Source: Thiobacillus sp. | GTDB lineage: Bacteria; Pseudomonadota; Gammaproteobacteria; Burkholderiales; Thiobacillaceae | Length of the DNA: 64,000 nucleotides | Direction of reading: 5' to 3' | Assembly (NCBI RefSeq): GCF_030696885.1 | Contig: NZ_JAUYRI010000024.1 | Span: 124,001 to 188,000, forward strand | Shown: positions 1 to 64,000 of the stretch, one piece after another | Position numbering within the stretch: the first letter of the stretch is position 1 | Layout of the letters: each line of letters begins with the position of its first letter | The notes under the pieces: generated by a model | Seen by the model: the letters and a program-made list of their open reading frames with translations, nothing else | What the model was told of the DNA's origin: nothing | Database searches by the model: none | Position numbers and translations under genes: made by a program

Positions 1-76
1 CCCGCAACGCCGGAATGCTGACGTTGCCCGCATCGGCAGGGGTGTGCTGGATCAGCGGCTGGATGGTGTCTTTCAT
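1..76 (-). CDS. Start of a truncated hypothetical protein (runs off the left edge)
   Basis: An ATG at 76-74 on the minus strand opens a frame that stays open to the window edge, giving 25 codons (MKDTIQPLIQHTPADAG...). I do not recognise the family and no strong ribosome binding site precedes the ATG. It is co-directional with the PhzF-like gene upstream of it, so it could be the next gene of the same transcript. The call rests only on an open frame and a plausible start, so it may be spurious. Confidence 0.3.
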   Translation of the reverse strand, partial: MKDTIQPLIQHTPADAGNVSIPALR

Positions 77-151
77 GGCACGGGGGGGAAGGTGCAGCGT
101 TTCGGCATACCCGTATTATGCGCGATCCCCACGGTCCATTGCGCTTTGCGG

Positions 152-179
152 CCGGTCCGGGCAGGGCGGCGCGGACCGG
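152..179 (-). terminator. GC-rich hairpin downstream of the PhzF-like gene
   Basis: CCGGTCCG (152-159) and CGGACCGG (172-179) form a perfect 8-bp stem with a 12-nt loop, 25 nt after the PhzF-like stop. No T-run follows on the minus strand, so it may be a Rho-assisted or mRNA-end hairpin rather than an intrinsic terminator. Confidence 0.35.
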
Positions 180-203
180 GCGTCGAGGTCGGGAATGCCG
201 GGC

Positions 204-1085
204 TTACAGCTGTAACGCGTTCTGGCTGACCGGAACGACCCGCCCCCCCACCTGCACTGCACGTCCGCCGGCCGTCGCCTGGGCACGCAGCATCACCAGC
301 GAAGGCCGGTTCATCTCGTGTCCCTGCTCGATCCGCAGCGACAGGCGGGCATAGTGCCGGTGTTCCAGCAAGTAGGCGCCGAGGAAGGCGGCGCCGTTGC
401 CGGTGGCCGGGTCTTCGCGCACGCCGTGGGCCTCGAAGAAAAAGCGCGCGCTGAAGTCGCTGAACCGGCCCAGGGTCTCGCTGCAGAACAGATAGACCAG
501 CGGAGGAAAACCCTGCGCGGCCAGCGGGGCATAGGCAGCGAGGTCAAGCCGGCTGCGGCGCAGCGCATCGAGGCTGCGCAGCGGCACGATCATCGCTGCG
601 GTGCCGGCCGACACCTGCTGTATCGGCCCGCAGGTGTCGATGTCGTCCGGCGAAATGCCGAGCGCGCGGGCCATCGGTTCGGGCGCGCAGGTGGCGCCCA
701 GCGTCATCGGCGGCGCCTCGAACCACACGACCGCGTCGCCGTCGTGGGTGGGCTCGAATGCGACGGCCACCTGTCCCACTGCGAGATTGAGCCGGATCGG
801 GCCGGATGTATTCGCGGCGAGCTGCTGGCGGACCACCCAGGCGGTGCCGAGCAGGGGGTGGCCGGCGAAGTCGATTTCGCGCGCCGGGGTGAAGATGCGC
901 ACGGCGTAGCCGCCGTTCTGTTCGGGAACCGCGTTGACGAAGGTCGTTTCCGAATAATCGGTTTCGGTCGCGATGCGCTGCATCGTCGCATCGGGGATCG
1001 GGTCCGTCCCGACCACGACGGCCAGCGGGTTGCCCCCGTTGCGGCGTTCGGCAAATACATCGACGATGGTCAGGCGGTGTGTCAT
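204..1085 (-). CDS. PhzF family isomerase/epimerase-like protein
   Basis: A 293-residue protein if translated from ATG 1085, which removes a poorly conserved 36-residue upstream extension. The N-terminus (IVDVFAERRNGGNPLAVV) is the PhzF signature, followed by the region ATETDYSETTFV that carries the family's catalytic glutamate, and DFAGHPLLGTA. PhzF proteins are two-domain diaminopimelate-epimerase-fold enzymes. PhzF itself isomerises a phenazine precursor, but most homologues have unknown substrates and no phenazine genes are visible here. It is followed, on the same strand, by a GC-rich hairpin and a truncated frame. The family call is firm; the substrate is unknown. Confidence 0.85.
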   Translation of the reverse strand: MTHRLTIVDVFAERRNGGNPLAVVVGTDPIPDATMQRIATETDYSETTFVNAVPEQNGGYAVRIFTPAREIDFAGHPLLGTAWVVRQQLAANTSGPIRLNLAVGQVAVAFEPTHDGDAVVWFEAPPMTLGATCAPEPMARALGISPDDIDTCGPIQQVSAGTAAMIVPLRSLDALRRSRLDLAAYAPLAAQGFPPLVYLFCSETLGRFSDFSARFFFEAHGVREDPATGNGAAFLGAYLLEHRHYARLSLRIEQGHEMNRPSLVMLRAQATAGGRAVQVGGRVVPVSQNALQL

Positions 1086-1189
1086 GGCTGTGCGGCGCTC
1101 GGTGGCCGGTGCGTCGGGGATAGGCGACGCACCCGGGTAGTGGGAAGCCGCAGACCGGTGCATACCGCGCGGCGGGCGGGGATCTGTGT

Positions 1190-1984
1190 TCAAAATCGCA
1201 GGGCCAGCCCGGCCAGCCAGGTGTGGTCGGCTGCCGGCTCGGTGAGGCCGTGGCGATAGCCGAGGTCGATGTCGAAATCGGGCGTCACCGAGTACACCAG
1301 ACCCAGCACCAGCGACCCCACATTGGCATGGCCGGCCAGTTCGGGGTTGCTTTCGGTGCTGGCATCCGCCACCAGCCGCAGCGACTCGCTCACGCTGTAT
1401 TCGGCAGCCACCGAGGCGTGGTAGATGTGGTTGCGCTGCCCCGGGCCGTCATGGAAATTGCGGGTGTAGCCCAGGTGCAGGTGCAAGGCCCAGGGGTCGA
1501 CGGCGTGGGTCATCACGGCAAACAGGCTGGGGGCGCTGTGGCCCGAGCCGAGGCCGCGGTCTTCATTGCCGGTCGGCAGGCCCAGCCCCGGACGCAGCGC
1601 GATGCTCAGCGGCCCCTCTTCGTAGAAGCGCCACTTGGCCGCGATTTCCATGTCGGCATAGCCTTTCACCCGCGTATTGGTGGCGCCGCGCTCGCTGATG
1701 CGCTCGTAGGGCAGGCCGGCGATCAGATCGAGCGTGTCGGTGAGGCCGTAGGACAGCACGACGGTGAGGTGTTGCCCGCGCGTCCGGGTGTCAGCGGCTC
1801 GGGTTGTGCTTTGGTCGTAGGTGATTTCCAGTTGGGTGCCTCCGGCGCCCTGGGTGCCGGTGTCTTCGGTCAGCAGCGGATGGGCGGCGTGCGCCGGCAT
1901 GGCCCAGTGCGCACACGCGGCCAGGGCGAGCGTATTCATGGTGCGGGTCATTGCGTTCGGGTTCGGGCGGACTTCAGTGCGCAT
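1190..1984 (-). CDS. Outer-membrane beta-barrel protein, MetA-pathway phenol-degradation type
   Basis: About 264 residues with a signal peptide (MNTLALAACAHWAMPAHA) and a mature part rich in alternating amphipathic strands ending in LAGLALRF, with the terminal phenylalanine typical of outer-membrane barrels. The pattern (YGLTDTLDLIAGLPYE, RPGLGLPTGNEDRG) resembles the Phenol_MetA_deg/transporter family of channel-like proteins. Three in-frame ATGs (1984, 1951, 1939) are possible. 1984 has a GGAG at a good distance and overlaps the end of glcF by 11 nt, suggesting translational coupling; 1939 starts directly at the signal peptide. The substrate is unknown. Confidence 0.65.
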   Translation of the reverse strand: MRTEVRPNPNAMTRTMNTLALAACAHWAMPAHAAHPLLTEDTGTQGAGGTQLEITYDQSTTRAADTRTRGQHLTVVLSYGLTDTLDLIAGLPYERISERGATNTRVKGYADMEIAAKWRFYEEGPLSIALRPGLGLPTGNEDRGLGSGHSAPSLFAVMTHAVDPWALHLHLGYTRNFHDGPGQRNHIYHASVAAEYSVSESLRLVADASTESNPELAGHANVGSLVLGLVYSVTPDFDIDLGYRHGLTEPAADHTWLAGLALRF

Positions 1985-3281
1985 CAGCGGCGGCTCCAGG
2001 GGTAAGTGTGGTGTCCAGCATTTCGATCCAGTGGCGGACCGGCACCGGCGACGCCTGGGCCAGGTGCGTGAGGCAGCCGATGTTGGCCGTCGCAATCGCC
2101 TGCGGGCGGCCTGCCAGCAGCGTGCTCATCTTGTTGGCGCGCAGCGACTGCGCAAGCGTCGGCTGCAGGATCGAATAGGCGCCTGCCGACCCGCAGCACA
2201 TGAAGGGATAGCGCACCGGCAGCAGCTTGAAGCCGGCGCGTTTTAACAGCGACTCGACCACCCCGTTCAGTTTTTCGCCGTGCTGCAGGCTGCACGACGA
2301 CTGGAACGCGATGCGTTGTGCGGGTTGCGCCGGGGCCACTGCCGGCAGCGTGTCGTCCTGCCATTCGGCGGCGACGACTTCGGCGATATCGCGTGTCATG
2401 TCGGAGACGCGCTGCGCCTTGTCGCGATAGTTGGGATCGTCGTGCAGCAGCTGGCCGTAGTCGCGGAAATGCGCGCCGCAGCCGCTGGCGGTGACGACGA
2501 TGGCCTCGGCGCCGGCCTCGAGATGCGGCCACAGCGCATCGATGCTTTTACGCATGAAATTGCGCGCCTCGTCGGTGGCGGCCATGTGATGGCTCAGCAC
2601 GCCGCAGCAGCCGTCGCGCGCGGCCAGCAGCTGGATGCCAAAGCGGTCCAGCACACGGGCCGCGGCGGCGTTGATGTCCGGCGCCAGCGACGGCTGCACA
2701 CAACCCTGCCAGACCACCATGCGGCGCGCGTGCGCGCGGGCAGGCCAGACGCCGGCCGCGCGTCGCGCTGGAATCCGGGCGCGCAGGTCCTGCGGCAGGA
2801 AACGGCGCAGCGCCTGGCCTGCGCGCAGCAGGGCGGTGAAGCGCATCGGATGCGGCACCACGGCACGCAGCGTGCGGCGCGCCAGTTGCTGTTTCAGCGG
2901 GCGCGGCGCAATTTTTTCGACCAGCGCGCGCCCGATGTCGAGCAGGCGGCCGTAGCGCACGCCTTGCGGGCAGCTGGATTCGCAGGCGCGGCAGGTGAGG
3001 CAGCGGTCGAGGTGCAGCTGCAGGTTGGCGGCCAGATTTTTGCCTTCCAGGGTTTTCAGCGTGTAGGCGGGCGGCAAGCTGTCGACGCTCGGCTCCTTGC
3101 CCTCGAACAGCTGCTTGATCAGGTAGATGCGTCCACGCGGCCCATCCCATTCGTCGTCGAGCAGCCGGAAGGTGGGGCAGGTGAAGGTGCACTGCCCGCA
3201 TTGCACGCACGGGCCCAGCAGCGCTTCCGCCTCGCGACCGAGGTCGGTATCACGGTAGGTAGCGGCCAGCTCGATGTGCAT
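1974..3281 (-). CDS. glcF: Glycolate oxidase iron-sulfur subunit GlcF
   Basis: 435 residues with two 4Fe-4S motifs near the N-terminus (CVQCGQCTFTCP and CLTCRACESSCP) followed by two cysteine-rich CCG domains (GCCGVLSHH and CCGSAGAYSI). This is the layout of GlcF, the electron-transferring subunit of glycolate oxidase, which works with flavoproteins GlcD and GlcE to oxidise glycolate, a by-product of Rubisco oxygenation in autotrophs. The length matches the family (about 410-440). No glcD or glcE lies in the window next to it, so it is either an orphan, the last-read part of an operon elsewhere, or the partner of another dehydrogenase such as LutA/LldE-type systems. A glcG-like gene lies far away at 41851-42345. 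Confidence 0.85.
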   Translation of the reverse strand: MHIELAATYRDTDLGREAEALLGPCVQCGQCTFTCPTFRLLDDEWDGPRGRIYLIKQLFEGKEPSVDSLPPAYTLKTLEGKNLAANLQLHLDRCLTCRACESSCPQGVRYGRLLDIGRALVEKIAPRPLKQQLARRTLRAVVPHPMRFTALLRAGQALRRFLPQDLRARIPARRAAGVWPARAHARRMVVWQGCVQPSLAPDINAAAARVLDRFGIQLLAARDGCCGVLSHHMAATDEARNFMRKSIDALWPHLEAGAEAIVVTASGCGAHFRDYGQLLHDDPNYRDKAQRVSDMTRDIAEVVAAEWQDDTLPAVAPAQPAQRIAFQSSCSLQHGEKLNGVVESLLKRAGFKLLPVRYPFMCCGSAGAYSILQPTLAQSLRANKMSTLLAGRPQAIATANIGCLTHLAQASPVPVRHWIEMLDTTLTPGAAADAH

Positions 3282-3471
3282 GGGGGTCCCGGGTGAATAC
3301 GCTGTAACGGCGGGCGTTTGCGTGCACGGCCCCGCCGTCGTTGCGTGTCACTATGGAACGGGGCCGGCCCACTGTCCAAGACGGGTTTCCGATTGCATCG
3401 ATAGAAATCGGCTATGGCTGTCGTCTGTCGGTCATGCTTCAGCCGGGTTTTGCGGACGTAGCAATCGGTCC

Positions 3472-3514
3472 TTGCATTTAAAAACGGACTGGTCTACGTT
3501 GTACCGATCAGTAC
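3472..3514 (+). promoter_or_regulatory. Probable sigma70 promoter with a TetR-type operator
   Basis: TTGCAT (3472-3477) and TACGTT (3495-3500) are separated by 17 bp. They are followed directly by the dyad GTACCGATCAGTAC (3501-3514, inverted GTAC arms), placed where the transcription start would be. The TetR gene two positions downstream is the natural candidate to bind it. This is inference from position and symmetry. Confidence 0.5.
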
Positions 3515-3533
3515 ATAACCCGGAGAAACGACC

Positions 3534-4001
3534 ATGACTGACCGCCCGCCGCTGCCCCCTTTCACGCTGGACACCGCCACCCAGAAGGTCCGCATGGCCG
3601 AGAACGCCTGGAACACGCGCGATCCGGTCAAGGTGTCGCTCGCCTACACCGAGGACAGCCGCTGGCGCAATCGCGCCGAGTACCTGCAGGGACGCGAGGC
3701 CATCGTGGCTTTCCTCACGCGCAAATGGGCGCGCGAGCTCGACTACCGGCTGGTGAAAGAGCTGTGGGGGTTTCGCGAAAACCGCATGGCGGTCCGGTTC
3801 AAGTACGAATGGCGCGATGATTCCGGCAACTGGTATCGCGCGCACGGCAACGAACTATGGGAGTTTGACGCGCACGGCCTGATGCGCCGGCGCGAGGCCA
3901 GCATCAACGATGCGCCCATCCTGGAATCCGAGCGCAAGTTCCTGTGGAGCGAAGGCCCGCGTCCGGACGACTATCCCGGGCTGACGGAGATGGGCCTGTA
4001 G
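3534..4001 (+). CDS. DUF1348 / NTF2-like protein
   Basis: 155 residues beginning [20 protein letters not shown], with [20 protein letters not shown] and [19 protein letters not shown]. This is the conserved text of the DUF1348 branch of the NTF2-like (SnoaL-fold) superfamily. These small alpha+beta cone proteins bind or transform small hydrophobic molecules, but the role of this branch is not established. A good Shine-Dalgarno (CGGAGAAACG) precedes the ATG. The gene is followed after 3 bp by a TetR regulator read from a GTG, so the two form an operon; the regulator probably controls both through the dyad just upstream. Confidence 0.85.
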
Positions 4002-4004
4002 GCT

Positions 4005-4565
4005 GTGACACGGAAGCCGGTCGAACGCGGCGACGTGATCCCGTTGCTGGGCGAGATTTTTCGCGAACACGGCTATGCGGGCGCCAGCCTGTCCGCGATC
4101 ACCGAGCGCACCGGGCTGGGCAAGGGCAGCCTGTACCACTTCTTTCCCGACGGCAAGGACGAGATGGCCCGCGTGGTGCTGGACGACGTGGCGGACTGGT
4201 TCGAAACCCAGGTCTTTGCGCCGCTTCGCGACAGCGAGGATGCGGCCGCGGGCATCGACCACATGTTCAGAGCCGTGGTGCAGTTTTTTCATTCGGGCCG
4301 GCGCGTCTGCCTGGTGGGGACCTTTGCACTGGACGAGACGCGCGATCGCTTCGCGGTGGAGGTGCAGTCCTATTTTTCCGCGTGGACCCGTGCCCTCGCG
4401 TCAGCGCTGCGGCGCCGCGGCCTGAAAACCCGGCACGCGCGCGAAACTGCTGAGGACGTGGTGGCCGGCATCCAGGGCGCGCTGGTGCTTGCGCGCTCGC
4501 AGGACGACCCGGCGCTGTTCGTGCGCGCAATGAAACGGCTGCAGCAGCGGACGCGTGCCGTTTGA
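4005..4565 (+). CDS. TetR/AcrR family transcriptional regulator
   Basis: 186 residues from a GTG start lying 3 bp after the preceding stop. Residues about 10-55 form the TetR helix-turn-helix (LLGEIFREHGYAGASLSAIT then GLGKGSLYHFFPDGKDEM). The rest is a variable helical ligand-binding domain. It resembles the LmrA/YxaF-like subgroup that often sits beside small oxidoreductase or NTF2-like genes. It probably represses its own bicistronic operon via the GTAC dyad at 3501-3514. The ligand is unknown. Confidence 0.85.
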   Translation: MTRKPVERGDVIPLLGEIFREHGYAGASLSAITERTGLGKGSLYHFFPDGKDEMARVVLDDVADWFETQVFAPLRDSEDAAAGIDHMFRAVVQFFHSGRRVCLVGTFALDETRDRFAVEVQSYFSAWTRALASALRRRGLKTRHARETAEDVVAGIQGALVLARSQDDPALFVRAMKRLQQRTRAV

Positions 4566-4621
4566 CTGCGCTCGATTGGATACTTGAACAGCTGTCCCGG
4601 ACGGGACGCACGGTCTGACTG

Positions 4622-5728
4622 CTAGGCCGCCGGCTTGCCGGTTCTTGGGCCGTTGTGCCGTTTACTGGTGGTGGGGTTCTTGGTGACCAGCGGTATGGCA
4701 TCGGATGCGTCTGCCGCGGGACCATCGAAACCCGCTTCGCTGTCCGATGGGGATTTGCTGCGCAGGCAGGTGTCGGTCAGCGGGCAGGGCCGCAGGCGCT
4801 TGCTGCATTCCAGCTGGCAGCGGAGGGCGGACCATTCCGCCGCCAGCTCCGCAAAGGCCTGACAGGCCGGGCTCTGATACGCGCCCTTGCGACAGATCAG
4901 CGAGATCGTGTGGTGTGGCAGCTCTGGAAGCAACGGGATCGAATGAAAACCGTGCTGCGCGCAGGCAATGGCGTCGGGCAGGATGGTGGCCAGCCGGCCA
5001 AAGCGAACGATTTCCATGATCACGCTGAGTGAGGTGGACTCGATCGCAATGGGCGGCCGGATGCCTTGCTCCAGGCAATACATGTCGATGTGCTGGCGCA
5101 GCGCGTAATCTGGGCTGAACAGCACCATCGGTTCCTGCTCCAGCGCATGCTTGCTCAGCGAGCCGCGCTGCGTGGCCAGCGGGTGGTCCTTGCCGACCGC
5201 GAGGCTGAGCGGTTCGATGAACAGGATGTGGCTGTCGACTTCATCCGAGGGTTCTTCGGCCGTGAGCGTGCTGCTGAAGGCGATGCCGATGTCGACGCGG
5301 TCTTCGGCCAGCGCGTCCTTGATGTCGTTCTGCGGCATTTCCAGCGTGCTCAGTGTGATCCCGGGATAGCGCGCGTTGAACTGCTCCAGCAGCGGGCTGG
5401 CCAGATAGTCGGTGATCGGCGTCATGCCGAGGCGGATCGAGCCGCGGCTGAGGTCCTGCAATTCGTGAATGGCGCGCTTCGCGGTGTCGAGTTCGCCCAG
5501 CGCACGACGGGCGTGGTGCACATACAGCTCACCGGCCGCAGTGAGTCGCACGCTGCGACCGGTGCGGTCGAGCAGCTGCACGTCGAGCAGGTCTTCCAGC
5601 TGCTTGATCTGCTGCGACAGCGTTGGCTGCGAAACATACAAAACCTCTGCTGCACGCGTGAAGCTGTGGTGTTCGGCCACCGCCATCAGGTAGCGGATCG
5701 AGCGCGGAAAAACGATGTTTCTATCCAT
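4622..5728 (-). CDS. CynR-like LysR-type regulator
   Basis: 368 residues from ATG 5728; a TTG six bases upstream is also in frame but less likely. The N-terminal winged helix-turn-helix (residues about 4-62: VAEHHSFTRAAEVLYVSQ, then TLSQQIKQLEDLL) and the co-inducer domain (GSIRLGMTPITDYL, DVGIAFS-like text) follow E. coli CynR, the cyanate-responsive activator, closely along the length. After about residue 295 comes an extra ~70-residue, low-complexity polar tail not present in CynR. Its start region lies inside a 70-bp block that recurs upstream of scnB, and cyanase lies 1 kb away, so it is the likely regulator of the thiocyanate/cyanate genes. It is transcribed divergently from the HupE gene. 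Confidence 0.85.
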   Translation of the reverse strand: MDRNIVFPRSIRYLMAVAEHHSFTRAAEVLYVSQPTLSQQIKQLEDLLDVQLLDRTGRSVRLTAAGELYVHHARRALGELDTAKRAIHELQDLSRGSIRLGMTPITDYLASPLLEQFNARYPGITLSTLEMPQNDIKDALAEDRVDIGIAFSSTLTAEEPSDEVDSHILFIEPLSLAVGKDHPLATQRGSLSKHALEQEPMVLFSPDYALRQHIDMYCLEQGIRPPIAIESTSLSVIMEIVRFGRLATILPDAIACAQHGFHSIPLLPELPHHTISLICRKGAYQSPACQAFAELAAEWSALRCQLECSKRLRPCPLTDTCLRSKSPSDSEAGFDGPAADASDAIPLVTKNPTTSKRHNGPRTGKPAA

Positions 5729-5790
5729 AGCCAACCCCTATAGAACTCATCGGAATTTGATCTTTGAAAACCATCGTCGCATGGTACATA
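5721..5790. promoter_or_regulatory. Conserved regulatory block A (LysR autoregulatory/HupE promoter region)
   Basis: This 70-bp stretch aligns without gaps to 8301-8370, with 53 of 70 bases identical by hand count, including the exact decamer CCAACCCCTA and the runs TATCCATA, GAACT and ATTTG. It starts over the first codons of the LysR gene and continues into its divergent promoter region toward the HupE gene. Conservation outside coding DNA at exactly the two expected target promoters points to a binding site for the CynR-like protein. Confidence 0.65.
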
Positions 5791-5948
5791 GTTCAGCGCA
5801 ACAGCAGCCGTGGCCCGTCGCGCCGTCTTCGCCAGCATGCTCAAGGGTTGACCGGGTCGACCGCGATTAGTGCCGTGCGCTGTACGTAAAGTAGGTTTGT
5901 GTGTGCGATTCATGGTCCGTACGGGGCCGGGGATCGGATGGATGGAAA

Positions 5949-5979
5949 CGTGCCGCATGGGATGTCGAAATGCGGCGTG
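5949..5979 (+). other. Leader hairpin upstream of the HupE gene
   Basis: GCCGCAT (5952-5958) pairs with ATGCGGC (5970-5976), and the RNA stem can be extended by G-U and C-G pairs to 5949/5979. It lies 40 bases before the HupE start. Its role is unknown; it could be a regulatory leader or a chance palindrome. Confidence 0.3.
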
Positions 5980-6019
5980 CGAGTCGGGTAGCAAACTATC
6001 AACAGCGAGGACACTTACC

Positions 6020-6673
6020 ATGAAATTTGCAAAGTACATGCCGGAAATCCATTCTCACGGGGCGCTTGCCGCCACCGCCGGGCTGTTGCTGGTCGCATCA
6101 ACGTCGGCGCTCGCTCACCACCCAATGGGCGGCATGACGCCGCAGACGCTGAGCCAGGGCTTGCTGTCCGGCCTTGGCCACCCGGTCATCGGGCTCGATC
6201 ACCTGGCGTTCCTGGTGGTGGCCATGCTGCTGGCCAGCATGCTCAAGGGCGCGGCGCGCTTTCTGGTGCCGCTGGCCTTCATCGGCGCGACCGTCGCGGG
6301 CACGGTGCTGCATCTGGGCGCGGCGAACATTCCTCTGTCCGAAACCCTGGTGGCGCTGACCGTGGTGATCGGCGGCGTGCTGGCATTGACCCGGCACAAC
6401 GCAGGCGCGCTTGCACTGGGCGCGCTGTTTGCCGTCAGCGGCATCTTCCATGGCTATGCCTACGGTGAAGCCATCGTCGGCGCCGAAGCCACACCGCTGC
6501 TGGCGTATCTGGCCGGCTTCGCGGCGATCCAGTATGCCCTGATCGTCGGCGGCGTGCTGGGCCTGGAAAAGATCGCCCGCTACTCCGAGAAGGCACGCCT
6601 GATTGCCGCGCGTGTCGGCAGCGCGGCGGCGCTGATGACGGGCGGACTGTTCCTCGCGCTGAGCTTCGCCTAA
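6020..6673 (+). CDS. HupE/UreJ family metal permease
   Basis: 217 residues from ATG 6020 (AGGA Shine-Dalgarno at 6007-6010), which gives a normal signal-peptide-like first segment ending ...STSALAHHP. About six hydrophobic helices follow. The HupE/UreJ signature HPVIGLDHLAFLVV is present, as is the second conserved region SGIFHGYAYGE, whose His and Asp/Glu residues are implicated in metal transport. HupE/UreJ proteins import nickel or cobalt for metalloenzymes. No hydrogenase or urease is nearby; instead the cobalt enzyme thiocyanate hydrolase is 2 kb downstream. I infer cobalt supply for ScnC. The family call is strong and the metal is inferred. Confidence 0.8.
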   Translation: MKFAKYMPEIHSHGALAATAGLLLVASTSALAHHPMGGMTPQTLSQGLLSGLGHPVIGLDHLAFLVVAMLLASMLKGAARFLVPLAFIGATVAGTVLHLGAANIPLSETLVALTVVIGGVLALTRHNAGALALGALFAVSGIFHGYAYGEAIVGAEATPLLAYLAGFAAIQYALIVGGVLGLEKIARYSEKARLIAARVGSAAALMTGGLFLALSFA

Positions 6674-6686
6674 GCGCACGCACCTG

Positions 6687-6707
6687 CCGCCGGGGTGTTC
6701 CCGGCGG
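6687..6707 (+). terminator. Hairpin between the HupE gene and cynS
   Basis: CCGCCGGG (6687-6694) and CCCGGCGG (6700-6707) make a perfect 8-bp stem with a 5-nt loop, followed only by GCTTTA. The poor T-run suggests partial termination or mRNA stabilisation between two genes that could be cotranscribed. Confidence 0.45.
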
Positions 6708-6790
6708 GCTTTACTGAAGCCTGATCACGCGGGACACAAGCACGTCCTCGGTCCCGCGCTGCCCGCACGCTGTCCAACGGAGCCACACCC

Positions 6791-7231
6791 ATGAACAAGA
6801 CGGCAATGAAGGACGCGATTCTCGAGGCCAAATTCGCCAAAGGCCTGAAGTGGGCCGAGATCGCCGGGGCCGCGGGCCTGTCCGCCGAATATGTCTGCTC
6901 GGCCTGTCTTGGCATGAACCATCTGGACAAGCCACAGGCCGATGCGGTGGCCGCGGTACTGGATCTGGATTTGGAGGTATCGGCTGCCTTGCAGCGCTTT
7001 CCGCACAAGGCCTGGGATCGGCCGATACCGACCGACCCGGTGATCTACCGCTGGTACGAAATGCTCAACGTCTACGGCGAGACCATCAAGGAAATGATCC
7101 ACGAGAAATTCGGCGACGGCATCATGAGCGCGATCGATTTCACGATGAACATCGACAAGCAAACAGACCCGAAAGGCGACCGTGTGGTGGTCACCATCAG
7201 TGGCAAGTTCCTGCCGTACAAGTCATGGTGA
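6791..7231 (+). CDS. cynS: Cyanase (cyanate hydratase)
   Basis: 146 residues. The enzyme converts cyanate plus bicarbonate to ammonia and two CO2. The N-terminal helical domain (residues 1-75, AEIAGAAGLSAEYVCSACLG) resembles DNA-binding folds, as usual for CynS. The C-terminal catalytic domain contains IYRWYEMLNVYGETIKEMIH and EKFGDGIMSAIDF. The catalytic Arg, Glu and Ser map to Arg87, Glu90 and Ser113 by alignment with E. coli Arg96, Glu99 and Ser122. The protein ends normally (SGKFLPYKSW). It is in the island next to a CynR-like regulator and ahead of thiocyanate hydrolase. It would detoxify cyanate accompanying or derived from thiocyanate and release CO2 and ammonia for assimilation. Confidence 0.96.
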   Translation: MNKTAMKDAILEAKFAKGLKWAEIAGAAGLSAEYVCSACLGMNHLDKPQADAVAAVLDLDLEVSAALQRFPHKAWDRPIPTDPVIYRWYEMLNVYGETIKEMIHEKFGDGIMSAIDFTMNIDKQTDPKGDRVVVTISGKFLPYKSW

Positions 7232-7332
7232 CCCGCATGCATGCGGCGTCTGCATTGCAAGGCTCGAAGCGCGCGATGCGCGCCGGTCGGGCGATGTCGG
7301 ACACCTGCACGCGGACTGACTGCAACAGGTTT

Positions 7333-7402
7333 GGCCTCCTCAATCCGGCATCCTCCTGTGCCGGAGGCCAGTGTGCCGCCTCTTAGTGGGGCGGCTTTTT
7401 TT
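7333..7402 (+). terminator. Strong terminator, possibly an attenuator, between cynS and the methyltransferase
   Basis: GCCGCC (7375-7380) and GGCGGC (7390-7395) form a stem followed by seven T residues (7396-7402), a classic intrinsic terminator. Just upstream, CCGGCA (7345-7350) pairs with TGCCGG (7359-7364), and GGCCTCC (7333-7339) can pair with GGAGGCC (7363-7369). GGAGGC can alternatively pair with the 5' side of the terminator stem. The terminator is clear; attenuation is inference. Confidence 0.75.
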
Positions 7403-7424
7403 ACAGACCGGCGCGAGGTGAAGC

Positions 7425-8246
7425 ATGGCGGCGCGTGACCCCCACCGTTTCGTCAATGAACTGGACGAGACCGCGATTGACGGACTGATTGCCCGGCTCG
7501 AGAGCCGTGCGCAGGACAGCGTCTTTGCCGGACTGCTGGACAAATATGTGGCGCGTCTCGATCTGCCGCCGTCTGCCCGGGTGCTGGAGATTGGCTGCGG
7601 CACCGGCGCTGCGCTGCGCGCGCTCGCGCATCGCGGCGATTTTGCGGGCAAAGCGATCGGCGTGGACCAGTGCCGCGCCTTCATCGAGGCGGCGGCCCGC
7701 TTCGCCGACGCCGAGCGGGTCGGCGACCGGCTCAAGTTCCAGCTGGGTGATGCCCATTGCCTCGATTTCCCCAGCGCGAGCTTCGATGTGGTGATCGCGC
7801 ATACGCTGGTCAGCCATGTGACCGCCCCGCTGGCGGTTCTGGGCGAGATGGCGCGCGTGGTGCGTCCGGGCGGCATGGTGGCCATTTTCGACGGCGACTA
7901 CGCCTCGCTGACCTATGCCTTTCCGGACCACAGCTTCGGCCACAAGATGGATGTGGCGCTGGCGAATTCGACCTTCAACAATCCCCGCATCATGCGCGAC
8001 CTGCCGCGATTGCTGCCCGAGCTCGGCCTGAAACTGGCGGAGGCGTGGGGCGACGCGGTGGTCGAAATCGGAACGGCCAGCTATTTCCGCTCGTTTGCGG
8101 AGACCTACGTGCCGTATGTGAAACGCGCCGGCCTGCTGCCGACCCAGGCGGTCGAGCTCTGGCTCAAGGAGCAGCGGCAGGCGATGAGCAACGGCACCTT
8201 TTTCGCCGCATGCAATTACTACACTTACCTGGCTCGACGCGTATGA
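7425..8246 (+). CDS. Class I SAM-dependent methyltransferase
   Basis: 273 residues. Motif I is VLEIGCGTGAALRAL (about residues 47-61), the acidic motif II region is AIGVDQCRAFIEAA, and motif IV is FDVVIAHTLVSHV, giving a Rossmann-fold methyltransferase with a downstream helical cap. The acceptor cannot be told from sequence; similar proteins are annotated as generic methyltransferases. Its place between cynS and the scn operon, after a terminator, suggests a role connected with thiocyanate or sulfide metabolism. S-methylation of thiocyanate or sulfide is one possibility, by analogy with known thiol/thiocyanate methyltransferases of other organisms. The start has the Shine-Dalgarno GCGAGGTGAAGC. 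Confidence 0.75.
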   Translation: MAARDPHRFVNELDETAIDGLIARLESRAQDSVFAGLLDKYVARLDLPPSARVLEIGCGTGAALRALAHRGDFAGKAIGVDQCRAFIEAAARFADAERVGDRLKFQLGDAHCLDFPSASFDVVIAHTLVSHVTAPLAVLGEMARVVRPGGMVAIFDGDYASLTYAFPDHSFGHKMDVALANSTFNNPRIMRDLPRLLPELGLKLAEAWGDAVVEIGTASYFRSFAETYVPYVKRAGLLPTQAVELWLKEQRQAMSNGTFFAACNYYTYLARRV

Positions 8247-8300
8247 GCCCGGATAACCCCGTTGTCTGGCCGGATAGCGGCTGCAGCATTGCGGCCGGAT

Positions 8301-8370
8301 TTATCCATAACCAACCCCTATTGAACTTATCAGGATTTGGTCTTGGAAATGCGCAATCACAGGGTCCATA
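8301..8370. promoter_or_regulatory. Conserved regulatory block B upstream of scnB
   Basis: This is the partner of 5721-5790, 53/70 identical in the same orientation and without gaps. It ends about 155 bp before the scnB start, in a 278-bp intergenic gap that otherwise shows no gene. It is the likely activation site of the thiocyanate hydrolase operon by the CynR-like regulator. The minus-strand ATG in the block opens only a 27-codon frame unlike the regulator, so the conservation is not due to an intact gene copy. Confidence 0.65.
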
Positions 8371-8524
8371 GTTGTGAACATCAATGGCCTCAGCTGAAGA
8401 ATCGATAGCGTACCGGGCCGTTGCTGGATGGAAGTAGCGCAGTGTAGTGAGTTTCTTCGAACATGCTGATGGACCGTTTGCGATAAGCCGATGTGTTCGT
8501 CATCCACCTAAGGAGTCCGAAACA

Positions 8525-8998
8525 ATGTCATCGTCTACCCGAGAAGAAGTGCTCCGGCATCTCAATACGGTCGGCCAGTTGCAGCCAGCTTTGCACAAGC
8601 AAACCCATGCGCCTGCCCCCACTGAAATCGACCATACGCTCTTCCGTGCCTACACGCGGACGCCCCACGATGTCGGTGGCGAGCCGGATGTGCCCATCGT
8701 GTACCAAGAGAAGGAAGAGGAAGTGTGGGAACTGAATACCTTCGCGACCTGTGAATGCCTCGCCTGGCGCGGCGTGTGGACGGCGGAAGAGCGTCGTCGC
8801 AAGCAGAACGTCGACGTGGGCCAAACGGTATACCTGGGCATGCCCTATTACGGTCGTTGGCTGATGACCGCGGCGCGCATCCTGGTCGACAAGCAGTACT
8901 GCACGCTCACCGAGCTGCACAACAAGATCGTCGAACTGAAGGAGCGCGCGAAGTCTGGACAGGGTCTGGGCGAGTACCTCCCCGCAAAGACCAAGTAA
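8525..8998 (+). CDS. scnB: Thiocyanate hydrolase beta subunit
   Basis: 157 residues, the length known for the T. thioparus beta subunit. The text (EIDHTLFRAYTRTPHDVGGE, ATCECLAWRGVWTAEERRRK, MPYYGRWLMTAARILVDKQY) matches the ScnB family, which corresponds to the N-terminal half of the nitrile hydratase beta subunit. With ScnA and ScnC it forms the heterododecameric cobalt enzyme that hydrolyses thiocyanate to carbonyl sulfide and ammonia. The ATG at 8525 follows the Shine-Dalgarno AAGGAGTCC and removes a 26-codon upstream extension. It is first in the scnB-scnA-scnC-P15K operon, with 19 bp to scnA. Confidence 0.96.
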   Translation: MSSSTREEVLRHLNTVGQLQPALHKQTHAPAPTEIDHTLFRAYTRTPHDVGGEPDVPIVYQEKEEEVWELNTFATCECLAWRGVWTAEERRRKQNVDVGQTVYLGMPYYGRWLMTAARILVDKQYCTLTELHNKIVELKERAKSGQGLGEYLPAKTK

Positions 8999-9017
8999 CC
9001 ATACGAGGAAAAACGCC

Positions 9018-9389
9018 ATGAGCAACAAGCCGCATTACGACAGAACGCATCACGCCAAGATGGCCACCGGCATTGGCGACCCGCAGTGCTTCAAGGGTCA
9101 GGCTGGCAAGGCCCGATTCAAGGAAGGCGACCGTGTCCGCGTCAAGGACCTGCCCGACCTGTTCTACACCCGCACCATGACCTATACCCGCGGCGCGGTG
9201 GGCACGATCGTCAGGCTGGTATACGAAAGCCCGGCGGCGGAAGACGAGGCCTTTGGCAACGAAGACCACTCCGAGTGGTTCTACAGCATCGTGTTCCCAC
9301 AGAACGAACTTTGGCCCGAGTACAGCGATACCTTTTCCAACGATACCGTCGAAACCGAGATTCCTGAACGCTATCTCGAGTCGGCCTGA
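9018..9389 (+). CDS. scnA: Thiocyanate hydrolase alpha subunit
   Basis: 123 residues (family about 126). It starts MSNKPHYDRTHHAKMATGIG and contains ARFKEGDRVRVKDLP, TRTMTYTRGAVGTIVRLVYE and FPQNELWPEYSDTF. This is the SH3-like barrel that corresponds to the C-terminal half of the nitrile hydratase beta subunit. ScnA packs against ScnB and ScnC to shape the active site. The GAGGAAAAACGCC before the ATG is a clear ribosome binding site, and scnC follows after 37 bp. The split of a nitrile hydratase beta chain into ScnA and ScnB is a family hallmark and confirms the assignment. Confidence 0.96.
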   Translation: MSNKPHYDRTHHAKMATGIGDPQCFKGQAGKARFKEGDRVRVKDLPDLFYTRTMTYTRGAVGTIVRLVYESPAAEDEAFGNEDHSEWFYSIVFPQNELWPEYSDTFSNDTVETEIPERYLESA

Positions 9390-9426
9390 GTCGACCCCCG
9401 GAAATTATTTAAGAGAGGAAATGCAG

Positions 9427-10155
9427 ATGTCAGATCATGATCATGACCATGACCACGGGCACAGCCACAAGCCTGCGCCGATGGTCGACGAAGTCAGCGA
9501 TTTCGAAATTCTCGAAATGGCCGTCCGCGAACTGGCCATCGAGAAAGGGCTGTTCTCCCTTGAAGACCACCGCGTCTGGAAGGAATACGTGCACACCCTC
9601 GGCCCGCTGCCCGCAGCACGTCTGGTCGCCAAGGCCTGGCTCGATCCGGAATACAAGAAGCTGTGTATCGAGGATGGCGTCGAGGCCAGCAAGGCCGTCG
9701 GCGTGAACTGGGTGACCAGCCCCCCGACCCAGTTCGGCACCCCCAGCGATTACTGCAACTTGCGCGTGCTGGCGGATACGCCCACGCTGAAGCATGTCGT
9801 GGTGTGCACCCTGTGCTCGTGCTATCCGCGACCGATTCTGGGCCAGTCGCCCGAGTGGTATCGCACCCCGAATTATCGGCGCCGCCTGGTGCGCTGGCCG
9901 CGCCAGGTGCTGGCCGAGTTTGGCCTGCAGCTGCCGCCGGAAGTTGAGGTTCGTGTGGGCGACTCCAACCAGAAGACCCGCTACATCGTGATGCCCCTCC
10001 GTCCGGAAGGTACCGATGGCTGGACCGAGGATCAGTTGACCGAGATCGTGACGCGCGACTGTCTGATTGGCGTTGCGGTGCCGAAACCCGGCATTACCGC
10101 AAATGCGAAGCGACCCGTGATCAAGGCGAATCGGCCGGTCCACCACGACCATTGA
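9427..10155 (+). CDS. scnC: Thiocyanate hydrolase gamma (catalytic, cobalt) subunit
   Basis: 242 residues from ATG 9427, which is 8 nt after AGGA; ATG 9421 is in frame but too close to the ribosome binding site. The cobalt-binding motif VCTLCSC is at residues 126-132. Cys127, Cys130 and Cys132 correspond to Cys128, Cys131 and Cys133 of T. thioparus, where the latter two are oxidised to sulfinic and sulfenic acid. The fold is that of the nitrile hydratase alpha subunit. An N-terminal His/Asp stretch (DHDHDHDHGHSH) could hold cobalt before insertion. This subunit carries the active site for SCN- hydrolysis to COS and NH3. Confidence 0.97.
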   Translation: MSDHDHDHDHGHSHKPAPMVDEVSDFEILEMAVRELAIEKGLFSLEDHRVWKEYVHTLGPLPAARLVAKAWLDPEYKKLCIEDGVEASKAVGVNWVTSPPTQFGTPSDYCNLRVLADTPTLKHVVVCTLCSCYPRPILGQSPEWYRTPNYRRRLVRWPRQVLAEFGLQLPPEVEVRVGDSNQKTRYIVMPLRPEGTDGWTEDQLTEIVTRDCLIGVAVPKPGITANAKRPVIKANRPVHHDH

Positions 10156-10186
10156 GTTCAAGGCTGTCTTTAGCAAGGAGTGAGTC

Positions 10187-10612
10187 ATGGCCATAGTTGA
10201 AAAAAGCGGTCTCGGTGCGGCAGGTGGATGGCAGGGCACCGATCTGACACCGATAGGTGTGCTTGAGGATGTCCGCGGTCGCGGGCGGGTTTGGGAGGAT
10301 CTGGCAGCGCAATACGGCGTCACCAATCCCGATCCGCCCTGGAAGATCGACCTGGAGGCGACCTGCGACATGCTTGCCGCCGATTCGTGTGACAAGCCCT
10401 ACGATCAGGTCGAGCCGGGTTCCTGTGCGCTGCCTTCGCTTGAGCGCAGGGCTGAAGAGGACGATTTGTCTGAAACGCTCTATGAGGATGTGCCCTTCCC
10501 CGAGCGCCAACTGCTGGCACTGGCGCATTCGATGATCAAGCGCGGCCTCATCGACGAAGCGGATCTTGCCCGCCGGATGGAGGAAGTGGGCAAGCGGCTC
10601 AACAGTGCCTGA
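10187..10612 (+). CDS. P15K-type thiocyanate hydrolase activator/cobalt-insertion factor
   Basis: 141 residues encoded 31 bp after scnC, the place of P15K in T. thioparus. The C-terminal half (FPERQLLALAHSMIKRGLIDEADLARRMEEV) resembles nitrile hydratase activator proteins and the nitrile hydratase beta N-terminus. Three cysteines (Cys60, Cys68, Cys80) may contact metal. P15K is known to be needed for cobalt incorporation and activity of recombinant thiocyanate hydrolase. Conservation of position and length makes the call good. It likely binds apo-ScnC and assists metal loading and cysteine oxidation. Confidence 0.85.
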   Translation: MAIVEKSGLGAAGGWQGTDLTPIGVLEDVRGRGRVWEDLAAQYGVTNPDPPWKIDLEATCDMLAADSCDKPYDQVEPGSCALPSLERRAEEDDLSETLYEDVPFPERQLLALAHSMIKRGLIDEADLARRMEEVGKRLNSA

Positions 10613-10619
10613 CCGCAAT

Positions 10620-10637
10620 GCCCGGCACTCGCCGGGC
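10620..10637 (+). terminator. Hairpin after the scn operon
   Basis: GCCCGGC (10620-10626), a 4-nt loop, and GCCGGGC (10631-10637) form a perfect stem 8 nt after the P15K stop. TTCCCG follows instead of a T-run, so it may reduce rather than stop transcription into the ABC transporter genes. Confidence 0.5.
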
Positions 10638-10735
10638 TTCCCGTCATCGATGTTGATGTGAAAACAGAGAAATGCGCACACCCGCCGCACGTCCCTTTCG
10701 ACGCGGCACCCTGGCAACAGTCTAAGGAAGAGTAG

Positions 10736-11524
10736 ATGGCAATCCGCGGAACAGAAATCAAGATAGAGGGCCTGACGCACCGCTATACGCCGCGCAGCCC
10801 GGTGACCTTCAATCGCGTCGACCTGGTCTCGCCGCCCGGTGAGGCGCTGGCCATCATCGGTCGTTCAGGCTGCGGAAAATCGACGCTTCTGCATATTCTG
10901 GCGGGCATCCTGAAGCCCACCGAAGGCCGGGTCCTGCTGGATGGCACGGCGATCGAGGCGCCGGCGCCGCGCTGGGTGATGATGTTTCAGGCGCCGCACC
11001 TGTTTCCCTGGATGACGGTTTCGCAGAATGTCGGGGTGGGCCTGAGCTTCGGGCGCTGGTCCAAGCAGGAAACTGCGGAGCGCGTCACAGAAGCGATCAA
11101 GCTGGTGGAACTCGAGCCCTGGGCCGACAACAACGTGCAGGATCTCTCGGGGGGGCAGCAGCAGCGCGTGGCGCTGGCCCGCTCTCTGGTGATGGAACCC
11201 GAACTGCTGCTGCTCGACGAGCCCTTTTCCGCACTCGATGCCTTCACCCGATCATCGCTGCAAAAGGATGTGCGCTCCATTGCCAAACGCAAGGGTTTCA
11301 ACATTGTGTTTGTGACCCACGACATCGATGAGGCCGTCATCATGGGCGATCGTGCCGTGATCATGGCGGGCTCGCCTGGCAACATCGTCCACGAGCTGGA
11401 CATCGACCTTCCCGACCCACGTGAACGCACCGACGCCGCTGTTCAGGCGTTGCGCACACGTCTGATGACCATGTTCCAGGAAGCGGCTAACTACAAGAAA
11501 CCGGAATCAGCAACCTTGGCTTGA
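10736..11524 (+). CDS. ABC transporter ATP-binding protein (nitrate/sulfonate/taurine type)
   Basis: 262 residues. Walker A GRSGCGKST (42-50), signature LSGGQQQRVALARSL, Walker B LLLLDEPFSALD and switch His in FVTHDIDEA are all present, in the SsuB/TauB/NrtD-like subfamily. It would power the two permeases encoded at 13033-14877 together with the binding protein at 11621. The ATG follows AAGGAAGAG. Its position directly after thiocyanate hydrolase suggests import of thiocyanate or cyanate, but the substrate is inferred from context only; relatives carry nitrate, cyanate, taurine or sulfonates. Confidence 0.92.
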   Translation: MAIRGTEIKIEGLTHRYTPRSPVTFNRVDLVSPPGEALAIIGRSGCGKSTLLHILAGILKPTEGRVLLDGTAIEAPAPRWVMMFQAPHLFPWMTVSQNVGVGLSFGRWSKQETAERVTEAIKLVELEPWADNNVQDLSGGQQQRVALARSLVMEPELLLLDEPFSALDAFTRSSLQKDVRSIAKRKGFNIVFVTHDIDEAVIMGDRAVIMAGSPGNIVHELDIDLPDPRERTDAAVQALRTRLMTMFQEAANYKKPESATLA

Positions 11525-11620
11525 ATCGATCAACGGCATTAAAAAATTTGCTCTTCGTCGCAGCTACTGCAGGGCAAACACCGGTCGGGACAACCGACCT
11601 CCTCACTTAGGAGACCGAAA

Positions 11621-13036
11621 ATGAAGAAATATCTATACGAAGAGCAAGGCCAACAGCGTCCGCTGGTGCACGTAGATGGATGTTCATGTGGGTCGTGTGG
11701 AAAAACAAAATTGATTGATCCGCGCATGCAGATAATGCCGAAGAATCCGGATATTGCCGACGGCATGGTGGATCCGAATCTGGCGATTGATTACGACCCG
11801 CTATTCGGTTCTGTCCTCGGCACCAGTGTCAGCCGCCGCAGCATGCTGAAGGGGCTCGCCGCACTGGGCGGGATGGCCGGCCTCGGCGGCATGATGTCTT
11901 CGTCGGCCTTCGCGCAGGGGAAGAAATTCACCAAGCCGTTCGACCCGGTGTTGAAGATCGGTTATATCCCGATTACCGATGCGGCGACCCTGCTGGTTGC
12001 GCATGAAATGGGATTTTTCAAGAAGGAGGGCATCAAGTCGGAACCGCCGACGCTGATTCGTGGCTGGTCGCCACTGGTCGAAGCCTTCTCGGCCCAGCGC
12101 TTCAACCTCACGCACATGCTGATCCCGGTGCCGATCTACATGCGCTACAACAACAAATTCCCGGTGAAAATCACGGCATGGAACCATACCAACGGTTCCG
12201 GCATCATCGTCAGCAAGAAAGCCGGCATCAAGACCCTGAAGGATTTCGGCGGCAAACAGTTCGCCGTGCCGTACTGGTACTCGATACACAACATCATCGG
12301 GCAGAAACTGCTTCGCGATGCAGGCATCACGCCAGTGATTCGCCCACAGAATGCGAAGCTGGCAGCCAATGAATGTAACTTCCTGGTGTTGAACCCGCCG
12401 GACATGCCGCCCGCGCTGGCGGCAGGCCAGATCGATGCGTACATCGTCGCCGAGCCCTTCAACGCACTCGGCGAACTTCGCGCCGGCGGCGAAATGTTCC
12501 GCTTCACCGGTGATGTCTGGAAAGGCCACCCCTGCTGCGTGGTCGTCATGCATGAAGACGATGCGATGGATCCGGCGCGCGCGAAGTGGGCACAAGGCGT
12601 GCACAACGCGATTGTTGCAGCGCAGCTCCACCTGACCAACAACCGCCAAGCCATGGCCGAGATGCTGTCCAAGGATGGCAAGAAATATCTGCCGTTCCCG
12701 AAGGAAGTGGTGGAGCGCGCAATGATGGCGTACTCGGTTCCCGATTACACCAATCCGCCGGCAATCCAGCATCCGGAATGGGGTCAGTCGCGGATCAACT
12801 TCCAGGGCTGGCCATTCCCGAGCGCAACCCGCCAGGTTGTGACCGAGATGAAACAGACCCTGGTCGGCGGCGAGCTGGCTTTCCTCAACGATCTGACGCC
12901 CGAGTTCGTCGAGAAGGATCTCGTCAACTACACCTATATCAAGAACGCACTGAACAAGAATCCGAAGTGGAAGCTGGACAAGAGCGTCCCGCAAACGGGT
13001 GATCCCTTCGTGCGTACCGAGGTGATCGAGTTATGA
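11621..13036 (+). CDS. Tat-type ABC substrate-binding protein with a cysteine-rich N-terminal extension
   Basis: 471 residues. The binding domain (from about residue 105: LKIGYIPITDAATLLVAHEM) belongs to the NMT1/SsuA/NrtA-like family. The export signal is of twin-arginine type, SRRSMLKG at 71-78, with a hydrophobic stretch and an AFAQ cleavage site near 98. Unusually, about 70 residues precede it, including Cys21-x-Cys23-x2-Cys26 and acidic text (VDPNLAIDYDPLFG). Such an extension would be cleaved with the signal. The ATG has an excellent AGGAGACCGAAA ribosome site and codon use is normal, so the extension looks real. It overlaps the first permease by ATGA. Likely ligands are thiocyanate or cyanate (inference). 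Confidence 0.88.
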   Translation: MKKYLYEEQGQQRPLVHVDGCSCGSCGKTKLIDPRMQIMPKNPDIADGMVDPNLAIDYDPLFGSVLGTSVSRRSMLKGLAALGGMAGLGGMMSSSAFAQGKKFTKPFDPVLKIGYIPITDAATLLVAHEMGFFKKEGIKSEPPTLIRGWSPLVEAFSAQRFNLTHMLIPVPIYMRYNNKFPVKITAWNHTNGSGIIVSKKAGIKTLKDFGGKQFAVPYWYSIHNIIGQKLLRDAGITPVIRPQNAKLAANECNFLVLNPPDMPPALAAGQIDAYIVAEPFNALGELRAGGEMFRFTGDVWKGHPCCVVVMHEDDAMDPARAKWAQGVHNAIVAAQLHLTNNRQAMAEMLSKDGKKYLPFPKEVVERAMMAYSVPDYTNPPAIQHPEWGQSRINFQGWPFPSATRQVVTEMKQTLVGGELAFLNDLTPEFVEKDLVNYTYIKNALNKNPKWKLDKSVPQTGDPFVRTEVIEL

Positions 13037-13845
13037 GCAGTGCAACAACGCCCGCCGCAGGTGGCGGGTTTTATCGTCTCGCTGAACGTTTTGGCTGGGC
13101 AGTGGCCGGCATTGGCCTGGTTGCCGGCGTGTGGTTCCTCGCAGGCCTCTGGCTTGCGGCCAACCCGACGACCAAGACCTTTACCGCGTTCGGCCTGATT
13201 CCCACGCTCCAGGCATTTCCGGAGCTGTGGGCGGCGGGCAAGATCCAGGCAGCGGCTGCCGCCAGCGGATATCGCCTCGGCATGGGGTTGTTGATCGCCA
13301 TCGCAATCGGGGCGCCCATCGGCGTCCTGATGGGGCGAATCAAGTGGTTCAACAACTACACCAATTCGCCTTTCCAGTTCCTTCGGATGATCAGTCCGCT
13401 TGCCTGGATGCCGCTTGCCGTGCTGGTGTTTTCGACATGGAACGGGTCGATCATTTTCCTGATCGCGATTGCTTCGGTGTGGCCGGTGATGTTTGCAACC
13501 GCGGCCGGTCTGGCCAAGGTGGATCCGGCGTGGTTCAAGGTGGCTCGAAACCTTGGCGCCAAACCGTGGCACATGCTGACCAAGGTGATCATGCCGGCCA
13601 TCATGTTCGATGTGCTGTCCGGAATCCGGCTCGCACTGGGTGTTGCCTGGATTGTGCTTGTGCCCGCGGAATACCTGGGCGTGACGTCAGGTCTGGGCTA
13701 TGCCATTGAAGATGCGCGCGAGACGCTGTCGTACAACCACCTGACGGCGCTGGTGGTCACGATCGGCATCATCGGTTACTTCCTCGACGGCATTCTGGTT
13801 GCGCTGATCAAGCGTGCCAGCTGGCATCGTGGCGGCGTCAGCTGA
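13033..13845 (+). CDS. ABC transporter permease 1 (BPD_transp_1)
   Basis: 270 residues with about six membrane helices and the binding-protein-dependent transport EAA loop (FATAAGLAKVDPAWFKVARN then LGAKPWHMLTKVIMPAIM). It starts at an ATGA overlap with the binding protein gene, so translation is coupled. It is a close paralogue of the permease at 14035-14877. The pair could form a heterodimeric channel, unlike the homodimers common in SsuC/TauC systems. Substrate inferred as thiocyanate or cyanate from context. Confidence 0.9.
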   Translation: MSSATTPAAGGGFYRLAERFGWAVAGIGLVAGVWFLAGLWLAANPTTKTFTAFGLIPTLQAFPELWAAGKIQAAAAASGYRLGMGLLIAIAIGAPIGVLMGRIKWFNNYTNSPFQFLRMISPLAWMPLAVLVFSTWNGSIIFLIAIASVWPVMFATAAGLAKVDPAWFKVARNLGAKPWHMLTKVIMPAIMFDVLSGIRLALGVAWIVLVPAEYLGVTSGLGYAIEDARETLSYNHLTALVVTIGIIGYFLDGILVALIKRASWHRGGVS

Positions 13846-14034
13846 GTCTGTGAACGCGTGCGCAAAGATGATGCCATGTTGAGCAGATGCATGCGCTGCG
13901 GCTTGGCGATCAGTCATCGCACGGTTCCTGCGGCGTTTCACTCAGGCAGTCGCCCGCCGCGGGTCGCCCATATAGAAATGAATGAACGCCCAAACGGGGG
14001 TTCGCCATACCCGGTAACCGGGGGGAGTCAATAG

Positions 14035-14877
14035 ATGAATGGCAAAGTTGTGACTGCCGATAATGGGGTGATCAGTGCCGGGATCAGTGGCAACTGTTTC
14101 ACCCGCAACATGAAGAATCTGTCGGACAAGAGTCTGCACTTTTTTGTAGGCCTGACCGTGCTGCTCGGTTTGTGGTGGCTGGCCATCTACCTCGTCACCC
14201 TCGATCCGGCCAAGTCGACGTTTGCTGAATTTTCGCCCTTGTCGGCCTTTGGGGCGCTTCCGGATCTGTGGGGTGACGGCACCATCCCGGATGCGCTGGA
14301 GTCGACCGGATATCGCCTGGGGACGGGCTTGTTTCTAGCGATCCTGATCGGTGTGCCGATCGGCATCCTGATGGGACAGGTCAGATGGTTCCAGCGGCTG
14401 ACCAATGTGCCGTTCCAGTTTATGCGAATGATCAGCCCGCTCTCCTGGGAGCCGATCGCGGTCGTCGTGTTTGCCGGATGGAATGAGGCCATTGTCTTCC
14501 TGATTGCCATTGCCGCGGTGTGGCCGATTGCCTTTGCGACCGCATCGGGCCTCGCCAAGGTTGATCCGGCCTGGTTCAAGGTTGCGCGCAACCTGGGCGC
14601 CAAGCCGTGGCACATGGTGTCGAGAATCATCCTGCCCGCGATCATGTTCGATGTGATCACCGGTATCCGGCTTGCGCTGGGCGTGGCGTGGATTGTGGTG
14701 ATTCCGGCTGAATTCCTTGGTGTGACATCAGGCTTCGGCTACGCCATTCAGGATGCCCGTGAGAGCCTGGAGTACGCCAACCTGATGGCGATGATCCTGA
14801 TGATCGGCGTGGTCGGATTTGTGCTCGACACCCTCTGCGTAATGCTGATCAAGCGCTTCAGTTGGCACCGTGGCTGA
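14035..14877 (+). CDS. ABC transporter permease 2 (paralogue of permease 1)
   Basis: 280 residues. From about residue 120 it is nearly collinear with permease 1 (FATASGLAKVDPAWFKVARN, LGAKPWHMVSRIILPAIMFD), while the first 25 residues differ. The start at 14035 has a strong purine-rich ribosome site (GGGGGGAG). The 189-bp gap before it contains no gene I can support. A tandem duplication followed by divergence is the simplest origin, and a heterodimeric membrane domain the simplest role. Confidence 0.9.
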   Translation: MNGKVVTADNGVISAGISGNCFTRNMKNLSDKSLHFFVGLTVLLGLWWLAIYLVTLDPAKSTFAEFSPLSAFGALPDLWGDGTIPDALESTGYRLGTGLFLAILIGVPIGILMGQVRWFQRLTNVPFQFMRMISPLSWEPIAVVVFAGWNEAIVFLIAIAAVWPIAFATASGLAKVDPAWFKVARNLGAKPWHMVSRIILPAIMFDVITGIRLALGVAWIVVIPAEFLGVTSGFGYAIQDARESLEYANLMAMILMIGVVGFVLDTLCVMLIKRFSWHRG

Positions 14878-14933
14878 TTAAAGGCAGTCCGCCGGACGTA
14901 ACGAACTGCATGACTTAACGAGGTAGAACCAGC

Positions 14934-15320
14934 ATGGCGAAAATCAGTATTGTGTGCACCACGGGAACACGCGAGAAGCTTCAGATGGCTTCAATGATCG
15001 CATCGGTTGCGGCAGCCACGGGCGACGATGTGTCGGTGTTTCTGTCCATGAATGCCATGCCTTATTTCGTGAAGGGCTACAGCGGTGAAGCGCCCGTCGA
15101 AGGCGAAATCGGAACGCTGATGTCGCAGAAGGGGGTGCCGCCTTTCAAGCAGCTTTTCCAGCAGGCCGTCGAACTGGGTGACGCCAAGTTGCTGCCCTGC
15201 TCGATGGTGCTGGATATTTTGAAGCTTGATAAGGATGACCTCGATCCGGAGCTGGGACCGCCCACCGGATTGACGCGCTTTCTGAGCGATGCCGAAGGCG
15301 GGCAAATCCTTACGTTCTGA
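14934..15320 (+). CDS. DsrE-like sulfur-relay protein
   Basis: 128 residues with the DsrE/DsrF-like alpha/beta fold: an N-terminal strand ([20 protein letters not shown]), a [13 protein letters not shown] segment and a late conserved cysteine in [11 protein letters not shown] (Cys89; Cys8 is the other). In DsrE-type proteins the late cysteine carries persulfide sulfur. The gene is followed 41 bp later by a TusA-like gene, a pairing known from sulfur oxidisers, where DsrE and TusA pass sulfane sulfur toward cytoplasmic oxidation. Here it would accept sulfur released from thiocyanate. A ribosome site GAGGTAGAACC precedes the ATG. Confidence 0.82.
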
Positions 15321-15361
15321 GCGGCAGCACATCGAACATCTATTCAGTTGGAGAAACAGTG

Positions 15362-15592
15362 ATGAGTGATACCAAAATTGTAGACGCACGCGACACGTTC
15401 TGTCCCGGCCCGCTGATGGAGCTCATTACGCACATGAAGCGGAGCAATGTGGGTGACACGCTGGAACTGCTGTCCACCGATGAAGGCTCCGGCGCCGACG
15501 TGCCGGAGTGGGTCAACAAGGTCGGGCACGAAATTCTCAGCAACGAGAAAGTCGACGGGGTTTGGCACATCAAGATTCGCAAGGTGAAATAG
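15362..15592 (+). CDS. TusA-like sulfur carrier
   Basis: 76 residues from ATG 15362, 8 nt after GGAG; the GTG one codon earlier is less likely. It has the TusA signature CPGPLMELITHMKR with the persulfide-carrying Cys14 in CPxPL. TusA proteins bind sulfane sulfur on this cysteine and hand it to partners. Neighbouring DsrE and SQR-like genes support a role in dissimilatory sulfur transfer rather than tRNA thiolation. The length and motif are standard. Confidence 0.9.
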   Translation: MSDTKIVDARDTFCPGPLMELITHMKRSNVGDTLELLSTDEGSGADVPEWVNKVGHEILSNEKVDGVWHIKIRKVK

Positions 15593-15672
15593 CGCGCGAC
15601 AGACTGTGTCGAGACCATCGTTTAGCCAGCGGCCAGGGCGCCACGGGAGAGAATTGTGAACAGGAGAATGCA

Positions 15673-16806
15673 ATGAGAATCTTAGTTGTCGGCGGTGGCA
15701 CGGGGGGGACGATTGTGGCCAACAATCTGGCGCGGCGACTGTCTGCCGAGATTCGTGCGCGCAAGGTCCGGATCACGCTGCTCTCGGCATCGGACAAGCA
15801 TATGTACCAGCCCGGGCTGCTGTATGTTGCGTTCGGCCAGATGACGCCCGACCAGCTTTATCGTGACCAGGCGAGCCTGCTCGAGGGAAGCATCAATTTT
15901 CACGTGGACCCGGTCAAGAAATTTGAACTCGACCAAAACAAGGTCGTCACGGAAAGCGGCAAGGTTCATGATTACGACATCCTGGTGATTGCCACCGGTT
16001 CACGCATCGTTCCCGAGGATATTCCAGGCATGGTCAAGGGGGCGGATACCTTCTATACGGAAGCGTCCGCGGTCAAGATGTTCAAGCGCCTGCGCGAAAT
16101 CCAGGAAGGCACGGTTGCCGTTGTCGTCGGGGTGCCGCACAAGTGTCCGATCGCGCCGGTCGAGCTCGTTTTTGGCTTGCACGATTACTTCAAGGCGCGC
16201 GGCATCCGCGACAAGATCAAGATCAAGTACCACTATCCGATCGGCCGCATCCATACCATCAAGGAAGTCGCCACCTGGGCCAAGCCCGAGTTCGACCGCA
16301 TGGGCATCGAGTACGAGACCCTGTTCAACGTCAGCGAAGTGGATGCGGAAAACAAGGTGGTGCGGAGCGAAGAGGGCACCGAGACCCATTATGAAATGCT
16401 GATCGCCATCCCCCCGCATCGCGGCATGGAGGTGATCGAGCGAAACAATATGGGAGAGGGGGGCTGGATTCCGACCGATCGTTTCAAGCTCACCATGACC
16501 GGCCATGACAACGTGTATGTGCTGGGCGACACGACCAACCTGCCCGTCAGCAAGACCGGATCGGCGGCGCATTTCGAGGCCGAGGTGGTTTCCGAAAACA
16601 TTGCCTCGATCATCAAGATTGGAACGCCGGTGCGCGACTACGACGGCAAGGTGTACTGCTTCATTGAGACAGGCCACGACAGTGCGACCTACGCAATGTT
16701 CAACTATCAGAACCCGCCAGACCTGAAGCCGCCCTCGAAACCGATGCACTGGTTCAAGATGGCGTACAACCAGATGTACTGGACCAGCGTTCGCGGATTG
16801 CTCTAA
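15673..16806 (+). CDS. Sulfide:quinone reductase-like FAD oxidoreductase
   Basis: 377 residues from ATG 15673, with GGAG ahead. The N-terminal FAD-binding motif is VVGGGTGG (5-12), the second nucleotide-binding stretch is near VVVGVPHKCPIAP, and the FAD ribityl/flavin motif is VYVLGDTTNLP. Cys158 (HKCPIAP) and Cys329 (KVYCF) match two of the redox cysteines of sulfide:quinone reductases; a third is not seen. The C-terminus (WFKMAYNQMYWTSVRGLL) is amphipathic, as in the membrane-associated SQR group. It would oxidise sulfide to polysulfide or persulfide and reduce quinone. A flavocytochrome c-type or other SQR-like activity is possible. Confidence 0.85.
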   Translation: MRILVVGGGTGGTIVANNLARRLSAEIRARKVRITLLSASDKHMYQPGLLYVAFGQMTPDQLYRDQASLLEGSINFHVDPVKKFELDQNKVVTESGKVHDYDILVIATGSRIVPEDIPGMVKGADTFYTEASAVKMFKRLREIQEGTVAVVVGVPHKCPIAPVELVFGLHDYFKARGIRDKIKIKYHYPIGRIHTIKEVATWAKPEFDRMGIEYETLFNVSEVDAENKVVRSEEGTETHYEMLIAIPPHRGMEVIERNNMGEGGWIPTDRFKLTMTGHDNVYVLGDTTNLPVSKTGSAAHFEAEVVSENIASIIKIGTPVRDYDGKVYCFIETGHDSATYAMFNYQNPPDLKPPSKPMHWFKMAYNQMYWTSVRGLL

Positions 16807-16816
16807 GGAAGCCAAA

Positions 16817-17239
16817 ATGACGACACCCACTGAAACGCCCCTCAACCCGATGGCCACCGAAGATCTGCAGCGACTCGTCGAATTCGCGCAGCTCGTGACG
16901 GCCGGTCGGGACGCGATGTCGGACGAAATTGTCACCCGACTGGCCGGCGCGATGAGCGAAGGCCTGACGCTACTCGACCGCCTGACCCGCAACGAGGGGC
17001 TGATGCACCTGCTGAAGGTGCTCGATCGCCAGGAAACGCAGTACTTGCTGGTTGCCCTGTCCGATGCGATCCACGCGGCGAGCCAGGAAATCCCGGCTGC
17101 CCCGCCGGCAACCGGGGGCCTGGCCTGCATGATGCGGGTGGCCCGTGATCCGGGTACGCAGGAAGGCTTGCGCTTGCTGTCGGTGTTCGGCAAGCACCTG
17201 AGTCACAGCATGCGCGAGCAGCACCGACACGGCGGCTAG
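16817..17239 (+). CDS. DUF1641 family protein
   Basis: 140 residues, largely helical and without cysteines near the active-site type; the text ATRLAGAMSEGLTLLDRLT-like (here VTRLAGAMSEGLTLLDRLTR) and LMHLLKVLDR fits DUF1641. These small proteins are often encoded next to SQR-like flavoproteins and DsrE/TusA genes, but their function is unknown. It starts 10 bp after the SQR-like gene and ends just before a strong terminator, so it is the last gene of the island. A role as an accessory or membrane-docking partner of the flavoprotein is inference. Confidence 0.7.
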   Translation: MTTPTETPLNPMATEDLQRLVEFAQLVTAGRDAMSDEIVTRLAGAMSEGLTLLDRLTRNEGLMHLLKVLDRQETQYLLVALSDAIHAASQEIPAAPPATGGLACMMRVARDPGTQEGLRLLSVFGKHLSHSMREQHRHGG

Positions 17240-17261
17240 CGCGTCATTGCAGTCCGAAAAA

Positions 17262-17294
17262 AACGGGGGCGGCATCAGCCGCCCCCGTTTTTTT
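17262..17294. terminator. Bidirectional intrinsic terminator closing the thiocyanate island
   Basis: A perfect 12-bp stem (AACGGGGGCGGC, 17262-17273; complementary arm 17278-17289) with an ATCA loop is flanked by an A-tract before and a T-tract after. It lies between the DUF1641 gene and the convergent PBP gene and should stop both. Confidence 0.95.
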
Positions 17295-17362
17295 CGCGCC
17301 CGTGCGGCGCGCTAGCCAGCTGTTGATGCAGTGCCGCGCGCGCCGCCGGATCGCGCCCGGTG

Positions 17363-20300
17363 TCAGGGTACGGGGTCGGCGGGCGCCTCGCTGGCGGGTG
17401 GTGTCACCGGGATCGGCAGCACCACGCTGGGTTCGAGGTCCTCGGGAAAGCCGCCATGGACGGGCGCCGGCTGCTTGACCGGCGGGTCGGCCTGGCTGGT
17501 GGCGCCATCGGGTTTTTCGCGGGGCGGCACGGGCGGGGCAACGGGCGCCGGCACGGGCTCAGGCTCGGGCGGTGCGGCGGGTGATGTCTTGGGCACGGGC
17601 GGCGGCTTCAGGCCCAGATACGGCTGCAGCTGCGGCAGCAGGGTTTTCAGGATCTGCGCGGTCAGCGAACTGGTGTAGCCGAACTGGCCCGCCTGCTCGC
17701 CCTGCACCAGCGCGGTCAGGGTGCCGAAGTGGCGGTCGCCCAGATAGAAGACAAAGGTGGCGGTGCGGTTGACCACGCGCGATTCGAGCAGCTGGCCGCC
17801 CTTGCCATAGCGCTCGAAGCGGTGGTCGCCAGTGCCGGTCTTGCCGCCCAGCGTCAGCGCGTGGCCGTCGGCCAGCTTGACCGCGCCGGCCAGGCGCACT
17901 GCGGTACCGGATTCCACCACCTGCGCCAACGCGCGGCGCACGGTGCGCGCAACCTCGGCGGGCATCAGGCGTTCGCCTGGATTCAGCTTCGGCGACAGGC
18001 GCGTGTCGTAAGGCGTGTCGGCAGCGAAGTGCAGTCCGCTCAGGCTGACCATCGGCGCCCGCACGCCGTCGTTGACCAGGATGCCCATCAGCTCGGCCAG
18101 CGCGGCCGGGCGATCGCCGGAGCTGCCGATCGCGGTGGCGTAGGACGGCGTGATGTTGTCGAACGGATAGCCGACGCGCTTCCAGTCTGCCAGCAGGCCG
18201 TCGAAGGCTTCGACTTCGAGCAGCGACTGGATGCGGATGTCCTGCGCATTCTTGCGGCTGGTCTTGAACAGCCAGTCGTAGACTTCCAGGCGCACCCCGG
18301 CGCTGGCTTCGTACAGCGCGCGCAGATCGGCTTTCGGCGTGGCGCGCAATGCCCGCACCATCCACAGTTCCAGCGGATGGATCTGCGCCGTGTAGGCGCG
18401 ATCGGTCAGGCTGAGGGCATCGGGCCCATGTGCCCGGTACAGCGATTCGAGCGTGCCGCGCGAGAGGCTGGCGCTGGCGGGCACCTGTGCGTGCAGGGCG
18501 GCGACATAGGCATCGAACTCGGCTTGCGGCTCAAGGTAGCGGTACACCGTGGTGAAGCGACGCGGGTTGCCACGCACGCGCGTGTACAGATCGTCCGCCA
18601 TCTGTTGCGGCGTGAGCTGCCGATGACGCTTGTAGAAGCGGTTGATGAAGATGCGGCTTTCCTGGTCGATGAAGCGGGCGAGGTAGCTGTCCCGCATCGG
18701 ATTCTCGGCATCGTCCATGATGCGCGCCGCCGCGCCCGGCGTGCTGCTGGCGTAGTGGCGGATGATGTCGCGCATGATGCGGATGTAGACCAGGTTGACC
18801 GAGTTGCGGGTGGCTTCCCACACATCCATCACGCGGCTGTTGTCCTTGACGTCGAAGTTGGCGAAGTTGTGGATGCCGCCGCCGGTGAAGAAGGTTTCCG
18901 GTGTGGCGGAATACGAGCGGCCCATCGCGGCGTCGAGGGTGACCGCCAGCGGCTCGCTGCGGCTGTCGAGCAGGCGCGCGGCGACCCACTGTGCCAGCAC
19001 GTCGCGTTGTGGCTGCGCCTTCTGTTCAAGCGCCGCGGTCTCGAGCGTACGATATTCGGCATGCAGCCGCGCGATGATTTCCAGGTAGGTGACCAGCGTG
19101 CGCAGCTTGGCAGTGGAGCCGAGATCGAGCCGTGCCTGGCTGTTGATGTCGAAGGGCTGGTTGAGGTTGTCGGCCTGAATGCGCAACTGGTTGCCGTAGG
19201 GCGTTCTTTCATACAGCGTGAAGCTGTAGATCACCTTGTCCAGCGGGTTGGCTGGACTCAGCAGGCGATGGCCGATCAGACCCGAGGCGGCGGCCGCTTC
19301 CGGCTTGGCCAGACCCTGCAGATAGCGGCTGACGATTTTCTGCGCCGGCTGGTGGATGGTGGTGTCGACCGTGAGGTCGAGCCGGTCGAGGTCGTACAGG
19401 CGCGATTCGCCGATCAGCTGCGCCACGCGGATGCGCAGGGCGTTGGCGGCTTTCTGGTCGACGAAGCGCGGCGGCGGCGGGTCGACGCGCTGGCTGGTGG
19501 TGCGCAGTTTTACTTGCTTGGCCTGGTCGGCCAGCGTGCGCGAAATCAGTCCGGCGTTGGCGAGCAGATCGAGGTGATCGTCGGTCAGCGCATCGAGCGC
19601 CTTGCGGTTGGCCGCCAGGTAATACGAGGGACGGCGCTCGGCGACGATCAGCGACAGCGCGTGCTTGAACGCGTGGGCATAGGCGGCGTCGCGCGCGCGC
19701 GGCGCCCGTGTCAGGACGCGGTTGGTTTCGTCGAAATCGAGGCCGTACCACGCCCACAAACCGTCGCCGATGCCGCTGACCTCGCCATAGCGCGGCGCGG
19801 CGGCGAGCGGCACGGTGTTGAGATAGGCCGTCACGGTCTTCTTCCGCATCGGCAGCGTATTGGGGCCGTCGAGGTAGGCGCGCAGGCTGGCAGTGCCCAT
19901 CTGCCGCAGCTTCTCGCTCATGCTGGCGGTCATGCCCTCGGGCGAGTGGCGGTATTTCTCGATCTGCGTCGGCAGCGTGCTGCCGCCTGGCACGTTGCGA
20001 TTGGTGTCGACCAGGCTGATGCCTTTTTCCAGCAGTGCCTGCGCCAGTCGGTCCCACTCGATCGCCGGATTGCGGGTGGGGTACTGCTCGGTCAGCAGTT
20101 CGCGGTTTTCGATATAGAGCAGGGTATCGACCAGCACCTTGGGGATGTCCTCGAAGCGACCGTAGACGCGCGACGGATGCATGCCCTGATACAGCGTCTC
20201 GCCATTGCTGTCGCGCAGCGCAAGGCCGGCCTGGTCCTTTTCGTGATACGGCAGAAACAGCCCGAGGTCGGCCACCCGCGCCATCTGGATCGTGATGTGC

Positions 20301-20578
20301 GCCTGCTGGTCGATCTGCCAGCCGGCCTTGTCCAGCCGCTGCAGATAATCCGGCAGCTTGCTGTAGCCGAGGCGGATATCGTATGGACCCTGGCCGGGAT
20401 AACGGATGCGCTCGGACGCCCCCATCCGCATCTGCCAGGTCATTTTCTGCGCGGTCTTGGCGAGGTATTTGGCTTCCAGCGCCGACGACAGCAGCTCCCA
20501 GGCGACGAGCGCAGCCAGCGCAAGCGTCAGGATCAGCAGGCCGAGGCCGATGAGAATGCGGCGCGGAACTTTGCGCAT
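17363..20578 (-). CDS. Bifunctional transglycosylase/transpeptidase (class A PBP-like)
   Basis: 1071 residues. A signal anchor (10-30) is followed by a divergent GT51 transglycosylase domain (about 130-330) with the catalytic-type Glu157 in LLYIENRELL and PGGSTLPTQIEKYRH. The transpeptidase domain has STAK (488-491), SVN (593-595) and KTG (913-915). The 320 residues between SVN and KTG are far more than usual, so a helical insertion of about 150-200 residues sits in the transpeptidase. The last 70 residues are proline-rich. It would polymerise and cross-link peptidoglycan in the periplasm. The large size and diverged motifs set it apart from PBP1a/1b. Confidence 0.85.
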   Translation of the reverse strand: MRKVPRRILIGLGLLILTLALAALVAWELLSSALEAKYLAKTAQKMTWQMRMGASERIRYPGQGPYDIRLGYSKLPDYLQRLDKAGWQIDQQAHITIQMARVADLGLFLPYHEKDQAGLALRDSNGETLYQGMHPSRVYGRFEDIPKVLVDTLLYIENRELLTEQYPTRNPAIEWDRLAQALLEKGISLVDTNRNVPGGSTLPTQIEKYRHSPEGMTASMSEKLRQMGTASLRAYLDGPNTLPMRKKTVTAYLNTVPLAAAPRYGEVSGIGDGLWAWYGLDFDETNRVLTRAPRARDAAYAHAFKHALSLIVAERRPSYYLAANRKALDALTDDHLDLLANAGLISRTLADQAKQVKLRTTSQRVDPPPPRFVDQKAANALRIRVAQLIGESRLYDLDRLDLTVDTTIHQPAQKIVSRYLQGLAKPEAAAASGLIGHRLLSPANPLDKVIYSFTLYERTPYGNQLRIQADNLNQPFDINSQARLDLGSTAKLRTLVTYLEIIARLHAEYRTLETAALEQKAQPQRDVLAQWVAARLLDSRSEPLAVTLDAAMGRSYSATPETFFTGGGIHNFANFDVKDNSRVMDVWEATRNSVNLVYIRIMRDIIRHYASSTPGAAARIMDDAENPMRDSYLARFIDQESRIFINRFYKRHRQLTPQQMADDLYTRVRGNPRRFTTVYRYLEPQAEFDAYVAALHAQVPASASLSRGTLESLYRAHGPDALSLTDRAYTAQIHPLELWMVRALRATPKADLRALYEASAGVRLEVYDWLFKTSRKNAQDIRIQSLLEVEAFDGLLADWKRVGYPFDNITPSYATAIGSSGDRPAALAELMGILVNDGVRAPMVSLSGLHFAADTPYDTRLSPKLNPGERLMPAEVARTVRRALAQVVESGTAVRLAGAVKLADGHALTLGGKTGTGDHRFERYGKGGQLLESRVVNRTATFVFYLGDRHFGTLTALVQGEQAGQFGYTSSLTAQILKTLLPQLQPYLGLKPPPVPKTSPAAPPEPEPVPAPVAPPVPPREKPDGATSQADPPVKQPAPVHGGFPEDLEPSVVLPIPVTPPASEAPADPVP

Positions 20579-20581
20579 GGC

Positions 20582-21493
20582 CTAGACCCAGTCGCGCGCG
20601 GTGAGGAAATCGGTGTAGAGCCGCGCCTCCGGCGTGCCGGGTTCGGGGTGCCAGTCGTAGCGCCATTTGACGATCGGCGGCAGCGACATCAGGATCGACT
20701 CGGTGCGGCCGCCCGACTGCAGGCCGAACAGCGTGCCACGGTCGTACACCAGGTTGAATTCGACGTAGCGTCCGCGCCGGTAGGCTTGGAAGTCGCGCTC
20801 ACGCTCGCCGTAGTCGATATCCTTGCGGCGCTGCAGGATCGGCAGGTAGGCATCGAGGAAGGCGTTGCCCACGCTTTGCATCATGCCGAAGGCCTGCTCG
20901 AAACCGCCCTCGGCGTAGTCGTCGAAGAACACGCCGCCGATGCCGCGCGGCTCGTTGCGGTGCTTGAGAAAGAAGTAGGTGTCGCACCACTGCTTGAAGC
21001 GCGGATGCAGATCGGCGCCGAAGGGGTCGAGCGCGGTCTTGCAGGTGGCGTGGAAATGCTGCGCGTCCTCCTCGAAGCCGTAGTAGGGCGTGAGGTCCAT
21101 GCCGCCGCCGAACCACCACACCGGGTCTTCGCCGTCCTTCATCGCGACGAAGCAGCGCACGTTCATGTGGACCGTCGGCGCGTAGGGGTTGCGCGGGTGC
21201 AGCACCAGCGAGACACCCATCGCTTCCCAGCGGCGGCCGGCGAGTTCGGGCCGGTGTGCGCTGGCCGACGGCGGCAGCTGGCTGCCGAGCACGTGCGAAA
21301 AGTTCACCCCGCCGCGCTCCAGGACATTGCCTTCCTCGATCAGCCTCGAAATGCCGCCGCCGCCTTCGGGTCTTTGCCAGGCATCGGTGCGAAAAAGCAG
21401 ACCGTCGGCGGCTTCGAGCGCGGCGACGATGCGGGCCTGCAAGTCGGTCAGATAGGATTTGACGGCGGCGGTATCGAAAGGCGTGGCAGGCAT
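20582..21493 (-). CDS. hemF: Oxygen-dependent coproporphyrinogen III oxidase
   Basis: 303 residues from ATG 21493, which overlaps the tsaC stop by one base; upstream in-frame codons belong to tsaC DNA. The family signature ([33 protein letters not shown]) and the C-terminal [20 protein letters not shown] are intact. The enzyme uses O2 to decarboxylate coproporphyrinogen III in haem synthesis, so the host is at least facultatively aerobic. It is translationally coupled to tsaC and separated by 3 bp from the PBP gene. Confidence 0.97.
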
Positions 21494-22041
21494 CAGGGGC
21501 GGAGAACGGTTCCGGTGGCAAGATCGATCAGGGTGGACGGACGGCGGCGCTGGCCGATGCGGCCTGCAATCACGCGCACCCGCGTACCGAACATTTTGCG
21601 GCATTCCGCCGCGGTTTTGGCAGGTTTTTTGCCGCTGGGATTGGCGCTGGTGGAGACCAGCGCCATGCCGAGGCTGCGGCACAGGCGCGCGGCGCCGGCA
21701 TGGGCGGTGACGCGCACCGCAATCGTCGGACGATGACCGGTGAGCAGCGGTGGGCAGGCCGAGGACGCCGGCACCACCCAGGTGACCGGGCCGGGCCAGC
21801 TGCGCTGCAGCCGTGCGCGGTCGGCGGGCGTGAGCGGACGGATGAAGGGCTGCAGACGCTTGAAATGGTCGGCGATCAGCAGCAGGCCCTTGGCGGCGCT
21901 GCGGCCCTTCAGCCGGATCAGCCGCTTCAGCGCGCGGACATTGCGCGGGTCGCAGCCGAGGCCGTAGCAGGATTCGGTCGGGTAGGCGACGAGGCCGCCA
22001 CGCCGCACGTGTGCGCGGATCGCGTCCGCCTCACTCTTCAC
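21493..22041 (-). CDS. tsaC: Threonylcarbamoyl-AMP synthase (TsaC/YrdC type)
   Basis: 182 residues from a GTG. The YrdC-fold signature [18 protein letters not shown] is near the N-terminus, with the nucleotide-contacting [13 protein letters not shown] and STSANPSGK later. The short length, without a Sua5 C-terminal domain, fits TsaC. It makes threonylcarbamoyl-AMP for the t6A37 modification of ANN-decoding tRNAs. It lies 10 bp after purD, and the small spacer consists of heptad-like CCTCA repeats. Confidence 0.93.
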
Positions 22042-22061
22042 CCCTCACGCCTCACTTCTTC
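22035..22061. repeat. Short heptad-repeat tract at the purD/tsaC junction
   Basis: About four 7-nt units of the form CTCTTCA, CCCCTCA, CGCCTCA and CTTCTTC overlap the purD stop and the tsaC start. It is a shorter relative of the heptad arrays at 23341-23445 and 47926-48003. Confidence 0.5.
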
Positions 22062-23329
22062 CGGTCCAGCGCACGCCAGCCGATATCGCGGCGGTATTGC
22101 ATGCCGTCGAAGCGGATCGCTGCCACCGCTTCATAGGCGCGCTTCTGCGCCATGCGCACGCTGTCGCCCAGCGCGGTCACCGCCAGTACGCGGCCGCCGC
22201 TCACCACGGTGCGGTCGTCCTGGGTTGTCGTGCCGGCGTGGAAGACATGCAGGTCGTCGGCGGCGGCCGGCAGCGGGCCGAGGACGGCGCCTTTTTTCGG
22301 CGCGTCGGGATAGCCTTCGGCCGCAAGCACCACGGCGAGCGCGGTGCGGCGGTCCCATTCGGCTTCGACCTGGTCGAGCCGGCCGTCGACGGCGGCGTCC
22401 AGAAGCATCACGAGATCGGACTTCAGCCGCAGCATGATCGGCTGGGTTTCCGGGTCGCCCATGCGGCAGTTGAACTCCAGCACCTTGGGCGCGCCATCCG
22501 CACCGACCATGATGCCGGCATACAGAAAACCGGTGAAGCGGATGCCGTCGGCCGCCATGCCGTCGACGGTGGGGTGGATCACTTCGCGCATGATGCGCGC
22601 ATGCAGTTCGGGGGTGACCACCGGCGCCGGCGAGTAGGCACCCATGCCGCCGGTGTTGGGCCCGATGTCGCCGTCGCCCAGGCGCTTGTGGTCCTGGCTC
22701 GACGCCAGCGCCAGCACGTGCGCGCCATCGACCATGACGATGAAGCTGGCTTCCTCGCCGATCAGGCATTCCTCGATCACCACGCGATGGCCGGCGTCGC
22801 CCATGCTGTTGCCGGCGAGCATGGCGTCGACCGCGGCGTGCGCTTCGTCGGCGGTCATCGCCACCACGACGCCCTTGCCGGCGGCCAGACCGTCGGCCTT
22901 CACCACGATGGGCGCGCCTTTTTCATTGATGTACGCATGCGCCGCGGCGGCATCGGTGAAGGTGCCGAAGGCGGCGGTGGGAATGCGATGGCGTGCCATG
23001 AACTGCTTGGCGAAATCCTTCGAGCTTTCGAGCTGCGCGGCCGCCTGCGTGGGGCCGAAAATCCGCAGGCCGGCGGCGCGGAAGGCATCGACCACGCCGG
23101 CCGCCAGCGGTGCTTCCGGTCCGACCACGGTGAGCATGATGTCGGCGTCGGCGCGGACGAATTCGACCAGCGCCGGAATGTCCGTCAAGTCGACATTGAC
23201 GATGCCGTCTTCGGTCGCCGTGCCGCCATTGCCGGGCGCGACGAAAACCTGGGAAACCTTGGGGGACTGCACGAGCTTCCACGCCAGAGCGTGTTCGCGT
23301 CCGCCGGAGCCGATGACGAGGATTTTCAT
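22052..23329 (-). CDS. purD: Phosphoribosylamine-glycine ligase (GAR synthetase)
   Basis: 425 residues. The N-terminal domain starts MKILVIGSGGREHALAWKL; the ATP-grasp region has APIVVKADGLAAGKGVVVA and the conserved RMGDPETQPIMLRL. It ligates glycine to phosphoribosylamine with ATP, the second step of purine synthesis. The length is standard. It is downstream of purH on the same strand, with a heptad-repeat hairpin in the 120-bp spacer. Confidence 0.98.
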   Translation of the reverse strand: MKILVIGSGGREHALAWKLVQSPKVSQVFVAPGNGGTATEDGIVNVDLTDIPALVEFVRADADIMLTVVGPEAPLAAGVVDAFRAAGLRIFGPTQAAAQLESSKDFAKQFMARHRIPTAAFGTFTDAAAAHAYINEKGAPIVVKADGLAAGKGVVVAMTADEAHAAVDAMLAGNSMGDAGHRVVIEECLIGEEASFIVMVDGAHVLALASSQDHKRLGDGDIGPNTGGMGAYSPAPVVTPELHARIMREVIHPTVDGMAADGIRFTGFLYAGIMVGADGAPKVLEFNCRMGDPETQPIMLRLKSDLVMLLDAAVDGRLDQVEAEWDRRTALAVVLAAEGYPDAPKKGAVLGPLPAAADDLHVFHAGTTTQDDRTVVSGGRVLAVTALGDSVRMAQKRAYEAVAAIRFDGMQYRRDIGWRALDRKK

Positions 23330-23340
23330 GTGTGTGTGAG

Positions 23341-23445
23341 GGGCTAGGAGCTAGGAGTTAGGGGCTAGAGAGAGGGACATCGAATTTAGGGGCGCGGCCG
23401 ATGGCCGCTCATTCCCTAATCCCTAGCCCCTAGATCCTAGCCCCC
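23341..23445. repeat. Heptad-repeat inverted array between purH and purD
   Basis: The 5' arm is four 7-nt units GGGCTAG, GAGCTAG, GAGTTAG and GGGCTAG (23341-23368). The 3' arm has the complementary type CCCTAAT, CCCTAGC, CCCTAGA and TCCTAGC (23414-23441). The arms can pair to a long hairpin around a GC-rich centre. Co-directional genes flank it. Confidence 0.85.
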
Positions 23446-23449
23446 GGAA

Positions 23450-25009
23450 TCAGTGTCGGAAATGCCGCGTACCAGTGAACACCATCGCGATGCCGTGCTC
23501 GTTGGCGGCGGCGATGACTTCGTCGTCGCGCATCGAGCCGCCGGGCTGGATCACGGCCTTGATGCCGGCTGCCGCGGCTTGGTCGATGCCGTCGCGGAAG
23601 GGGAAAAAGGCATCACTCGCCATCACCGAGCCGGGCACCGGCAGGCCGGCGTGCTCGGCCTTGATCGCGGCGATGCGGGCGGAGTTGATGCGGCTCATCT
23701 GGCCCGCGCCGACGCCGACGGTCATCCGATCCTTGACGTAGACGATGGCGTTGGACTTGACGAACTTGGCGACGCGCCAGGCGAACAAGAGGTCGTCCAT
23801 TTCCTGTGCGGTCGGCGCGCGGTTGGTGACGGTCTTCAGCTCGCCGTGCAGCAGCACGTCGGCATCCTGCACCAGCAGGCCGCCGGCCACGCGCTTCATG
23901 TCGAGCTGGGCCAAGCTACCCGACCACTGGCCGCATTCGAGCAGGCGCACGTTTTTCTTCGCGGCGACGGCGGCGGAGGCTTCGGGGCTGACTTCGGGCG
24001 CAATGATGACTTCGACGAACTGGCGCTCGACGATGGCAGCGGCGGTCTCGCCGTCGAGCCGGCCGTTGAAGGCGATGATGCCGCCGAAGGCCGATTCGGG
24101 ATCGGTCTGGTAGGCGCGGTTGTAGGCCTCCAGCAGGCTGCTGCCGTAGGCCACGCCGCACGGGTTGGCGTGCTTGACGATGACGCAGGCGGGTGCGCTG
24201 TCGAACAACTTGACGCATTCGAGCGCGGCGTCGGTATCGGCGATGTTGTTGTAGCTGAGTTCCTTGCCCTGGATCTGGCGCGCGGTCGCAATCGTGCCGG
24301 CGGGGGCGTTTGCCTCGACGTAGAAGGCACCGGCCTGGTGCGGGTTCTCGCCGTAGCGGCAGGTCTGCGCGCGGGCGAACTGCAGGGTCAGCTGCTCGCC
24401 GAAGGTTTCGTGCTCGCCGGCTTCGTTCAGCGCAGTGAGGTAGTTGCTGATGTGGCCGTCGTACTGTGCGGTGTGGGTGAAGGCCTTCTTCGCCAGCTTG
24501 AAGCGGGTGGCATCGGTCAGCGTGCCGCCCTGGGCCTGCATTTCGGTGACCAGTGCCGGATAGTCGGCGGGGTCGGTGACGATGGCGACGTGGTGATAGT
24601 TCTTGGCCGACGAGCGCACCATCGCCGGGCCGCCGATGTCGATGTTCTCGATCGCGTCGTCGAGCGTGTGCGGCTTCGACACCGTGGCGACGAAGGGATA
24701 GAGGTTGACGCACACCAGGTCGATGTAGGGCATGCCGTGCTTTTCCATGGTGGCGACGTGCTCGGGCAGGTCGCGCCGCGCAAGGATGCCGCCATGTATT
24801 TTCGGGTGCAGCGTCTTGACGCGGCCGTCGAGCATTTCGGGAAAGCCGGTGTATTCGCTGACGTCGATCACCGGGAGACCGGCGTCGCGCAGCGCCTTGG
24901 CGGTGCCGCCGGTGGACAGCAGTTCAACGCCGCCACCGGCGAGCGCGCGGGCGAAATCGACGAGGCCGGTTTTATCCGATACGGAGAGCAGGGCGCGCTG
25001 GATTTTCAT
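23450..25009 (-). CDS. purH: Bifunctional AICAR transformylase/IMP cyclohydrolase
   Basis: 519 residues. The IMP cyclohydrolase (MGS-like) domain is N-terminal ([38 protein letters not shown]) and the transformylase is C-terminal ([46 protein letters not shown]). It performs the last two steps of IMP synthesis. Length and motifs are normal. It is preceded by fis and dusB on the same strand, so dusB-fis-purH-purD may be one transcription unit. Confidence 0.98.
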
Positions 25010-25030
25010 TGGGCGATTTTCAGGGAAGCT

Positions 25031-25067
25031 TTAATCGGAGAGACTGTGTTCGCGCATTTTCTTGCGC
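25031..25067 (-). repeat. Partial duplicate of the fis 3' end
   Basis: These 37 bp repeat the last 37 bp of fis (25072-25108), 33 of 37 identical, 41 bp downstream. In the original reading frame they would still encode RKKMREHSLSD and a stop, against RKKMREHGLSD in fis. Three of the four changes are silent. Confidence 0.9.
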
Positions 25068-25071
25068 CTGT

Positions 25072-25311
25072 TTAATCGGAAAGGCCATGTTCGCGCATTT
25101 TCTTGCGCAAGGTGTTGCGGTTGATGCCGAGCATGTCGGCGGCGCGCGTCTGATTGCCTTCGGCGCGATCGAGGATGTAGGCCAGCAGGGGTTTTTCCAC
25201 CGCGCTCAGCACCATGCCGTAAATCTCGCTCGGCGTTTCGCCGTCGAGGTCCTTGAAATAGCGGTTGAGCGATCGCCGCATGCACGCGGCGATTTCGTTT
25301 TCTTCGATCAT
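25072..25311 (-). CDS. fis: Fis-type nucleoid DNA-binding protein
   Basis: 79 residues, a compact Fis: an N-terminal segment (RSLNRYFKDLDGETPSEIYGM), a helical core and a C-terminal helix-turn-helix (NQTRAADMLGINRNTLRKKM). Fis bends DNA and adjusts transcription with growth. The gene lies 14 bp after dusB, the standard dusB-fis order, and its 3' end is partly duplicated just downstream. Confidence 0.95.
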   Translation of the reverse strand: MIEENEIAACMRRSLNRYFKDLDGETPSEIYGMVLSAVEKPLLAYILDRAEGNQTRAADMLGINRNTLRKKMREHGLSD

Positions 25312-25325
25312 GTTGAAGTTCCCCT

Positions 25326-26390
25326 TTATGCCGCGAGCCGCGAGGCGGGCAGCATGTCTTCCGCGTTGTTGTTGTGGTGTTCGGTTTCGTAGCGCAGCCG
25401 GGTGTTGGCACGCGCGGCCTGCGCGAAGTAGTCGTTGACTACGGTGAGCTGTTCGGCCACCGAGTCGAGCCGATTCATGGTGTGGCGGAATGCGCTGCTG
25501 CCGACCAACCCCCGGGTGTACCAGGAAATGTGCTTGCGCGCGATGCGCACGCCGGTGACGTCGCCATAGAACGCATACAGGTCATGGATGTGTTCGAGCA
25601 GCACTTCATGGATTTCGGCGACTTGCGGCTGCGGCAGGTGCGCACCAGTCTGCAGGAAATGCTCGATCTCGCGGAAAATCCACGGCCGGCCCTGCGCGGC
25701 GCGGCCGATCATCACGGCGTCGGCACCGGTATAGGCCAGCACGAATTGCGCCTTTTCTGGCGTGGTGATGTCGCCGTTGGCGATGACCGGAATTCTCGCC
25801 GCCGCCTTCACCGCGCGAATGGTGTCGTATTCGGCTTCGCCGGAGTAGCCGCAGGCGCGGGTGCGGCCGTGCATCGCCAGCGCCTGCACCCCGGCATTCT
25901 CGGCGATGTTGAGAATGTTCAGCGCATTCTTGTGCTCGCGGTCCCAGCCGGTGCGGATCTTCAGCGTCACCGGCACCTCGGGCACCGCCTTCACCACTGC
26001 GTCGAGAATGCGTCCGACCAACGCCTCGTCCTGCAGCAGCGCCGAGCCGGCCATCACGTTGCATACTTTCTTGGCCGGGCAGCCCATGTTGATGTCGATG
26101 ATCTGCGCGCCGCGCTCGACGTTGTGGCGCGCGGCTTCGGCCATCATCGCCGGGTCAGCGCCGGCGATCTGCACGCTGATCGGGTCGACCTCGCCTTCGT
26201 GGTTGGCGCGGCGTGCCGTCTTGGCCGAACCGTACAGCAGCGAATTCGACGTCACCATCTCGGACACGGCCATGCCTGCGCCGAGCTTTTTGCAAAGCTG
26301 GCGGAAGGGCCGGTCGGTCACCCCGGCCATGGGGGCGACGACGAGACGGTTCTTGAGGACGTGGTGACCGATACGCATAAGGAGGGGCAT
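25326..26390 (-). CDS. dusB: tRNA-dihydrouridine synthase B
   Basis: 354 residues from ATG 26390, preceded by GGGAGGG; ATG 26378 gives the canonical MRIG start but lacks a ribosome site. Motifs include [22 protein letters not shown], the catalytic-Cys region [19 protein letters not shown] and the FMN-phosphate region [18 protein letters not shown]. It reduces uridines in the tRNA D-loop using FMN and NADPH. It is cotranscribed with fis, as in many proteobacteria. Confidence 0.95.
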
Positions 26391-26509
26391 TTTACCCTCC
26401 CTGCGGCCGCCCACCAAGCCGGACATGCGCGCGTGCGCGGGCTGGAATCGCGCAGGCGGATCGACTAGGATGCGAAGGTAGCACCCATCAAACACTGCAG
26501 GAGGAATGC

Positions 26510-26932
26510 ATGAGCATCGTGTCTGAATTCAAGGAATTTGCGGTCAAGGGCAATGCGATGGACCTGGCGGTCGGCGTCATCATTGGCGCCGCCTTCGGCA
26601 AGATCGTCGACTCCATCGTCAAGGACCTGATTATGCCGATCGTCGGTGCGGTGTTCGGCGGCTTTGACTTCTCCAACCTGTTCGTTGCCCTCGATTCCGT
26701 GCCGGCCGGCACGGTGATGACGCTGGAGGGCTTGAGGGAGGCCAATGTGCCGGTGTTCGCCTACGGCAATTTCCTCACCATCCTGCTCAATTTCATCATT
26801 CTGGCCTTCATCGTCTTCATCCTCGTCAAGCAGATCAACCGCCTGAAGAAAGAGGCGCCGCCTCCCGCGCCTGCGGCCACGCCGGAAGACATCGTGCTGC
26901 TGCGCGAGATAAGGGACAGCCTGAAAAAATAA
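26510..26932 (+). CDS. mscL: Large-conductance mechanosensitive channel
   Basis: 140 residues. TM1 and its pore sequence ([20 protein letters not shown]), TM2 ([20 protein letters not shown]) and the C-terminal charged helix are standard. MscL opens under membrane tension to release osmolytes. The gene is alone, divergent from dusB and ended by its own terminator; AGGAGGAATGC gives a strong ribosome site. Confidence 0.98.
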
Positions 26933-26949
26933 ATCCCATCCTGTTGTGC

Positions 26950-26994
26950 GGGCGCAACCGGGCCGCGCGTACCCGGTTGCGCCCGGTCTTTTTT
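26950..26994 (+). terminator. Intrinsic terminator of mscL
   Basis: A 13-bp stem GGGCGCAACCGGG (26950-26962) / CCCGGTTGCGCCC (26972-26984) with a 9-nt loop is followed by GGTCTTTTTT. Confidence 0.93.
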
Positions 26995-27093
26995 GGATCA
27001 GGCCACGCCCGGATACCGTTACAATCGTACTACTTGTGGGCGGCCGGATCGGCGGCCTGATTTTCTGACTTGGTTGATGCGGGAGTAGTCAAA

Positions 27094-28305
27094 ATGAAGC
27101 GAGCATACGCGGCGGGTTTCCTGGCGGGTTTCTGTGCGTTCGGCAGCGCGGTGGCGCAGGCGGCCGAGATGCCGGAACGCGAGTTCGGGCTGCTGTTCGG
27201 CGGCGGCTGGGCGGACAGCAGCCTGGTTGGCGACAAGAACGACGAGGCCAACCCCCTGTTCGGCGTGCGCTACGGCCATCGCCTGGGCAGCAGCAGCAAT
27301 TTCTTCAGCGACCTGGTCTATGGCCCCTATGACGGCAATCGCACCGGTGTCGGCGACGCCGATGTCACCACGCTGCGCGGCGGCCTCGAATGGCTGTTCT
27401 CGAAACAGCAGCGCTACAACTGGTTCATGTCCGGCGGACTGGGCCTGATGAACGTCGATACCGACAACGGCCCCAACTTCACTCGTCCGATGGCCTCGCT
27501 GGGCATCGGGCAGGCCTGGGAAGTGGGCGCGAACGATGCGTTCCGCTGGGAAGTGCGCGCCGACCAGTCGTTCGGCAACGACAGTCTGCCGCGTGCCGGC
27601 CTCACCAACTTCCAGGCCTTGCTGGGCTATTCCTGGGGCCTAGGCGCGCCGCCGGATTCCGACGGCGACGGCGTGCCGAACCGTCTCGACGAGTGCCCCA
27701 ATACCCCCCGGGGCGCACAGGTCGACAGCAAGGGCTGCCCGCTTGATTCCGATGGCGACGGCGTCTTCGACGGCCTCGACAAGTGCCCTGGCACCCCGGC
27801 CGGCGTGAAGGTCAACGCCGATGGCTGTCCGCTGGACAGTGACGGCGACGGCATCCCCGATTATCTCGACAAATGCCCGAACATGCCCGCGCCCGGCACG
27901 GCCGACGGCTGCCCGCCCAAGGCGGCCGAACCCGAGCCGGCACCGGCCGCCGAGCCGCTGGTGCCGCGCAAGCTGACGCTGGAAGGCGTGAACTTCGACA
28001 ACGACAGCGCCACGCTGCGTCCCGATTCGATTGCGACGCTGGACGCGGCCGCCGCCACGCTGAAGGAGTGGGGCGAGGTCAAGATCGAAGTGGCCGGCCA
28101 CACCGATTCGGTGGACACCGATGCCTATAACCTCAAGCTGTCGCAGCGCCGCGCCGACGCCGTGCGCGCTTTCCTGATTGAGAAGGGGATTGCCGCGGAA
28201 CGCCTGTTTGCCAAAGGCTACGGCGAAGCCCAGCCGGTGGCCGACAACCGCACGCCGGAAGGTCGCTTCAAGAACCGTCGCGTCGAACTGATTCAAATGC
28301 AGTAA
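27094..28305 (+). CDS. OmpA-family porin with thrombospondin type-3 calcium repeats
   Basis: 403 residues from ATG 27094, which starts a clear signal peptide (…FGSAVAQAAE). An N-terminal eight-strand beta-barrel (to about residue 190) is followed by three DSDGDG-x-P type-3 repeats (190-275), each with a paired cysteine, then a Pro/Glu linker and an OmpA/MotB peptidoglycan-binding domain (VNFDNDSATLRPDSIATLDA, VAGHTDSVDTDAYNLKLSQR). The layout is that of OprF-like proteins anchoring the outer membrane to the wall. The type-3 repeats probably bind Ca2+. Confidence 0.93.
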   Translation: MKRAYAAGFLAGFCAFGSAVAQAAEMPEREFGLLFGGGWADSSLVGDKNDEANPLFGVRYGHRLGSSSNFFSDLVYGPYDGNRTGVGDADVTTLRGGLEWLFSKQQRYNWFMSGGLGLMNVDTDNGPNFTRPMASLGIGQAWEVGANDAFRWEVRADQSFGNDSLPRAGLTNFQALLGYSWGLGAPPDSDGDGVPNRLDECPNTPRGAQVDSKGCPLDSDGDGVFDGLDKCPGTPAGVKVNADGCPLDSDGDGIPDYLDKCPNMPAPGTADGCPPKAAEPEPAPAAEPLVPRKLTLEGVNFDNDSATLRPDSIATLDAAAATLKEWGEVKIEVAGHTDSVDTDAYNLKLSQRRADAVRAFLIEKGIAAERLFAKGYGEAQPVADNRTPEGRFKNRRVELIQMQ

Positions 28306-28327
28306 GCGGTTCGCGCAACGCAAAAAA

Positions 28328-28354
28328 ACGGGCACCCTGCGGTGCCCGTTTTTT
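28328..28354. terminator. Bidirectional terminator between the OmpA-like gene and polA
   Basis: ACGGGCACC (28328-28336), a CTGC loop and GGTGCCCGT (28341-28349) form a perfect stem with A residues before and T residues after, serving both convergent genes. Confidence 0.93.
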
Positions 28355-28370
28355 ATGGTCCGGCCGCGCG

Positions 28371-31127
28371 TCAGTGCGCCGCTTCCCAGTTGCGGCCGGA
28401 TCCCACGCCCACCCGCAGCGGCACCTTGAGCTCGGCGACGTTGCACATCTGTGCGGGCAGTTCGGCGCGCACGCGGTCGAGTTCGTTTTCCGGCACTTCG
28501 AGGATGAGTTCGTCGTGCACCTGCAGCAACAGGCGGCTGGCCAGCTTTTCGGTATCGAGCCAGCCCTGCACCGCGATCATCGCCAGCTTGATCAGGTCGG
28601 CCGCGGTGCCCTGCATCGGCGCATTGATCGCGGCGCGTTCGGCGCCCTGACGGCGCTGCGGATTCTTGGCATTGATTTCCGGCAAGTACAGGCGGCGGCC
28701 GAACACGGTTTCGACGTAGCCCTGGCTGCGCGCCGCTTCGCGCGTGCGCTGCATGTAGTTGGCCACGCCGGGATAGCGCGCGAAATAGCGGTCGATGTAG
28801 GCCTGCGCGGCGCTGCGATCGAGGTTGAGCTGGCTGGCCAGACCGAAGGCCGACATGCCGTAAATCAGGCCGAAATTGATCACCTTGGCCATGCGCCGCT
28901 GGTCGCTGCTGACTGCGTCGAGCGGCGTGCCGAACACTTCGGACGCGGTCGCGGTATGGATGTCGCGGTCCTCGGCAAAGGCTTTCAGCAAGCCGGCATC
29001 ATCCGACAGGTGCGCCATGATGCGCAGTTCGATTTGCGAATAGTCGGCCGACACCAGCAGGTGCCCCGGCGGCGCGATGAAGGCCTCGCGAATGCGGCGG
29101 CCCTCGGCGGTGCGCGCAGGAATGTTCTGCAGGTTGGGGTCTGAACTCGCCAGTCGCCCGGTGACCGCGGTCGCCTGCGAATAGCTGGTGTGCAGGCGGC
29201 CGGTTTTCGGATGCACCATCTGCGGCAGCTTGTCGGTGTAGGTCGATTTCAGCTTGGCCATGCCGCGGTAGTCGAGAATCGCCCGCGCGATCGGGTGGTC
29301 GAGCGCCAGCAGTTCCAGCGTTTCCTCGTCGGTCGAAGGTGCGCCGCCGGGGGTTTTCTTGACCACCGGCAGGCCCTTTTGCGTGAACAGGATGTCGCCG
29401 ATCTGCTTCGGCGAGCTCATGTTGAACGGCTGCCCGGCTTCCTGGTAGGCGCGCTGTTCCAGGTCCAGCATTTTCCTGCCGAGCTCGCCGCTTTGCACCG
29501 CCAATAAATTTCGATCCAGCAGCACGCCGGTGCGCTCCATGCGGAACAGGATTTCAGCCACCGGCAGTTCGATCTTGCGATAGACGAACTCCAGCGTGTC
29601 GGACGCTTCGATCTGTGGCGCCAGCGCATCGCGCACGCGCAGCGTGACGTCGGCGTCTTCCGCCGCGTATTCGCTGGCGCGGGCGATGTCGACCTGCTCG
29701 AAGCCGATGCGCGACGCGCCCTTGCCGGTGACGTCGTCGTAGCTGATTGTGGCGAGCCCGAGATGACGCGACGCCAGATTGCCGAGTTCGTGCGACTGGT
29801 GCGCTTCCAGCACGTAGGACTGCAGCAGCGTGTCGTCGACCACGCCGCTGCCTTCGATCCCACCCAGCGCGATGCCGTGGTTGGCAAAGATGTGGCGGTC
29901 GTACTTGAGGTGCTGGCCGATGATTTTAGGTTGAGGGTTTTCCAGCAGCGGCTTCAGTTTCGCCAGCACGGCGGCGCGATCGAGCTGCGCGGGCGCGCCG
30001 GCATAATGATGCGCCAGCGGCAGGTAGGACGCCTCGCCGTGGGTGATGGCAAACGACATCCCGACCAGCTCGGCCTGCATCGGGTTGAGCCCGGTGGTTT
30101 CGGTGTCGAGCGCAAAGCATGTCGCTGCGTCGAGCCGGGCGATCCAGGCGTCGAGCTGGGCCTCGGTGAGGATCGTTTCGTAGCAGGCGCGGTGATCGCC
30201 GCTGCAATCCTGTTCCGGCGGGGCGGTCTCGCCGGTGGCGGCGGCGTCGAGTTCGCGCAGCCAGCTGCGGAATTCGTAGCGTTCGAACAGCGCGCGCAGC
30301 GCGGCGGAATCGCGCGGCTTCAGCACCAGGTCGTCAAAATCGAAAGGCAGTGCGACATCGCACTTGATGGTGATCAGCACGCGCGCCTGCGGCAGCCAGT
30401 CGCGCGCCGCGCGCAGGTTGTCGCCGACCACGCCCTTGATCTCGTCGGCATGCGCCACCAGGTTGTCGAGCGTACCGTATTCGGCGAGCCACTTGACGGC
30501 GGTCTTGGGGCCGCATTTGGCGACGCCGGGCACGTTGTCGACCGCGTCGCCGACCAGCGTGAGATAGTCGATGATGCGCTCGGGCGGCACGCCGAACTTG
30601 GCGGTGACGCCGGTCGGATCCAGCGTTTCCTCGCTCATGGTGTTGACCAGCGTCACGTGGTCGTCGACCAGCTGCGCCATGTCCTTGTCGCCGGTGGACA
30701 CGATGCTGCGGATGCCTTTCCGGGTGGCGTGCTGCACCAGCGTGCCGATCACATCATCGGCCTCGACGCCGTCGATGACGACCAGCGGCCAGCCCTCGGC
30801 ACGGATCACTTCATGCAACGGCTCGATCTGGCTGCGCAGGTCGTCCGGCATGGCCGCGCGCGTGGCCTTGTAGTCGGGATAGAGGTCGTCGCGGAAGGTC
30901 TTGCCCTTCGCGTCGAACACGCAGGCGATATAATCGGCCGCATGGTCCTTCTGCAGCCGGCGCAGCATGGAGAGCACGCCCTTGATCGCATTGGTCGGCT
31001 CGCCCGCCGCGTTGCGCAGATCGGGCAGCGCATGGAAGGCGCGGTACAGATAGGACGAGCCGTCCACCAGCAGCAGGGTTTTTCTGGATTGACTTACACT
31101 GGGCGGGTTCAAACTGGAATCGTTCAC
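28371..31127 (-). CDS. polA: DNA polymerase I
   Basis: 918 residues from GTG 31127; the longer frame upstream reads into the promoter of the divergent LOG gene. The 5' nuclease domain begins KTLLLVDGSSYLYRAFHALPDL, the 3'-5' exonuclease is in the middle (ALDTETTGLNPMQAELVGMS), and the polymerase has SADYSQIELRIMAHLS, RRMAKVINFGLIYGMSAFGL and LLLQVHDELILEV. Catalytic carboxylates are present in all three domains. It fills gaps in repair and removes RNA primers. Confidence 0.97.
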   Translation of the reverse strand: MNDSSLNPPSVSQSRKTLLLVDGSSYLYRAFHALPDLRNAAGEPTNAIKGVLSMLRRLQKDHAADYIACVFDAKGKTFRDDLYPDYKATRAAMPDDLRSQIEPLHEVIRAEGWPLVVIDGVEADDVIGTLVQHATRKGIRSIVSTGDKDMAQLVDDHVTLVNTMSEETLDPTGVTAKFGVPPERIIDYLTLVGDAVDNVPGVAKCGPKTAVKWLAEYGTLDNLVAHADEIKGVVGDNLRAARDWLPQARVLITIKCDVALPFDFDDLVLKPRDSAALRALFERYEFRSWLRELDAAATGETAPPEQDCSGDHRACYETILTEAQLDAWIARLDAATCFALDTETTGLNPMQAELVGMSFAITHGEASYLPLAHHYAGAPAQLDRAAVLAKLKPLLENPQPKIIGQHLKYDRHIFANHGIALGGIEGSGVVDDTLLQSYVLEAHQSHELGNLASRHLGLATISYDDVTGKGASRIGFEQVDIARASEYAAEDADVTLRVRDALAPQIEASDTLEFVYRKIELPVAEILFRMERTGVLLDRNLLAVQSGELGRKMLDLEQRAYQEAGQPFNMSSPKQIGDILFTQKGLPVVKKTPGGAPSTDEETLELLALDHPIARAILDYRGMAKLKSTYTDKLPQMVHPKTGRLHTSYSQATAVTGRLASSDPNLQNIPARTAEGRRIREAFIAPPGHLLVSADYSQIELRIMAHLSDDAGLLKAFAEDRDIHTATASEVFGTPLDAVSSDQRRMAKVINFGLIYGMSAFGLASQLNLDRSAAQAYIDRYFARYPGVANYMQRTREAARSQGYVETVFGRRLYLPEINAKNPQRRQGAERAAINAPMQGTAADLIKLAMIAVQGWLDTEKLASRLLLQVHDELILEVPENELDRVRAELPAQMCNVAELKVPLRVGVGSGRNWEAAH

Positions 31128-31140
31128 GAGGCGCTCGAAA

Positions 31141-31869
31141 ATGCATTTTGATAAATTGCCTGCCAACGCCGACCCGGGGCGTACCGCCGAGATCAACTAC
31201 TCGGCGCGCGAATCGTGGCGGATGCTGGGGATTATGGCAGAGTTCGTCGAGGCGACCGAACGCCTGGCCTCGATCCGGCCGGCCGTATCGATCTTCGGCA
31301 GCGCGCGCACGCCGCCCGACCATCCGTATTACACGCTGACCGAGGACATCGCACGCAAGCTGTCCGATGCGGGCTTCTCGGTCATCTCCGGCGGCGGCCC
31401 CGGCATCATGGAAGCGGCCAACAAGGGCGCCTACTTCGGCAAGTCGCCCAGCGTCGGCCTCAACATCCAGCTGCCACACGAGCAGAGCGCCAACGCCTAT
31501 CAGGACATCAGCCAGACCTTCCAGCATTTCTTCGCGCGCAAGGTCATGTTCGTCAAGTTCGCCGCGGCCTATGTGGTGATGCCCGGCGGCTTCGGCACGC
31601 TGGACGAGCTGTTCGAGGCGCTGACGCTGGTGCAGACCGGAAAAATCGCGCATATTCCCATCATCCTGGTCGGATCGAGTTTCTGGTCGGGATTGGCCGA
31701 CTGGGTGAAAGCCTCGCTGATCGGCGAAGGCATGATCTCGCCGGGGGATATCGATTTGCTGCACATCACCGACAAGCCTGAAGAGGTGCTGGAGGCCATC
31801 TTCAGCCATTATGAGAATCGCGGCTTCATGCCGTCGCAGGCCGAGCGCGAAATCCAGCTCAGCCTGTAA
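31141..31869 (+). CDS. LOG family protein (TIGR00730)
   Basis: 242 residues with the LOG signatures SGGGPGIMEAANKGAY and PGGFGTLDELFEALTLVQTGK in a Rossmann fold. Relatives include cytokinin riboside 5'-monophosphate phosphoribohydrolases, and bacterial members hydrolyse the N-glycosidic bond of nucleoside monophosphates. The exact substrate is unknown here. Its start is only 13 bp from the polA GTG, so the two divergent genes share regulatory DNA. A DUF2782 gene follows. Confidence 0.92.
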   Translation: MHFDKLPANADPGRTAEINYSARESWRMLGIMAEFVEATERLASIRPAVSIFGSARTPPDHPYYTLTEDIARKLSDAGFSVISGGGPGIMEAANKGAYFGKSPSVGLNIQLPHEQSANAYQDISQTFQHFFARKVMFVKFAAAYVVMPGGFGTLDELFEALTLVQTGKIAHIPIILVGSSFWSGLADWVKASLIGEGMISPGDIDLLHITDKPEEVLEAIFSHYENRGFMPSQAEREIQLSL

Positions 31870-31879
31870 GTTGTGTGTC

Positions 31880-31899
31880 GCCTGCCCGAAAAGGCAGGC
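31880..31899 (+). other. Hairpin after the LOG gene
   Basis: GCCTGCC (31880-31886) and GGCAGGC (31893-31899) form a 7-bp stem with a 6-nt loop, followed by CTTCCGGAG, the ribosome site of the next gene. It may modulate translation of the DUF2782 gene. Confidence 0.4.
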
Positions 31900-31914
31900 C
31901 TTCCGGAGTCCACT

Positions 31915-32238
31915 ATGCGTTATGCCGTTTTATTGCTGACCCTGCTGATGAGCGGCCTCGTTGCCGCCGCCTCGCCCTCCGATCGTCCGCCGGATCTGAA
32001 GCCGGTGCCCGACGGCGCCCCCGGCCCCGACGATGCGCCCGCAGTGACAATCACGCCGAGCAGCCAGGGGCGTGTCGTCGAATATCGCGCCAACGGCAAG
32101 CTGTACATGCTGAAAGTCATCCCCCGGGTCGGCAAGCCGTATTACCTGATCGACTCGAAAGGCGACGGCCAGTTTGCCCGGCAGGAGGGTCTCGATTCCG
32201 GCATGCGGCCGCCGATGTGGGTGGTCAAGGAATTCTGA
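31915..32238 (+). CDS. DUF2782 family exported protein
   Basis: 107 residues from ATG 31915: a signal peptide (MRYAVLLLTLLMSGLVAAAS), a Pro-rich linker, and a small domain (VVEYRANGKLYMLKVIPRVG, KPYYLIDSKGDGQFARQEGL) typical of DUF2782. This family is found mostly in betaproteobacteria next to polA and uvrD, as here. The function is unknown. The ending MRPPMWVVKEF is the usual family C-terminus. Confidence 0.85.
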   Translation: MRYAVLLLTLLMSGLVAAASPSDRPPDLKPVPDGAPGPDDAPAVTITPSSQGRVVEYRANGKLYMLKVIPRVGKPYYLIDSKGDGQFARQEGLDSGMRPPMWVVKEF

Positions 32239-32308
32239 TCGCGGTGCGCGCGTGTTCTGTTACAAGCGCGCACCTGAATCGTCGTGCGCGTCGGTTAAAA
32301 TCCGCCGC

Positions 32309-33085
32309 ATGAATACTCCCTCCAACGAAGACATTCCGCGCAAGGTCGCGGCCAGCCAGGGCTTCCACTGGGTGGTCGAAGGCTTTCGCCTGTACCGCAA
32401 GACGCCCCTGCTGCTGTCCGCCGCATTCGGTGTGCTGTTCGGCATTGTGATGGCGCTCGGCTTGATCCCTGTGGTGGGCGCTTCGCTGTCCGAACTGGCC
32501 TCGCCGCTGATGGTGGCCGGCTTCATGGCGGCATACCGCATGCTCGACGATGGCCAGGAACTCGAACTGCCGCATTTTCTGGCCGGCGTGCAGGGGCCGC
32601 TGATTCCGCTGATGGCCGTCGGCGCGGTGCAGTTGCTGGGCGCGCTGCTGATCGGTCAGGTCATGTTCGGCATGGGCTTCGACCCGCAGGCCGTGATGGA
32701 GGCGGCCAAGCGGGGCGATGCCACGCCGCAGGAGATGCAGGCGATCCTGAACCAGTCCATGCCTGCCATGCTCACCGGTCTCGTCCTGTTCACCCCGCTG
32801 ATCATGGCGACCTGGTTTGCCCCCGCGCTGATCCTGTTTGGCGGCGCGCGCGCCGCCACCGCGCTGGGCGTCAGCCTGCGGGCCGTCGCCCGCAACTGGG
32901 CGGCGATGATCGTCCATGCCATGACGCTCGGCCTGTTGCTGGTTCTCGCGTCGCTGGTGCCGATGCTGCTGGGGCTGCTGGTGGCGATGCCGATCCTGTT
33001 CGGCTCGCTGTATGCCTCGTATCAGGCGATCTTTGCGGTGTGGGCGGACGACGCGCCTGCGCCCGACAACGTGGCCTCGCTGTAG
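32309..33085 (+). CDS. BPSS1780-like membrane protein
   Basis: 258 residues from ATG 32309. About five to six hydrophobic segments, an N-terminal amphipathic part (SQGFHWVVEGFRLYRKTP) and LMVAGFMAAYRMLDDGQELE identify the betaproteobacterial BPSS1780/DUF2189-like family of unknown function. It ends one base before the convergent uvrD stop. Confidence 0.8.
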   Translation: MNTPSNEDIPRKVAASQGFHWVVEGFRLYRKTPLLLSAAFGVLFGIVMALGLIPVVGASLSELASPLMVAGFMAAYRMLDDGQELELPHFLAGVQGPLIPLMAVGAVQLLGALLIGQVMFGMGFDPQAVMEAAKRGDATPQEMQAILNQSMPAMLTGLVLFTPLIMATWFAPALILFGGARAATALGVSLRAVARNWAAMIVHAMTLGLLLVLASLVPMLLGLLVAMPILFGSLYASYQAIFAVWADDAPAPDNVASL

Positions 33086-35206
33086 TCAGGCTGGCGACAA
33101 TTTGGCGTAGGCCAGCGCCAGCCACTTGGTGCCGGCTTCGCGAAACTTCACCTGCACCCGCGCGTCGGATCCGCGCCCCTCGAAATCGATGATGATGCCG
33201 GTACCGAACTTGGCGTGCGCCACGCTCTGGCCGACGCGGTATCCGGTGTCGTTGCCGCTCTGCGGGCTGCGCGGCGCCGCCGGTGCGCTGTAGCCTGACG
33301 GGCTGGCAGGCGCGCTGCGGCGATTGAGGTGCATCAGCACCTGCTCCGGCAGTTCGTCCAGAAAGCGCGACGGCAGGCCGTAGCGGATCTGGCCGTGCAG
33401 CATGCGCGACTGCGCGTGCGACAGGTAGAGCCGCCGCCGCGCGCGGGTAATCGCCACGTACATCAGCCGTCGCTCTTCTTCCAGGCCGTTTTCTTCATGG
33501 GTACTTTGTTCGTGCGGGAACAGGCTTTCCTCCAGCCCGGTGATGAACACCGCGTGGAATTCCAGCCCCTTGGCGGCGTGCACCGTCATCAGCTGCAATG
33601 CGTCGTGACCGGCGCCGGCCTGGTGCTCGCCGGCTTCGAGCGCGGCGTGGGCCAAAAAGGCATCGAGGGTGTTCTCTTCCGATTCCTCGGAGAACAGCGC
33701 GGCGGCGTTGACGAGTTCGTTGAGGTTTTCCAGGCGGTCGGCGCCTTCCTTGTCGGCGCGGTAATAGTCCGCCAGGCCCGAAGCCTCGATCACATGGTCG
33801 ATCGCTTCCGTCAGCGGCAGGTCGCGTGTGGTGGATTTGATGTCCTCGATCAGCTTGGCGAAGCCGGCCAGTTTTCCGCTGCTGGTGCACGCCGCCTGCC
33901 ACAGGCTCGCCCCCGAGCGCGCGGCGGTGTCGGCCAGTTGCTCCAGCGTGCGCGCGCCGATGCCGCGGGTAGGGAAGTTCACCACGCGCAGAAAGGCGCC
34001 GTCGTCCTCCGGATTGGTCAGCAGACGCAGGTAGGCGAGCGCGTGCTTGATTTCCTGGCGCTCGAAAAAGCGCAGGCCGCCATAGACCCGATACGGCACG
34101 CTGGCCGAGAACAGCGCGTGTTCCAGCACCCGCGACTGCGCGTTGGAGCGGTACAAGAGCGCCATGTCGGACAGGTTCACGCCCTCGCGGTTGAGCGCGC
34201 GCACTTCGTCGACCACGAAGCTCGCCTCGTCCTGGTCGGAGTAGGCATCGAAGATGCGGATCGGCTCGCCGTCGCCTTCCGCGGTCCACAGGTTCTTGCC
34301 TAGCCGGTGCGCGTTCTGAGCGATCAGCGTGTTGGCAGCGGTAAGGATGTGGCCGTGGCTGCGGTAGTTCTGCTCCAGCTTGATCACGTTGCCGTGCGCG
34401 AACTCGCGTTCGAACTCGGCCATGTTGGCGGTGTTGGCACCACGAAAGGCATAGATCGACTGGTCGTCGTCGCCGACGGCAAACAGCGCCGTGTGCGGGC
34501 CGGCCAACAGCTTCAGCCAGCGGTACTGCAGCGTGTTGGTGTCCTGGAACTCGTCGACCAGGATGTGGCGGAAGCGGTCCTGGTAATGCTGCCTGAGCGG
34601 TTCGTTGCGGTACAAAAGCTCGTAGGCGCGCAGCAGCAGCTCGGGGAAATCCGCCACCCCCTCGCGCTGGCATTGCGCGTCGTAGGCCTCGAAGAGCTCC
34701 GCCATGCGCATCGAGTATTCGTCGAAGGCCTCGGCGTCGCGCGCGCGCCGCCCGGCTTCCTTGTGGCTGTTGATGAACCACTGCACTTTCTTCGGTTCGT
34801 ATTTCTCGGTATCGACGTTCAGCGACTTCAACAGCCGCTTGATCGCCGACAGCTGGTCGGCGGAATCCAGAATCTGGAACGACTGCGGCAAGCCCGCCTC
34901 GCGCCAGTGCGTGCGCAGCAGTCGGTTGGCCAGGCCGTGGAAGGTGCCCACCCACATGCCACGCGTGTTGATCGGCAGCATCGCCGAAATGCGCGTCATC
35001 ATTTCCTTCGCTGCCTTGTTGGTGAAGGTCACTGCGAGGATGCCGTGCGGCGACACCTGGCCGGTCTGGATCAGCCACACGATGCGGGTGGTCAGCACGC
35101 GCGTCTTGCCTGAGCCTGCACCCGCCAGAATCAGTGCCGATTCGTGCGGCAGCGTGACGGCGGCGCGCTGTTCGGGGTTGAGGTTTTCCAGCAGATGGGC
35201 GGACAT
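33086..35206 (-). CDS. uvrD: DNA helicase II
   Basis: 706 residues from ATG 35206. Superfamily 1A helicase motifs: Walker A AGAGSGKT (29-36), Walker B DEFQDTN, GDDDQSIYAFRGA and late motifs QLMTVHAAKGLEFHAVFITG and RRLMYVAITRARRRLYLSHA. UvrD unwinds DNA 3'-5' in nucleotide-excision and mismatch repair. The C-terminus has the usual Gly/Pro linker and a Tudor-like end (GRGSDARVQVKFREAGTKW). A TATAAT-like -10 lies on the minus strand at 35242-35237. Confidence 0.96.
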   Translation of the reverse strand: MSAHLLENLNPEQRAAVTLPHESALILAGAGSGKTRVLTTRIVWLIQTGQVSPHGILAVTFTNKAAKEMMTRISAMLPINTRGMWVGTFHGLANRLLRTHWREAGLPQSFQILDSADQLSAIKRLLKSLNVDTEKYEPKKVQWFINSHKEAGRRARDAEAFDEYSMRMAELFEAYDAQCQREGVADFPELLLRAYELLYRNEPLRQHYQDRFRHILVDEFQDTNTLQYRWLKLLAGPHTALFAVGDDDQSIYAFRGANTANMAEFEREFAHGNVIKLEQNYRSHGHILTAANTLIAQNAHRLGKNLWTAEGDGEPIRIFDAYSDQDEASFVVDEVRALNREGVNLSDMALLYRSNAQSRVLEHALFSASVPYRVYGGLRFFERQEIKHALAYLRLLTNPEDDGAFLRVVNFPTRGIGARTLEQLADTAARSGASLWQAACTSSGKLAGFAKLIEDIKSTTRDLPLTEAIDHVIEASGLADYYRADKEGADRLENLNELVNAAALFSEESEENTLDAFLAHAALEAGEHQAGAGHDALQLMTVHAAKGLEFHAVFITGLEESLFPHEQSTHEENGLEEERRLMYVAITRARRRLYLSHAQSRMLHGQIRYGLPSRFLDELPEQVLMHLNRRSAPASPSGYSAPAAPRSPQSGNDTGYRVGQSVAHAKFGTGIIIDFEGRGSDARVQVKFREAGTKWLALAYAKLSPA

Positions 35207-35253
35207 ACGGGGGTAAAATCGGGCGATCAATGACGAATTATAAGGGGGGAGCG

Positions 35254-35505
35254 ATGGTGAGAATCCTGTTTTTCGGCGATCTGGTGGAGTCGCTCGGCAT
35301 GGCCTCGGACGAAATCGAGCTGCCGCCCGACGTCACCGATGTCGAGCGCCTGCTGTTCGTGCTGTCGCAACGCGGCGAGATGTGGAAGAAGATGCTGCTC
35401 GGCAACCCCAAGCTCAACGTCACCCTCAACAAGCAGTTTGCCGAAAAATCCTCGCCGGTGAAGGACGGCGACGAAATCGCGCTGGTGGGATTCTCGGTGA
35501 TCTGA
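35254..35505 (+). CDS. MoaD/ThiS-like protein lacking the terminal Gly-Gly
   Basis: 83 residues from ATG 35254, with the strong ribosome site AAGGGGGGAG. The beta-grasp pattern (VRILFFGDLVESLG, DVTDVERLLFVLSQRG, LNVTLNKQFAEKSSPVKDGD) is that of molybdopterin synthase small subunits. The protein ends DGDEIALVGFSVI, with no Gly-Gly for thiocarboxylation, so it cannot act as a conventional sulfur donor. No moa genes are adjacent. Its role is unknown. Confidence 0.8.
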   Translation: MVRILFFGDLVESLGMASDEIELPPDVTDVERLLFVLSQRGEMWKKMLLGNPKLNVTLNKQFAEKSSPVKDGDEIALVGFSVI

Positions 35506-35539
35506 ACCCGACCGCGTCCCGCTTGAAAGTCTGACCGAC

Positions 35540-38500
35540 ATGATTCTTTCAACCCTGCGCCGTCCACGCCGCTCGCTGCTGGCGGCCGGCCTGGTGTTTC
35601 TGCTCGCCGCTGTGCTGTCGGCGCTAATCGTCTGGAAGCTGGAAGCGAATGCGCGGGTTACCGAGCGGGCGCGTGTGGCGCATCTGACCGCCAACCATGC
35701 CCACGCCATCGAGCACACCATCGAGCGCGCCCTGTCCGCGACCCAGGCCTTGGCGGCGCTGGTTCGCCAGGGCAATGGCCAGGTGCCCCATTTTGAAAAA
35801 ACGGCCCGTTCGATCCTGCCGTTTTATCCCGGTGTCTCCGCACTGGCGCTGGCGCCGGATGGCGTGATCCGCCACATGGCGCCCATGCGCGGCAACGAAG
35901 CGGCCATCGGACTGGACCTGTTCACCCTCCCGGCACAGCGCAGCGAAGTGGAACTTGCCCGCGACAGCGGCAGGCTCACCCTGGCCGGTCCCCTTGAGCT
36001 GGTGCAGGGCGGAATGGGGATGGTCGGGCGGCTGCCGGTGTTTCTTGATGACACCCGTGGCCAGCCCGTCTTCTGGGGTTTTACGCTGGTCGTGATGCGC
36101 CTGCCCGGCGCGTTGGACCTCGATTATCTGGCCCACCTGGACGAGCAGGGCTTCGCCTACGAGTTGTGGCGCCTCCATCCCGACACGAAAGAGCGGCAGA
36201 CGATTGCGCGCGCCCCGGCCGCTGCGCTGATCGAGCCGGTGGAGCAGGCCCTGCAGGTGCCGAATGCAACCTGGACGCTGAGCGTGGCACCGGTTCGTGG
36301 CTGGGGCCGCCCGTTTGACCTGGCGTTGAAGGCCACGCTGGGGCTGGTCATCAGCCTGCTGCTGGCGTATCTGACCCGGCTGTTGGTCGAGCTGCAGTTG
36401 TACCGGCAGCAGCTCGAGGCGCGCGTGGCCGAGCGCACGGCCGACTTGCAGCGTGAACAACGCAAACTGCAGGCCACGCTCGACGCCATCCCCGACCTGG
36501 TCTGGCTGAAGGATGCGGACGGCGTCTATCTGAGCTGCAACCCGATGTTCGAACGGTTTTTCGGGGCCAGCGAGGCAGACATCGTCGGCAAGACCGACTA
36601 CGATTTTGTCGACCGCGAACAGGCGGACTTCTTTCGCGAGCACGATCGTGCGGCGATGGCCGCCAGCAAACCCAGCATCAACGAGGAATGGCTGCGCTTT
36701 GCCGACGATGGCAGCCGCAGGCTGTTCGAGACGATCAAGACGCCGATGATCGATGCGGCCGGCAAGCCCATCGGCGTGCTGGGCATCGCCCGCGACATCA
36801 CCGCGCGGGTGCAGGCGCAGCGCGAACTGCTGGAGGCCCAGCAGCGGGCGCAGCAATACCTGAGCATCGTCGGCGTGATGCTGATCGCCCTGGATGCGGA
36901 AGGCCAGGTGCAGCTCGTCAACCGCAAGGGCTGCGAGATGCTGGGCGCCACCGAGGCTGAGATCGTCGGCCGGGACTGGATTGACCATTTCCTGCCCGAG
37001 CGCATCCGCGACACCGTGCGGGCCAATTTCATCCAGATGGTGCAGGGCAACATCGCCCCGGTCGAGTATATGGAAAACGCCATCCTGACTCGCAGTGGGG
37101 AGGAGCGCATGGTCGCGTGGCATAACGCCGTCATGCGGGACGAGGAGGGCCGGATCACCGGCATCCTCGCGTCGGGCGAGGACATCACCGAGCGCAAACG
37201 GTCCGAGGCGCAGCTCCGCCTGGCCGCCCAGGTGTTCGAGCAAAGCGGCGAGGGCATCCTGATCACCGATGCCCAGCTCAACATCATCATGGTCAACCAG
37301 GCGTTCACCGCCATTACCGGCTATAGCGAGGCCGAGGCGCTGGGCAAGACACCGCGCCTACTGTCTTCCGGGCGACATGAACCGGAATTTTTTCGCGTGA
37401 TGTGGGATGACATCCGCACGCAGGGGCGCTGGCAGGGCGAGGTCTGGAACCGTCGCAAGGACGGCAGCCTGTATCCGGAGCAGCTCTCGATCATCCGGGT
37501 GCTCGACGCGCAGGGCGAGGTCATCCATTACATCGGCATTTCAAGCGATATCACCCAGCACAAGGAAGCGCAGGCTCGCATTCAGCGGCTGGCGCATTTC
37601 GACCCGCTCACCGGCCTGCCCAACCGGGCCCTGCTCAACGACCGGGTGAACCACGACCTCAGCACGGCCCAGCGCAATCATGCGCCGCTGGCCGTGCTGT
37701 TCGTCGACCTCGACCATTTCAAGAACGTCAACGACACACTGGGCCACCGCGTCGGCGATGAGTTGCTGGTCGCGGTCGCTGGCCGACTGAAGGCCGTGGT
37801 ACGCGATGTGGATACGGTGTCGCGCCAGGGCGGCGACGAATTCATCCTGATCCTGCCCGATACCGGTGCCGACGGGGCCGGGCATGTGGCGGGAAAGCTG
37901 CTGGAAGTTTTTGCGAAGCCCTATCAGATCGAGGACTTCGAGCTGACCATCACGCCGTCCATCGGCATTGCCCTGTATCCCGGGGATGGTGAGGATTTCG
38001 AGGCGCTGTCCCGCAGCGCCGACGCGGCCATGTACCGTTCCAAGCACGACGGCCGCAACACCTTCCGCTTTTTCACCGCGGAAATGCAGGCGCGTTCGGC
38101 CCACAACCTGCAAATGGAGAACGCGCTGCACCGCGCACTGGAACGCGACCAGCTGCTGCTGCACTTTCAGCCGCAGCTTTCCCTGCCCGACAATCGTCTG
38201 ATTGGCGTCGAGGCGCTGCTGCGCTGGCAGCATCCCGAGCTGGGCATGATCGCGCCGGCCGACTTCATCCCCATTGCCGAAGAGAGCGGACAGATCCTGC
38301 CGATCGGCGAATGGGCGCTGCGCACGGCTGTGCAACAGATGAAAGCGTGGATGGATGCCGGCCTCGCGCCGATGACGATGGCGGTCAACCTGTCGGCCGT
38401 GCAGTTTCGCCATCCGCAGCTGCCGGAACGGGTGGCGCAGATTCTCGATGAAATGAAACTGCCGCCGCAGTATCTGGAGCTGGAACTGACCGAAAGCGTG

Positions 38501-38890
38501 GCCATGGACGATGCCCCGACAGCGATCGCAATCATGGATCTGTTGCACGCGCGTGGCGTCCGCATGTCGATCGACGATTTCGGCACCGGCTATTCCTCGC
38601 TGAGCTATCTCAAGCGCTTCAAGGTCCACCGGCTCAAGATCGACCAGTCCTTCGTGCACGACATCGGCGAGGATCCGGAGGACCGGGCCATCGTCAGCGC
38701 CATCATCAGCCTGGCGAAGAGCCTCGGCCTGCATACCATCGCCGAAGGCGTCGAGACCGAGGCGCAGCTCGCCTTCCTGCGCGAGCAGGGCTGCAACGAG
38801 GTGCAGGGCTATTACTTCAGCAAGCCGATGCCGGCCCACGCATTCGAGGCCTTCGTGCGCGCCCGCCATCCCGCGGCCTGGCGGGCGTGA
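35540..38890 (+). CDS. Membrane sensor with CHASE-like, PAS, GGDEF and EAL domains
   Basis: 1116 residues. TM1 (10-32) and TM2 (about 260-285) enclose a periplasmic CHASE-like sensor. Three PAS domains follow (about 310-430, 435-555, 560-685), then GGDEF (the intact motif near 764 after SRQ, preceded by LTGLPNRALLNDR) and EAL (LIGVEALLRWQ near 889). Both catalytic motifs are intact, so it may both make and degrade c-di-GMP; such tandem proteins often act mainly as phosphodiesterases. The signal is unknown. It is monocistronic. Confidence 0.93.
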   Translation: MILSTLRRPRRSLLAAGLVFLLAAVLSALIVWKLEANARVTERARVAHLTANHAHAIEHTIERALSATQALAALVRQGNGQVPHFEKTARSILPFYPGVSALALAPDGVIRHMAPMRGNEAAIGLDLFTLPAQRSEVELARDSGRLTLAGPLELVQGGMGMVGRLPVFLDDTRGQPVFWGFTLVVMRLPGALDLDYLAHLDEQGFAYELWRLHPDTKERQTIARAPAAALIEPVEQALQVPNATWTLSVAPVRGWGRPFDLALKATLGLVISLLLAYLTRLLVELQLYRQQLEARVAERTADLQREQRKLQATLDAIPDLVWLKDADGVYLSCNPMFERFFGASEADIVGKTDYDFVDREQADFFREHDRAAMAASKPSINEEWLRFADDGSRRLFETIKTPMIDAAGKPIGVLGIARDITARVQAQRELLEAQQRAQQYLSIVGVMLIALDAEGQVQLVNRKGCEMLGATEAEIVGRDWIDHFLPERIRDTVRANFIQMVQGNIAPVEYMENAILTRSGEERMVAWHNAVMRDEEGRITGILASGEDITERKRSEAQLRLAAQVFEQSGEGILITDAQLNIIMVNQAFTAITGYSEAEALGKTPRLLSSGRHEPEFFRVMWDDIRTQGRWQGEVWNRRKDGSLYPEQLSIIRVLDAQGEVIHYIGISSDITQHKEAQARIQRLAHFDPLTGLPNRALLNDRVNHDLSTAQRNHAPLAVLFVDLDHFKNVNDTLGHRVGDELLVAVAGRLKAVVRDVDTVSRQGGDEFILILPDTGADGAGHVAGKLLEVFAKPYQIEDFELTITPSIGIALYPGDGEDFEALSRSADAAMYRSKHDGRNTFRFFTAEMQARSAHNLQMENALHRALERDQLLLHFQPQLSLPDNRLIGVEALLRWQHPELGMIAPADFIPIAEESGQILPIGEWALRTAVQQMKAWMDAGLAPMTMAVNLSAVQFRHPQLPERVAQILDEMKLPPQYLELELTESVAMDDAPTAIAIMDLLHARGVRMSIDDFGTGYSSLSYLKRFKVHRLKIDQSFVHDIGEDPEDRAIVSAIISLAKSLGLHTIAEGVETEAQLAFLREQGCNEVQGYYFSKPMPAHAFEAFVRARHPAAWRA

Positions 38891-38938
38891 ACGCGGCGGG
38901 GCACGACGCAATCCGTTTCGCGCAGAGGTTTAACAAAG

Positions 38939-38972
38939 GCTTCATCCGACTGTCACCCTGAATCGCGATACT
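38939..38972 (+). promoter_or_regulatory. Candidate Pho box and -10 upstream of the PhoX-like gene
   Basis: The 18-mer ending CTGTCAC (38939-38956) matches the PhoB box at 11 of 18 positions, with a perfect second repeat and TCAT in the first. GATACT (38967-38972) follows after 10 bp, the spacing found where PhoB replaces a -35 element. The downstream gene encodes a phosphatase-type protein, which raises its plausibility. Confidence 0.5.
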
Positions 38973-39071
38973 CCCCCGCGTCAGGTCTCCGTGCCCGGCA
39001 CCCATATGGCCCCGGCGCGGGCCGCACGAGCGGAACGCGCCGACATCCAACAATATTCAGAGAGGAAACCC

Positions 39072-40610
39072 ATGTTCAAACTTAGCCCCATCGCGCTCGG
39101 CATCAGCCTGGCGCTTGCCGCCGCCGCGGTTCACGCGCAAACCCATACCGGCCCGCAAAGCTCGCAAAGCCCCTACATCGTTCCCACCGCAGCCGGCTGG
39201 GAAGTCACCTCGCTGATCACCGTCGGCGATTCCGCCAAGAACGTCGACTACCGCATGGTCGGCATTCCCGACGGCATGGGCGCGCTGCCCGGCAAGTTCG
39301 CCGAGAACGGCACCTATGTCGCCGACAAGGCCTTCATGACCATCTTCCTGAGCCACGAGCTGGGCGCCACCGCCGGCATTCCGCGTGCCCACGGCGCCAC
39401 CGGCGCTTTCGTGTCGCAATGGACCATGCACCTGAACAGCAAGCAGATCATGTTGGGCGAGGATCTGATCACCAAGGTCATGGGCTGGGACAACCTCAAC
39501 AAGCAGTTTGTCGACGCCACCGGCGCGACCCAGTTCGGCCGCTTCTGCTCTGCCGACCTGCCCGCCAAGGCCGCCTTCTTCAACCCGGCGACCGGCCGCG
39601 GCTTCGATGGTCGCATCTACATGAAGGGCGAGGAAGCCGGCGCCGAAGGCCGTGCCTACGCTACCATCGTCACTGGCGACGAAAAGGGCACGACCTACCA
39701 GCTGCCCTATCTCGGCCGCTTCTCCTGGGAGAACTCGGTCGCCCATCCCAACGCGGGTGACAAGACCCTGGTCGTCGGCCTCGACGACTCCAGTCCCGGC
39801 CAGGTCTATCTCTACGTCGGTGACAAGCAGACCTCCGGCAATCCGGTCGAGCAGGCCGGCCTGCAGTACGGCAAGCTTTATGGCGTTCGCATCAACAACG
39901 GCGGCGCCAACTACGCCAACGGCCTGGTGAAGCTGGAGACCGGCGCGATCAACGGCACGTTCGACCTCGTCGACATGTCCGACATCGCCGCGCTCGACAG
40001 CGGTGCCCAGATGCAGACCCAGTCGACGGCGCGCGACGTGACCGAGTTCGCCCGCCCCGAGGACGGCCACTGGGACACCAAGAACCCCAACGTGTTCTAC
40101 TGGGTGACCACCGGCCGCACCGGCGCGACGGCCCGCTTGTACAAGTTCACCTTCGACTCGATTGCCAACCCGACGGGCGGCACGGTCGAGACCGTGCTCG
40201 ACGCGGCCACGATGGTCGGCACCGACGGCCAGGTCGCGCGTTCCTTCGACAACATGGTGGTCGACGGCGACGGCAACATCCTCATCCAGGAAGATCCGGG
40301 TGGCAGCGATTACATCGCCAAGACCTGGAAATTCAACCCCGTCACCGGGGTCGCGGTGCAGATCTTCGAAAACGACCGTGACCGCTTCCTGCCGGGCGCA
40401 CCGAACTTCCTGACCCGCGACGAGGAAAACTCGGGCGTAATCGACGTCACCGACATCGTCGCCAATGCCAACTGGTACGAAGCGGGCCGCCGCTACTACC
40501 TCACCAACACCCAGGCGCACTACAGCATCCCGGGCGAACTGGTGCAGGGCGGCCAGGTGCAGATGATCGTTTCGCCCAAGGTCGCCGGCGCCGGCAAAGG
40601 CAAGCGTTGA
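39072..40610 (+). CDS. PhoX-like phosphatase (DUF839)
   Basis: 512 residues with a Sec-type signal peptide (MFKLSPIALGISLALAAAAVHAQ). The PhoX/DUF839 hallmarks FLSHELGATAG and FARPEDGHWDTKNPNVFYWV are present, residues that bind calcium and iron in PhoX alkaline phosphatases. Classical PhoX is Tat-exported; the absence of a twin-arginine motif here is unusual and may mean a different subfamily. It would release phosphate from organic esters in the periplasm. A candidate Pho box lies 115 bp upstream and a terminator follows. Confidence 0.8.
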   Translation: MFKLSPIALGISLALAAAAVHAQTHTGPQSSQSPYIVPTAAGWEVTSLITVGDSAKNVDYRMVGIPDGMGALPGKFAENGTYVADKAFMTIFLSHELGATAGIPRAHGATGAFVSQWTMHLNSKQIMLGEDLITKVMGWDNLNKQFVDATGATQFGRFCSADLPAKAAFFNPATGRGFDGRIYMKGEEAGAEGRAYATIVTGDEKGTTYQLPYLGRFSWENSVAHPNAGDKTLVVGLDDSSPGQVYLYVGDKQTSGNPVEQAGLQYGKLYGVRINNGGANYANGLVKLETGAINGTFDLVDMSDIAALDSGAQMQTQSTARDVTEFARPEDGHWDTKNPNVFYWVTTGRTGATARLYKFTFDSIANPTGGTVETVLDAATMVGTDGQVARSFDNMVVDGDGNILIQEDPGGSDYIAKTWKFNPVTGVAVQIFENDRDRFLPGAPNFLTRDEENSGVIDVTDIVANANWYEAGRRYYLTNTQAHYSIPGELVQGGQVQMIVSPKVAGAGKGKR

Positions 40611-40648
40611 ACCCGGTCCGGCCCACACGGGCTGGATAAAGGCAAAAA

Positions 40649-40680
40649 AGAAGGGCGGCCCGCGGGCCGCCCTTCTTTCG
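40649..40680. terminator. Bidirectional terminator between the PhoX-like gene and prk
   Basis: AGAAGGGCGGCC (40649-40660) pairs with GGCCGCCCTTCT (40665-40676) around CGCG, with A-rich sequence before and TT after. The genes converge here. Confidence 0.9.
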
Positions 40681-40697
40681 TCTGCCAAGCGTGCTGC

Positions 40698-41585
40698 TTA
40701 TTTTTTCTTATTGGCGATCATGTCCTGGATGATCGGCGCCAGGATCAGTTCCATCGCGAAGCCCATCTTGGCGCCCGGCACCACGATGGTGTTGCGGCGC
40801 GACATGAAGGAGTTCTGGATCATGTTCAACAGGTAAGGGAAGTCGACGCCCTTGGGCTCGCGGAAGCGGATCACGATGAAGCTTTCGTCAGGCGTCGGGA
40901 TGTCGCGCGTGATGAACGGGTTGGAGGTGTCGACGGTGGACACGCGCTGGAAGTTGATGTCGGTGCGCGAGAACTGCGGGGTGATGTAGTTCACGTAGTC
41001 CGGCATGCGGCGCAGGATGGTGTCGACGATGACGTCGGCCGAATAGCCGCGCTCGGCGCCGTCGCGGTGGATCTTCTGGATCCACTCGAGGTTGACGATG
41101 GGCACCACGCCGATGCCGAGGTCGACGTGCTTGGAAACGTCGACCTCGTCGGTTTTCACCAGGCCATGCAGGCCTTCGTAGAACAGCACGTCGGAACCGG
41201 GGGGCACGTCTTCCCACGGGGTGAATTCACCCGGGTTGAGGCTGGTTTTAAGGCGCTTGTTGTGCTCGGCGGCTTCTTCGTCGCTGTGGATGTAGTAGCG
41301 CTTCTTGCCGCTGCCGGTCTTGCCGTAGGTTTCGAACAGCTCGGCCAGCTTGGCGAAATGGTTGGCCTGCGGGCCGAAATGGCTGAACGACATGTTGCCT
41401 TCGGCTTCGGCTTTTTTCACGGCTTCCTTGAAGTCGACGCGGGCCAGGCTGTGAAAGCTGTCGCCTTCGATCACGGCAGCGTTGATTTTTTCGCGGAAGA
41501 AGATGTGCTCGAACGCGCGCTTGACGGTGGTGGTGCCGGCGCCGGACGAACCCGTGACCGCAATGACGGGATGCTTCTTGGACAT
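40698..41585 (-). CDS. prk: Phosphoribulokinase
   Basis: 295 residues from ATG 41585. The longer upstream frame crosses two 51-bp repeats and is not the real N-terminus. P-loop GSSGAGTTT (12-20), and family text such as INAAVIEGDSFHS, FTPWEDVPPGSDVLFYEGLH and GLVKTDEVDVSKHVDLGIGV. It phosphorylates ribulose 5-phosphate to ribulose 1,5-bisphosphate, the Calvin-cycle step specific to CO2 fixation; this is the best single sign of autotrophy. Class I (octameric, NADH-regulated) by length. Confidence 0.97.
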   Translation of the reverse strand: MSKKHPVIAVTGSSGAGTTTVKRAFEHIFFREKINAAVIEGDSFHSLARVDFKEAVKKAEAEGNMSFSHFGPQANHFAKLAELFETYGKTGSGKKRYYIHSDEEAAEHNKRLKTSLNPGEFTPWEDVPPGSDVLFYEGLHGLVKTDEVDVSKHVDLGIGVVPIVNLEWIQKIHRDGAERGYSADVIVDTILRRMPDYVNYITPQFSRTDINFQRVSTVDTSNPFITRDIPTPDESFIVIRFREPKGVDFPYLLNMIQNSFMSRRNTIVVPGAKMGFAMELILAPIIQDMIANKKK

Positions 41586-41674
41586 GCTGGGACTCCCTGA
41601 AGGATGGGTGAAAATTGGGCGAAAACGCCGCATTTTACCCGCAAGGGGCAGGCCGTGGTAGTAGAGGCGCTGAA

Positions 41675-41776
41675 GCCCTAAAGGACTCCGATCCACTATG
41701 AGCTTAAGCTCATGTGGAGTCGTATGCCCTAAAGGACTCCGATCCACTATGGGCTGAAGCCCATGTGGACTCGTAT
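41675..41776. repeat. Two tandem 51-bp hairpin repeats
   Basis: Units 41675-41725 and 41726-41776 are exactly 51 bp and nearly identical (each starts GCCCTAAAGGACTCCGATCC). Each holds a central palindrome, ATGAGCTTAAGCTCAT in the first and ATGGGCTGAAGCCCAT in the second: the sequence changes but pairing is kept. Three related units in opposite orientation lie at 53137-53285. Confidence 0.95.
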
Positions 41777-41850
41777 GCGCCAACAACCACGCACTACCCG
41801 CGCGGGGGAGGGCTTGTCACTCGCACAGGCCTACCCCGTCAGGTGAGCAC

Positions 41851-42345
41851 TCACATCGCGAACTCCAGCCGCTCCTGCACTTTCTGCAATGCGGCAGCGG
41901 CGCAGGCCCGGTCCTTGTCGCCGCCGGGTGCGCCGGAGACCCCCACCGCGCCGATCAGGCTGCCGGCGGCGCGAATCGGCAGTGCACCGTCCATCACGAT
42001 CAGGCCGTCGATGTGGTTAAGCTCGGGCCGGATATCGCCGCGCGCGGCGCGGAATTCGCCCGAATCGCTGCCCGACATCACCGCCATGCCGGCCTTGCGC
42101 TCGGCGATCTCCAGCGTGTGGCGCGCCGCCAGACTGTCGCGCATCGCCACCTGCAGGTTGCCGGCGCGGTCGATCACCACGGCTGACACGTTGTAGCCGT
42201 CCTTGCGGCAGGCCTCGACCGAGGCCATGGCAATGTCGCGCGCCAGTTCCAGACCGATCTGCTTGACCGGCAGGATATCGGGCTGGGCGGCGGCCAGTGC
42301 GGGCACGGTGGCGGCCAGCAGGGGGAGTATACGCAGCGTTTTCAT
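41851..42345 (-). CDS. GlcG/HbpS-family exported protein
   Basis: 164 residues from ATG 42345, preceded by AAGGAG. A signal peptide (MKTLRILPLLAATVPALAAAQ) is followed by the GlcG/HbpS fold (DGYNVSAVVIDRAGNLQVAM, GALPIRAAGSLIGAVGVSGA, PGGDKDRACAAAAL). Family members bind haem or assist glycolate/other oxidoreductases; the role here is unknown. It is separated from prk by the 51-bp repeats and is divergent from leuS. Confidence 0.88.
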   Translation of the reverse strand: MKTLRILPLLAATVPALAAAQPDILPVKQIGLELARDIAMASVEACRKDGYNVSAVVIDRAGNLQVAMRDSLAARHTLEIAERKAGMAVMSGSDSGEFRAARGDIRPELNHIDGLIVMDGALPIRAAGSLIGAVGVSGAPGGDKDRACAAAALQKVQERLEFAM

Positions 42346-42441
42346 GGGGTCTCCTTGGGTGGCTATGAGTGCACGGATCGTGGCGCGCGGCACGTGTTTC
42401 CGTTGGACAGCGTCGGCAAGCGGCGTACGCGGGGCGGGCGG

Positions 42442-42447
42442 TATAAT
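42442..42447 (+). promoter_or_regulatory. Likely -10 box of the leuS operon
   Basis: A perfect TATAAT 35 bp before the leuS ATG, in the divergent region. No good -35 is visible at 17 bp, so an activator or an extended promoter may compensate. Confidence 0.5.
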
Positions 42448-42464
42448 CGCCGGCTTGATTCTAA

Positions 42465-45600
<3,136 letters not shown>

Positions 45601-45604
<4 letters not shown>

Positions 45605-46626
45605 ACATTTCCGCCGACCGTCTGCCCGATCAGCTGTCGCGGGGTCTCGCCGCGCTCTATGTGGTGGTGGGCGACGAGCCGCTGGCAGCGCAGGAGGCGG
45701 CCGACGCCATCCGCGCGGCGGCGCGCGCAGCCGGGCACAGCGAACGCACGGTCCATACCGTGCAGGGGCGCTACAACTGGCAGGGCATCTTTGCCAGCGG
45801 CGACAATTTTTCGCTGTTCGCCGAGCGTCGGCTGACCGAAATCCGTATCCCGTCTGGCAAGCCCGGCGTCGACGGCGCCAAGGCGCTGGAAACCTATGCC
45901 TCCCGCTTGCCTGAGGACACGCTTACCCTGATCAGCCTGCCGGGGCTGGAATGGAAAACCCAGCAGAGCCGCTGGTTTGCCGCCCTGGCCAAAAGCGGCG
46001 TGGTGGTCGAGGCCAAGCCCATCGACCGCGCCGCGCTGCCCGGCTGGATCGAACGCCGGCTGGCCCGCCAGGGCTTGCGCGCCGACCGTGCTGCGCTGGA
46101 ATTTCTGGCCGATCAGGTCGAGGGAAATTTATTGGCGGCGCAGCAGGAGATCGACAAGCTCGCGTTGCTGCTACCGCCGGGCACGGTCACGCTGGCCGAC
46201 GTCGAGCATGCGGTGGTCGACGTCAGCCGGCTGGAGGCCGATGCCTTGCAGGACGCGCTGTATGCGGGCGATGGCGTGCGCTTTGCCCACATCGTGACCG
46301 ACCTCCGGGACGCGGGCGAAGCGGTGCCGGCCATCCTGTGGCAGGTCAGTTCGGCGGTGGGGCTGCTGCTCAGGCTAAAATTGGCCGTGGCCCAGGGCGA
46401 GAGTCTGCCCGCGGCGATGCGGACGCTGTGGGGGCGCGACAAACAGCGCGCACTGCAGATCGAGCGGGCGCTGAAACGACTGCCGCTGGAAAAAATTGAA
46501 TGTGCGCTGGCCGATCTGGCGCTGATCGACCGCCAGGCCAAGGGGCTGGAACGCATGGGCGACCCCTGGGATACGCTGCTGCGCATGGGCATGACACTGG
46601 CCCAGCCGGCGACCAACGGAAAATGA
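45601..46626 (+). CDS. holA: DNA polymerase III delta subunit
   Basis: 341 residues if it starts at TTG 45601, which overlaps the lptE stop (TTGA); no ATG or GTG fits better. The N-terminus ([26 protein letters not shown]) is the HolA AAA+-like start, and [22 protein letters not shown] is a typical end. It opens the beta clamp within the clamp loader. Translationally coupled to lptE. Confidence 0.92.
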
Positions 46627-46628
46627 TG

Positions 46629-47906
46629 ATGGACGTGAAACAGTACATGCAGACGGTGGGCAAGCAGGCGCGCGAAGCCTCGCGCGCGATTGCGCGCGCC
46701 GACACCAACCAGAAGAACCTTGCACTCACGGCGATGGCGGCGGCGATCCGGCGCGACGCCGTCAAACTGCTCGAAGCGAATGCACGCGACATGGAACACG
46801 CGCGCGCCGCGGGCTACGACACCGCGCTGCTGGATCGTCTGCAATTGACCGACAAGACCGTCGCCGGCATGGCCGAAGGCCTCGAGCAGATCGCCGCGCT
46901 GCCGGACCCGGTCGGCGAGATCGACGGCCTCAAGTACCGCCCCTCCGGCATCCAGGTCGGCAAAATGCGGGTGCCGCTTGGCGTCATCGGCATCATCTAC
47001 GAGGCGCGCCCCAACGTCACCGCGGACGCCGCCGGCCTGTGCCTGAAGTCCGGCAACGCGGCGATCCTGCGCGGTGGCTCCGAGGCGCTGCATTCGAACC
47101 AGGCGGTCGCCGCCTGCGTGCGTGAGGGGTTGGAAGCGGCTGGGCTGCCGCCGACGGTGGTGCAGGTGATTGAGACGACCGACCGCGCCGCGGTGGGTGA
47201 ACTCATCACCATGAAGGACTATGTGGATGTGATCGTGCCACGCGGTGGCAAGGGCCTGATCGAACGCATCACCGGCGAGGCGCGGGTGCCGGTGATCAAG
47301 CACCTGCACGGCAACTGCCATGTCTATGTCGACGATCGAGCCGACCTCGCCAAGGCGCTGAAGATCGTCGAGAACGCCAAGACCCAGCGCTACGGCACCT
47401 GCAACACCACCGAGTCCTTACTGGTGGCGCGCGGCGTCGCGGCCGCCGCATTGCCGGATATTGGGAAAATGCTGGCCGGCAAGGGCGTCGAAATGCGTTG
47501 CTGCCCGGAGGCGCTGGCGATCCTACAGGGCGCCGGCGTCGCCGCCGACAAGCTGAAAGCCGCGGTGGAAGCTGACTGGACCGAGGAGTATCTCGGTCCG
47601 ATCATCGCGGTCAAGGTGGTCGACGACCTCGACGCCGCGATGAACCACATCAATACTCACGGCTCGCAGCACACCGACGCCATCGTCACCGAGGACTATG
47701 GCCGGGCGCGCCGTTTCCTGCGCGAGGTCGATTCGGCCAGCGTCGTGGTCAATGCCTCAACCCGCTTCGCCGACGGCTTTGAATACGGCCTCGGTGCGGA
47801 GATCGGCATTTCCACCGACAAGATCCACGCACGCGGCCCGGTCGGCCTGGAAGGGCTGACCAGCCAGAAATGGGTGGTGCTGGGAGACGGCCACGTGCGC
47901 GGCTGA
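46629..47906 (+). CDS. proA: Gamma-glutamyl phosphate reductase
   Basis: 425 residues from ATG 46629; ATGs at 46623 and 46626 are also in frame. Family text includes [27 protein letters not shown], the catalytic-cysteine region [17 protein letters not shown], and [21 protein letters not shown]. It reduces gamma-glutamyl phosphate in proline synthesis. proB is not adjacent. It starts just after holA, whose stop overlaps the ATG cluster. Confidence 0.97.
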
Positions 47907-47907
47907 G

Positions 47908-48630
47908 ATGTCGGCTTCGCCGAACGGTGAAGGGGGAAGTGAGAAGGGGGAAGGGGAAAACCTCGCAACGCCCCACCCTTCACCCTTTACCCTTCCCCCT
48001 TCACACGCCGTCGGTGTGATGGGCGGCACCTTCGATCCGATCCATTACGGTCATCTGCGCCTCGCCGAGGAGATGGCCGACGCGCTGGGCCTCGAGCGCG
48101 TCGTCTTCATCCCCGCCGGCCAGCCGCCGCACCGGGGGGCGCCGCGCACTGCGGCACTGCATCGACTGGAGATGGTGCGCCGGGCGCTTGCCGGCAACCC
48201 GCGTTTCGAGGCTGACGCGCGCGAGGTCGAACGTGTCGCACCGAGCTACACGGTCGATACGCTGACCGCGCTGCGCGCCGAACTGGGCGCCGAGCGGCCG
48301 CTGTGGCTGCTGCTGGGCGCCGACGCGTTTCTGGGCCTGACGACCTGGCACGAATGGCGGCGGCTGTTCGCGCTGGCGAACCTCGCGGTGGCGGCGCGGC
48401 CGGGCACATCGCTGCTGGATGCGGACGCGATGCCGACTATGCTGAGACAAGAGGTCGCGCAGCGGCAGCACACGGCCGGGGCAGCCGGCGGGGTGCGCGT
48501 CCGGCAAACGCCGCCGCTCGACATTTCCGCCACCGCCATCCGCGACACCCTGGCACGGCGGGGCAGCCCACGCTATCTGCTGCCCGACACCGTGCTCGAC
48601 TATATTCACGAACACCAACTGTATACATAA
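47908..48630 (+). CDS. nadD: Nicotinate-nucleotide adenylyltransferase
   Basis: 240 residues from ATG 47908, or about 204 from a start near 48016-48019. The nucleotidyltransferase core GVMGGTFDPIHYGHLRLAEE and the late IRDTLARRGSPRYLLPD (ISxTxIR type) are present. It adenylates nicotinate mononucleotide in NAD synthesis. The residues before HAVGVMGG are encoded by a heptad-repeat hairpin (…GGSEKGEGEN…PHPSPFTLPP). The core needs some residues before GG, so either the repeat was inserted into a translated N-terminus or translation starts at GTG 48016. Confidence 0.93.
   Translation: MSASPNGEGGSEKGEGENLATPHPSPFTLPPSHAVGVMGGTFDPIHYGHLRLAEEMADALGLERVVFIPAGQPPHRGAPRTAALHRLEMVRRALAGNPRFEADAREVERVAPSYTVDTLTALRAELGAERPLWLLLGADAFLGLTTWHEWRRLFALANLAVAARPGTSLLDADAMPTMLRQEVAQRQHTAGAAGGVRVRQTPPLDISATAIRDTLARRGSPRYLLPDTVLDYIHEHQLYT
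47926..48003. repeat. Heptad-repeat hairpin overlapping the 5' end of nadD
   Basis: Five 7-nt units (GGTGAAG, GGGGAAG, TGAGAAG, GGGGAAG, GGGAAAA; 47926-47960) face four complementary-type units (CCCTTCA, CCCTTTA, CCCTTCC, CCCTTCA; 47976-48003). The arms can form a long hairpin in DNA or mRNA. It is the same class as 23341-23445 but with a different heptad. Confidence 0.9.
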
Positions 48631-48633
48631 CCT

Positions 48634-48993
48634 ATGAACATTGAAGCCAAAATCAAACTGATCGTCGACGCCCTCGAGGACGTCAAGGCGCAGGACATCA
48701 CCGTGCTCGATACCGGCAAGCTCACTTCGCTGTTCGAGCGCATGGTGATCGCCAGCGGTTCGTCCAACCGCCAGACCCGTGCGCTCGCCGACAATGTGCG
48801 CGTCAAGATGAAGGCAGCGGACGCCTACGTCGGCAACACGGAAGGCGAAGACACCGGCGACTGGGTGCTGCTCGACCTGGGCGACGTGATCGTCCATGTG
48901 ATGCTGCCCGCCGTGCGTTCGCACTACAACCTGGAAGAGCTGTGGGGCGCCGCCGAAGCGGCACGCGCCCGCCACGTGCAGGCCGATCATTAA
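48634..48993 (+). CDS. rsfS: Ribosome silencing factor RsfS
   Basis: 119 residues with the DUF143 pattern (VDALEDVKAQDITVLDTGKL, IASGSSNRQTRALADNV, DWVLLDLGDVIVHVM). It binds L14 and prevents subunit joining when nutrients are scarce. It follows nadD by 3 bp and precedes rlmH, the conserved order. Confidence 0.97.
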   Translation: MNIEAKIKLIVDALEDVKAQDITVLDTGKLTSLFERMVIASGSSNRQTRALADNVRVKMKAADAYVGNTEGEDTGDWVLLDLGDVIVHVMLPAVRSHYNLEELWGAAEAARARHVQADH

Positions 48994-49001
48994 GTCACGC
49001 T

Positions 49002-49472
49002 GTGAAACTGCACCTGATCGCTGTCGGCCACAAGATGCCCGGCTGGATCAATGCGGGCTACGACGACTATGCCCGGCGCATGCCGCCTGATCTGCCGCTC
49101 TCTCTGACCGAGATCAAGCCGGGCCACCGGGTGGCCGGAGAGGACGGCGCGCGGGCGCGGCAACTGGAAGCAGCGCGCATTCTGGCCGCGCTGCCTACCG
49201 GCAGCGTGCCGGTGGTGCTTGACGAGCGCGGTGTACAGGCGACCACGCGCGACCTGGCGTCGTGGCTGACCGGCTGGATGAATGAGGGCGTGTCGCCGGC
49301 GTTTGTGATCGGCGGGGCCGATGGCCTTGACGACAGTGTCAAGGCCCGGGCCGCGAAATTGCTGGGCTTGTCGAAGCTGACGCTGCCCCATGCGCTGGCC
49401 CGCGTGATGCTGGCTGAGCAGTTATACCGTGCCGCCTGTATCATCAAGGGACATCCCTACCATCGGGATTGA
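49002..49472 (+). CDS. rlmH: 23S rRNA pseudouridine-1915 N3-methyltransferase
   Basis: 156 residues from GTG 49002, 8 bp after rsfS; the longer frame is out of family. SPOUT-fold features are the N-terminal KLHLIAVGHKMPGWINAGYD, the SAM-knot region VIGGADGLDDSVKARA and the C-terminal LARVMLAEQLYRAACIIKGH then PYHRD. It methylates pseudouridine 1915 in helix 69. Confidence 0.96.
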   Translation: MKLHLIAVGHKMPGWINAGYDDYARRMPPDLPLSLTEIKPGHRVAGEDGARARQLEAARILAALPTGSVPVVLDERGVQATTRDLASWLTGWMNEGVSPAFVIGGADGLDDSVKARAAKLLGLSKLTLPHALARVMLAEQLYRAACIIKGHPYHRD

Positions 49473-49487
49473 GGGGCATTCCAACAC

Positions 49488-50099
49488 ATGCTGGTCGACA
49501 AACGTATTTACCTGGCATCGCAATCGCCGCGGCGGCGTGAGTTGCTGAAGCAGATTGGCATCGCCTTCGACGTGCTGCCGCTGCGCGCCGTGGCCGGACG
49601 CCTGGACGTTGTCGAAGTGCCCCGTGACGGCGAAGCGGCGGCCGAATTTGCGCAGCGCATGGCGACCGAAAAGGCCGCCTGCGGCTGGCGTGCCGTGGAC
49701 CTGCGCCACCTGCTGCGTTTTCCGGTGCTGGGTGCGGACACGGTGGTCGAACTCGACGGCGACATTCTCGGCAAGCCGCGCGACCGTCTGGATGCCGCCG
49801 CCATGCTGACGCGTCTGTCCGGACGCCAGCATCAGGTGCATACCGCCGTGGCGGTGCATCACGAAGACCGCATGGAATTACGCCTGTCGTCGAGCCAGGT
49901 GCGGTTTTCCGCGATCGACGCCGCCGCCATCGCGCGCTATCTCGAAACCGGCGAATACCTCGGCAAGGCAGGCGCCTATGGTATCCAGGGGCGCGCCGGC
50001 GCATTTATCGAGCATATCGAGGGCAGCTACAGCGGCATCATGGGATTGCCCTTATATGAAACGAGCACCCTGCTGAACCAGTTTGGTTTCGTGATTTGA
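49488..50099 (+). CDS. maf: Maf-like nucleotide pyrophosphatase (YhdE type)
   Basis: 203 residues: [16 protein letters not shown] at the N-terminus, [20 protein letters not shown] with the catalytic aspartate, and [20 protein letters not shown]. Maf proteins hydrolyse dTTP/UTP or modified nucleotides. In betaproteobacteria the gene precedes rng, as here with 16 bp between them. Confidence 0.95.
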
Positions 50100-50115
50100 T
50101 CCCCGCCCTCCTGCC

Positions 50116-51567
50116 ATGAGCGAAGAAATCCTCGTCAACGTCACCCCGCAGGAAACGCGCGTCGCCGTACTGCATCTGGGCGCGGTGCAGGAACTCCATA
50201 TCGAGCGCGCGCAATGCCGTGGGCTGGTCAGCAACATCTACATGGGCCGTGTGGTGCGCGTGCTGCCGGGCATGCAGTCCGCCTTCATCGACGTTGGCCT
50301 GGAGCGCGCGGCCTTCCTGCACGTGGCCGATATCTGGCAAGCGCGACGCGGCAGCGAGGCCGAGCGCCCCATCGAGCAGATCCTGCACGAAGGCGAGAGT
50401 CTGATGGTGCAGGTGATCAAGGACCCGATCGGCACCAAGGGCGCGCGCCTGTCGACCCAGATCAGCTTTGCCGGACGCTATCTGGTCTACTTGCCGCAGG
50501 AATCGCACATCGGCATTTCGCAGAAAATCGAAGGCGAGGAAGAGCGCGAACAGCTGCGCCAGAAGCTGCACCGGCTGATGCCGGAAGACGCCACCGGCGG
50601 CTTCATCGTGCGCACCATGGCCGAGACCGCAGAAGACACCGAAATGCAGGCCGACATCGACTACCTGCGGCGGCTGTGGAGCAACATCCAGTCGCGCGGC
50701 AACTGCGTCGTGCCGTGCATCCTGTATCAGGACCTCGATCTCTCGCTGCGCGTGCTGCGTGATTTCGTCAACCGCGATACCGCCCGCATCCTGATCGATT
50801 CGCGCGAAACCTACCAGCGCATGGTCGAGTTTGCGCAGAACTACACCCATGCCGTGCACGACAAGCTGCAGCACTACAGCGCCGACCGGCCGCTGTTCGA
50901 TCTCTACGCCGTCGAGGATGAAATCGCCAAGGCGCTGGGGCGGCGTGTCGATCTCAAGTCCGGCGGCTACGTCATCATCGACCAGACCGAGGCGCTGACC
51001 ACGGTTGACGTAAACACCGGCGGCTTCGTCGGCGCGCGCAACTTCGACGACACCATCTTCAAGACCAATCTCGAGGCCGCGCAGTCCATCGCGCGCCAAC
51101 TGCGCCTGCGCAATCTGGGTGGCATCATCATCATCGACTTCATCGACATGGACAACGCCGAGCATCAAGATGCGGTGCTGACCGAACTGAAGAAGACGCT
51201 GGCGCGCGATCCCACCCGCACCACGGTTTCCGGCTTCTCCGCACTGGGGCTGGTCGAGATGACACGCAAGCGGACACGGGAATCGCTCGCGCATGTGCTG
51301 TGCGAACCCTGCCCCACCTGCGCCGGCCGCGGCGAAATCAAGACCGCGCAGACCGTGTGCTACGACGTGCTGCGCGAAATCCTGCGCGAGGCGCGCCAGT
51401 TCGTCGCGCGCGAATACCGCATCGTTGCCGCGCAAAGCGTGATCGACCTGTTCCTCGACGAAGAGTCCGGTAGCCTCGCCCAGCTGATCGACTTCATCGG
51501 CAAACCGGTGTCGCTGCAGGTCGAGACGACCTATCCGCAGGAACAGTACGACATCATATTGCTGTGA
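50116..51567 (+). CDS. rng: Ribonuclease G
   Basis: 483 residues. The S1 domain is N-terminal (NIYMGRVVRVLPGMQSAFID), the DNase I-like catalytic part has GGIIIIDFIDMDN with the Mg-binding aspartates, and CEPCPTCAGRG is the zinc-link. It processes 5S and 16S rRNA 5' ends and degrades some mRNAs. The length excludes full RNase E. Last gene but one of the string; a DNA glycosylase gene overlaps it by 4 bases. Confidence 0.96.
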   Translation: MSEEILVNVTPQETRVAVLHLGAVQELHIERAQCRGLVSNIYMGRVVRVLPGMQSAFIDVGLERAAFLHVADIWQARRGSEAERPIEQILHEGESLMVQVIKDPIGTKGARLSTQISFAGRYLVYLPQESHIGISQKIEGEEEREQLRQKLHRLMPEDATGGFIVRTMAETAEDTEMQADIDYLRRLWSNIQSRGNCVVPCILYQDLDLSLRVLRDFVNRDTARILIDSRETYQRMVEFAQNYTHAVHDKLQHYSADRPLFDLYAVEDEIAKALGRRVDLKSGGYVIIDQTEALTTVDVNTGGFVGARNFDDTIFKTNLEAAQSIARQLRLRNLGGIIIIDFIDMDNAEHQDAVLTELKKTLARDPTRTTVSGFSALGLVEMTRKRTRESLAHVLCEPCPTCAGRGEIKTAQTVCYDVLREILREARQFVAREYRIVAAQSVIDLFLDEESGSLAQLIDFIGKPVSLQVETTYPQEQYDIILL

Positions 51568-52193
51568 AAACGCTGGCGGCACCCGCGTACTGGAAACCGG
51601 CCTGCACCGAGCTCGCTGCCGCGGACCCGGTGATGGCCGCGCTGATCGCGCGCTATCCCGATGCCATCCTCGCCAATCGCGGCGACCCGTTCCAGACACT
51701 GGCGCGCGCCATCGTCGGCCAGCAGATCTCGGTCAAGGCGGCCGACAGTGTGTGGGCGCGCTTTGCCGGCTATGCGCAGACCGTCAGTCCCGAACACATC
51801 GCCACGCTGGAGCTCGACGCGCTCGCCGCCTGCGGTCTGTCGCGCCGCAAGGCCGAATACCTGCGTGATCTGGCCGGCCATTTCGTCGATGGTCGCATCG
51901 AGCCAGCACGCTGGAAGAAAATGGAAGACGAAGCAGTCATCACCGAACTCGTCGACGTGCGCGGCATCGGCCGCTGGACCGCCGAGATGTTCCTGATATT
52001 CAGCCTGCGCCGCCCCGACGTCTGGCCGGTCGACGACATCGGCCTGCAAAAGGCCGTCGCGCTGCATTACCTTGAGGGGGAGCGCCCCACGCCCAAAACA
52101 TTACGTGAGCACGGCGAACGTCACGCGCCCTGGCGCACGGTTGCCACCTGGTATCTGTGGCGCAGCCTGGATCCGGCGGTGGTGCAGTATTAG
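51564..52193 (+). CDS. DNA-3-methyladenine glycosylase II family (HhH-GPD)
   Basis: 209 residues from a GTG overlapping the rng stop (GTGA). The helix-hairpin-helix plus Gly/Pro-Asp region reads VRGIGRWTAEMFLIFSLRRP followed by DVWPVDDIG, where the aspartate is catalytic. These enzymes remove alkylated purines. The length is that of the short AlkA-like group without the N-terminal Ada-type domain. Its TAG stop lies inside the terminal repeat of the palindromic element that follows. Confidence 0.9.
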   Translation: MKTLAAPAYWKPACTELAAADPVMAALIARYPDAILANRGDPFQTLARAIVGQQISVKAADSVWARFAGYAQTVSPEHIATLELDALAACGLSRRKAEYLRDLAGHFVDGRIEPARWKKMEDEAVITELVDVRGIGRWTAEMFLIFSLRRPDVWPVDDIGLQKAVALHYLEGERPTPKTLREHGERHAPWRTVATWYLWRSLDPAVVQY

Positions 52194-52354
52194 TGTCGCG
52201 AATCAGAAATATCGAAACATAAAACGGTGTCTTTTTCCGCATGGCGGCGTTGCTCGTCGTTGCCATAGAGCGAACTATGCCGCCTCCTCGCGCCTTGCCC
52301 TGCGAAAAAATCCATCCGTTTTATTTGCCCCGCTATTTCTGATTCGCGACACTA
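52191..52354. mobile_element. 164-bp palindromic MITE-like element with 21-bp terminal inverted repeats
   Basis: The ends are perfect inverted repeats: TAGTGTCGCGAATCAGAAAT and one more base at 52191-52211, and its complement at 52334-52354. The two arms stay roughly complementary inward to a central CATAG-agcgaa-CTATG. The outermost TA could be the duplicated target site of a Tc/mariner-IS630-type insertion. The stop codons of both convergent neighbours lie in the repeats. No coding capacity. Confidence 0.85.
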
Positions 52355-53119
52355 GGAGGCGACTTCGGCGATGACCGGCGCATGATCCGACGGTCGTTCC
52401 AGCTTGCGCATGTCGCGGTCGATCGTGGACGACGTGCAGGCGGCGGCGAGCGGCTCGGACAGCAGGATATGGTCGATCCTCAGGCCGTGGTTGCGGCGGA
52501 AGCCCATCATCCGGTAGTCCCACCAGCTGAAGGTTTTTTCCGGCTGCTCGAACAGCCGAAAGCTGTCTTTAAGGCCCAGCGCCACCAGACTCCGGAAGCG
52601 CTCGCGTTCCGGTTCGGACACCAGCACGCAGTCTTTCCACGCTTCGGGGTCGTGGACGTCGCGGTCTTCCGGCGCGATGTTGTAGTCGCCCAGCACGGCA
52701 AGCTTCGGATGACGTGCGAGCTCATCTTTCAGCCAGACGGTCAGCGCATCGAACCAGGCGAGCTTGTAGGGATACTTGTCGGAATCGAGGCTCTGGCCGT
52801 TGGGACAGTACACGCACACCAGCCGCACGCCGTCGACGGTGGCGGCAATGACGCGCTTCTGTTCGTCCTCCAGTCCCGGGATGCCGATCTGCACGTCGAG
52901 CGGCTCGGCACGGCTGACGATGGCGACGCCGTTATAGGTCTTCTGGCCGGAAAACGCGACGCGGTAACCGGCCGCGGCCAGCTCGGCAACCGGGAAATTG
53001 TCGTCGGTGAGTTTGGTTTCCTGCAGGCACACCGCGTCGGGCTGGCGGGTGGCGAGAAAGTCCAGCAACTGCGGCAGGCGGACCTTGAGGGAGTTGACGT
53101 TCCAGGCGGCGATTTTCAT
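52352..53119 (-). CDS. xth: Exodeoxyribonuclease III
   Basis: 255 residues. Metal and catalytic residues are in WNVNSLK (Asn7), CLQETKL (Glu34), GDYNIAPEDRDV (Asp151 and Asn153) and SDHAPV. It cuts abasic sites and degrades 3' ends in base-excision repair. Its stop codon is part of the MITE-like repeat, and 51-bp repeats lie upstream of its start. Confidence 0.95.
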   Translation of the reverse strand: MKIAAWNVNSLKVRLPQLLDFLATRQPDAVCLQETKLTDDNFPVAELAAAGYRVAFSGQKTYNGVAIVSRAEPLDVQIGIPGLEDEQKRVIAATVDGVRLVCVYCPNGQSLDSDKYPYKLAWFDALTVWLKDELARHPKLAVLGDYNIAPEDRDVHDPEAWKDCVLVSEPERERFRSLVALGLKDSFRLFEQPEKTFSWWDYRMMGFRRNHGLRIDHILLSEPLAAACTSSTIDRDMRKLERPSDHAPVIAEVAS

Positions 53120-53136
53120 GCCCGCGAGTGTAGCGC

Positions 53137-53285
53137 ATACGATTCCACATGGGCTTCAGCCCATAGTGGATCGGAGTCCTTTAGGGCATACGATTCCACA
53201 CGCTCTTTAGCGCGTAGTGGGTCGGAGTCCTTTAGGGCATACGATTCGCTCGTGCTTCAGCACGTAGATCGGCGTCCTTCAGGGC
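53137..53285. repeat. Three 51-bp-type hairpin repeats
   Basis: Units 53137-53187 and 53188-53238 are 51 bp, and 53239-53285 is a degenerate 47-bp copy. They are the reverse complement of the repeats at 41675-41776. The central stems differ (ATGGGCTTCAGCCCAT; CGCTCTTTAGCG; GTGCTTCAGCAC) but remain self-complementary. The last unit supplies the stop codon of the SulP gene. Confidence 0.93.
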
Positions 53286-55582
53286 TGCGGCGTGTGCTGC
53301 GGTTCGCCCGGCGTGCGCGCCAGCCAGGCCATGATCTTCTCCGCGTGGGCGAGCAGGTTTTCGGTGGCGTCTGGCGACTCCAGCCCACGTTCGGGACGGA
53401 ACACGAGCAGCACGCCATCGCGCAGCTCAACGTAGGTGCCGGGGCAGGCCAGCATGTAGCGGACCAGGTCGGCGTTCAGGCAGGGCTGGACGCGCGCAAC
53501 GCTTTCCCCGTAGACGCGATAGCGTTTTGCAAAATCGGCGTCGAGGCCAGCGATTTCAAGTTCGCGGTAATCCGCCACCAGGTAGCGCTCCAGATAGTCC
53601 CCCGGCGTGAGCGCGAGGTTGGGCAAAGCGGCGGTGGCTTCGTCGCACAGGCGCAGGATGGCGAGGGTGTGGCGGTGCTCGACGTAGTATTCGGGCGCGG
53701 CGGTATGGCTGTAGTCGAACAGCTTGACGTGATGATCGCCGTGGGTGCCCGTCATCACATTCCATTCCTGGCGGTTGGCGCCGCGCCTCAGATAGACGAA
53801 ATCGTGCCGGTTGAGCACGGCGGCGACGGCCGGCGCGAACTTCAGGCCGAGGCGCTGCGCCAGTGCCACCATGTCTTGTTCGCGTGCGGTATGGATGGCC
53901 GGTTCGTGGACGAAGCGCTGGTCCTGCATGCGGGTGGCGAAGGGGTGGGGCGTGAAGGGATGGAAGCGTTCGAGGCCGTGGATTTCCAGCGGCCGGTCGC
54001 GGTGGACGTGTTCCTCCTGCAATTCGTGCAGGTATTCCAAAGTGGTGCGGTCGATGATATGGCTGGATTCATTGAGCGCGAGACTGACACCGGCCGTGTC
54101 GGGCACGCGCGCCAGCGCGCGGTCGAACGGCATCAGATTGAAGCCGGTGAGCGAGCCCAGCGAAAGCTGGGTCTGCGGCCGCCCGTTCGCGGTTTCTTCC
54201 TTCACGCGGATCACCGGGCTGCAGAACATGCTGCAGACGGCCGAACCGATGGCCGCGATGAACTGGCGGAAGGAAATGCGGCCCTCCAGCACCATGCGCA
54301 GCGATGGCGTGAGCAGGTAGGTGTTCATCAGCAGTTGCGCAGCCACGCCGATGAGAATGCCGGCCAGCAGGTCGGTCATCAGGATCGCCACGATGGTGAC
54401 GATGAAGATCGCCAACTGGTCGAGACCGATGGCGGCAGTCTTGCTGAAGACCTTGATTTCACAGAGTCGCCAGCCGACGTAGACGATGACGGCGCCAATC
54501 GCCGCCAGCGGGATACGGCCGATGAGATCGACCGCGAAAAACAGGAACACGATCAGAAACACGGCGTTATAGAAGTTCGCCCACAGCGTGCGGCCGCCGG
54601 CGTCGATGTTGGCGCGGCTCTTCACGCCGCCGGGGATGATGGTGAGTCCGCCGGCGAGGCTGGAGAGCACGTTGGAAACGCCCATTGCACGCAGCGTCAC
54701 GTTCGGACGCGACTTGCGTCGGTAGGGGTCGATCTTGTCGACTGCACTGATGGTGGCGAGCGACTCGATGCTGTCGATGAGGGTGAGCGTGATCACCATC
54801 AGTGCCACGCTGCCCCATAGCTCGGGCCGCGCCAGTACGGTGTCGAAGGCTGGCAGTGTGAAGCCACCTTCGAGGATGCTGTCGGGCATGCTGATCAGGT
54901 GCTGCGGCGCGAGGTTGAATACGTAGCCCAGCACCACGCCGATCGCGCACACCGACAGTGCAGGCGGCACGCGGCGCAGCCAGGCCAGGCGCGTGCGGTT
55001 GAGGAAGAACATCAGGAACAGGCACACGGCGCCGATGAGCAGAATCGAGGGCTCGATGCGCTGGAAACTCTCGGGCAGCTTGCCGATCGCGACCAGCATC
55101 GATTTCTCCGGCGCGGCGAGGTCGCCGACGAGCGCGGGGATCTGCTTGATGATGATCATCAGGCCAATCGCGGCGAGCATCGCCTCGACCACGGTCACCG
55201 GCAGGAACATCGCGACCAGTTTGCCGGCGCGTAACCAGGAAAGCAGGATCATCACCACACCGGTGAAGAAGATCGCGACCAGCATCAGTGGATAGCCGGC
55301 AGCGAGATCGCCGTTGCCGAGCAGCAGCATGCCGGCGAGAAGCGCCGGGGCGAGGCCGGCGGCGGGGCCGCTGATGGTGGCGTAGGCACCGCCAAGGAAA
55401 GGGAAGATCAGGCCCGCGATGATCGACGACACCAGCCCGGTGACCGGCGGCGCGCCCGACGCGACGGCAATGCCGAGCGACAGCGGCAAGGAGACCAGCG
55501 CCACCTGCAGGCCGGCGAACAGGTCGTAGCGCCAGTACTTCAGCCCGGCGAGGCCATTCTGTGGTTTATCTTCCGGCTTCAC
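53279..55582 (-). CDS. SulP-family inorganic anion transporter with a long C-terminal domain
   Basis: 767 residues from GTG 55582 (GGGGAG ahead). About 10-12 membrane segments with the SulP N-terminus (GLAGLKYWRYDLFAGLQVAL, LSLGIAVASGAPPVTGLVSS) and AISGPAAGLAP-like text (TISGPAAGLAPALLAG). The region 500-560 resembles a weak STAS domain (AGVSLALNESSHIIDRTTLE). The last ~200 residues (HRDRPLEIHGLERFHPFTPH… to the C-terminus) form a soluble domain I do not recognise; no carbonic-anhydrase motif is seen. Substrate could be bicarbonate or sulfate. Confidence 0.88.
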   Translation of the reverse strand: MKPEDKPQNGLAGLKYWRYDLFAGLQVALVSLPLSLGIAVASGAPPVTGLVSSIIAGLIFPFLGGAYATISGPAAGLAPALLAGMLLLGNGDLAAGYPLMLVAIFFTGVVMILLSWLRAGKLVAMFLPVTVVEAMLAAIGLMIIIKQIPALVGDLAAPEKSMLVAIGKLPESFQRIEPSILLIGAVCLFLMFFLNRTRLAWLRRVPPALSVCAIGVVLGYVFNLAPQHLISMPDSILEGGFTLPAFDTVLARPELWGSVALMVITLTLIDSIESLATISAVDKIDPYRRKSRPNVTLRAMGVSNVLSSLAGGLTIIPGGVKSRANIDAGGRTLWANFYNAVFLIVFLFFAVDLIGRIPLAAIGAVIVYVGWRLCEIKVFSKTAAIGLDQLAIFIVTIVAILMTDLLAGILIGVAAQLLMNTYLLTPSLRMVLEGRISFRQFIAAIGSAVCSMFCSPVIRVKEETANGRPQTQLSLGSLTGFNLMPFDRALARVPDTAGVSLALNESSHIIDRTTLEYLHELQEEHVHRDRPLEIHGLERFHPFTPHPFATRMQDQRFVHEPAIHTAREQDMVALAQRLGLKFAPAVAAVLNRHDFVYLRRGANRQEWNVMTGTHGDHHVKLFDYSHTAAPEYYVEHRHTLAILRLCDEATAALPNLALTPGDYLERYLVADYRELEIAGLDADFAKRYRVYGESVARVQPCLNADLVRYMLACPGTYVELRDGVLLVFRPERGLESPDATENLLAHAEKIMAWLARTPGEPQHTPQP

Positions 55583-55797
55583 TCCAACTCCCCTTTTATA
55601 TTCTTGGTTCGTCGGCGCCCTGGCAGATGTGGGCGCACGGGTTGGCGTGTGGCCCGGATGCGTAACCCTATGAATAAGATGGGTAATCCTGGGCACAAGT
55701 CCCGGGCAACATAAATGTCTTGGAAGATGGGGTCAAGACACGAAAGGCCTAGACCCCGGGTGCAGCGTGACGAGAACGCGTGACGTGCGGGCCGGGC

Positions 55798-56349
55798 TCA
55801 GGGAGCGGGCTGCGCGCCCGTGGGCGGCGCAGCGGGCGGCTGTGCCGCGGCGGGCGCTTGTGCTGCGGCCGGGCTGCCGGGCGGCCGCGACTTCGGATAG
55901 CCCGCCTTGTCGAGCATGGCTTGCCACTGACCGGTTTCGAACCCGTCGATCTTGTCGCTGCCAACCACCAGCACCGGCACCCGCAATTGACCGGTGAGTT
56001 TCTGCAGTTCGGCCTGGGCTTCGGGGCTGGCCTGCGGATCCTTACTGCTGAAGGGAATGCCGCGTTCGGTGAGCAGTTGCCGCGCCTGATCGCAGGGTGC
56101 GCCGCACGCGCTGGCGTACAGGGTGACCGGATTTTTCTCGCGCGCACTCTTGACCGTGTAGGACTCGCCGATTTCGATGAAGCTGCCCTTGAACGATTTC
56201 TGCTGGGAATTGCGAATGCTGGGCGGCGGCGGCTGGTCGCTGTAGACCGTCCGGCCCTGCGCATCTTTCCACTGGTACAACTGGGCGGCGGCCAGCGGCG
56301 CGCTTGCCAGCGCCATGCACACTGCTGCCAAGATGAATCCTGATTTCAT
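55798..56349 (-). CDS. DUF4124 and glutaredoxin-like exported protein
   Basis: 183 residues from ATG 56349. Signal peptide (…APLAAAQ), a DUF4124 segment (LYQWKDAQGRTVYSDQPPPP), then a glutaredoxin-like fold (VTLYASACGAPCDQARQLLT, VPVLVVGSDKIDGFETGQW). The cysteine pair is CGAPC, one residue wider than the usual CxxC. A Pro/Ala tail ends the protein. Probably a periplasmic thiol protein of unknown partner. Confidence 0.82.
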   Translation of the reverse strand: MKSGFILAAVCMALASAPLAAAQLYQWKDAQGRTVYSDQPPPPSIRNSQQKSFKGSFIEIGESYTVKSAREKNPVTLYASACGAPCDQARQLLTERGIPFSSKDPQASPEAQAELQKLTGQLRVPVLVVGSDKIDGFETGQWQAMLDKAGYPKSRPPGSPAAAQAPAAAQPPAAPPTGAQPAP

Positions 56350-56405
56350 GCCGTGCTCCCGAAAGACGTGATCCTGGCTATTAGCGGCCATAGTGGGCCT
56401 GGGCT

Positions 56406-58463
56406 TTAAGCCATGCCGTTATGCCGCAGCAGCGCGTCGAGGGTCGGCTCGCGGCCGCGGAAGGCCTTGAACGACTCAAGCGCCGGGCGGGCGCCGCCCT
56501 GGGCGAGGATCTCGCTCCAGAAGCGGTGGCCGACTTCCGGGTTGAGCACGCCGCCGTAGCCCTCGGCTTCGTCCTCGAACAGCGCGTAGGCGTCAGCCGA
56601 CAGCACTTCCGCCCACTTGTAGCTGTAGTAGCCGGCCGCGTAGCCGCCGGCAAAGATGTGCGAGAAGTTGTTGGGGAAGCGGTTCCAGGCCGGCGGGATG
56701 ATGAGCGCGACTTTCCTGCGGATGTCGTCGATCAGGTCCTGCGCGCTGCGGGGGCCGTTGGGGTCGAAGTCGTCGTGCAGGTGCATGTCGAAGCTGGCGA
56801 ACTCGATCTGGCGCAGCGTCTGCAGGCCGGACTGGAAGTTCTTCGCCGCCAGCATCCTGTCGAACAGCGCGCGCGGCAGCGGCTCGCCGGTCTCCACGTG
56901 CGCGGTCATGTGCTTCAGCACGTCCCATTCCCAGCAGAAGTTTTCCATGAACTGCGAGGGCAATTCGACCGCGTCCCATTCGACGCCGTTGATGCCGGAC
57001 ACGCCCAGCTCCTCGATCTGTGTCAGCAGGTGGTGCAGGCCGTGGCCGGCCTCGTGGAACAGCGTGATGACCTCGTCGTGGGTGAACAGCGCAGGCTTGT
57101 CGCCGACCGGCCCGGAGAAGTTGCAGTTCAAATACGCGACCGGGGTCTGGATGCCGTCGTTCGTCTTGCGGCGGGTGATGACGTCATCCATCCAGGCGCC
57201 CCCGCGCTTGGATGGACGCGCGTACAAATCCAGATAGAACTGGCCGACGCGCTGGCCGGCGTGATCCGTCAGCGTGTAGAACTTGACGTCCGGATGCCAC
57301 ACCGGGGCCTGGTCCTCGCGCACGTGCAGGCCGTAAAGCGTCTCGACCAGCTTGAACAGGCCCGCCAGCACGCGTGGTTCGGGGAAATACTGCTTCACTT
57401 CCTGGTCGGAGAAGCTATAGCGGGCGACGCTCAATTTTTCCGACACGTAGCTCGTGTCCCAGGCCTGCACCTCGTCCATGCCCAGTTCATCACGGGCGAA
57501 GGCCTTGAGTTCGGCGTAGTCCTTTTCCGCGTAGGGGCGGGCGCGAGCGCCGAGCTCATCAAGAAACTTCAGCACTTCGGCCGGGGTATCGGCCATCTTG
57601 GCCGCCAGCGACACTTCGGCGTAGCTCTTGAACCCCAGCAGTTCGGCGGCTTCGCGACGCAGCTGGAGAATGCTGCCGATCAGCGGGGTGTTGTCGAACT
57701 CGGTCTTGCCGAATTCGGACGCACGGGTGACATAGGCGCGGTAGAGGATCTGTCTTAATTCACGGCTGTCGGCGTACTGCATCACCGGCAGATAGGACGG
57801 CATGTGCAGCGTGAACTTCCAGCCGGTGGTGCCGGCGGATTCTGCTGCGACACGCGCGGTCTCCAGCACGTCGTCGGGGATGCCGGCCAGTTCGTCCTTA
57901 TCGTCGATGATGAGCGCATAGTCGTTGGTGGCGTCGAGCAGGTTCTCCTCGAACTTGGCCGACAGCTGTGCCAACTCCTCTTGCACCTGCATGAAGCGGG
58001 CCTTCTTGTCGGCCGGCAGTTCGGCGCCGCCCAAACGGAAGTCCCGCAGCTCGTTTTCCACAATCTTTTTGCGCGGGGCAGACAGCGCGGCGTAATCAGG
58101 GCGCGCTTTCAGCGCCTTGTACTTGGCGAACAGCGCCTCGTTCTGCCCCAGTTCGGCATAAAAGACGGTGATTTTCGGCAGGTTTTCGTTGTAGACCTCG
58201 CGTAGTTCGGGCGAATCCATTACCGAGTGCAGGTGCGACACCTGGCCCCAGGCGCGGCCCAGCTTCTCGTTGGCGTCCTCGAGCGGGGCGACGAAGGCGT
58301 CCCATTCGGCCGGGGTGTCGGCCGCTTCGGTGCGCGCCACGGCCGCGCGGGCATCGGCCAGCAGCTGGTCGATCGCGGGGGTGACATAGTCGGGCTTGAA
58401 TTCGGCGAAGCGGGGCAGACCGGAAAAGTCGAGCAGCGGGTTGGTGACGATCGGGCTAGGCAT
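56406..58463 (-). CDS. prlC: Oligopeptidase A (M3 family)
   Basis: 685 residues from ATG 58463. The zinc site HEAGH lies near residue 468 within TLFHEAGHGLHHLL, with the downstream glutamate in the expected helix. It degrades signal peptides and other short peptides in the cytoplasm. Length and text (AGYYSYKWAEVLSADAYALF) are standard. Confidence 0.96.
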   Translation of the reverse strand: MPSPIVTNPLLDFSGLPRFAEFKPDYVTPAIDQLLADARAAVARTEAADTPAEWDAFVAPLEDANEKLGRAWGQVSHLHSVMDSPELREVYNENLPKITVFYAELGQNEALFAKYKALKARPDYAALSAPRKKIVENELRDFRLGGAELPADKKARFMQVQEELAQLSAKFEENLLDATNDYALIIDDKDELAGIPDDVLETARVAAESAGTTGWKFTLHMPSYLPVMQYADSRELRQILYRAYVTRASEFGKTEFDNTPLIGSILQLRREAAELLGFKSYAEVSLAAKMADTPAEVLKFLDELGARARPYAEKDYAELKAFARDELGMDEVQAWDTSYVSEKLSVARYSFSDQEVKQYFPEPRVLAGLFKLVETLYGLHVREDQAPVWHPDVKFYTLTDHAGQRVGQFYLDLYARPSKRGGAWMDDVITRRKTNDGIQTPVAYLNCNFSGPVGDKPALFTHDEVITLFHEAGHGLHHLLTQIEELGVSGINGVEWDAVELPSQFMENFCWEWDVLKHMTAHVETGEPLPRALFDRMLAAKNFQSGLQTLRQIEFASFDMHLHDDFDPNGPRSAQDLIDDIRRKVALIIPPAWNRFPNNFSHIFAGGYAAGYYSYKWAEVLSADAYALFEDEAEGYGGVLNPEVGHRFWSEILAQGGARPALESFKAFRGREPTLDALLRHNGMA

Positions 58464-58569
58464 GGCAGATCTTTCAAAAGAAGACGCAGAAACGGGGGGA
58501 GGAATGGCAGTCGCGCACAACGATTATAATTTGGGCCCGGCCCTGCTGTGTTTCAACCCCTCGACAACC

Positions 58570-59106
58570 ATGGCTTTAGATTCCGTCACCCCGTACCGGG
58601 GGATCCATCCGCAATGCGGCGCCGGCGCCTGGGTGCATACGCGCGCGACGGTGATCGGCGAAGTCAGCCTCGGCGCCGACGCGTCGGTGTGGCCGGGCGC
58701 GGTGATCCGCGGCGACGTCAATTCGATCGTCGTCGGCTGCGCGACCAATATCCAGGACAACAGCGTGCTGCACGTGTCGCACAAGACGCCGGCCCATCCC
58801 AAGGGTGGGCCGCTGATCATCGGCGCGCGCGTCACCGTCGGCCACGCGGTGATCCTGCACGCGTGCACGATCGCGGACGAATGCCTGATCGGCATGGGCA
58901 GCATCATCCTCGATGGCGCGGTGGTGCAGCAACACGTGCTGCTCGGCGCTGGCTCGCTGGTGCCGGAAGGCAAAGTGCTCGAATCCGGCCACCTGTATCT
59001 GGGCCGCCCAGCCAAGCCGGTGCGCGCGCTGACCGCGGAGGAAATCGCCTACTTCGCCTATTCCGCCGAGCACTATGTGCAACTGGCCCGGTCATACGTG
59101 GCCTGA
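58570..59106 (+). CDS. Gamma-class carbonic anhydrase-like protein
   Basis: 178 residues from ATG 58570. A left-handed beta-helix of hexapeptide repeats (ADASVWPGAVIRGDVNSIVV) with histidines in NSVLHVSHKTPAHP and VGHAVILHAC in the positions that bind zinc. YrdA/CaiE-like homologues exist, some inactive as anhydrases. In this autotroph a CO2/bicarbonate role is plausible, but also cyanase consumes bicarbonate. Confidence 0.88.
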   Translation: MALDSVTPYRGIHPQCGAGAWVHTRATVIGEVSLGADASVWPGAVIRGDVNSIVVGCATNIQDNSVLHVSHKTPAHPKGGPLIIGARVTVGHAVILHACTIADECLIGMGSIILDGAVVQQHVLLGAGSLVPEGKVLESGHLYLGRPAKPVRALTAEEIAYFAYSAEHYVQLARSYVA

Positions 59107-59127
59107 CCACTTACCCTGATCCTGACC

Positions 59128-59622
59128 ATGAAATTTGCCAAACCCCTGCTGATTGCCGTTGCCGCGCTCGCCATCGTCGGCGCCCTGGTCTACGCCCTGA
59201 TGGACAAGCCTGGCGCGCCGGCGTCCACCTTCACCACCCTGGAAGGCCAGACGCTGAGCCTGGACGAACTGCGTGGCAAGGTCGTGCTGGTCAATTTCTG
59301 GGCCACTTCCTGCCCCGGCTGCGTCAAGAAAATGCCGGACATGGTCGAGGTCTATCGCGAATACAAGGACCGCGGCTTTGAAATCATCGCGGTGGCGATG
59401 AGCTACGATCCGCCCAATTATGTGCAAAGCTTTGTGCAGACGCGGCAGCTGCCGTTTCCGGTCGCGCTCGACGTCACCGGCGAGCACGCGCGCGCCTTCG
59501 GCGACGTGCAGCTGACGCCCACCACCTTCATCATCGGCAAGGACGGCCGCATCCTCGAACACAGGCTGGGCGATATCGATTTCGTCCGCCTGCGCGCGCT
59601 GCTCGACCGGGAGCTGGCATGA
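59128..59622 (+). CDS. TlpA-like thiol-disulfide oxidoreductase
   Basis: 164 residues. An uncleaved signal anchor (LLIAVAALAIVGALVYAL) precedes a thioredoxin fold with the active site FWATSCPGCVKKMPDMVE (CPGC). The cis-proline is in LTPTTFIIGKDG. Such membrane-tethered reductases act in cytochrome c maturation or other periplasmic thiol reduction. It overlaps the following lipoprotein gene by ATGA. Confidence 0.93.
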   Translation: MKFAKPLLIAVAALAIVGALVYALMDKPGAPASTFTTLEGQTLSLDELRGKVVLVNFWATSCPGCVKKMPDMVEVYREYKDRGFEIIAVAMSYDPPNYVQSFVQTRQLPFPVALDVTGEHARAFGDVQLTPTTFIIGKDGRILEHRLGDIDFVRLRALLDRELA

Positions 59623-59870
59623 GGGCGCTGGTCCTGACTGCACTGGTGCTCGCGCTGGCGGGATGCAGCGCGGCGCTGCCGACGGCGAACCCGCCTGCCC
59701 GGGTCAAGCCCGCACCCCAACCGGGTGTCGATGTCCCGCCGCCGCCGCTGGACGAATCGGGCCGCGTCTGTACCGCGGATGTGCAGGCCTGCCCGGACGG
59801 CAGCTACGTCAGCCGCAACCCGGACAAGGGTTGCGCGTTCAATCCCTGCCCCGGCCCTGTGACCCCCTGA
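59619..59870 (+). CDS. Small lipoprotein
   Basis: 83 residues. Signal with lipobox LAGCSAA, a Pro-rich linker, and a C-terminal cysteine-rich motif (CTADVQACPDGSYVSRNPDK then GCAFNPCP) of the kind seen in small proteobacterial lipoproteins with Kazal-like spacing. Function unknown. Coupled to the TlpA-like gene by a 4-base overlap. Confidence 0.82.
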   Translation: MRALVLTALVLALAGCSAALPTANPPARVKPAPQPGVDVPPPPLDESGRVCTADVQACPDGSYVSRNPDKGCAFNPCPGPVTP

Positions 59871-59891
59871 TTTTCTGGACACCCCTTACCC

Positions 59892-61556
<1,665 letters not shown>

Positions 61557-61564
61557 ACCCACGC

Positions 61565-62929
61565 GTGAAACCCCAACGTCCCCTGGCTATCCTGCGCGAG
61601 CTGCCACTGCTGGAGGGCGTGCTGGCGACGTGCCTGGTGTGGGGGCTGTTGTACAGCTTTGTCTGGCTGGAGCATGAACGGCGGCTGCAGGCCGAGCGCG
61701 CGGTGCTGCAGGCCGAGGCGGCCACGGTGCGGGCGCGGCTGGAATCGGAACTCAACGCTACCTTGTCCCTGAGCCTGGGTCTGTCGACCTTCGTGCTGGC
61801 CAAGCCCGATTTCTCGGAAGATGACCTGAAGCAGGTCGCGGCCTCGCTGATTCGCCTGCAGCCGGCCATTCGCAGCGTGGCACTGGCGCCCGGCAACGTG
61901 ATCCGTCTGATCTATCCGCGCGAAGGCAACGAAAAGGCGCTGGGCCTGCGCTATCTGGATACCCCCGGCCAGCGCGATGCCGTGCTGCGCCTGATGCGCG
62001 AGCAGCGCCCGGTCACCGCGGGGCCGATCGAACTGGCGCAGGGCGGAGTTGGCATCATCAATCGCATCCCCATTCTGCTGACCCGGCCGGACGGTTCGCC
62101 GCAATACTGGGGGCTGGCCGCGGTGGCAATCGACCCGATGCCCATTTTCGAACGCGCCGGCATCGGGGAAGGCGCGGAAAACGGCGTGCGCTATGCGCTG
62201 CGCGGGCGCGACGGGCTGGGCGAGCAGGGGGCGGTCTTTCTCGGCGATGCGGCCTTGTTCCGCGACCCCGATGTATTGCGGATGGATGTGGTCATTCCGG
62301 GCGGGCGCTGGCAGCTGGCGGCCGTCACCGCGGCGCCGGTCGTGCGTCATGGCGTGTGGGTCCAGGCGCTGCTGGCGCTTCTGGCAGGGCTGGCGGGCGC
62401 GCTGGTGACCTATACGGTGTCGGTGCACCGGCGCATCCGCAGCATGGCCCTGCACGACAACCTGACCGGACTGGCCAACCGCTACCAGTTCACCCTGCGT
62501 GGACAGGATATGTTCGCGCTGGCCCGGCGGACCGGGTGTCATCTCACGCTGCTCAACATCGATATCGACAACTTCAAGTCGATCAATGACAACTACGGCC
62601 ATGCCGCCGGTGACGCCGTGCTGGTCTATGTCGCCAACACGCTGCGCGCCTGCTGCCGCGAATCCGATCTGCTGGCGCGGGTGGGCGGCGACGAATTCGT
62701 GGTGCTGCTGCCGGATACGCCGGCCGGCCCGTCGCTCGAGGCACTGCTGCGCCGTCTGCGTGCCGCGATCGATGTCATCCTGCCCGGGTCCGACGACGCC
62801 ATCCGGCTGAGCATCAGCATCGGCGTGGCAACATGCAGCAACAGCACGCCTTCGCTCGACACCCTGATGCAGAAGGCGGACGAAGCGATGTATCGCGCCA
62901 AGGAAGAGCGTTCCACCCAGCCCGGCTGA
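61565..62929 (+). CDS. Membrane diguanylate cyclase with periplasmic CHASE-like sensor
   Basis: 454 residues from GTG. TM1 (15-35) and TM2 (about 262-282) bracket a periplasmic domain, and the C-terminal GGDEF domain (LTGLANRYQFTLRGQDM, RVGGDEFVVLLPDTPAG) has an intact motif near residue 377. The periplasmic part (LRYLDTPGQRDAVLRLMREQ, GPIELAQGGVGIINRIPILL) is related to that of the GGDEF-EAL protein at 35540. It should synthesise c-di-GMP. Confidence 0.92.
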   Translation: MKPQRPLAILRELPLLEGVLATCLVWGLLYSFVWLEHERRLQAERAVLQAEAATVRARLESELNATLSLSLGLSTFVLAKPDFSEDDLKQVAASLIRLQPAIRSVALAPGNVIRLIYPREGNEKALGLRYLDTPGQRDAVLRLMREQRPVTAGPIELAQGGVGIINRIPILLTRPDGSPQYWGLAAVAIDPMPIFERAGIGEGAENGVRYALRGRDGLGEQGAVFLGDAALFRDPDVLRMDVVIPGGRWQLAAVTAAPVVRHGVWVQALLALLAGLAGALVTYTVSVHRRIRSMALHDNLTGLANRYQFTLRGQDMFALARRTGCHLTLLNIDIDNFKSINDNYGHAAGDAVLVYVANTLRACCRESDLLARVGGDEFVVLLPDTPAGPSLEALLRRLRAAIDVILPGSDDAIRLSISIGVATCSNSTPSLDTLMQKADEAMYRAKEERSTQPG

Positions 62930-62964
62930 AGCCGGCCGTGTGATTTTTAGCCTGGATCCCGAAC

Positions 62965-63429
62965 ATGATTCTCGACACCCTGGCCCGAGCCGACCGCTAT
63001 TCGAACCTGCATCCGCTGTTTGCGCGGGCCCTCGACTTTCTGCGCAGCACGGACCTGGATGCGCTGGCGCCCGGGCGGCATGCCATCGAGGGCGAGCAGC
63101 TGTTCGCCCTCGTCGAGGACTGTCCCGGCCGCACGCGGGCGGAGGCGCAGCTGGAATGTCATCGGCGCTATATTGATATCCAGCTGGTGCTCGCGGGCGT
63201 CGACGAAATGGGCTGGAAACCGCTGGCCGACTGCATGACGCCGGCGACGGACTACGATGCCGCACGCGACATCCGCTTTTTTGACGACGCGCCGGCAAGC
63301 TGGATCTCCACGCCGCCCGGATCATTCTGTCTGTTTTTCCCCGACGACGCGCACGCGCCACTGGTCAGCGCCGGCAGGATCCGCAAGGTGGTGCTGAAGA
63401 TCGAACTCACTTCAGGCGTGCAAGAATAA
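62965..63429 (+). CDS. YhcH/YjgK/YiaL family protein
   Basis: 154 residues, single DUF386 beta-barrel domain (QLECHRRYIDIQLVLAGVDE, FFDDAPASWISTPPGSFCLF, FFPDDAHAPLV). These cupin-like proteins often help sugar (sialic acid, xylose) catabolism, with a metal site of His and Glu. No sugar genes are adjacent, so the role is unknown. Confidence 0.93.
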   Translation: MILDTLARADRYSNLHPLFARALDFLRSTDLDALAPGRHAIEGEQLFALVEDCPGRTRAEAQLECHRRYIDIQLVLAGVDEMGWKPLADCMTPATDYDAARDIRFFDDAPASWISTPPGSFCLFFPDDAHAPLVSAGRIRKVVLKIELTSGVQE

Positions 63430-63476
63430 GCCCGCATGGCCGTTTAATCGCTTAACCGTCCGTCCCGAAATCCGAC

Positions 63477-64000
63477 ATGCGATATGCGCTGCTGTTTCTA
63501 CTGATCTGGTGTTGTGCCCCGGCGCAGGCAATCGTGCCGACGCCGGTGTTCGTCCTGCATGCCTACAGCCAGGAATATCCGTGGACCCGAGGCCAGCATG
63601 AGGGCTTCGTTGCGGCGCTGAATGCGGACACGGCGCGGGCGTACGACCTCAGTGTCGAGTATCTCGACACCAAGCGTGTCGGCTACAGTGCCGCCCACGC
63701 CGACCTGATCGGCGATCACCTGCGGCAGAAATATCGCGGCTACCGGCCCGCGGCGATCTATGTCACCGATGACAACAGCCTGTCTTTTGCGCGGTCCCAT
63801 CTGTCGGCGGTGTTCCCCGGCGTGCCGGTGTTCTTTTCCGGGGTCAACAATATCGACGTACGCACGCAGATCGACCCGTCCCGCATCACCGGTGTGTTCG
63901 AGAAAAAGGAGATCATCCCCAACCTCGATCTGATGCGTCAGTTCGATCCCGACATCCGCGAGATTCTCATCGTCGGCGATGCGAGCGAAACCTTTCTCGC
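63477..64000 (+). CDS. N-terminal part of a periplasmic-binding-protein-like sensor (truncated by the window)
   Basis: 174 codons are visible from ATG 63477. A signal peptide (LLFLLIWCCAPAQA) precedes text typical of ABC-type substrate-binding sensor domains (VFVLHAYSQEYPWTRGQHEG, AIYVTDDNSLSFARSHLSAV, PVFFSGVNNIDVRTQIDPSR). Such domains usually precede a histidine kinase or GGDEF output, and a diguanylate cyclase lies just upstream. The output is outside the window. Confidence 0.75.
   Translation, partial: MRYALLFLLIWCCAPAQAIVPTPVFVLHAYSQEYPWTRGQHEGFVAALNADTARAYDLSVEYLDTKRVGYSAAHADLIGDHLRQKYRGYRPAAIYVTDDNSLSFARSHLSAVFPGVPVFFSGVNNIDVRTQIDPSRITGVFEKKEIIPNLDLMRQFDPDIREILIVGDASETFL

Follow-up and report, generated by a model that had tools for sequence, protein, structure and literature searches.

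Gene content of the thiocyanate locus

The window, by which we mean the entire 64-kb stretch of Thiobacillus DNA analysed, carries a catabolic cluster of known type (Table 1), in which cynR is divergent to hupE-cynS-methyltransferase-scnB-scnA-scnC-P15K, followed by four ABC importer genes and then dsrE-tusA-sqr(III)-DUF1641-like. The original prediction of a cynR-bounded thiocyanate block was confirmed by profile and structure-chain matches when every named family was tested, and the strong terminator at its end is present as a hairpin, which the terminator scan did not list, probably because the T run is consumed in A/T pairing. The block had been taken for a single strand-consistent unit; the block is there, but it contains a second strong terminator (7375-7395). 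This terminator, kept in 14 of 19 loci with adjacent cynS and methyltransferase genes, splits the block into two units, each with an operator. The methyltransferase gene, whose product has 83 of 273 residues invariant among 22 orthologs, sits at the unit boundary, between the internal terminator and operator 2. Rfam and tRNA scans of the 64-kb window returned no matches.

Table 1. Features in and next to the cluster, with positions in the window and the basis of each assignment
Feature	Position	Strand	Basis
Outer-membrane beta-barrel (Phenol_MetA_deg family), directly downstream of glcF2	1190..2008	-	PF13557 E 4.5e-17
glcF2, orphan GlcF paralog	1974..3281	-	NCBIfam GlcF equivalog 555 bits, cut-off 333
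Operator 3, 89 bp upstream of glcF2	3370..3417	-	PWM 32.9 bits
cynR-like LysR regulator	4622..5728	-	NCBIfam PRK11242 CynR equivalog 375.9 bits, cut-off 277; start by homology
Operator 1, between cynR and hupE	5725..5772	+	71.0 bits; PWM trained without window
Promoter-like TTGAAA-17-CATAGT in conserved block	5764..5792	+	Motif scan, alignment
hupE/ureJ-type permease	6020..6673	+	PF04955 E 1.1e-30
cynS, cyanase	6791..7231	+	Family score 203.8, cut-off 150 bits
Intrinsic terminator between cynS and methyltransferase gene	7375..7402	+	Terminator scan
Class I SAM methyltransferase	7425..8246	+	PF08241 E 5.6e-22
Operator 2, ~170 bp upstream of scnB start	8305..8352	+	52.6 bits; PWM from cynR-adjacent sites only
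scnB, thiocyanate hydrolase beta	8525..8998	+	2dd4_B, E 2.7e-91
scnA, thiocyanate hydrolase alpha	9018..9389	+	2dd4_A, E 1.9e-70
scnC, thiocyanate hydrolase gamma	9427..10155	+	2dd4_C, E 3.5e-161; motif CTLCSC
P15K-like maturation factor	10187..10612	+	Position; weak NHase_beta_N match E 0.007
ABC importer ATPase	10736..11524	+	PF00005 (ABC_tran) E 7.9e-36
NitT/TauT-type binding protein, TAT signal and Cys-rich leader	11621..13036	+	PF13379 (NMT1_2) E 2.9e-36
ABC permease 1	13033..13845	+	PF00528 (BPD_transp_1)
ABC permease 2	14035..14877	+	PF00528 (BPD_transp_1)
DsrE-family sulfur carrier	14934..15320	+	PF13686 E 1.3e-12; Cys89 in 32/32
TusA sulfur carrier	15362..15592	+	PF01206 E 3.9e-20; Cys14 in 32/32
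Type III SQR-like flavoprotein (Pyr_redox_2)	15673..16806	+	NF049943 318 bits; human SQOR E 3.7e-37
DUF1641-like helical protein	16817..17239	+	Weak ortholog matches; all-helical model
Terminal hairpin flanked by A and T tracts	17257..17294	+	Sequence

The three hydrolase subunits (scnB start corrected from 8447 to the ATG at 8525, scnC start set at 9427) match the chains of the T. thioparus crystal structure and, as in cobalt-type ScnABC, are separate proteins homologous to the beta-N, beta-C and alpha parts of NHase. The three cysteines of the gamma-subunit motif, which we take to be the metal-binding (cobalt-site) motif, are invariant in 30 of 30 sequences. Close similarity to the characterised enzyme suggests that ScnABC hydrolyses thiocyanate to carbonyl sulfide (COS) and ammonia. 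The P15K label that had been given to the next gene stands on position and conservation (Cys60 kept in 31 of 31), its family match being sub-threshold. Likewise, the predicted metal permease is present as a member of the HupE/UreJ family; its slot is occupied by a CbiM-like permease in relatives (one, L101, examined by family scan), and HupE probably supplies cobalt for thiocyanate hydrolase. The cyanase passes its family cut-off and carries R87, E90 and S113, presumably at the positions of the E. coli catalytic residues.

In the sulfur module, two cysteines of the flavoprotein align with those of human SQOR, which we take to be the catalytic (redox) pair, and both (Cys158 and Cys329) are kept in 32 of 32 sequences. 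Since NF049943 describes a selenoprotein subtype of SQR_III whose cut-off the protein does not reach (318 vs 525 bits), we call it SQR-III-like only. The DUF1641 label of the last gene is plausible and unproven: its protein matches no Pfam family, PF07849 included, of its 24 island orthologs, 6 give a DUF1641 match at E <= 1 (best 8.7e-4), stand-alone relatives reach at most 20.4 bits against a cut-off of 21, and the predicted structure is all-helical at low confidence (pLDDT 62, pTM 0.29). The module is not specific to scn, as stand-alone copies exist in loci without scn. These have the same gene order and an SQR 64-69% identical to that of the island; in the operons read in detail the last protein is longer (262 aa in L158, 322 aa in L165), the L163 operon is about 5 kb away from a CS2-hydrolase-like gene, and none has an operator above 20 bits.

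The modules co-occur in most proteobacterial scn loci seen. Among 31 distinct loci with enough downstream sequence (L007, L010 and L119, cut by contig ends, are left out; L002 = L100 and L004 = L119 count once, and L124 and L001 come from the window itself), the sulfur module, the binding protein and a nearby cynR are each found in 30 and cynS in 26, the exceptions including L008, without sulfur module, and L116, without ABC importer. The idea of a single thiocyanate system under a common operator, with uptake, COS-type hydrolysis, cyanase, sulfur handling and a probable supply of cobalt, is supported. However, the linkage of transporter and sulfur genes, in which novelty had been seen, is not new, because Berben et al. 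(2017; PMC5328954, Fig. 3 text and legend) describe the same genes in the scn cluster of T. thioparus DSM 505 (16 locus tags). According to those passages, scnABC, a hypothetical gene at the P15K position, four NitT/TauT ABC genes, DsrE, TusA, SQR and a hypothetical gene follow in the same order there, and the genes upstream of them encode cyanase, a methylase and one cobalt transporter. In the legend, cyanase immediately precedes scn, whereas the methyltransferase stands in between in the window, where HupE takes the cobalt slot and the extra hypothetical gene between ABC genes 3 and 4 is not evident. Unlike our locus, the DSM 505 cluster is presented in these passages with no named regulator, operator or internal terminator. 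Nor is the proposal supported that the locus covers both cyanate and COS routes: in published passages cyanase is no marker of the cyanate pathway (PMC6504805, PMC5328954), and the initiating enzyme of the island is the COS-forming hydrolase. No thiocyanate dehydrogenase (TcDH, cyanate pathway) was found among the island genes scanned.

A CynR-type operator at three sites

The window has three copies of a 48-bp CynR-type operator: one in the cynR/hupE gap, one before scnB and one before glcF2. Operator 1, which could be aligned in 29 loci, consists of an ATAG-N7-CTAT dyad, ATCGGAATT and CTT(T/G)GA, and its bases 2-4 are the cynR start codon. Of the 29 cynR-adjacent sites in the alignment, 24 went into the matrix; we chose to leave out the window, L005, L116 and L122, and L118 was dropped for its misfit to the anchor pattern, while L006 had no usable upstream stretch. 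Fifty shuffled 64-kb windows score at most 3.5 bits, against 71.0, 52.6 and 32.9 for the real sites, and when up to 3 mismatches are allowed, a degenerate pattern hits the 3.0-Mb genome exactly three times, its reversed control not once. Seven loci outside the training set (L005, L007, L008, L010, L116, L119 and L122) score 45-65 bits before scnB; L118 and L006 have no operator above 22 bits anywhere, and loci L013-L052 score at most 0.4 bits. Promoter-like sites show no excess in the region (3 vs 3.1 in shuffles).

The arrangement resembles E. coli cynR-cynTSX, in which a CynR-family LysR regulator is likewise divergent from the unit it controls and the cynR-cynT gap scores 24.8 bits with our matrix. 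However, the E. coli operon includes a carbonic anhydrase (cynT) that the island lacks, and the island has in addition thiocyanate hydrolase, importer and sulfur genes as well as three operator copies. The regulator passes the curated CynR cut-off. We infer that CynR binds the three predicted operators; its inducer may be cyanate or thiocyanate. The importer would carry thiocyanate; the Cys-rich leader of its binding protein also occurs in relatives. It is possible that it imports cyanate or nitrate instead and that CynR answers cyanate, as the PDB relatives of the binding protein include NrtA and CmpA-type proteins and, in passages of PMC6627978, the CynABD cyanate importers are of ABC type and E. 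coli CynR regulates the cyanase cluster. Yet the importer stays with scn in five loci without cynS on the stretch (L009, cut upstream, L115, L121, L122 and L123), and we regard a cyanate or nitrate importer as unlikely. In L116, which lacks the ABC genes, a formate/nitrite-family channel gene that would suit either anion stands behind an operator.

GlcF2, an orphan iron-sulfur paralog

The third operator precedes glcF2, whose product exceeds the GlcF cut-off and keeps both 4Fe-4S and both CCG motifs of the GlcDEF subunit GlcF. We file it as an orphan paralog rather than as GlcF because no glcD or glcE lies beside it, nor on the stretches of any of 28 GlcF-like genes from scn loci and genomes. 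Homologs of the adjacent barrel gene come after glcF2 in several relatives, and the two genes are probably co-transcribed. The T. thioparus scn-cluster passages of PMC5328954 name no GlcF. The operators, the two-unit split and this upstream gene were absent from the original prediction.

Within one order, and uncorrected for shared descent, glcF2 is found (E <= 1e-170) in 20 of 149 related genomes, exactly the 20 that have scn. For 26 GlcF-like genes in scn genomes the upstream sequence is long enough (in L112 and L117 it is too short), and 23 of them have an operator of at least 12 bits within 450 bp, against 0 of 12 canonical glcDEF loci. L011 and L118 lack an operator at this gene, as does the glcF2 of G051 (L205), which is unlinked; the site is weak and distant in L218 (12.4 bits, 447 bp), and lies on the strand opposite to the gene in L012, L119 and L120. 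No GlcF-like gene was seen in the stretches of L006-L010 (L007, L009 and L010 being cut by contig ends), L107, L109, L116, L121 and L123; G013, G051 and G122 have one elsewhere in the genome.

It is conceivable that glcF2 is simply a passenger kept by old synteny, with no role in thiocyanate use, given that it occupies the same place beyond cynR in most Thiobacillus-like loci. However, its place varies: L111 and L112 have it at the opposite end of the island, G122 has it further downstream, and in G051 it is on a different contig. It was nonetheless found in no genome without scn among the 149 and mostly has its own operator, so that a mere passenger seems very improbable. Perhaps GlcF2 is instead a spare GlcF that joins GlcD and GlcE on thiocyanate, either in place of a subunit that cyanate, sulfide or COS has damaged or to increase glycolate oxidation. 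The retained motifs would permit this, and all 20 scn genomes have a second GlcF, 51-56% identical to GlcF2, next to glcE in the copies examined, plus glcD where the stretch is long enough. We nevertheless find this substitution doubtful, in view of the strict tie of GlcF2 to scn and to a CynR-type operator, and of 14 class-specific positions. GlcF2 forms a clade separate from canonical GlcF. An insertion between the ferredoxin motifs also sets apart the proteins of the window, L003 and L115, though not those of L012 and L118. Moreover, a second, distant GlcF-like lineage occupies the glcF2 slot in four loci, a pattern more easily explained by recruitment of an iron-sulfur carrier than of a GlcDE subunit. 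Judging from the tree (two duplicate rows dropped), a CCG-type iron-sulfur protein was probably recruited twice next to cynR/scn, as two changes are required in the best tree and in 200 bootstrap trees; a single origin is possible too, because no more than one change is forced by branches with strong support, and long branches were flagged.

The fate of carbonyl sulfide and a proposed thiocyanate regulon

The locus had been read as leading from import to oxidised sulfur. However, judged by its gene content, the COS-to-sulfide step is absent from the island, and neither a COS hydrolase ortholog nor a beta- (Pro_CA) or alpha-carbonic anhydrase was found in this genome (G000). Orthologs of the T. 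thioparus-type COS hydrolase (3vqj) occur in 3 of 20 scn genomes (G044, G048 and G084, the last with a stop) and in four relatives without scn (G033, G037, G046 and G131); with 4 of 7 orthologs outside scn genomes, we rejected this enzyme as an scn companion. A weak match in G036 (E 0.0013) was judged not to be a COS hydrolase. The chances seem to us evenly balanced that an ordinary enzyme, such as a gamma-carbonic anhydrase or another COS hydrolase unseen by our searches, completes the pathway, which would then be unremarkable. The searches covered Pro_CA, the known COS hydrolase and alpha-carbonic anhydrase, not the gamma class or carboxysomal CsoSCA, and 7 of the 20 scn genomes have some beta-carbonic anhydrase; on the other hand, no Pro_CA was found in the other 13 and no alpha-carbonic anhydrase in any of 18 scn genomes searched. 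Since COS emission by T. thioparus on thiocyanate has been reported (a title in the reference list of PMC6172326), COS may simply be released.

Gene identities, the common operator, the terminator and the co-inheritance of glcF2 with scn are read directly from the DNA. Beyond these, we consider a three-unit thiocyanate regulon under a CynR-family protein, with GlcF2 as iron-sulfur partner, to be likely. The LysR protein would turn on three promoters through one operator type. Unit 1 (hupE-cynS) would provide metal, most likely cobalt, and remove cyanate, while unit 2 (scnBAC-P15K-ABC-dsrE-tusA-sqr-DUF1641-like) would import thiocyanate and hydrolyse it at a Co(III)-cysteine site to COS and ammonia. 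Some agent outside the island would turn COS into sulfide, and the sulfur, once sulfide, would pass to the type III SQR, DsrE and TusA. Unit 3 (glcF2 and the barrel gene) would add a GlcF-like 2x[4Fe-4S]/CCG protein that most likely shuttles electrons between the SQR-III flavoprotein and quinone. A bolder scenario, which we hold to be a long shot, would unite GlcF2 with the DsrE-TusA-SQR-III-DUF1641-like proteins in a complex dedicated to sulfur oxidation and quinone reduction, which handles COS sulfur directly by capturing it on a carrier thiol, with no free COS hydrolase; if true, it would account for the 17 of 20 scn genomes without a known COS hydrolase ortholog and for the recruitment of CCG-type iron-sulfur proteins beside cynR/scn.

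What looks new, then, is the proposed regulon with its conserved operator and an iron-sulfur partner, GlcF2, that would be tied to the cluster through one regulator and goes unmentioned in the published thiocyanate passages seen. Gold mining and coking release thiocyanate as a major toxic effluent, and among the sulfur gases of the atmosphere COS is an important one. Although COS consumption is usually drawn as a solved step, most of the related genomes searched have no known enzyme for it, and the fate of COS, released or consumed, becomes directly testable. The operator, in turn, offers a tag by which the thiocyanate regulon can be traced in sequences of Beta- and Gammaproteobacteria.

Gene content and predicted control of the island

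The original prediction placed here a thiocyanate/cyanate island running from SCN- import to oxidised sulfur, and all the genes it named are present (Table) on a 280-kb contig of a 3.0-Mb genome that is 99.8% complete. ScnB, ScnA and ScnC match the T. thioparus enzyme of known structure, the CTLCSC cysteines are unchanged in 30/30 aligned orthologs, and the two SQR cysteines, DsrE Cys89 and TusA Cys14 are each invariant in 32/32. Judging from their family membership, the island proteins would import thiocyanate, hydrolyse it and mature the enzyme. The binding protein starts with an N-terminal leader of some 70 residues, which precedes the TAT signal and contains a CSCGSC motif; this Cys motif is kept in many Thiobacillus-like relatives and missing from several other loci.

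Features of the window, with matrix scores for the three operators
Feature	Position	Strand	Remark
glcF2	1974-3281	minus	strong GlcF match
Operator 3, before glcF2	3370	minus	32.9 bits
CynR-family LysR gene	within 4622-17294	minus
Operator 1, at cynR/hupE	5725	plus	71.0 bits
hupE, cynS, class I methyltransferase gene	within 4622-17294	plus
Operator 2, before scnB	8305	plus	52.6 bits
scnB, scnA, scnC, P15K-like gene	within 4622-17294	plus
ABC ATPase, TAT-signal NitT/TauT-type binding protein, two permeases	within 4622-17294	plus
Binding protein leader	11621-11850		CSCGSC motif
dsrE, tusA, type III SQR-like flavoprotein gene, DUF1641-like gene	within 4622-17294	plus
Long ORF	17363-20578	minus	partial match to penicillin-binding protein 1B (residues 795-919); overlapping 1335-aa ORF on the opposite strand

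The start region of cynR is conserved in 29 loci as an ATAG-N7-CTAT dyad, ATCGGAATT, CTTGGA and then a CATAGT-like box. A matrix for this 48-bp operator, built on 24 of the 29 cynR-adjacent sites with the window left out, recovered three sites in the window; its maximum was 3.5 bits in 50 locally shuffled windows and 0.4 bits in loci L013-L052, and no operator above 20 bits occurred in the stand-alone sulfur modules and COS/CS2-hydrolase loci (L158-L169). The cynR-cynT gap of E. coli scores 24.8 bits with the same matrix. When the whole genome was searched with a degenerate pattern allowing up to three mismatches, exactly the three window sites were returned, and none with the reversed control. 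One caveat is that the cynR start codon forms bases 2-4 of site 1; the scnB and glcF2 sites have the same bases, yet no start codon there. Since the predicted operator is shared, CynR probably controls three promoters.

The original prediction read these genes as one block, which appears too simple. A strong terminator lies between cynS and the methyltransferase gene and is kept in 14 of the 19 loci where these two adjoin, and in 18 of the 19 loci with genes between cynR and scnB (exception L115), scnB has a further site of more than 22 bits upstream of it. Thus, the sequence is best read as two units, each under its own operator. Operators also occur in front of other genes in relatives: an alginate-export-type outer-membrane protein gene in L117 (15466-16662, minus strand), which a gene in L008 (15053-16681, no Pfam family matched) resembles by eye, and a formate/nitrite-family transporter gene in L116 (4472-5419, minus strand), an scn locus without ABC importer genes.

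An orphan GlcF paralog linked to scn

Operator 3 lies 89 bp upstream of glcF2, outside the coordinates of the original prediction. GlcF2 was found in 18/18 scn genomes searched (59-100% identical to the window copy), and so was a second GlcF (51-56%); both are also present in G054 and G077, where scnC is cut by the contig end. Of 149 relatives, 20 have GlcF2-level matches (E <= 1e-170): the 18 genomes whose scnC match is at E < 1e-140 and these two. The best match beyond them (3e-146) resides in a glcDEF locus. ScnC was searched for in named genomes, in the 149 relatives and in a set of 369 genomes from the class; among the 149 relatives, 12 other genomes matched at the nitrile-hydratase level (40-49% identical) and were not counted as scn. 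Fisher's test for co-occurrence of GlcF2 and scn gives 3e-25, uncorrected for shared descent. The position of glcF2 varies: the gene is found to one or the other side of the island, further downstream (G122) or on another contig (G051).

Of the 26 scn-linked GlcF-like genes with sufficient upstream sequence, 23 have an operator scoring 12 bits or more within 450 bp upstream (none at L011, L118 and L205); it is weak and distant in L218 and on the strand opposite to the gene in L012, L119 and L120. None of 12 canonical glcDEF loci has one. The GlcF-like gene was not seen in ten scn stretches (L006-L010, L107, L109, L116, L121, L123), and three of their genomes carry it elsewhere. In the GlcF tree, 24 scn-linked proteins, Halochromatium included, group together (94/89; 100/100 without L118), and those of L005, L119, L120 and L122 form a second, distant lineage. 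A second, separate recruitment of a GlcF-like gene to scn is therefore only likely, because long branches are flagged and the strongly supported branches taken alone would also allow a single origin.

What GlcF2 does may be viewed in two ways. It could be a spare subunit of glycolate dehydrogenase, which is a live alternative. The second GlcF copies examined adjoin glcE, and glcD where the stretch is long enough; neither glcD nor glcE was found beside the GlcF-like genes of scn loci and genomes (0/28 on the stretches examined). We prefer a reading in which GlcF2 would pass electrons to SQR-III or accept them from it.

Distribution of the modules and the fate of COS

Gene neighbourhoods support the linkage of modules in part. 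Among 31 distinct proteobacterial loci with sufficient downstream sequence, 30 have the sulfur module downstream of scn (exception L008), 30 a binding protein gene (exception L116), 30 a nearby cynR (exception L006) and 26 cynS (exceptions L009, L115, L121-L123), so here the modules are mostly inherited together. However, the scn core also occurs without them. Loci L013-L041, most of them actinobacterial, contain scnB, scnA and scnC and, except in L018 and L037, also a P15K-like gene on the same strand, but importer, regulator and sulfur module were not seen on these stretches aside from weak matches (26-43%) to the ATPase, cynR and the methyltransferase. These absences suggest that the histories of the scn core and of the proteobacterial island are partly distinct. 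A CbiM-like permease takes the slot of HupE in seven loci (one confirmed by Pfam), which supports a role for HupE in cobalt supply. Two loci, L109 (reverse complement 4386-7585) and L118 (reverse complement 3515-6639), hold an additional pair of scnB-scnA-like genes (48% and 55-57% identical) but no further match to scnC. The pair is followed by a small ORF that contains cysteine and by an ORF resembling thiamine-diphosphate enzymes, both named by eye; an operator of 44 bits precedes the pair in L109.

The known COS hydrolase of T. thioparus is a member of the beta-carbonic anhydrases. Close orthologs (matching 3vqj) occur in 3/20 scn genomes (G044, G048 and G084, the last incomplete and with a stop) and in four relatives without scn. 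Pro_CA was not found at E 1e-5 in 13/20 scn genomes, some of them incomplete, nor in the window genome, one of the 13, at E 0.001; alpha-CA was found in 0/18 scn genomes searched. In the portion available of a metatranscriptome study of a thiocyanate-fed system, scn is reported with no COS hydrolase reads (PMC6172326). Possible fates of COS are loss, hydrolysis by an enzyme class outside those searched, or processing by the sulfur module. G013 has a relative of CS2 hydrolase. In L163 (9538-17510), some 5 kb with MerC-like, OmpW and sigma-54 activator genes separate a CS2-hydrolase-like gene from a dsrE-tusA-sqr-DUF1641-like operon.

Relation to known scn clusters

The linkage to transporter and sulfur genes, originally proposed as novel, is not new, since the available part of Berben et al. 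(2017, PMC5328954) describes the same gene set in T. thioparus DSM 505: scnABC, a hypothetical gene, four ABC genes, DsrE, TusA, SQR and a hypothetical gene, with cyanase, methylase and cobalt transporter upstream (16 locus tags). It gives a similar layout for Thioalkalivibrio thiocyanodenitrificans, with another cobalt system and without cyanase. Rahman et al. (2017, PMC5458468), in the part available, cite Kantor 2015 for an earlier account of a conserved scn operon. The available portions of these two papers name neither a regulator nor GlcF, and a literature search of titles and abstract beginnings returned no report tying thiocyanate genes to LysR/CynR or to GlcF/glycolate oxidase. The operator and GlcF2 add a real and useful new layer to a known island.
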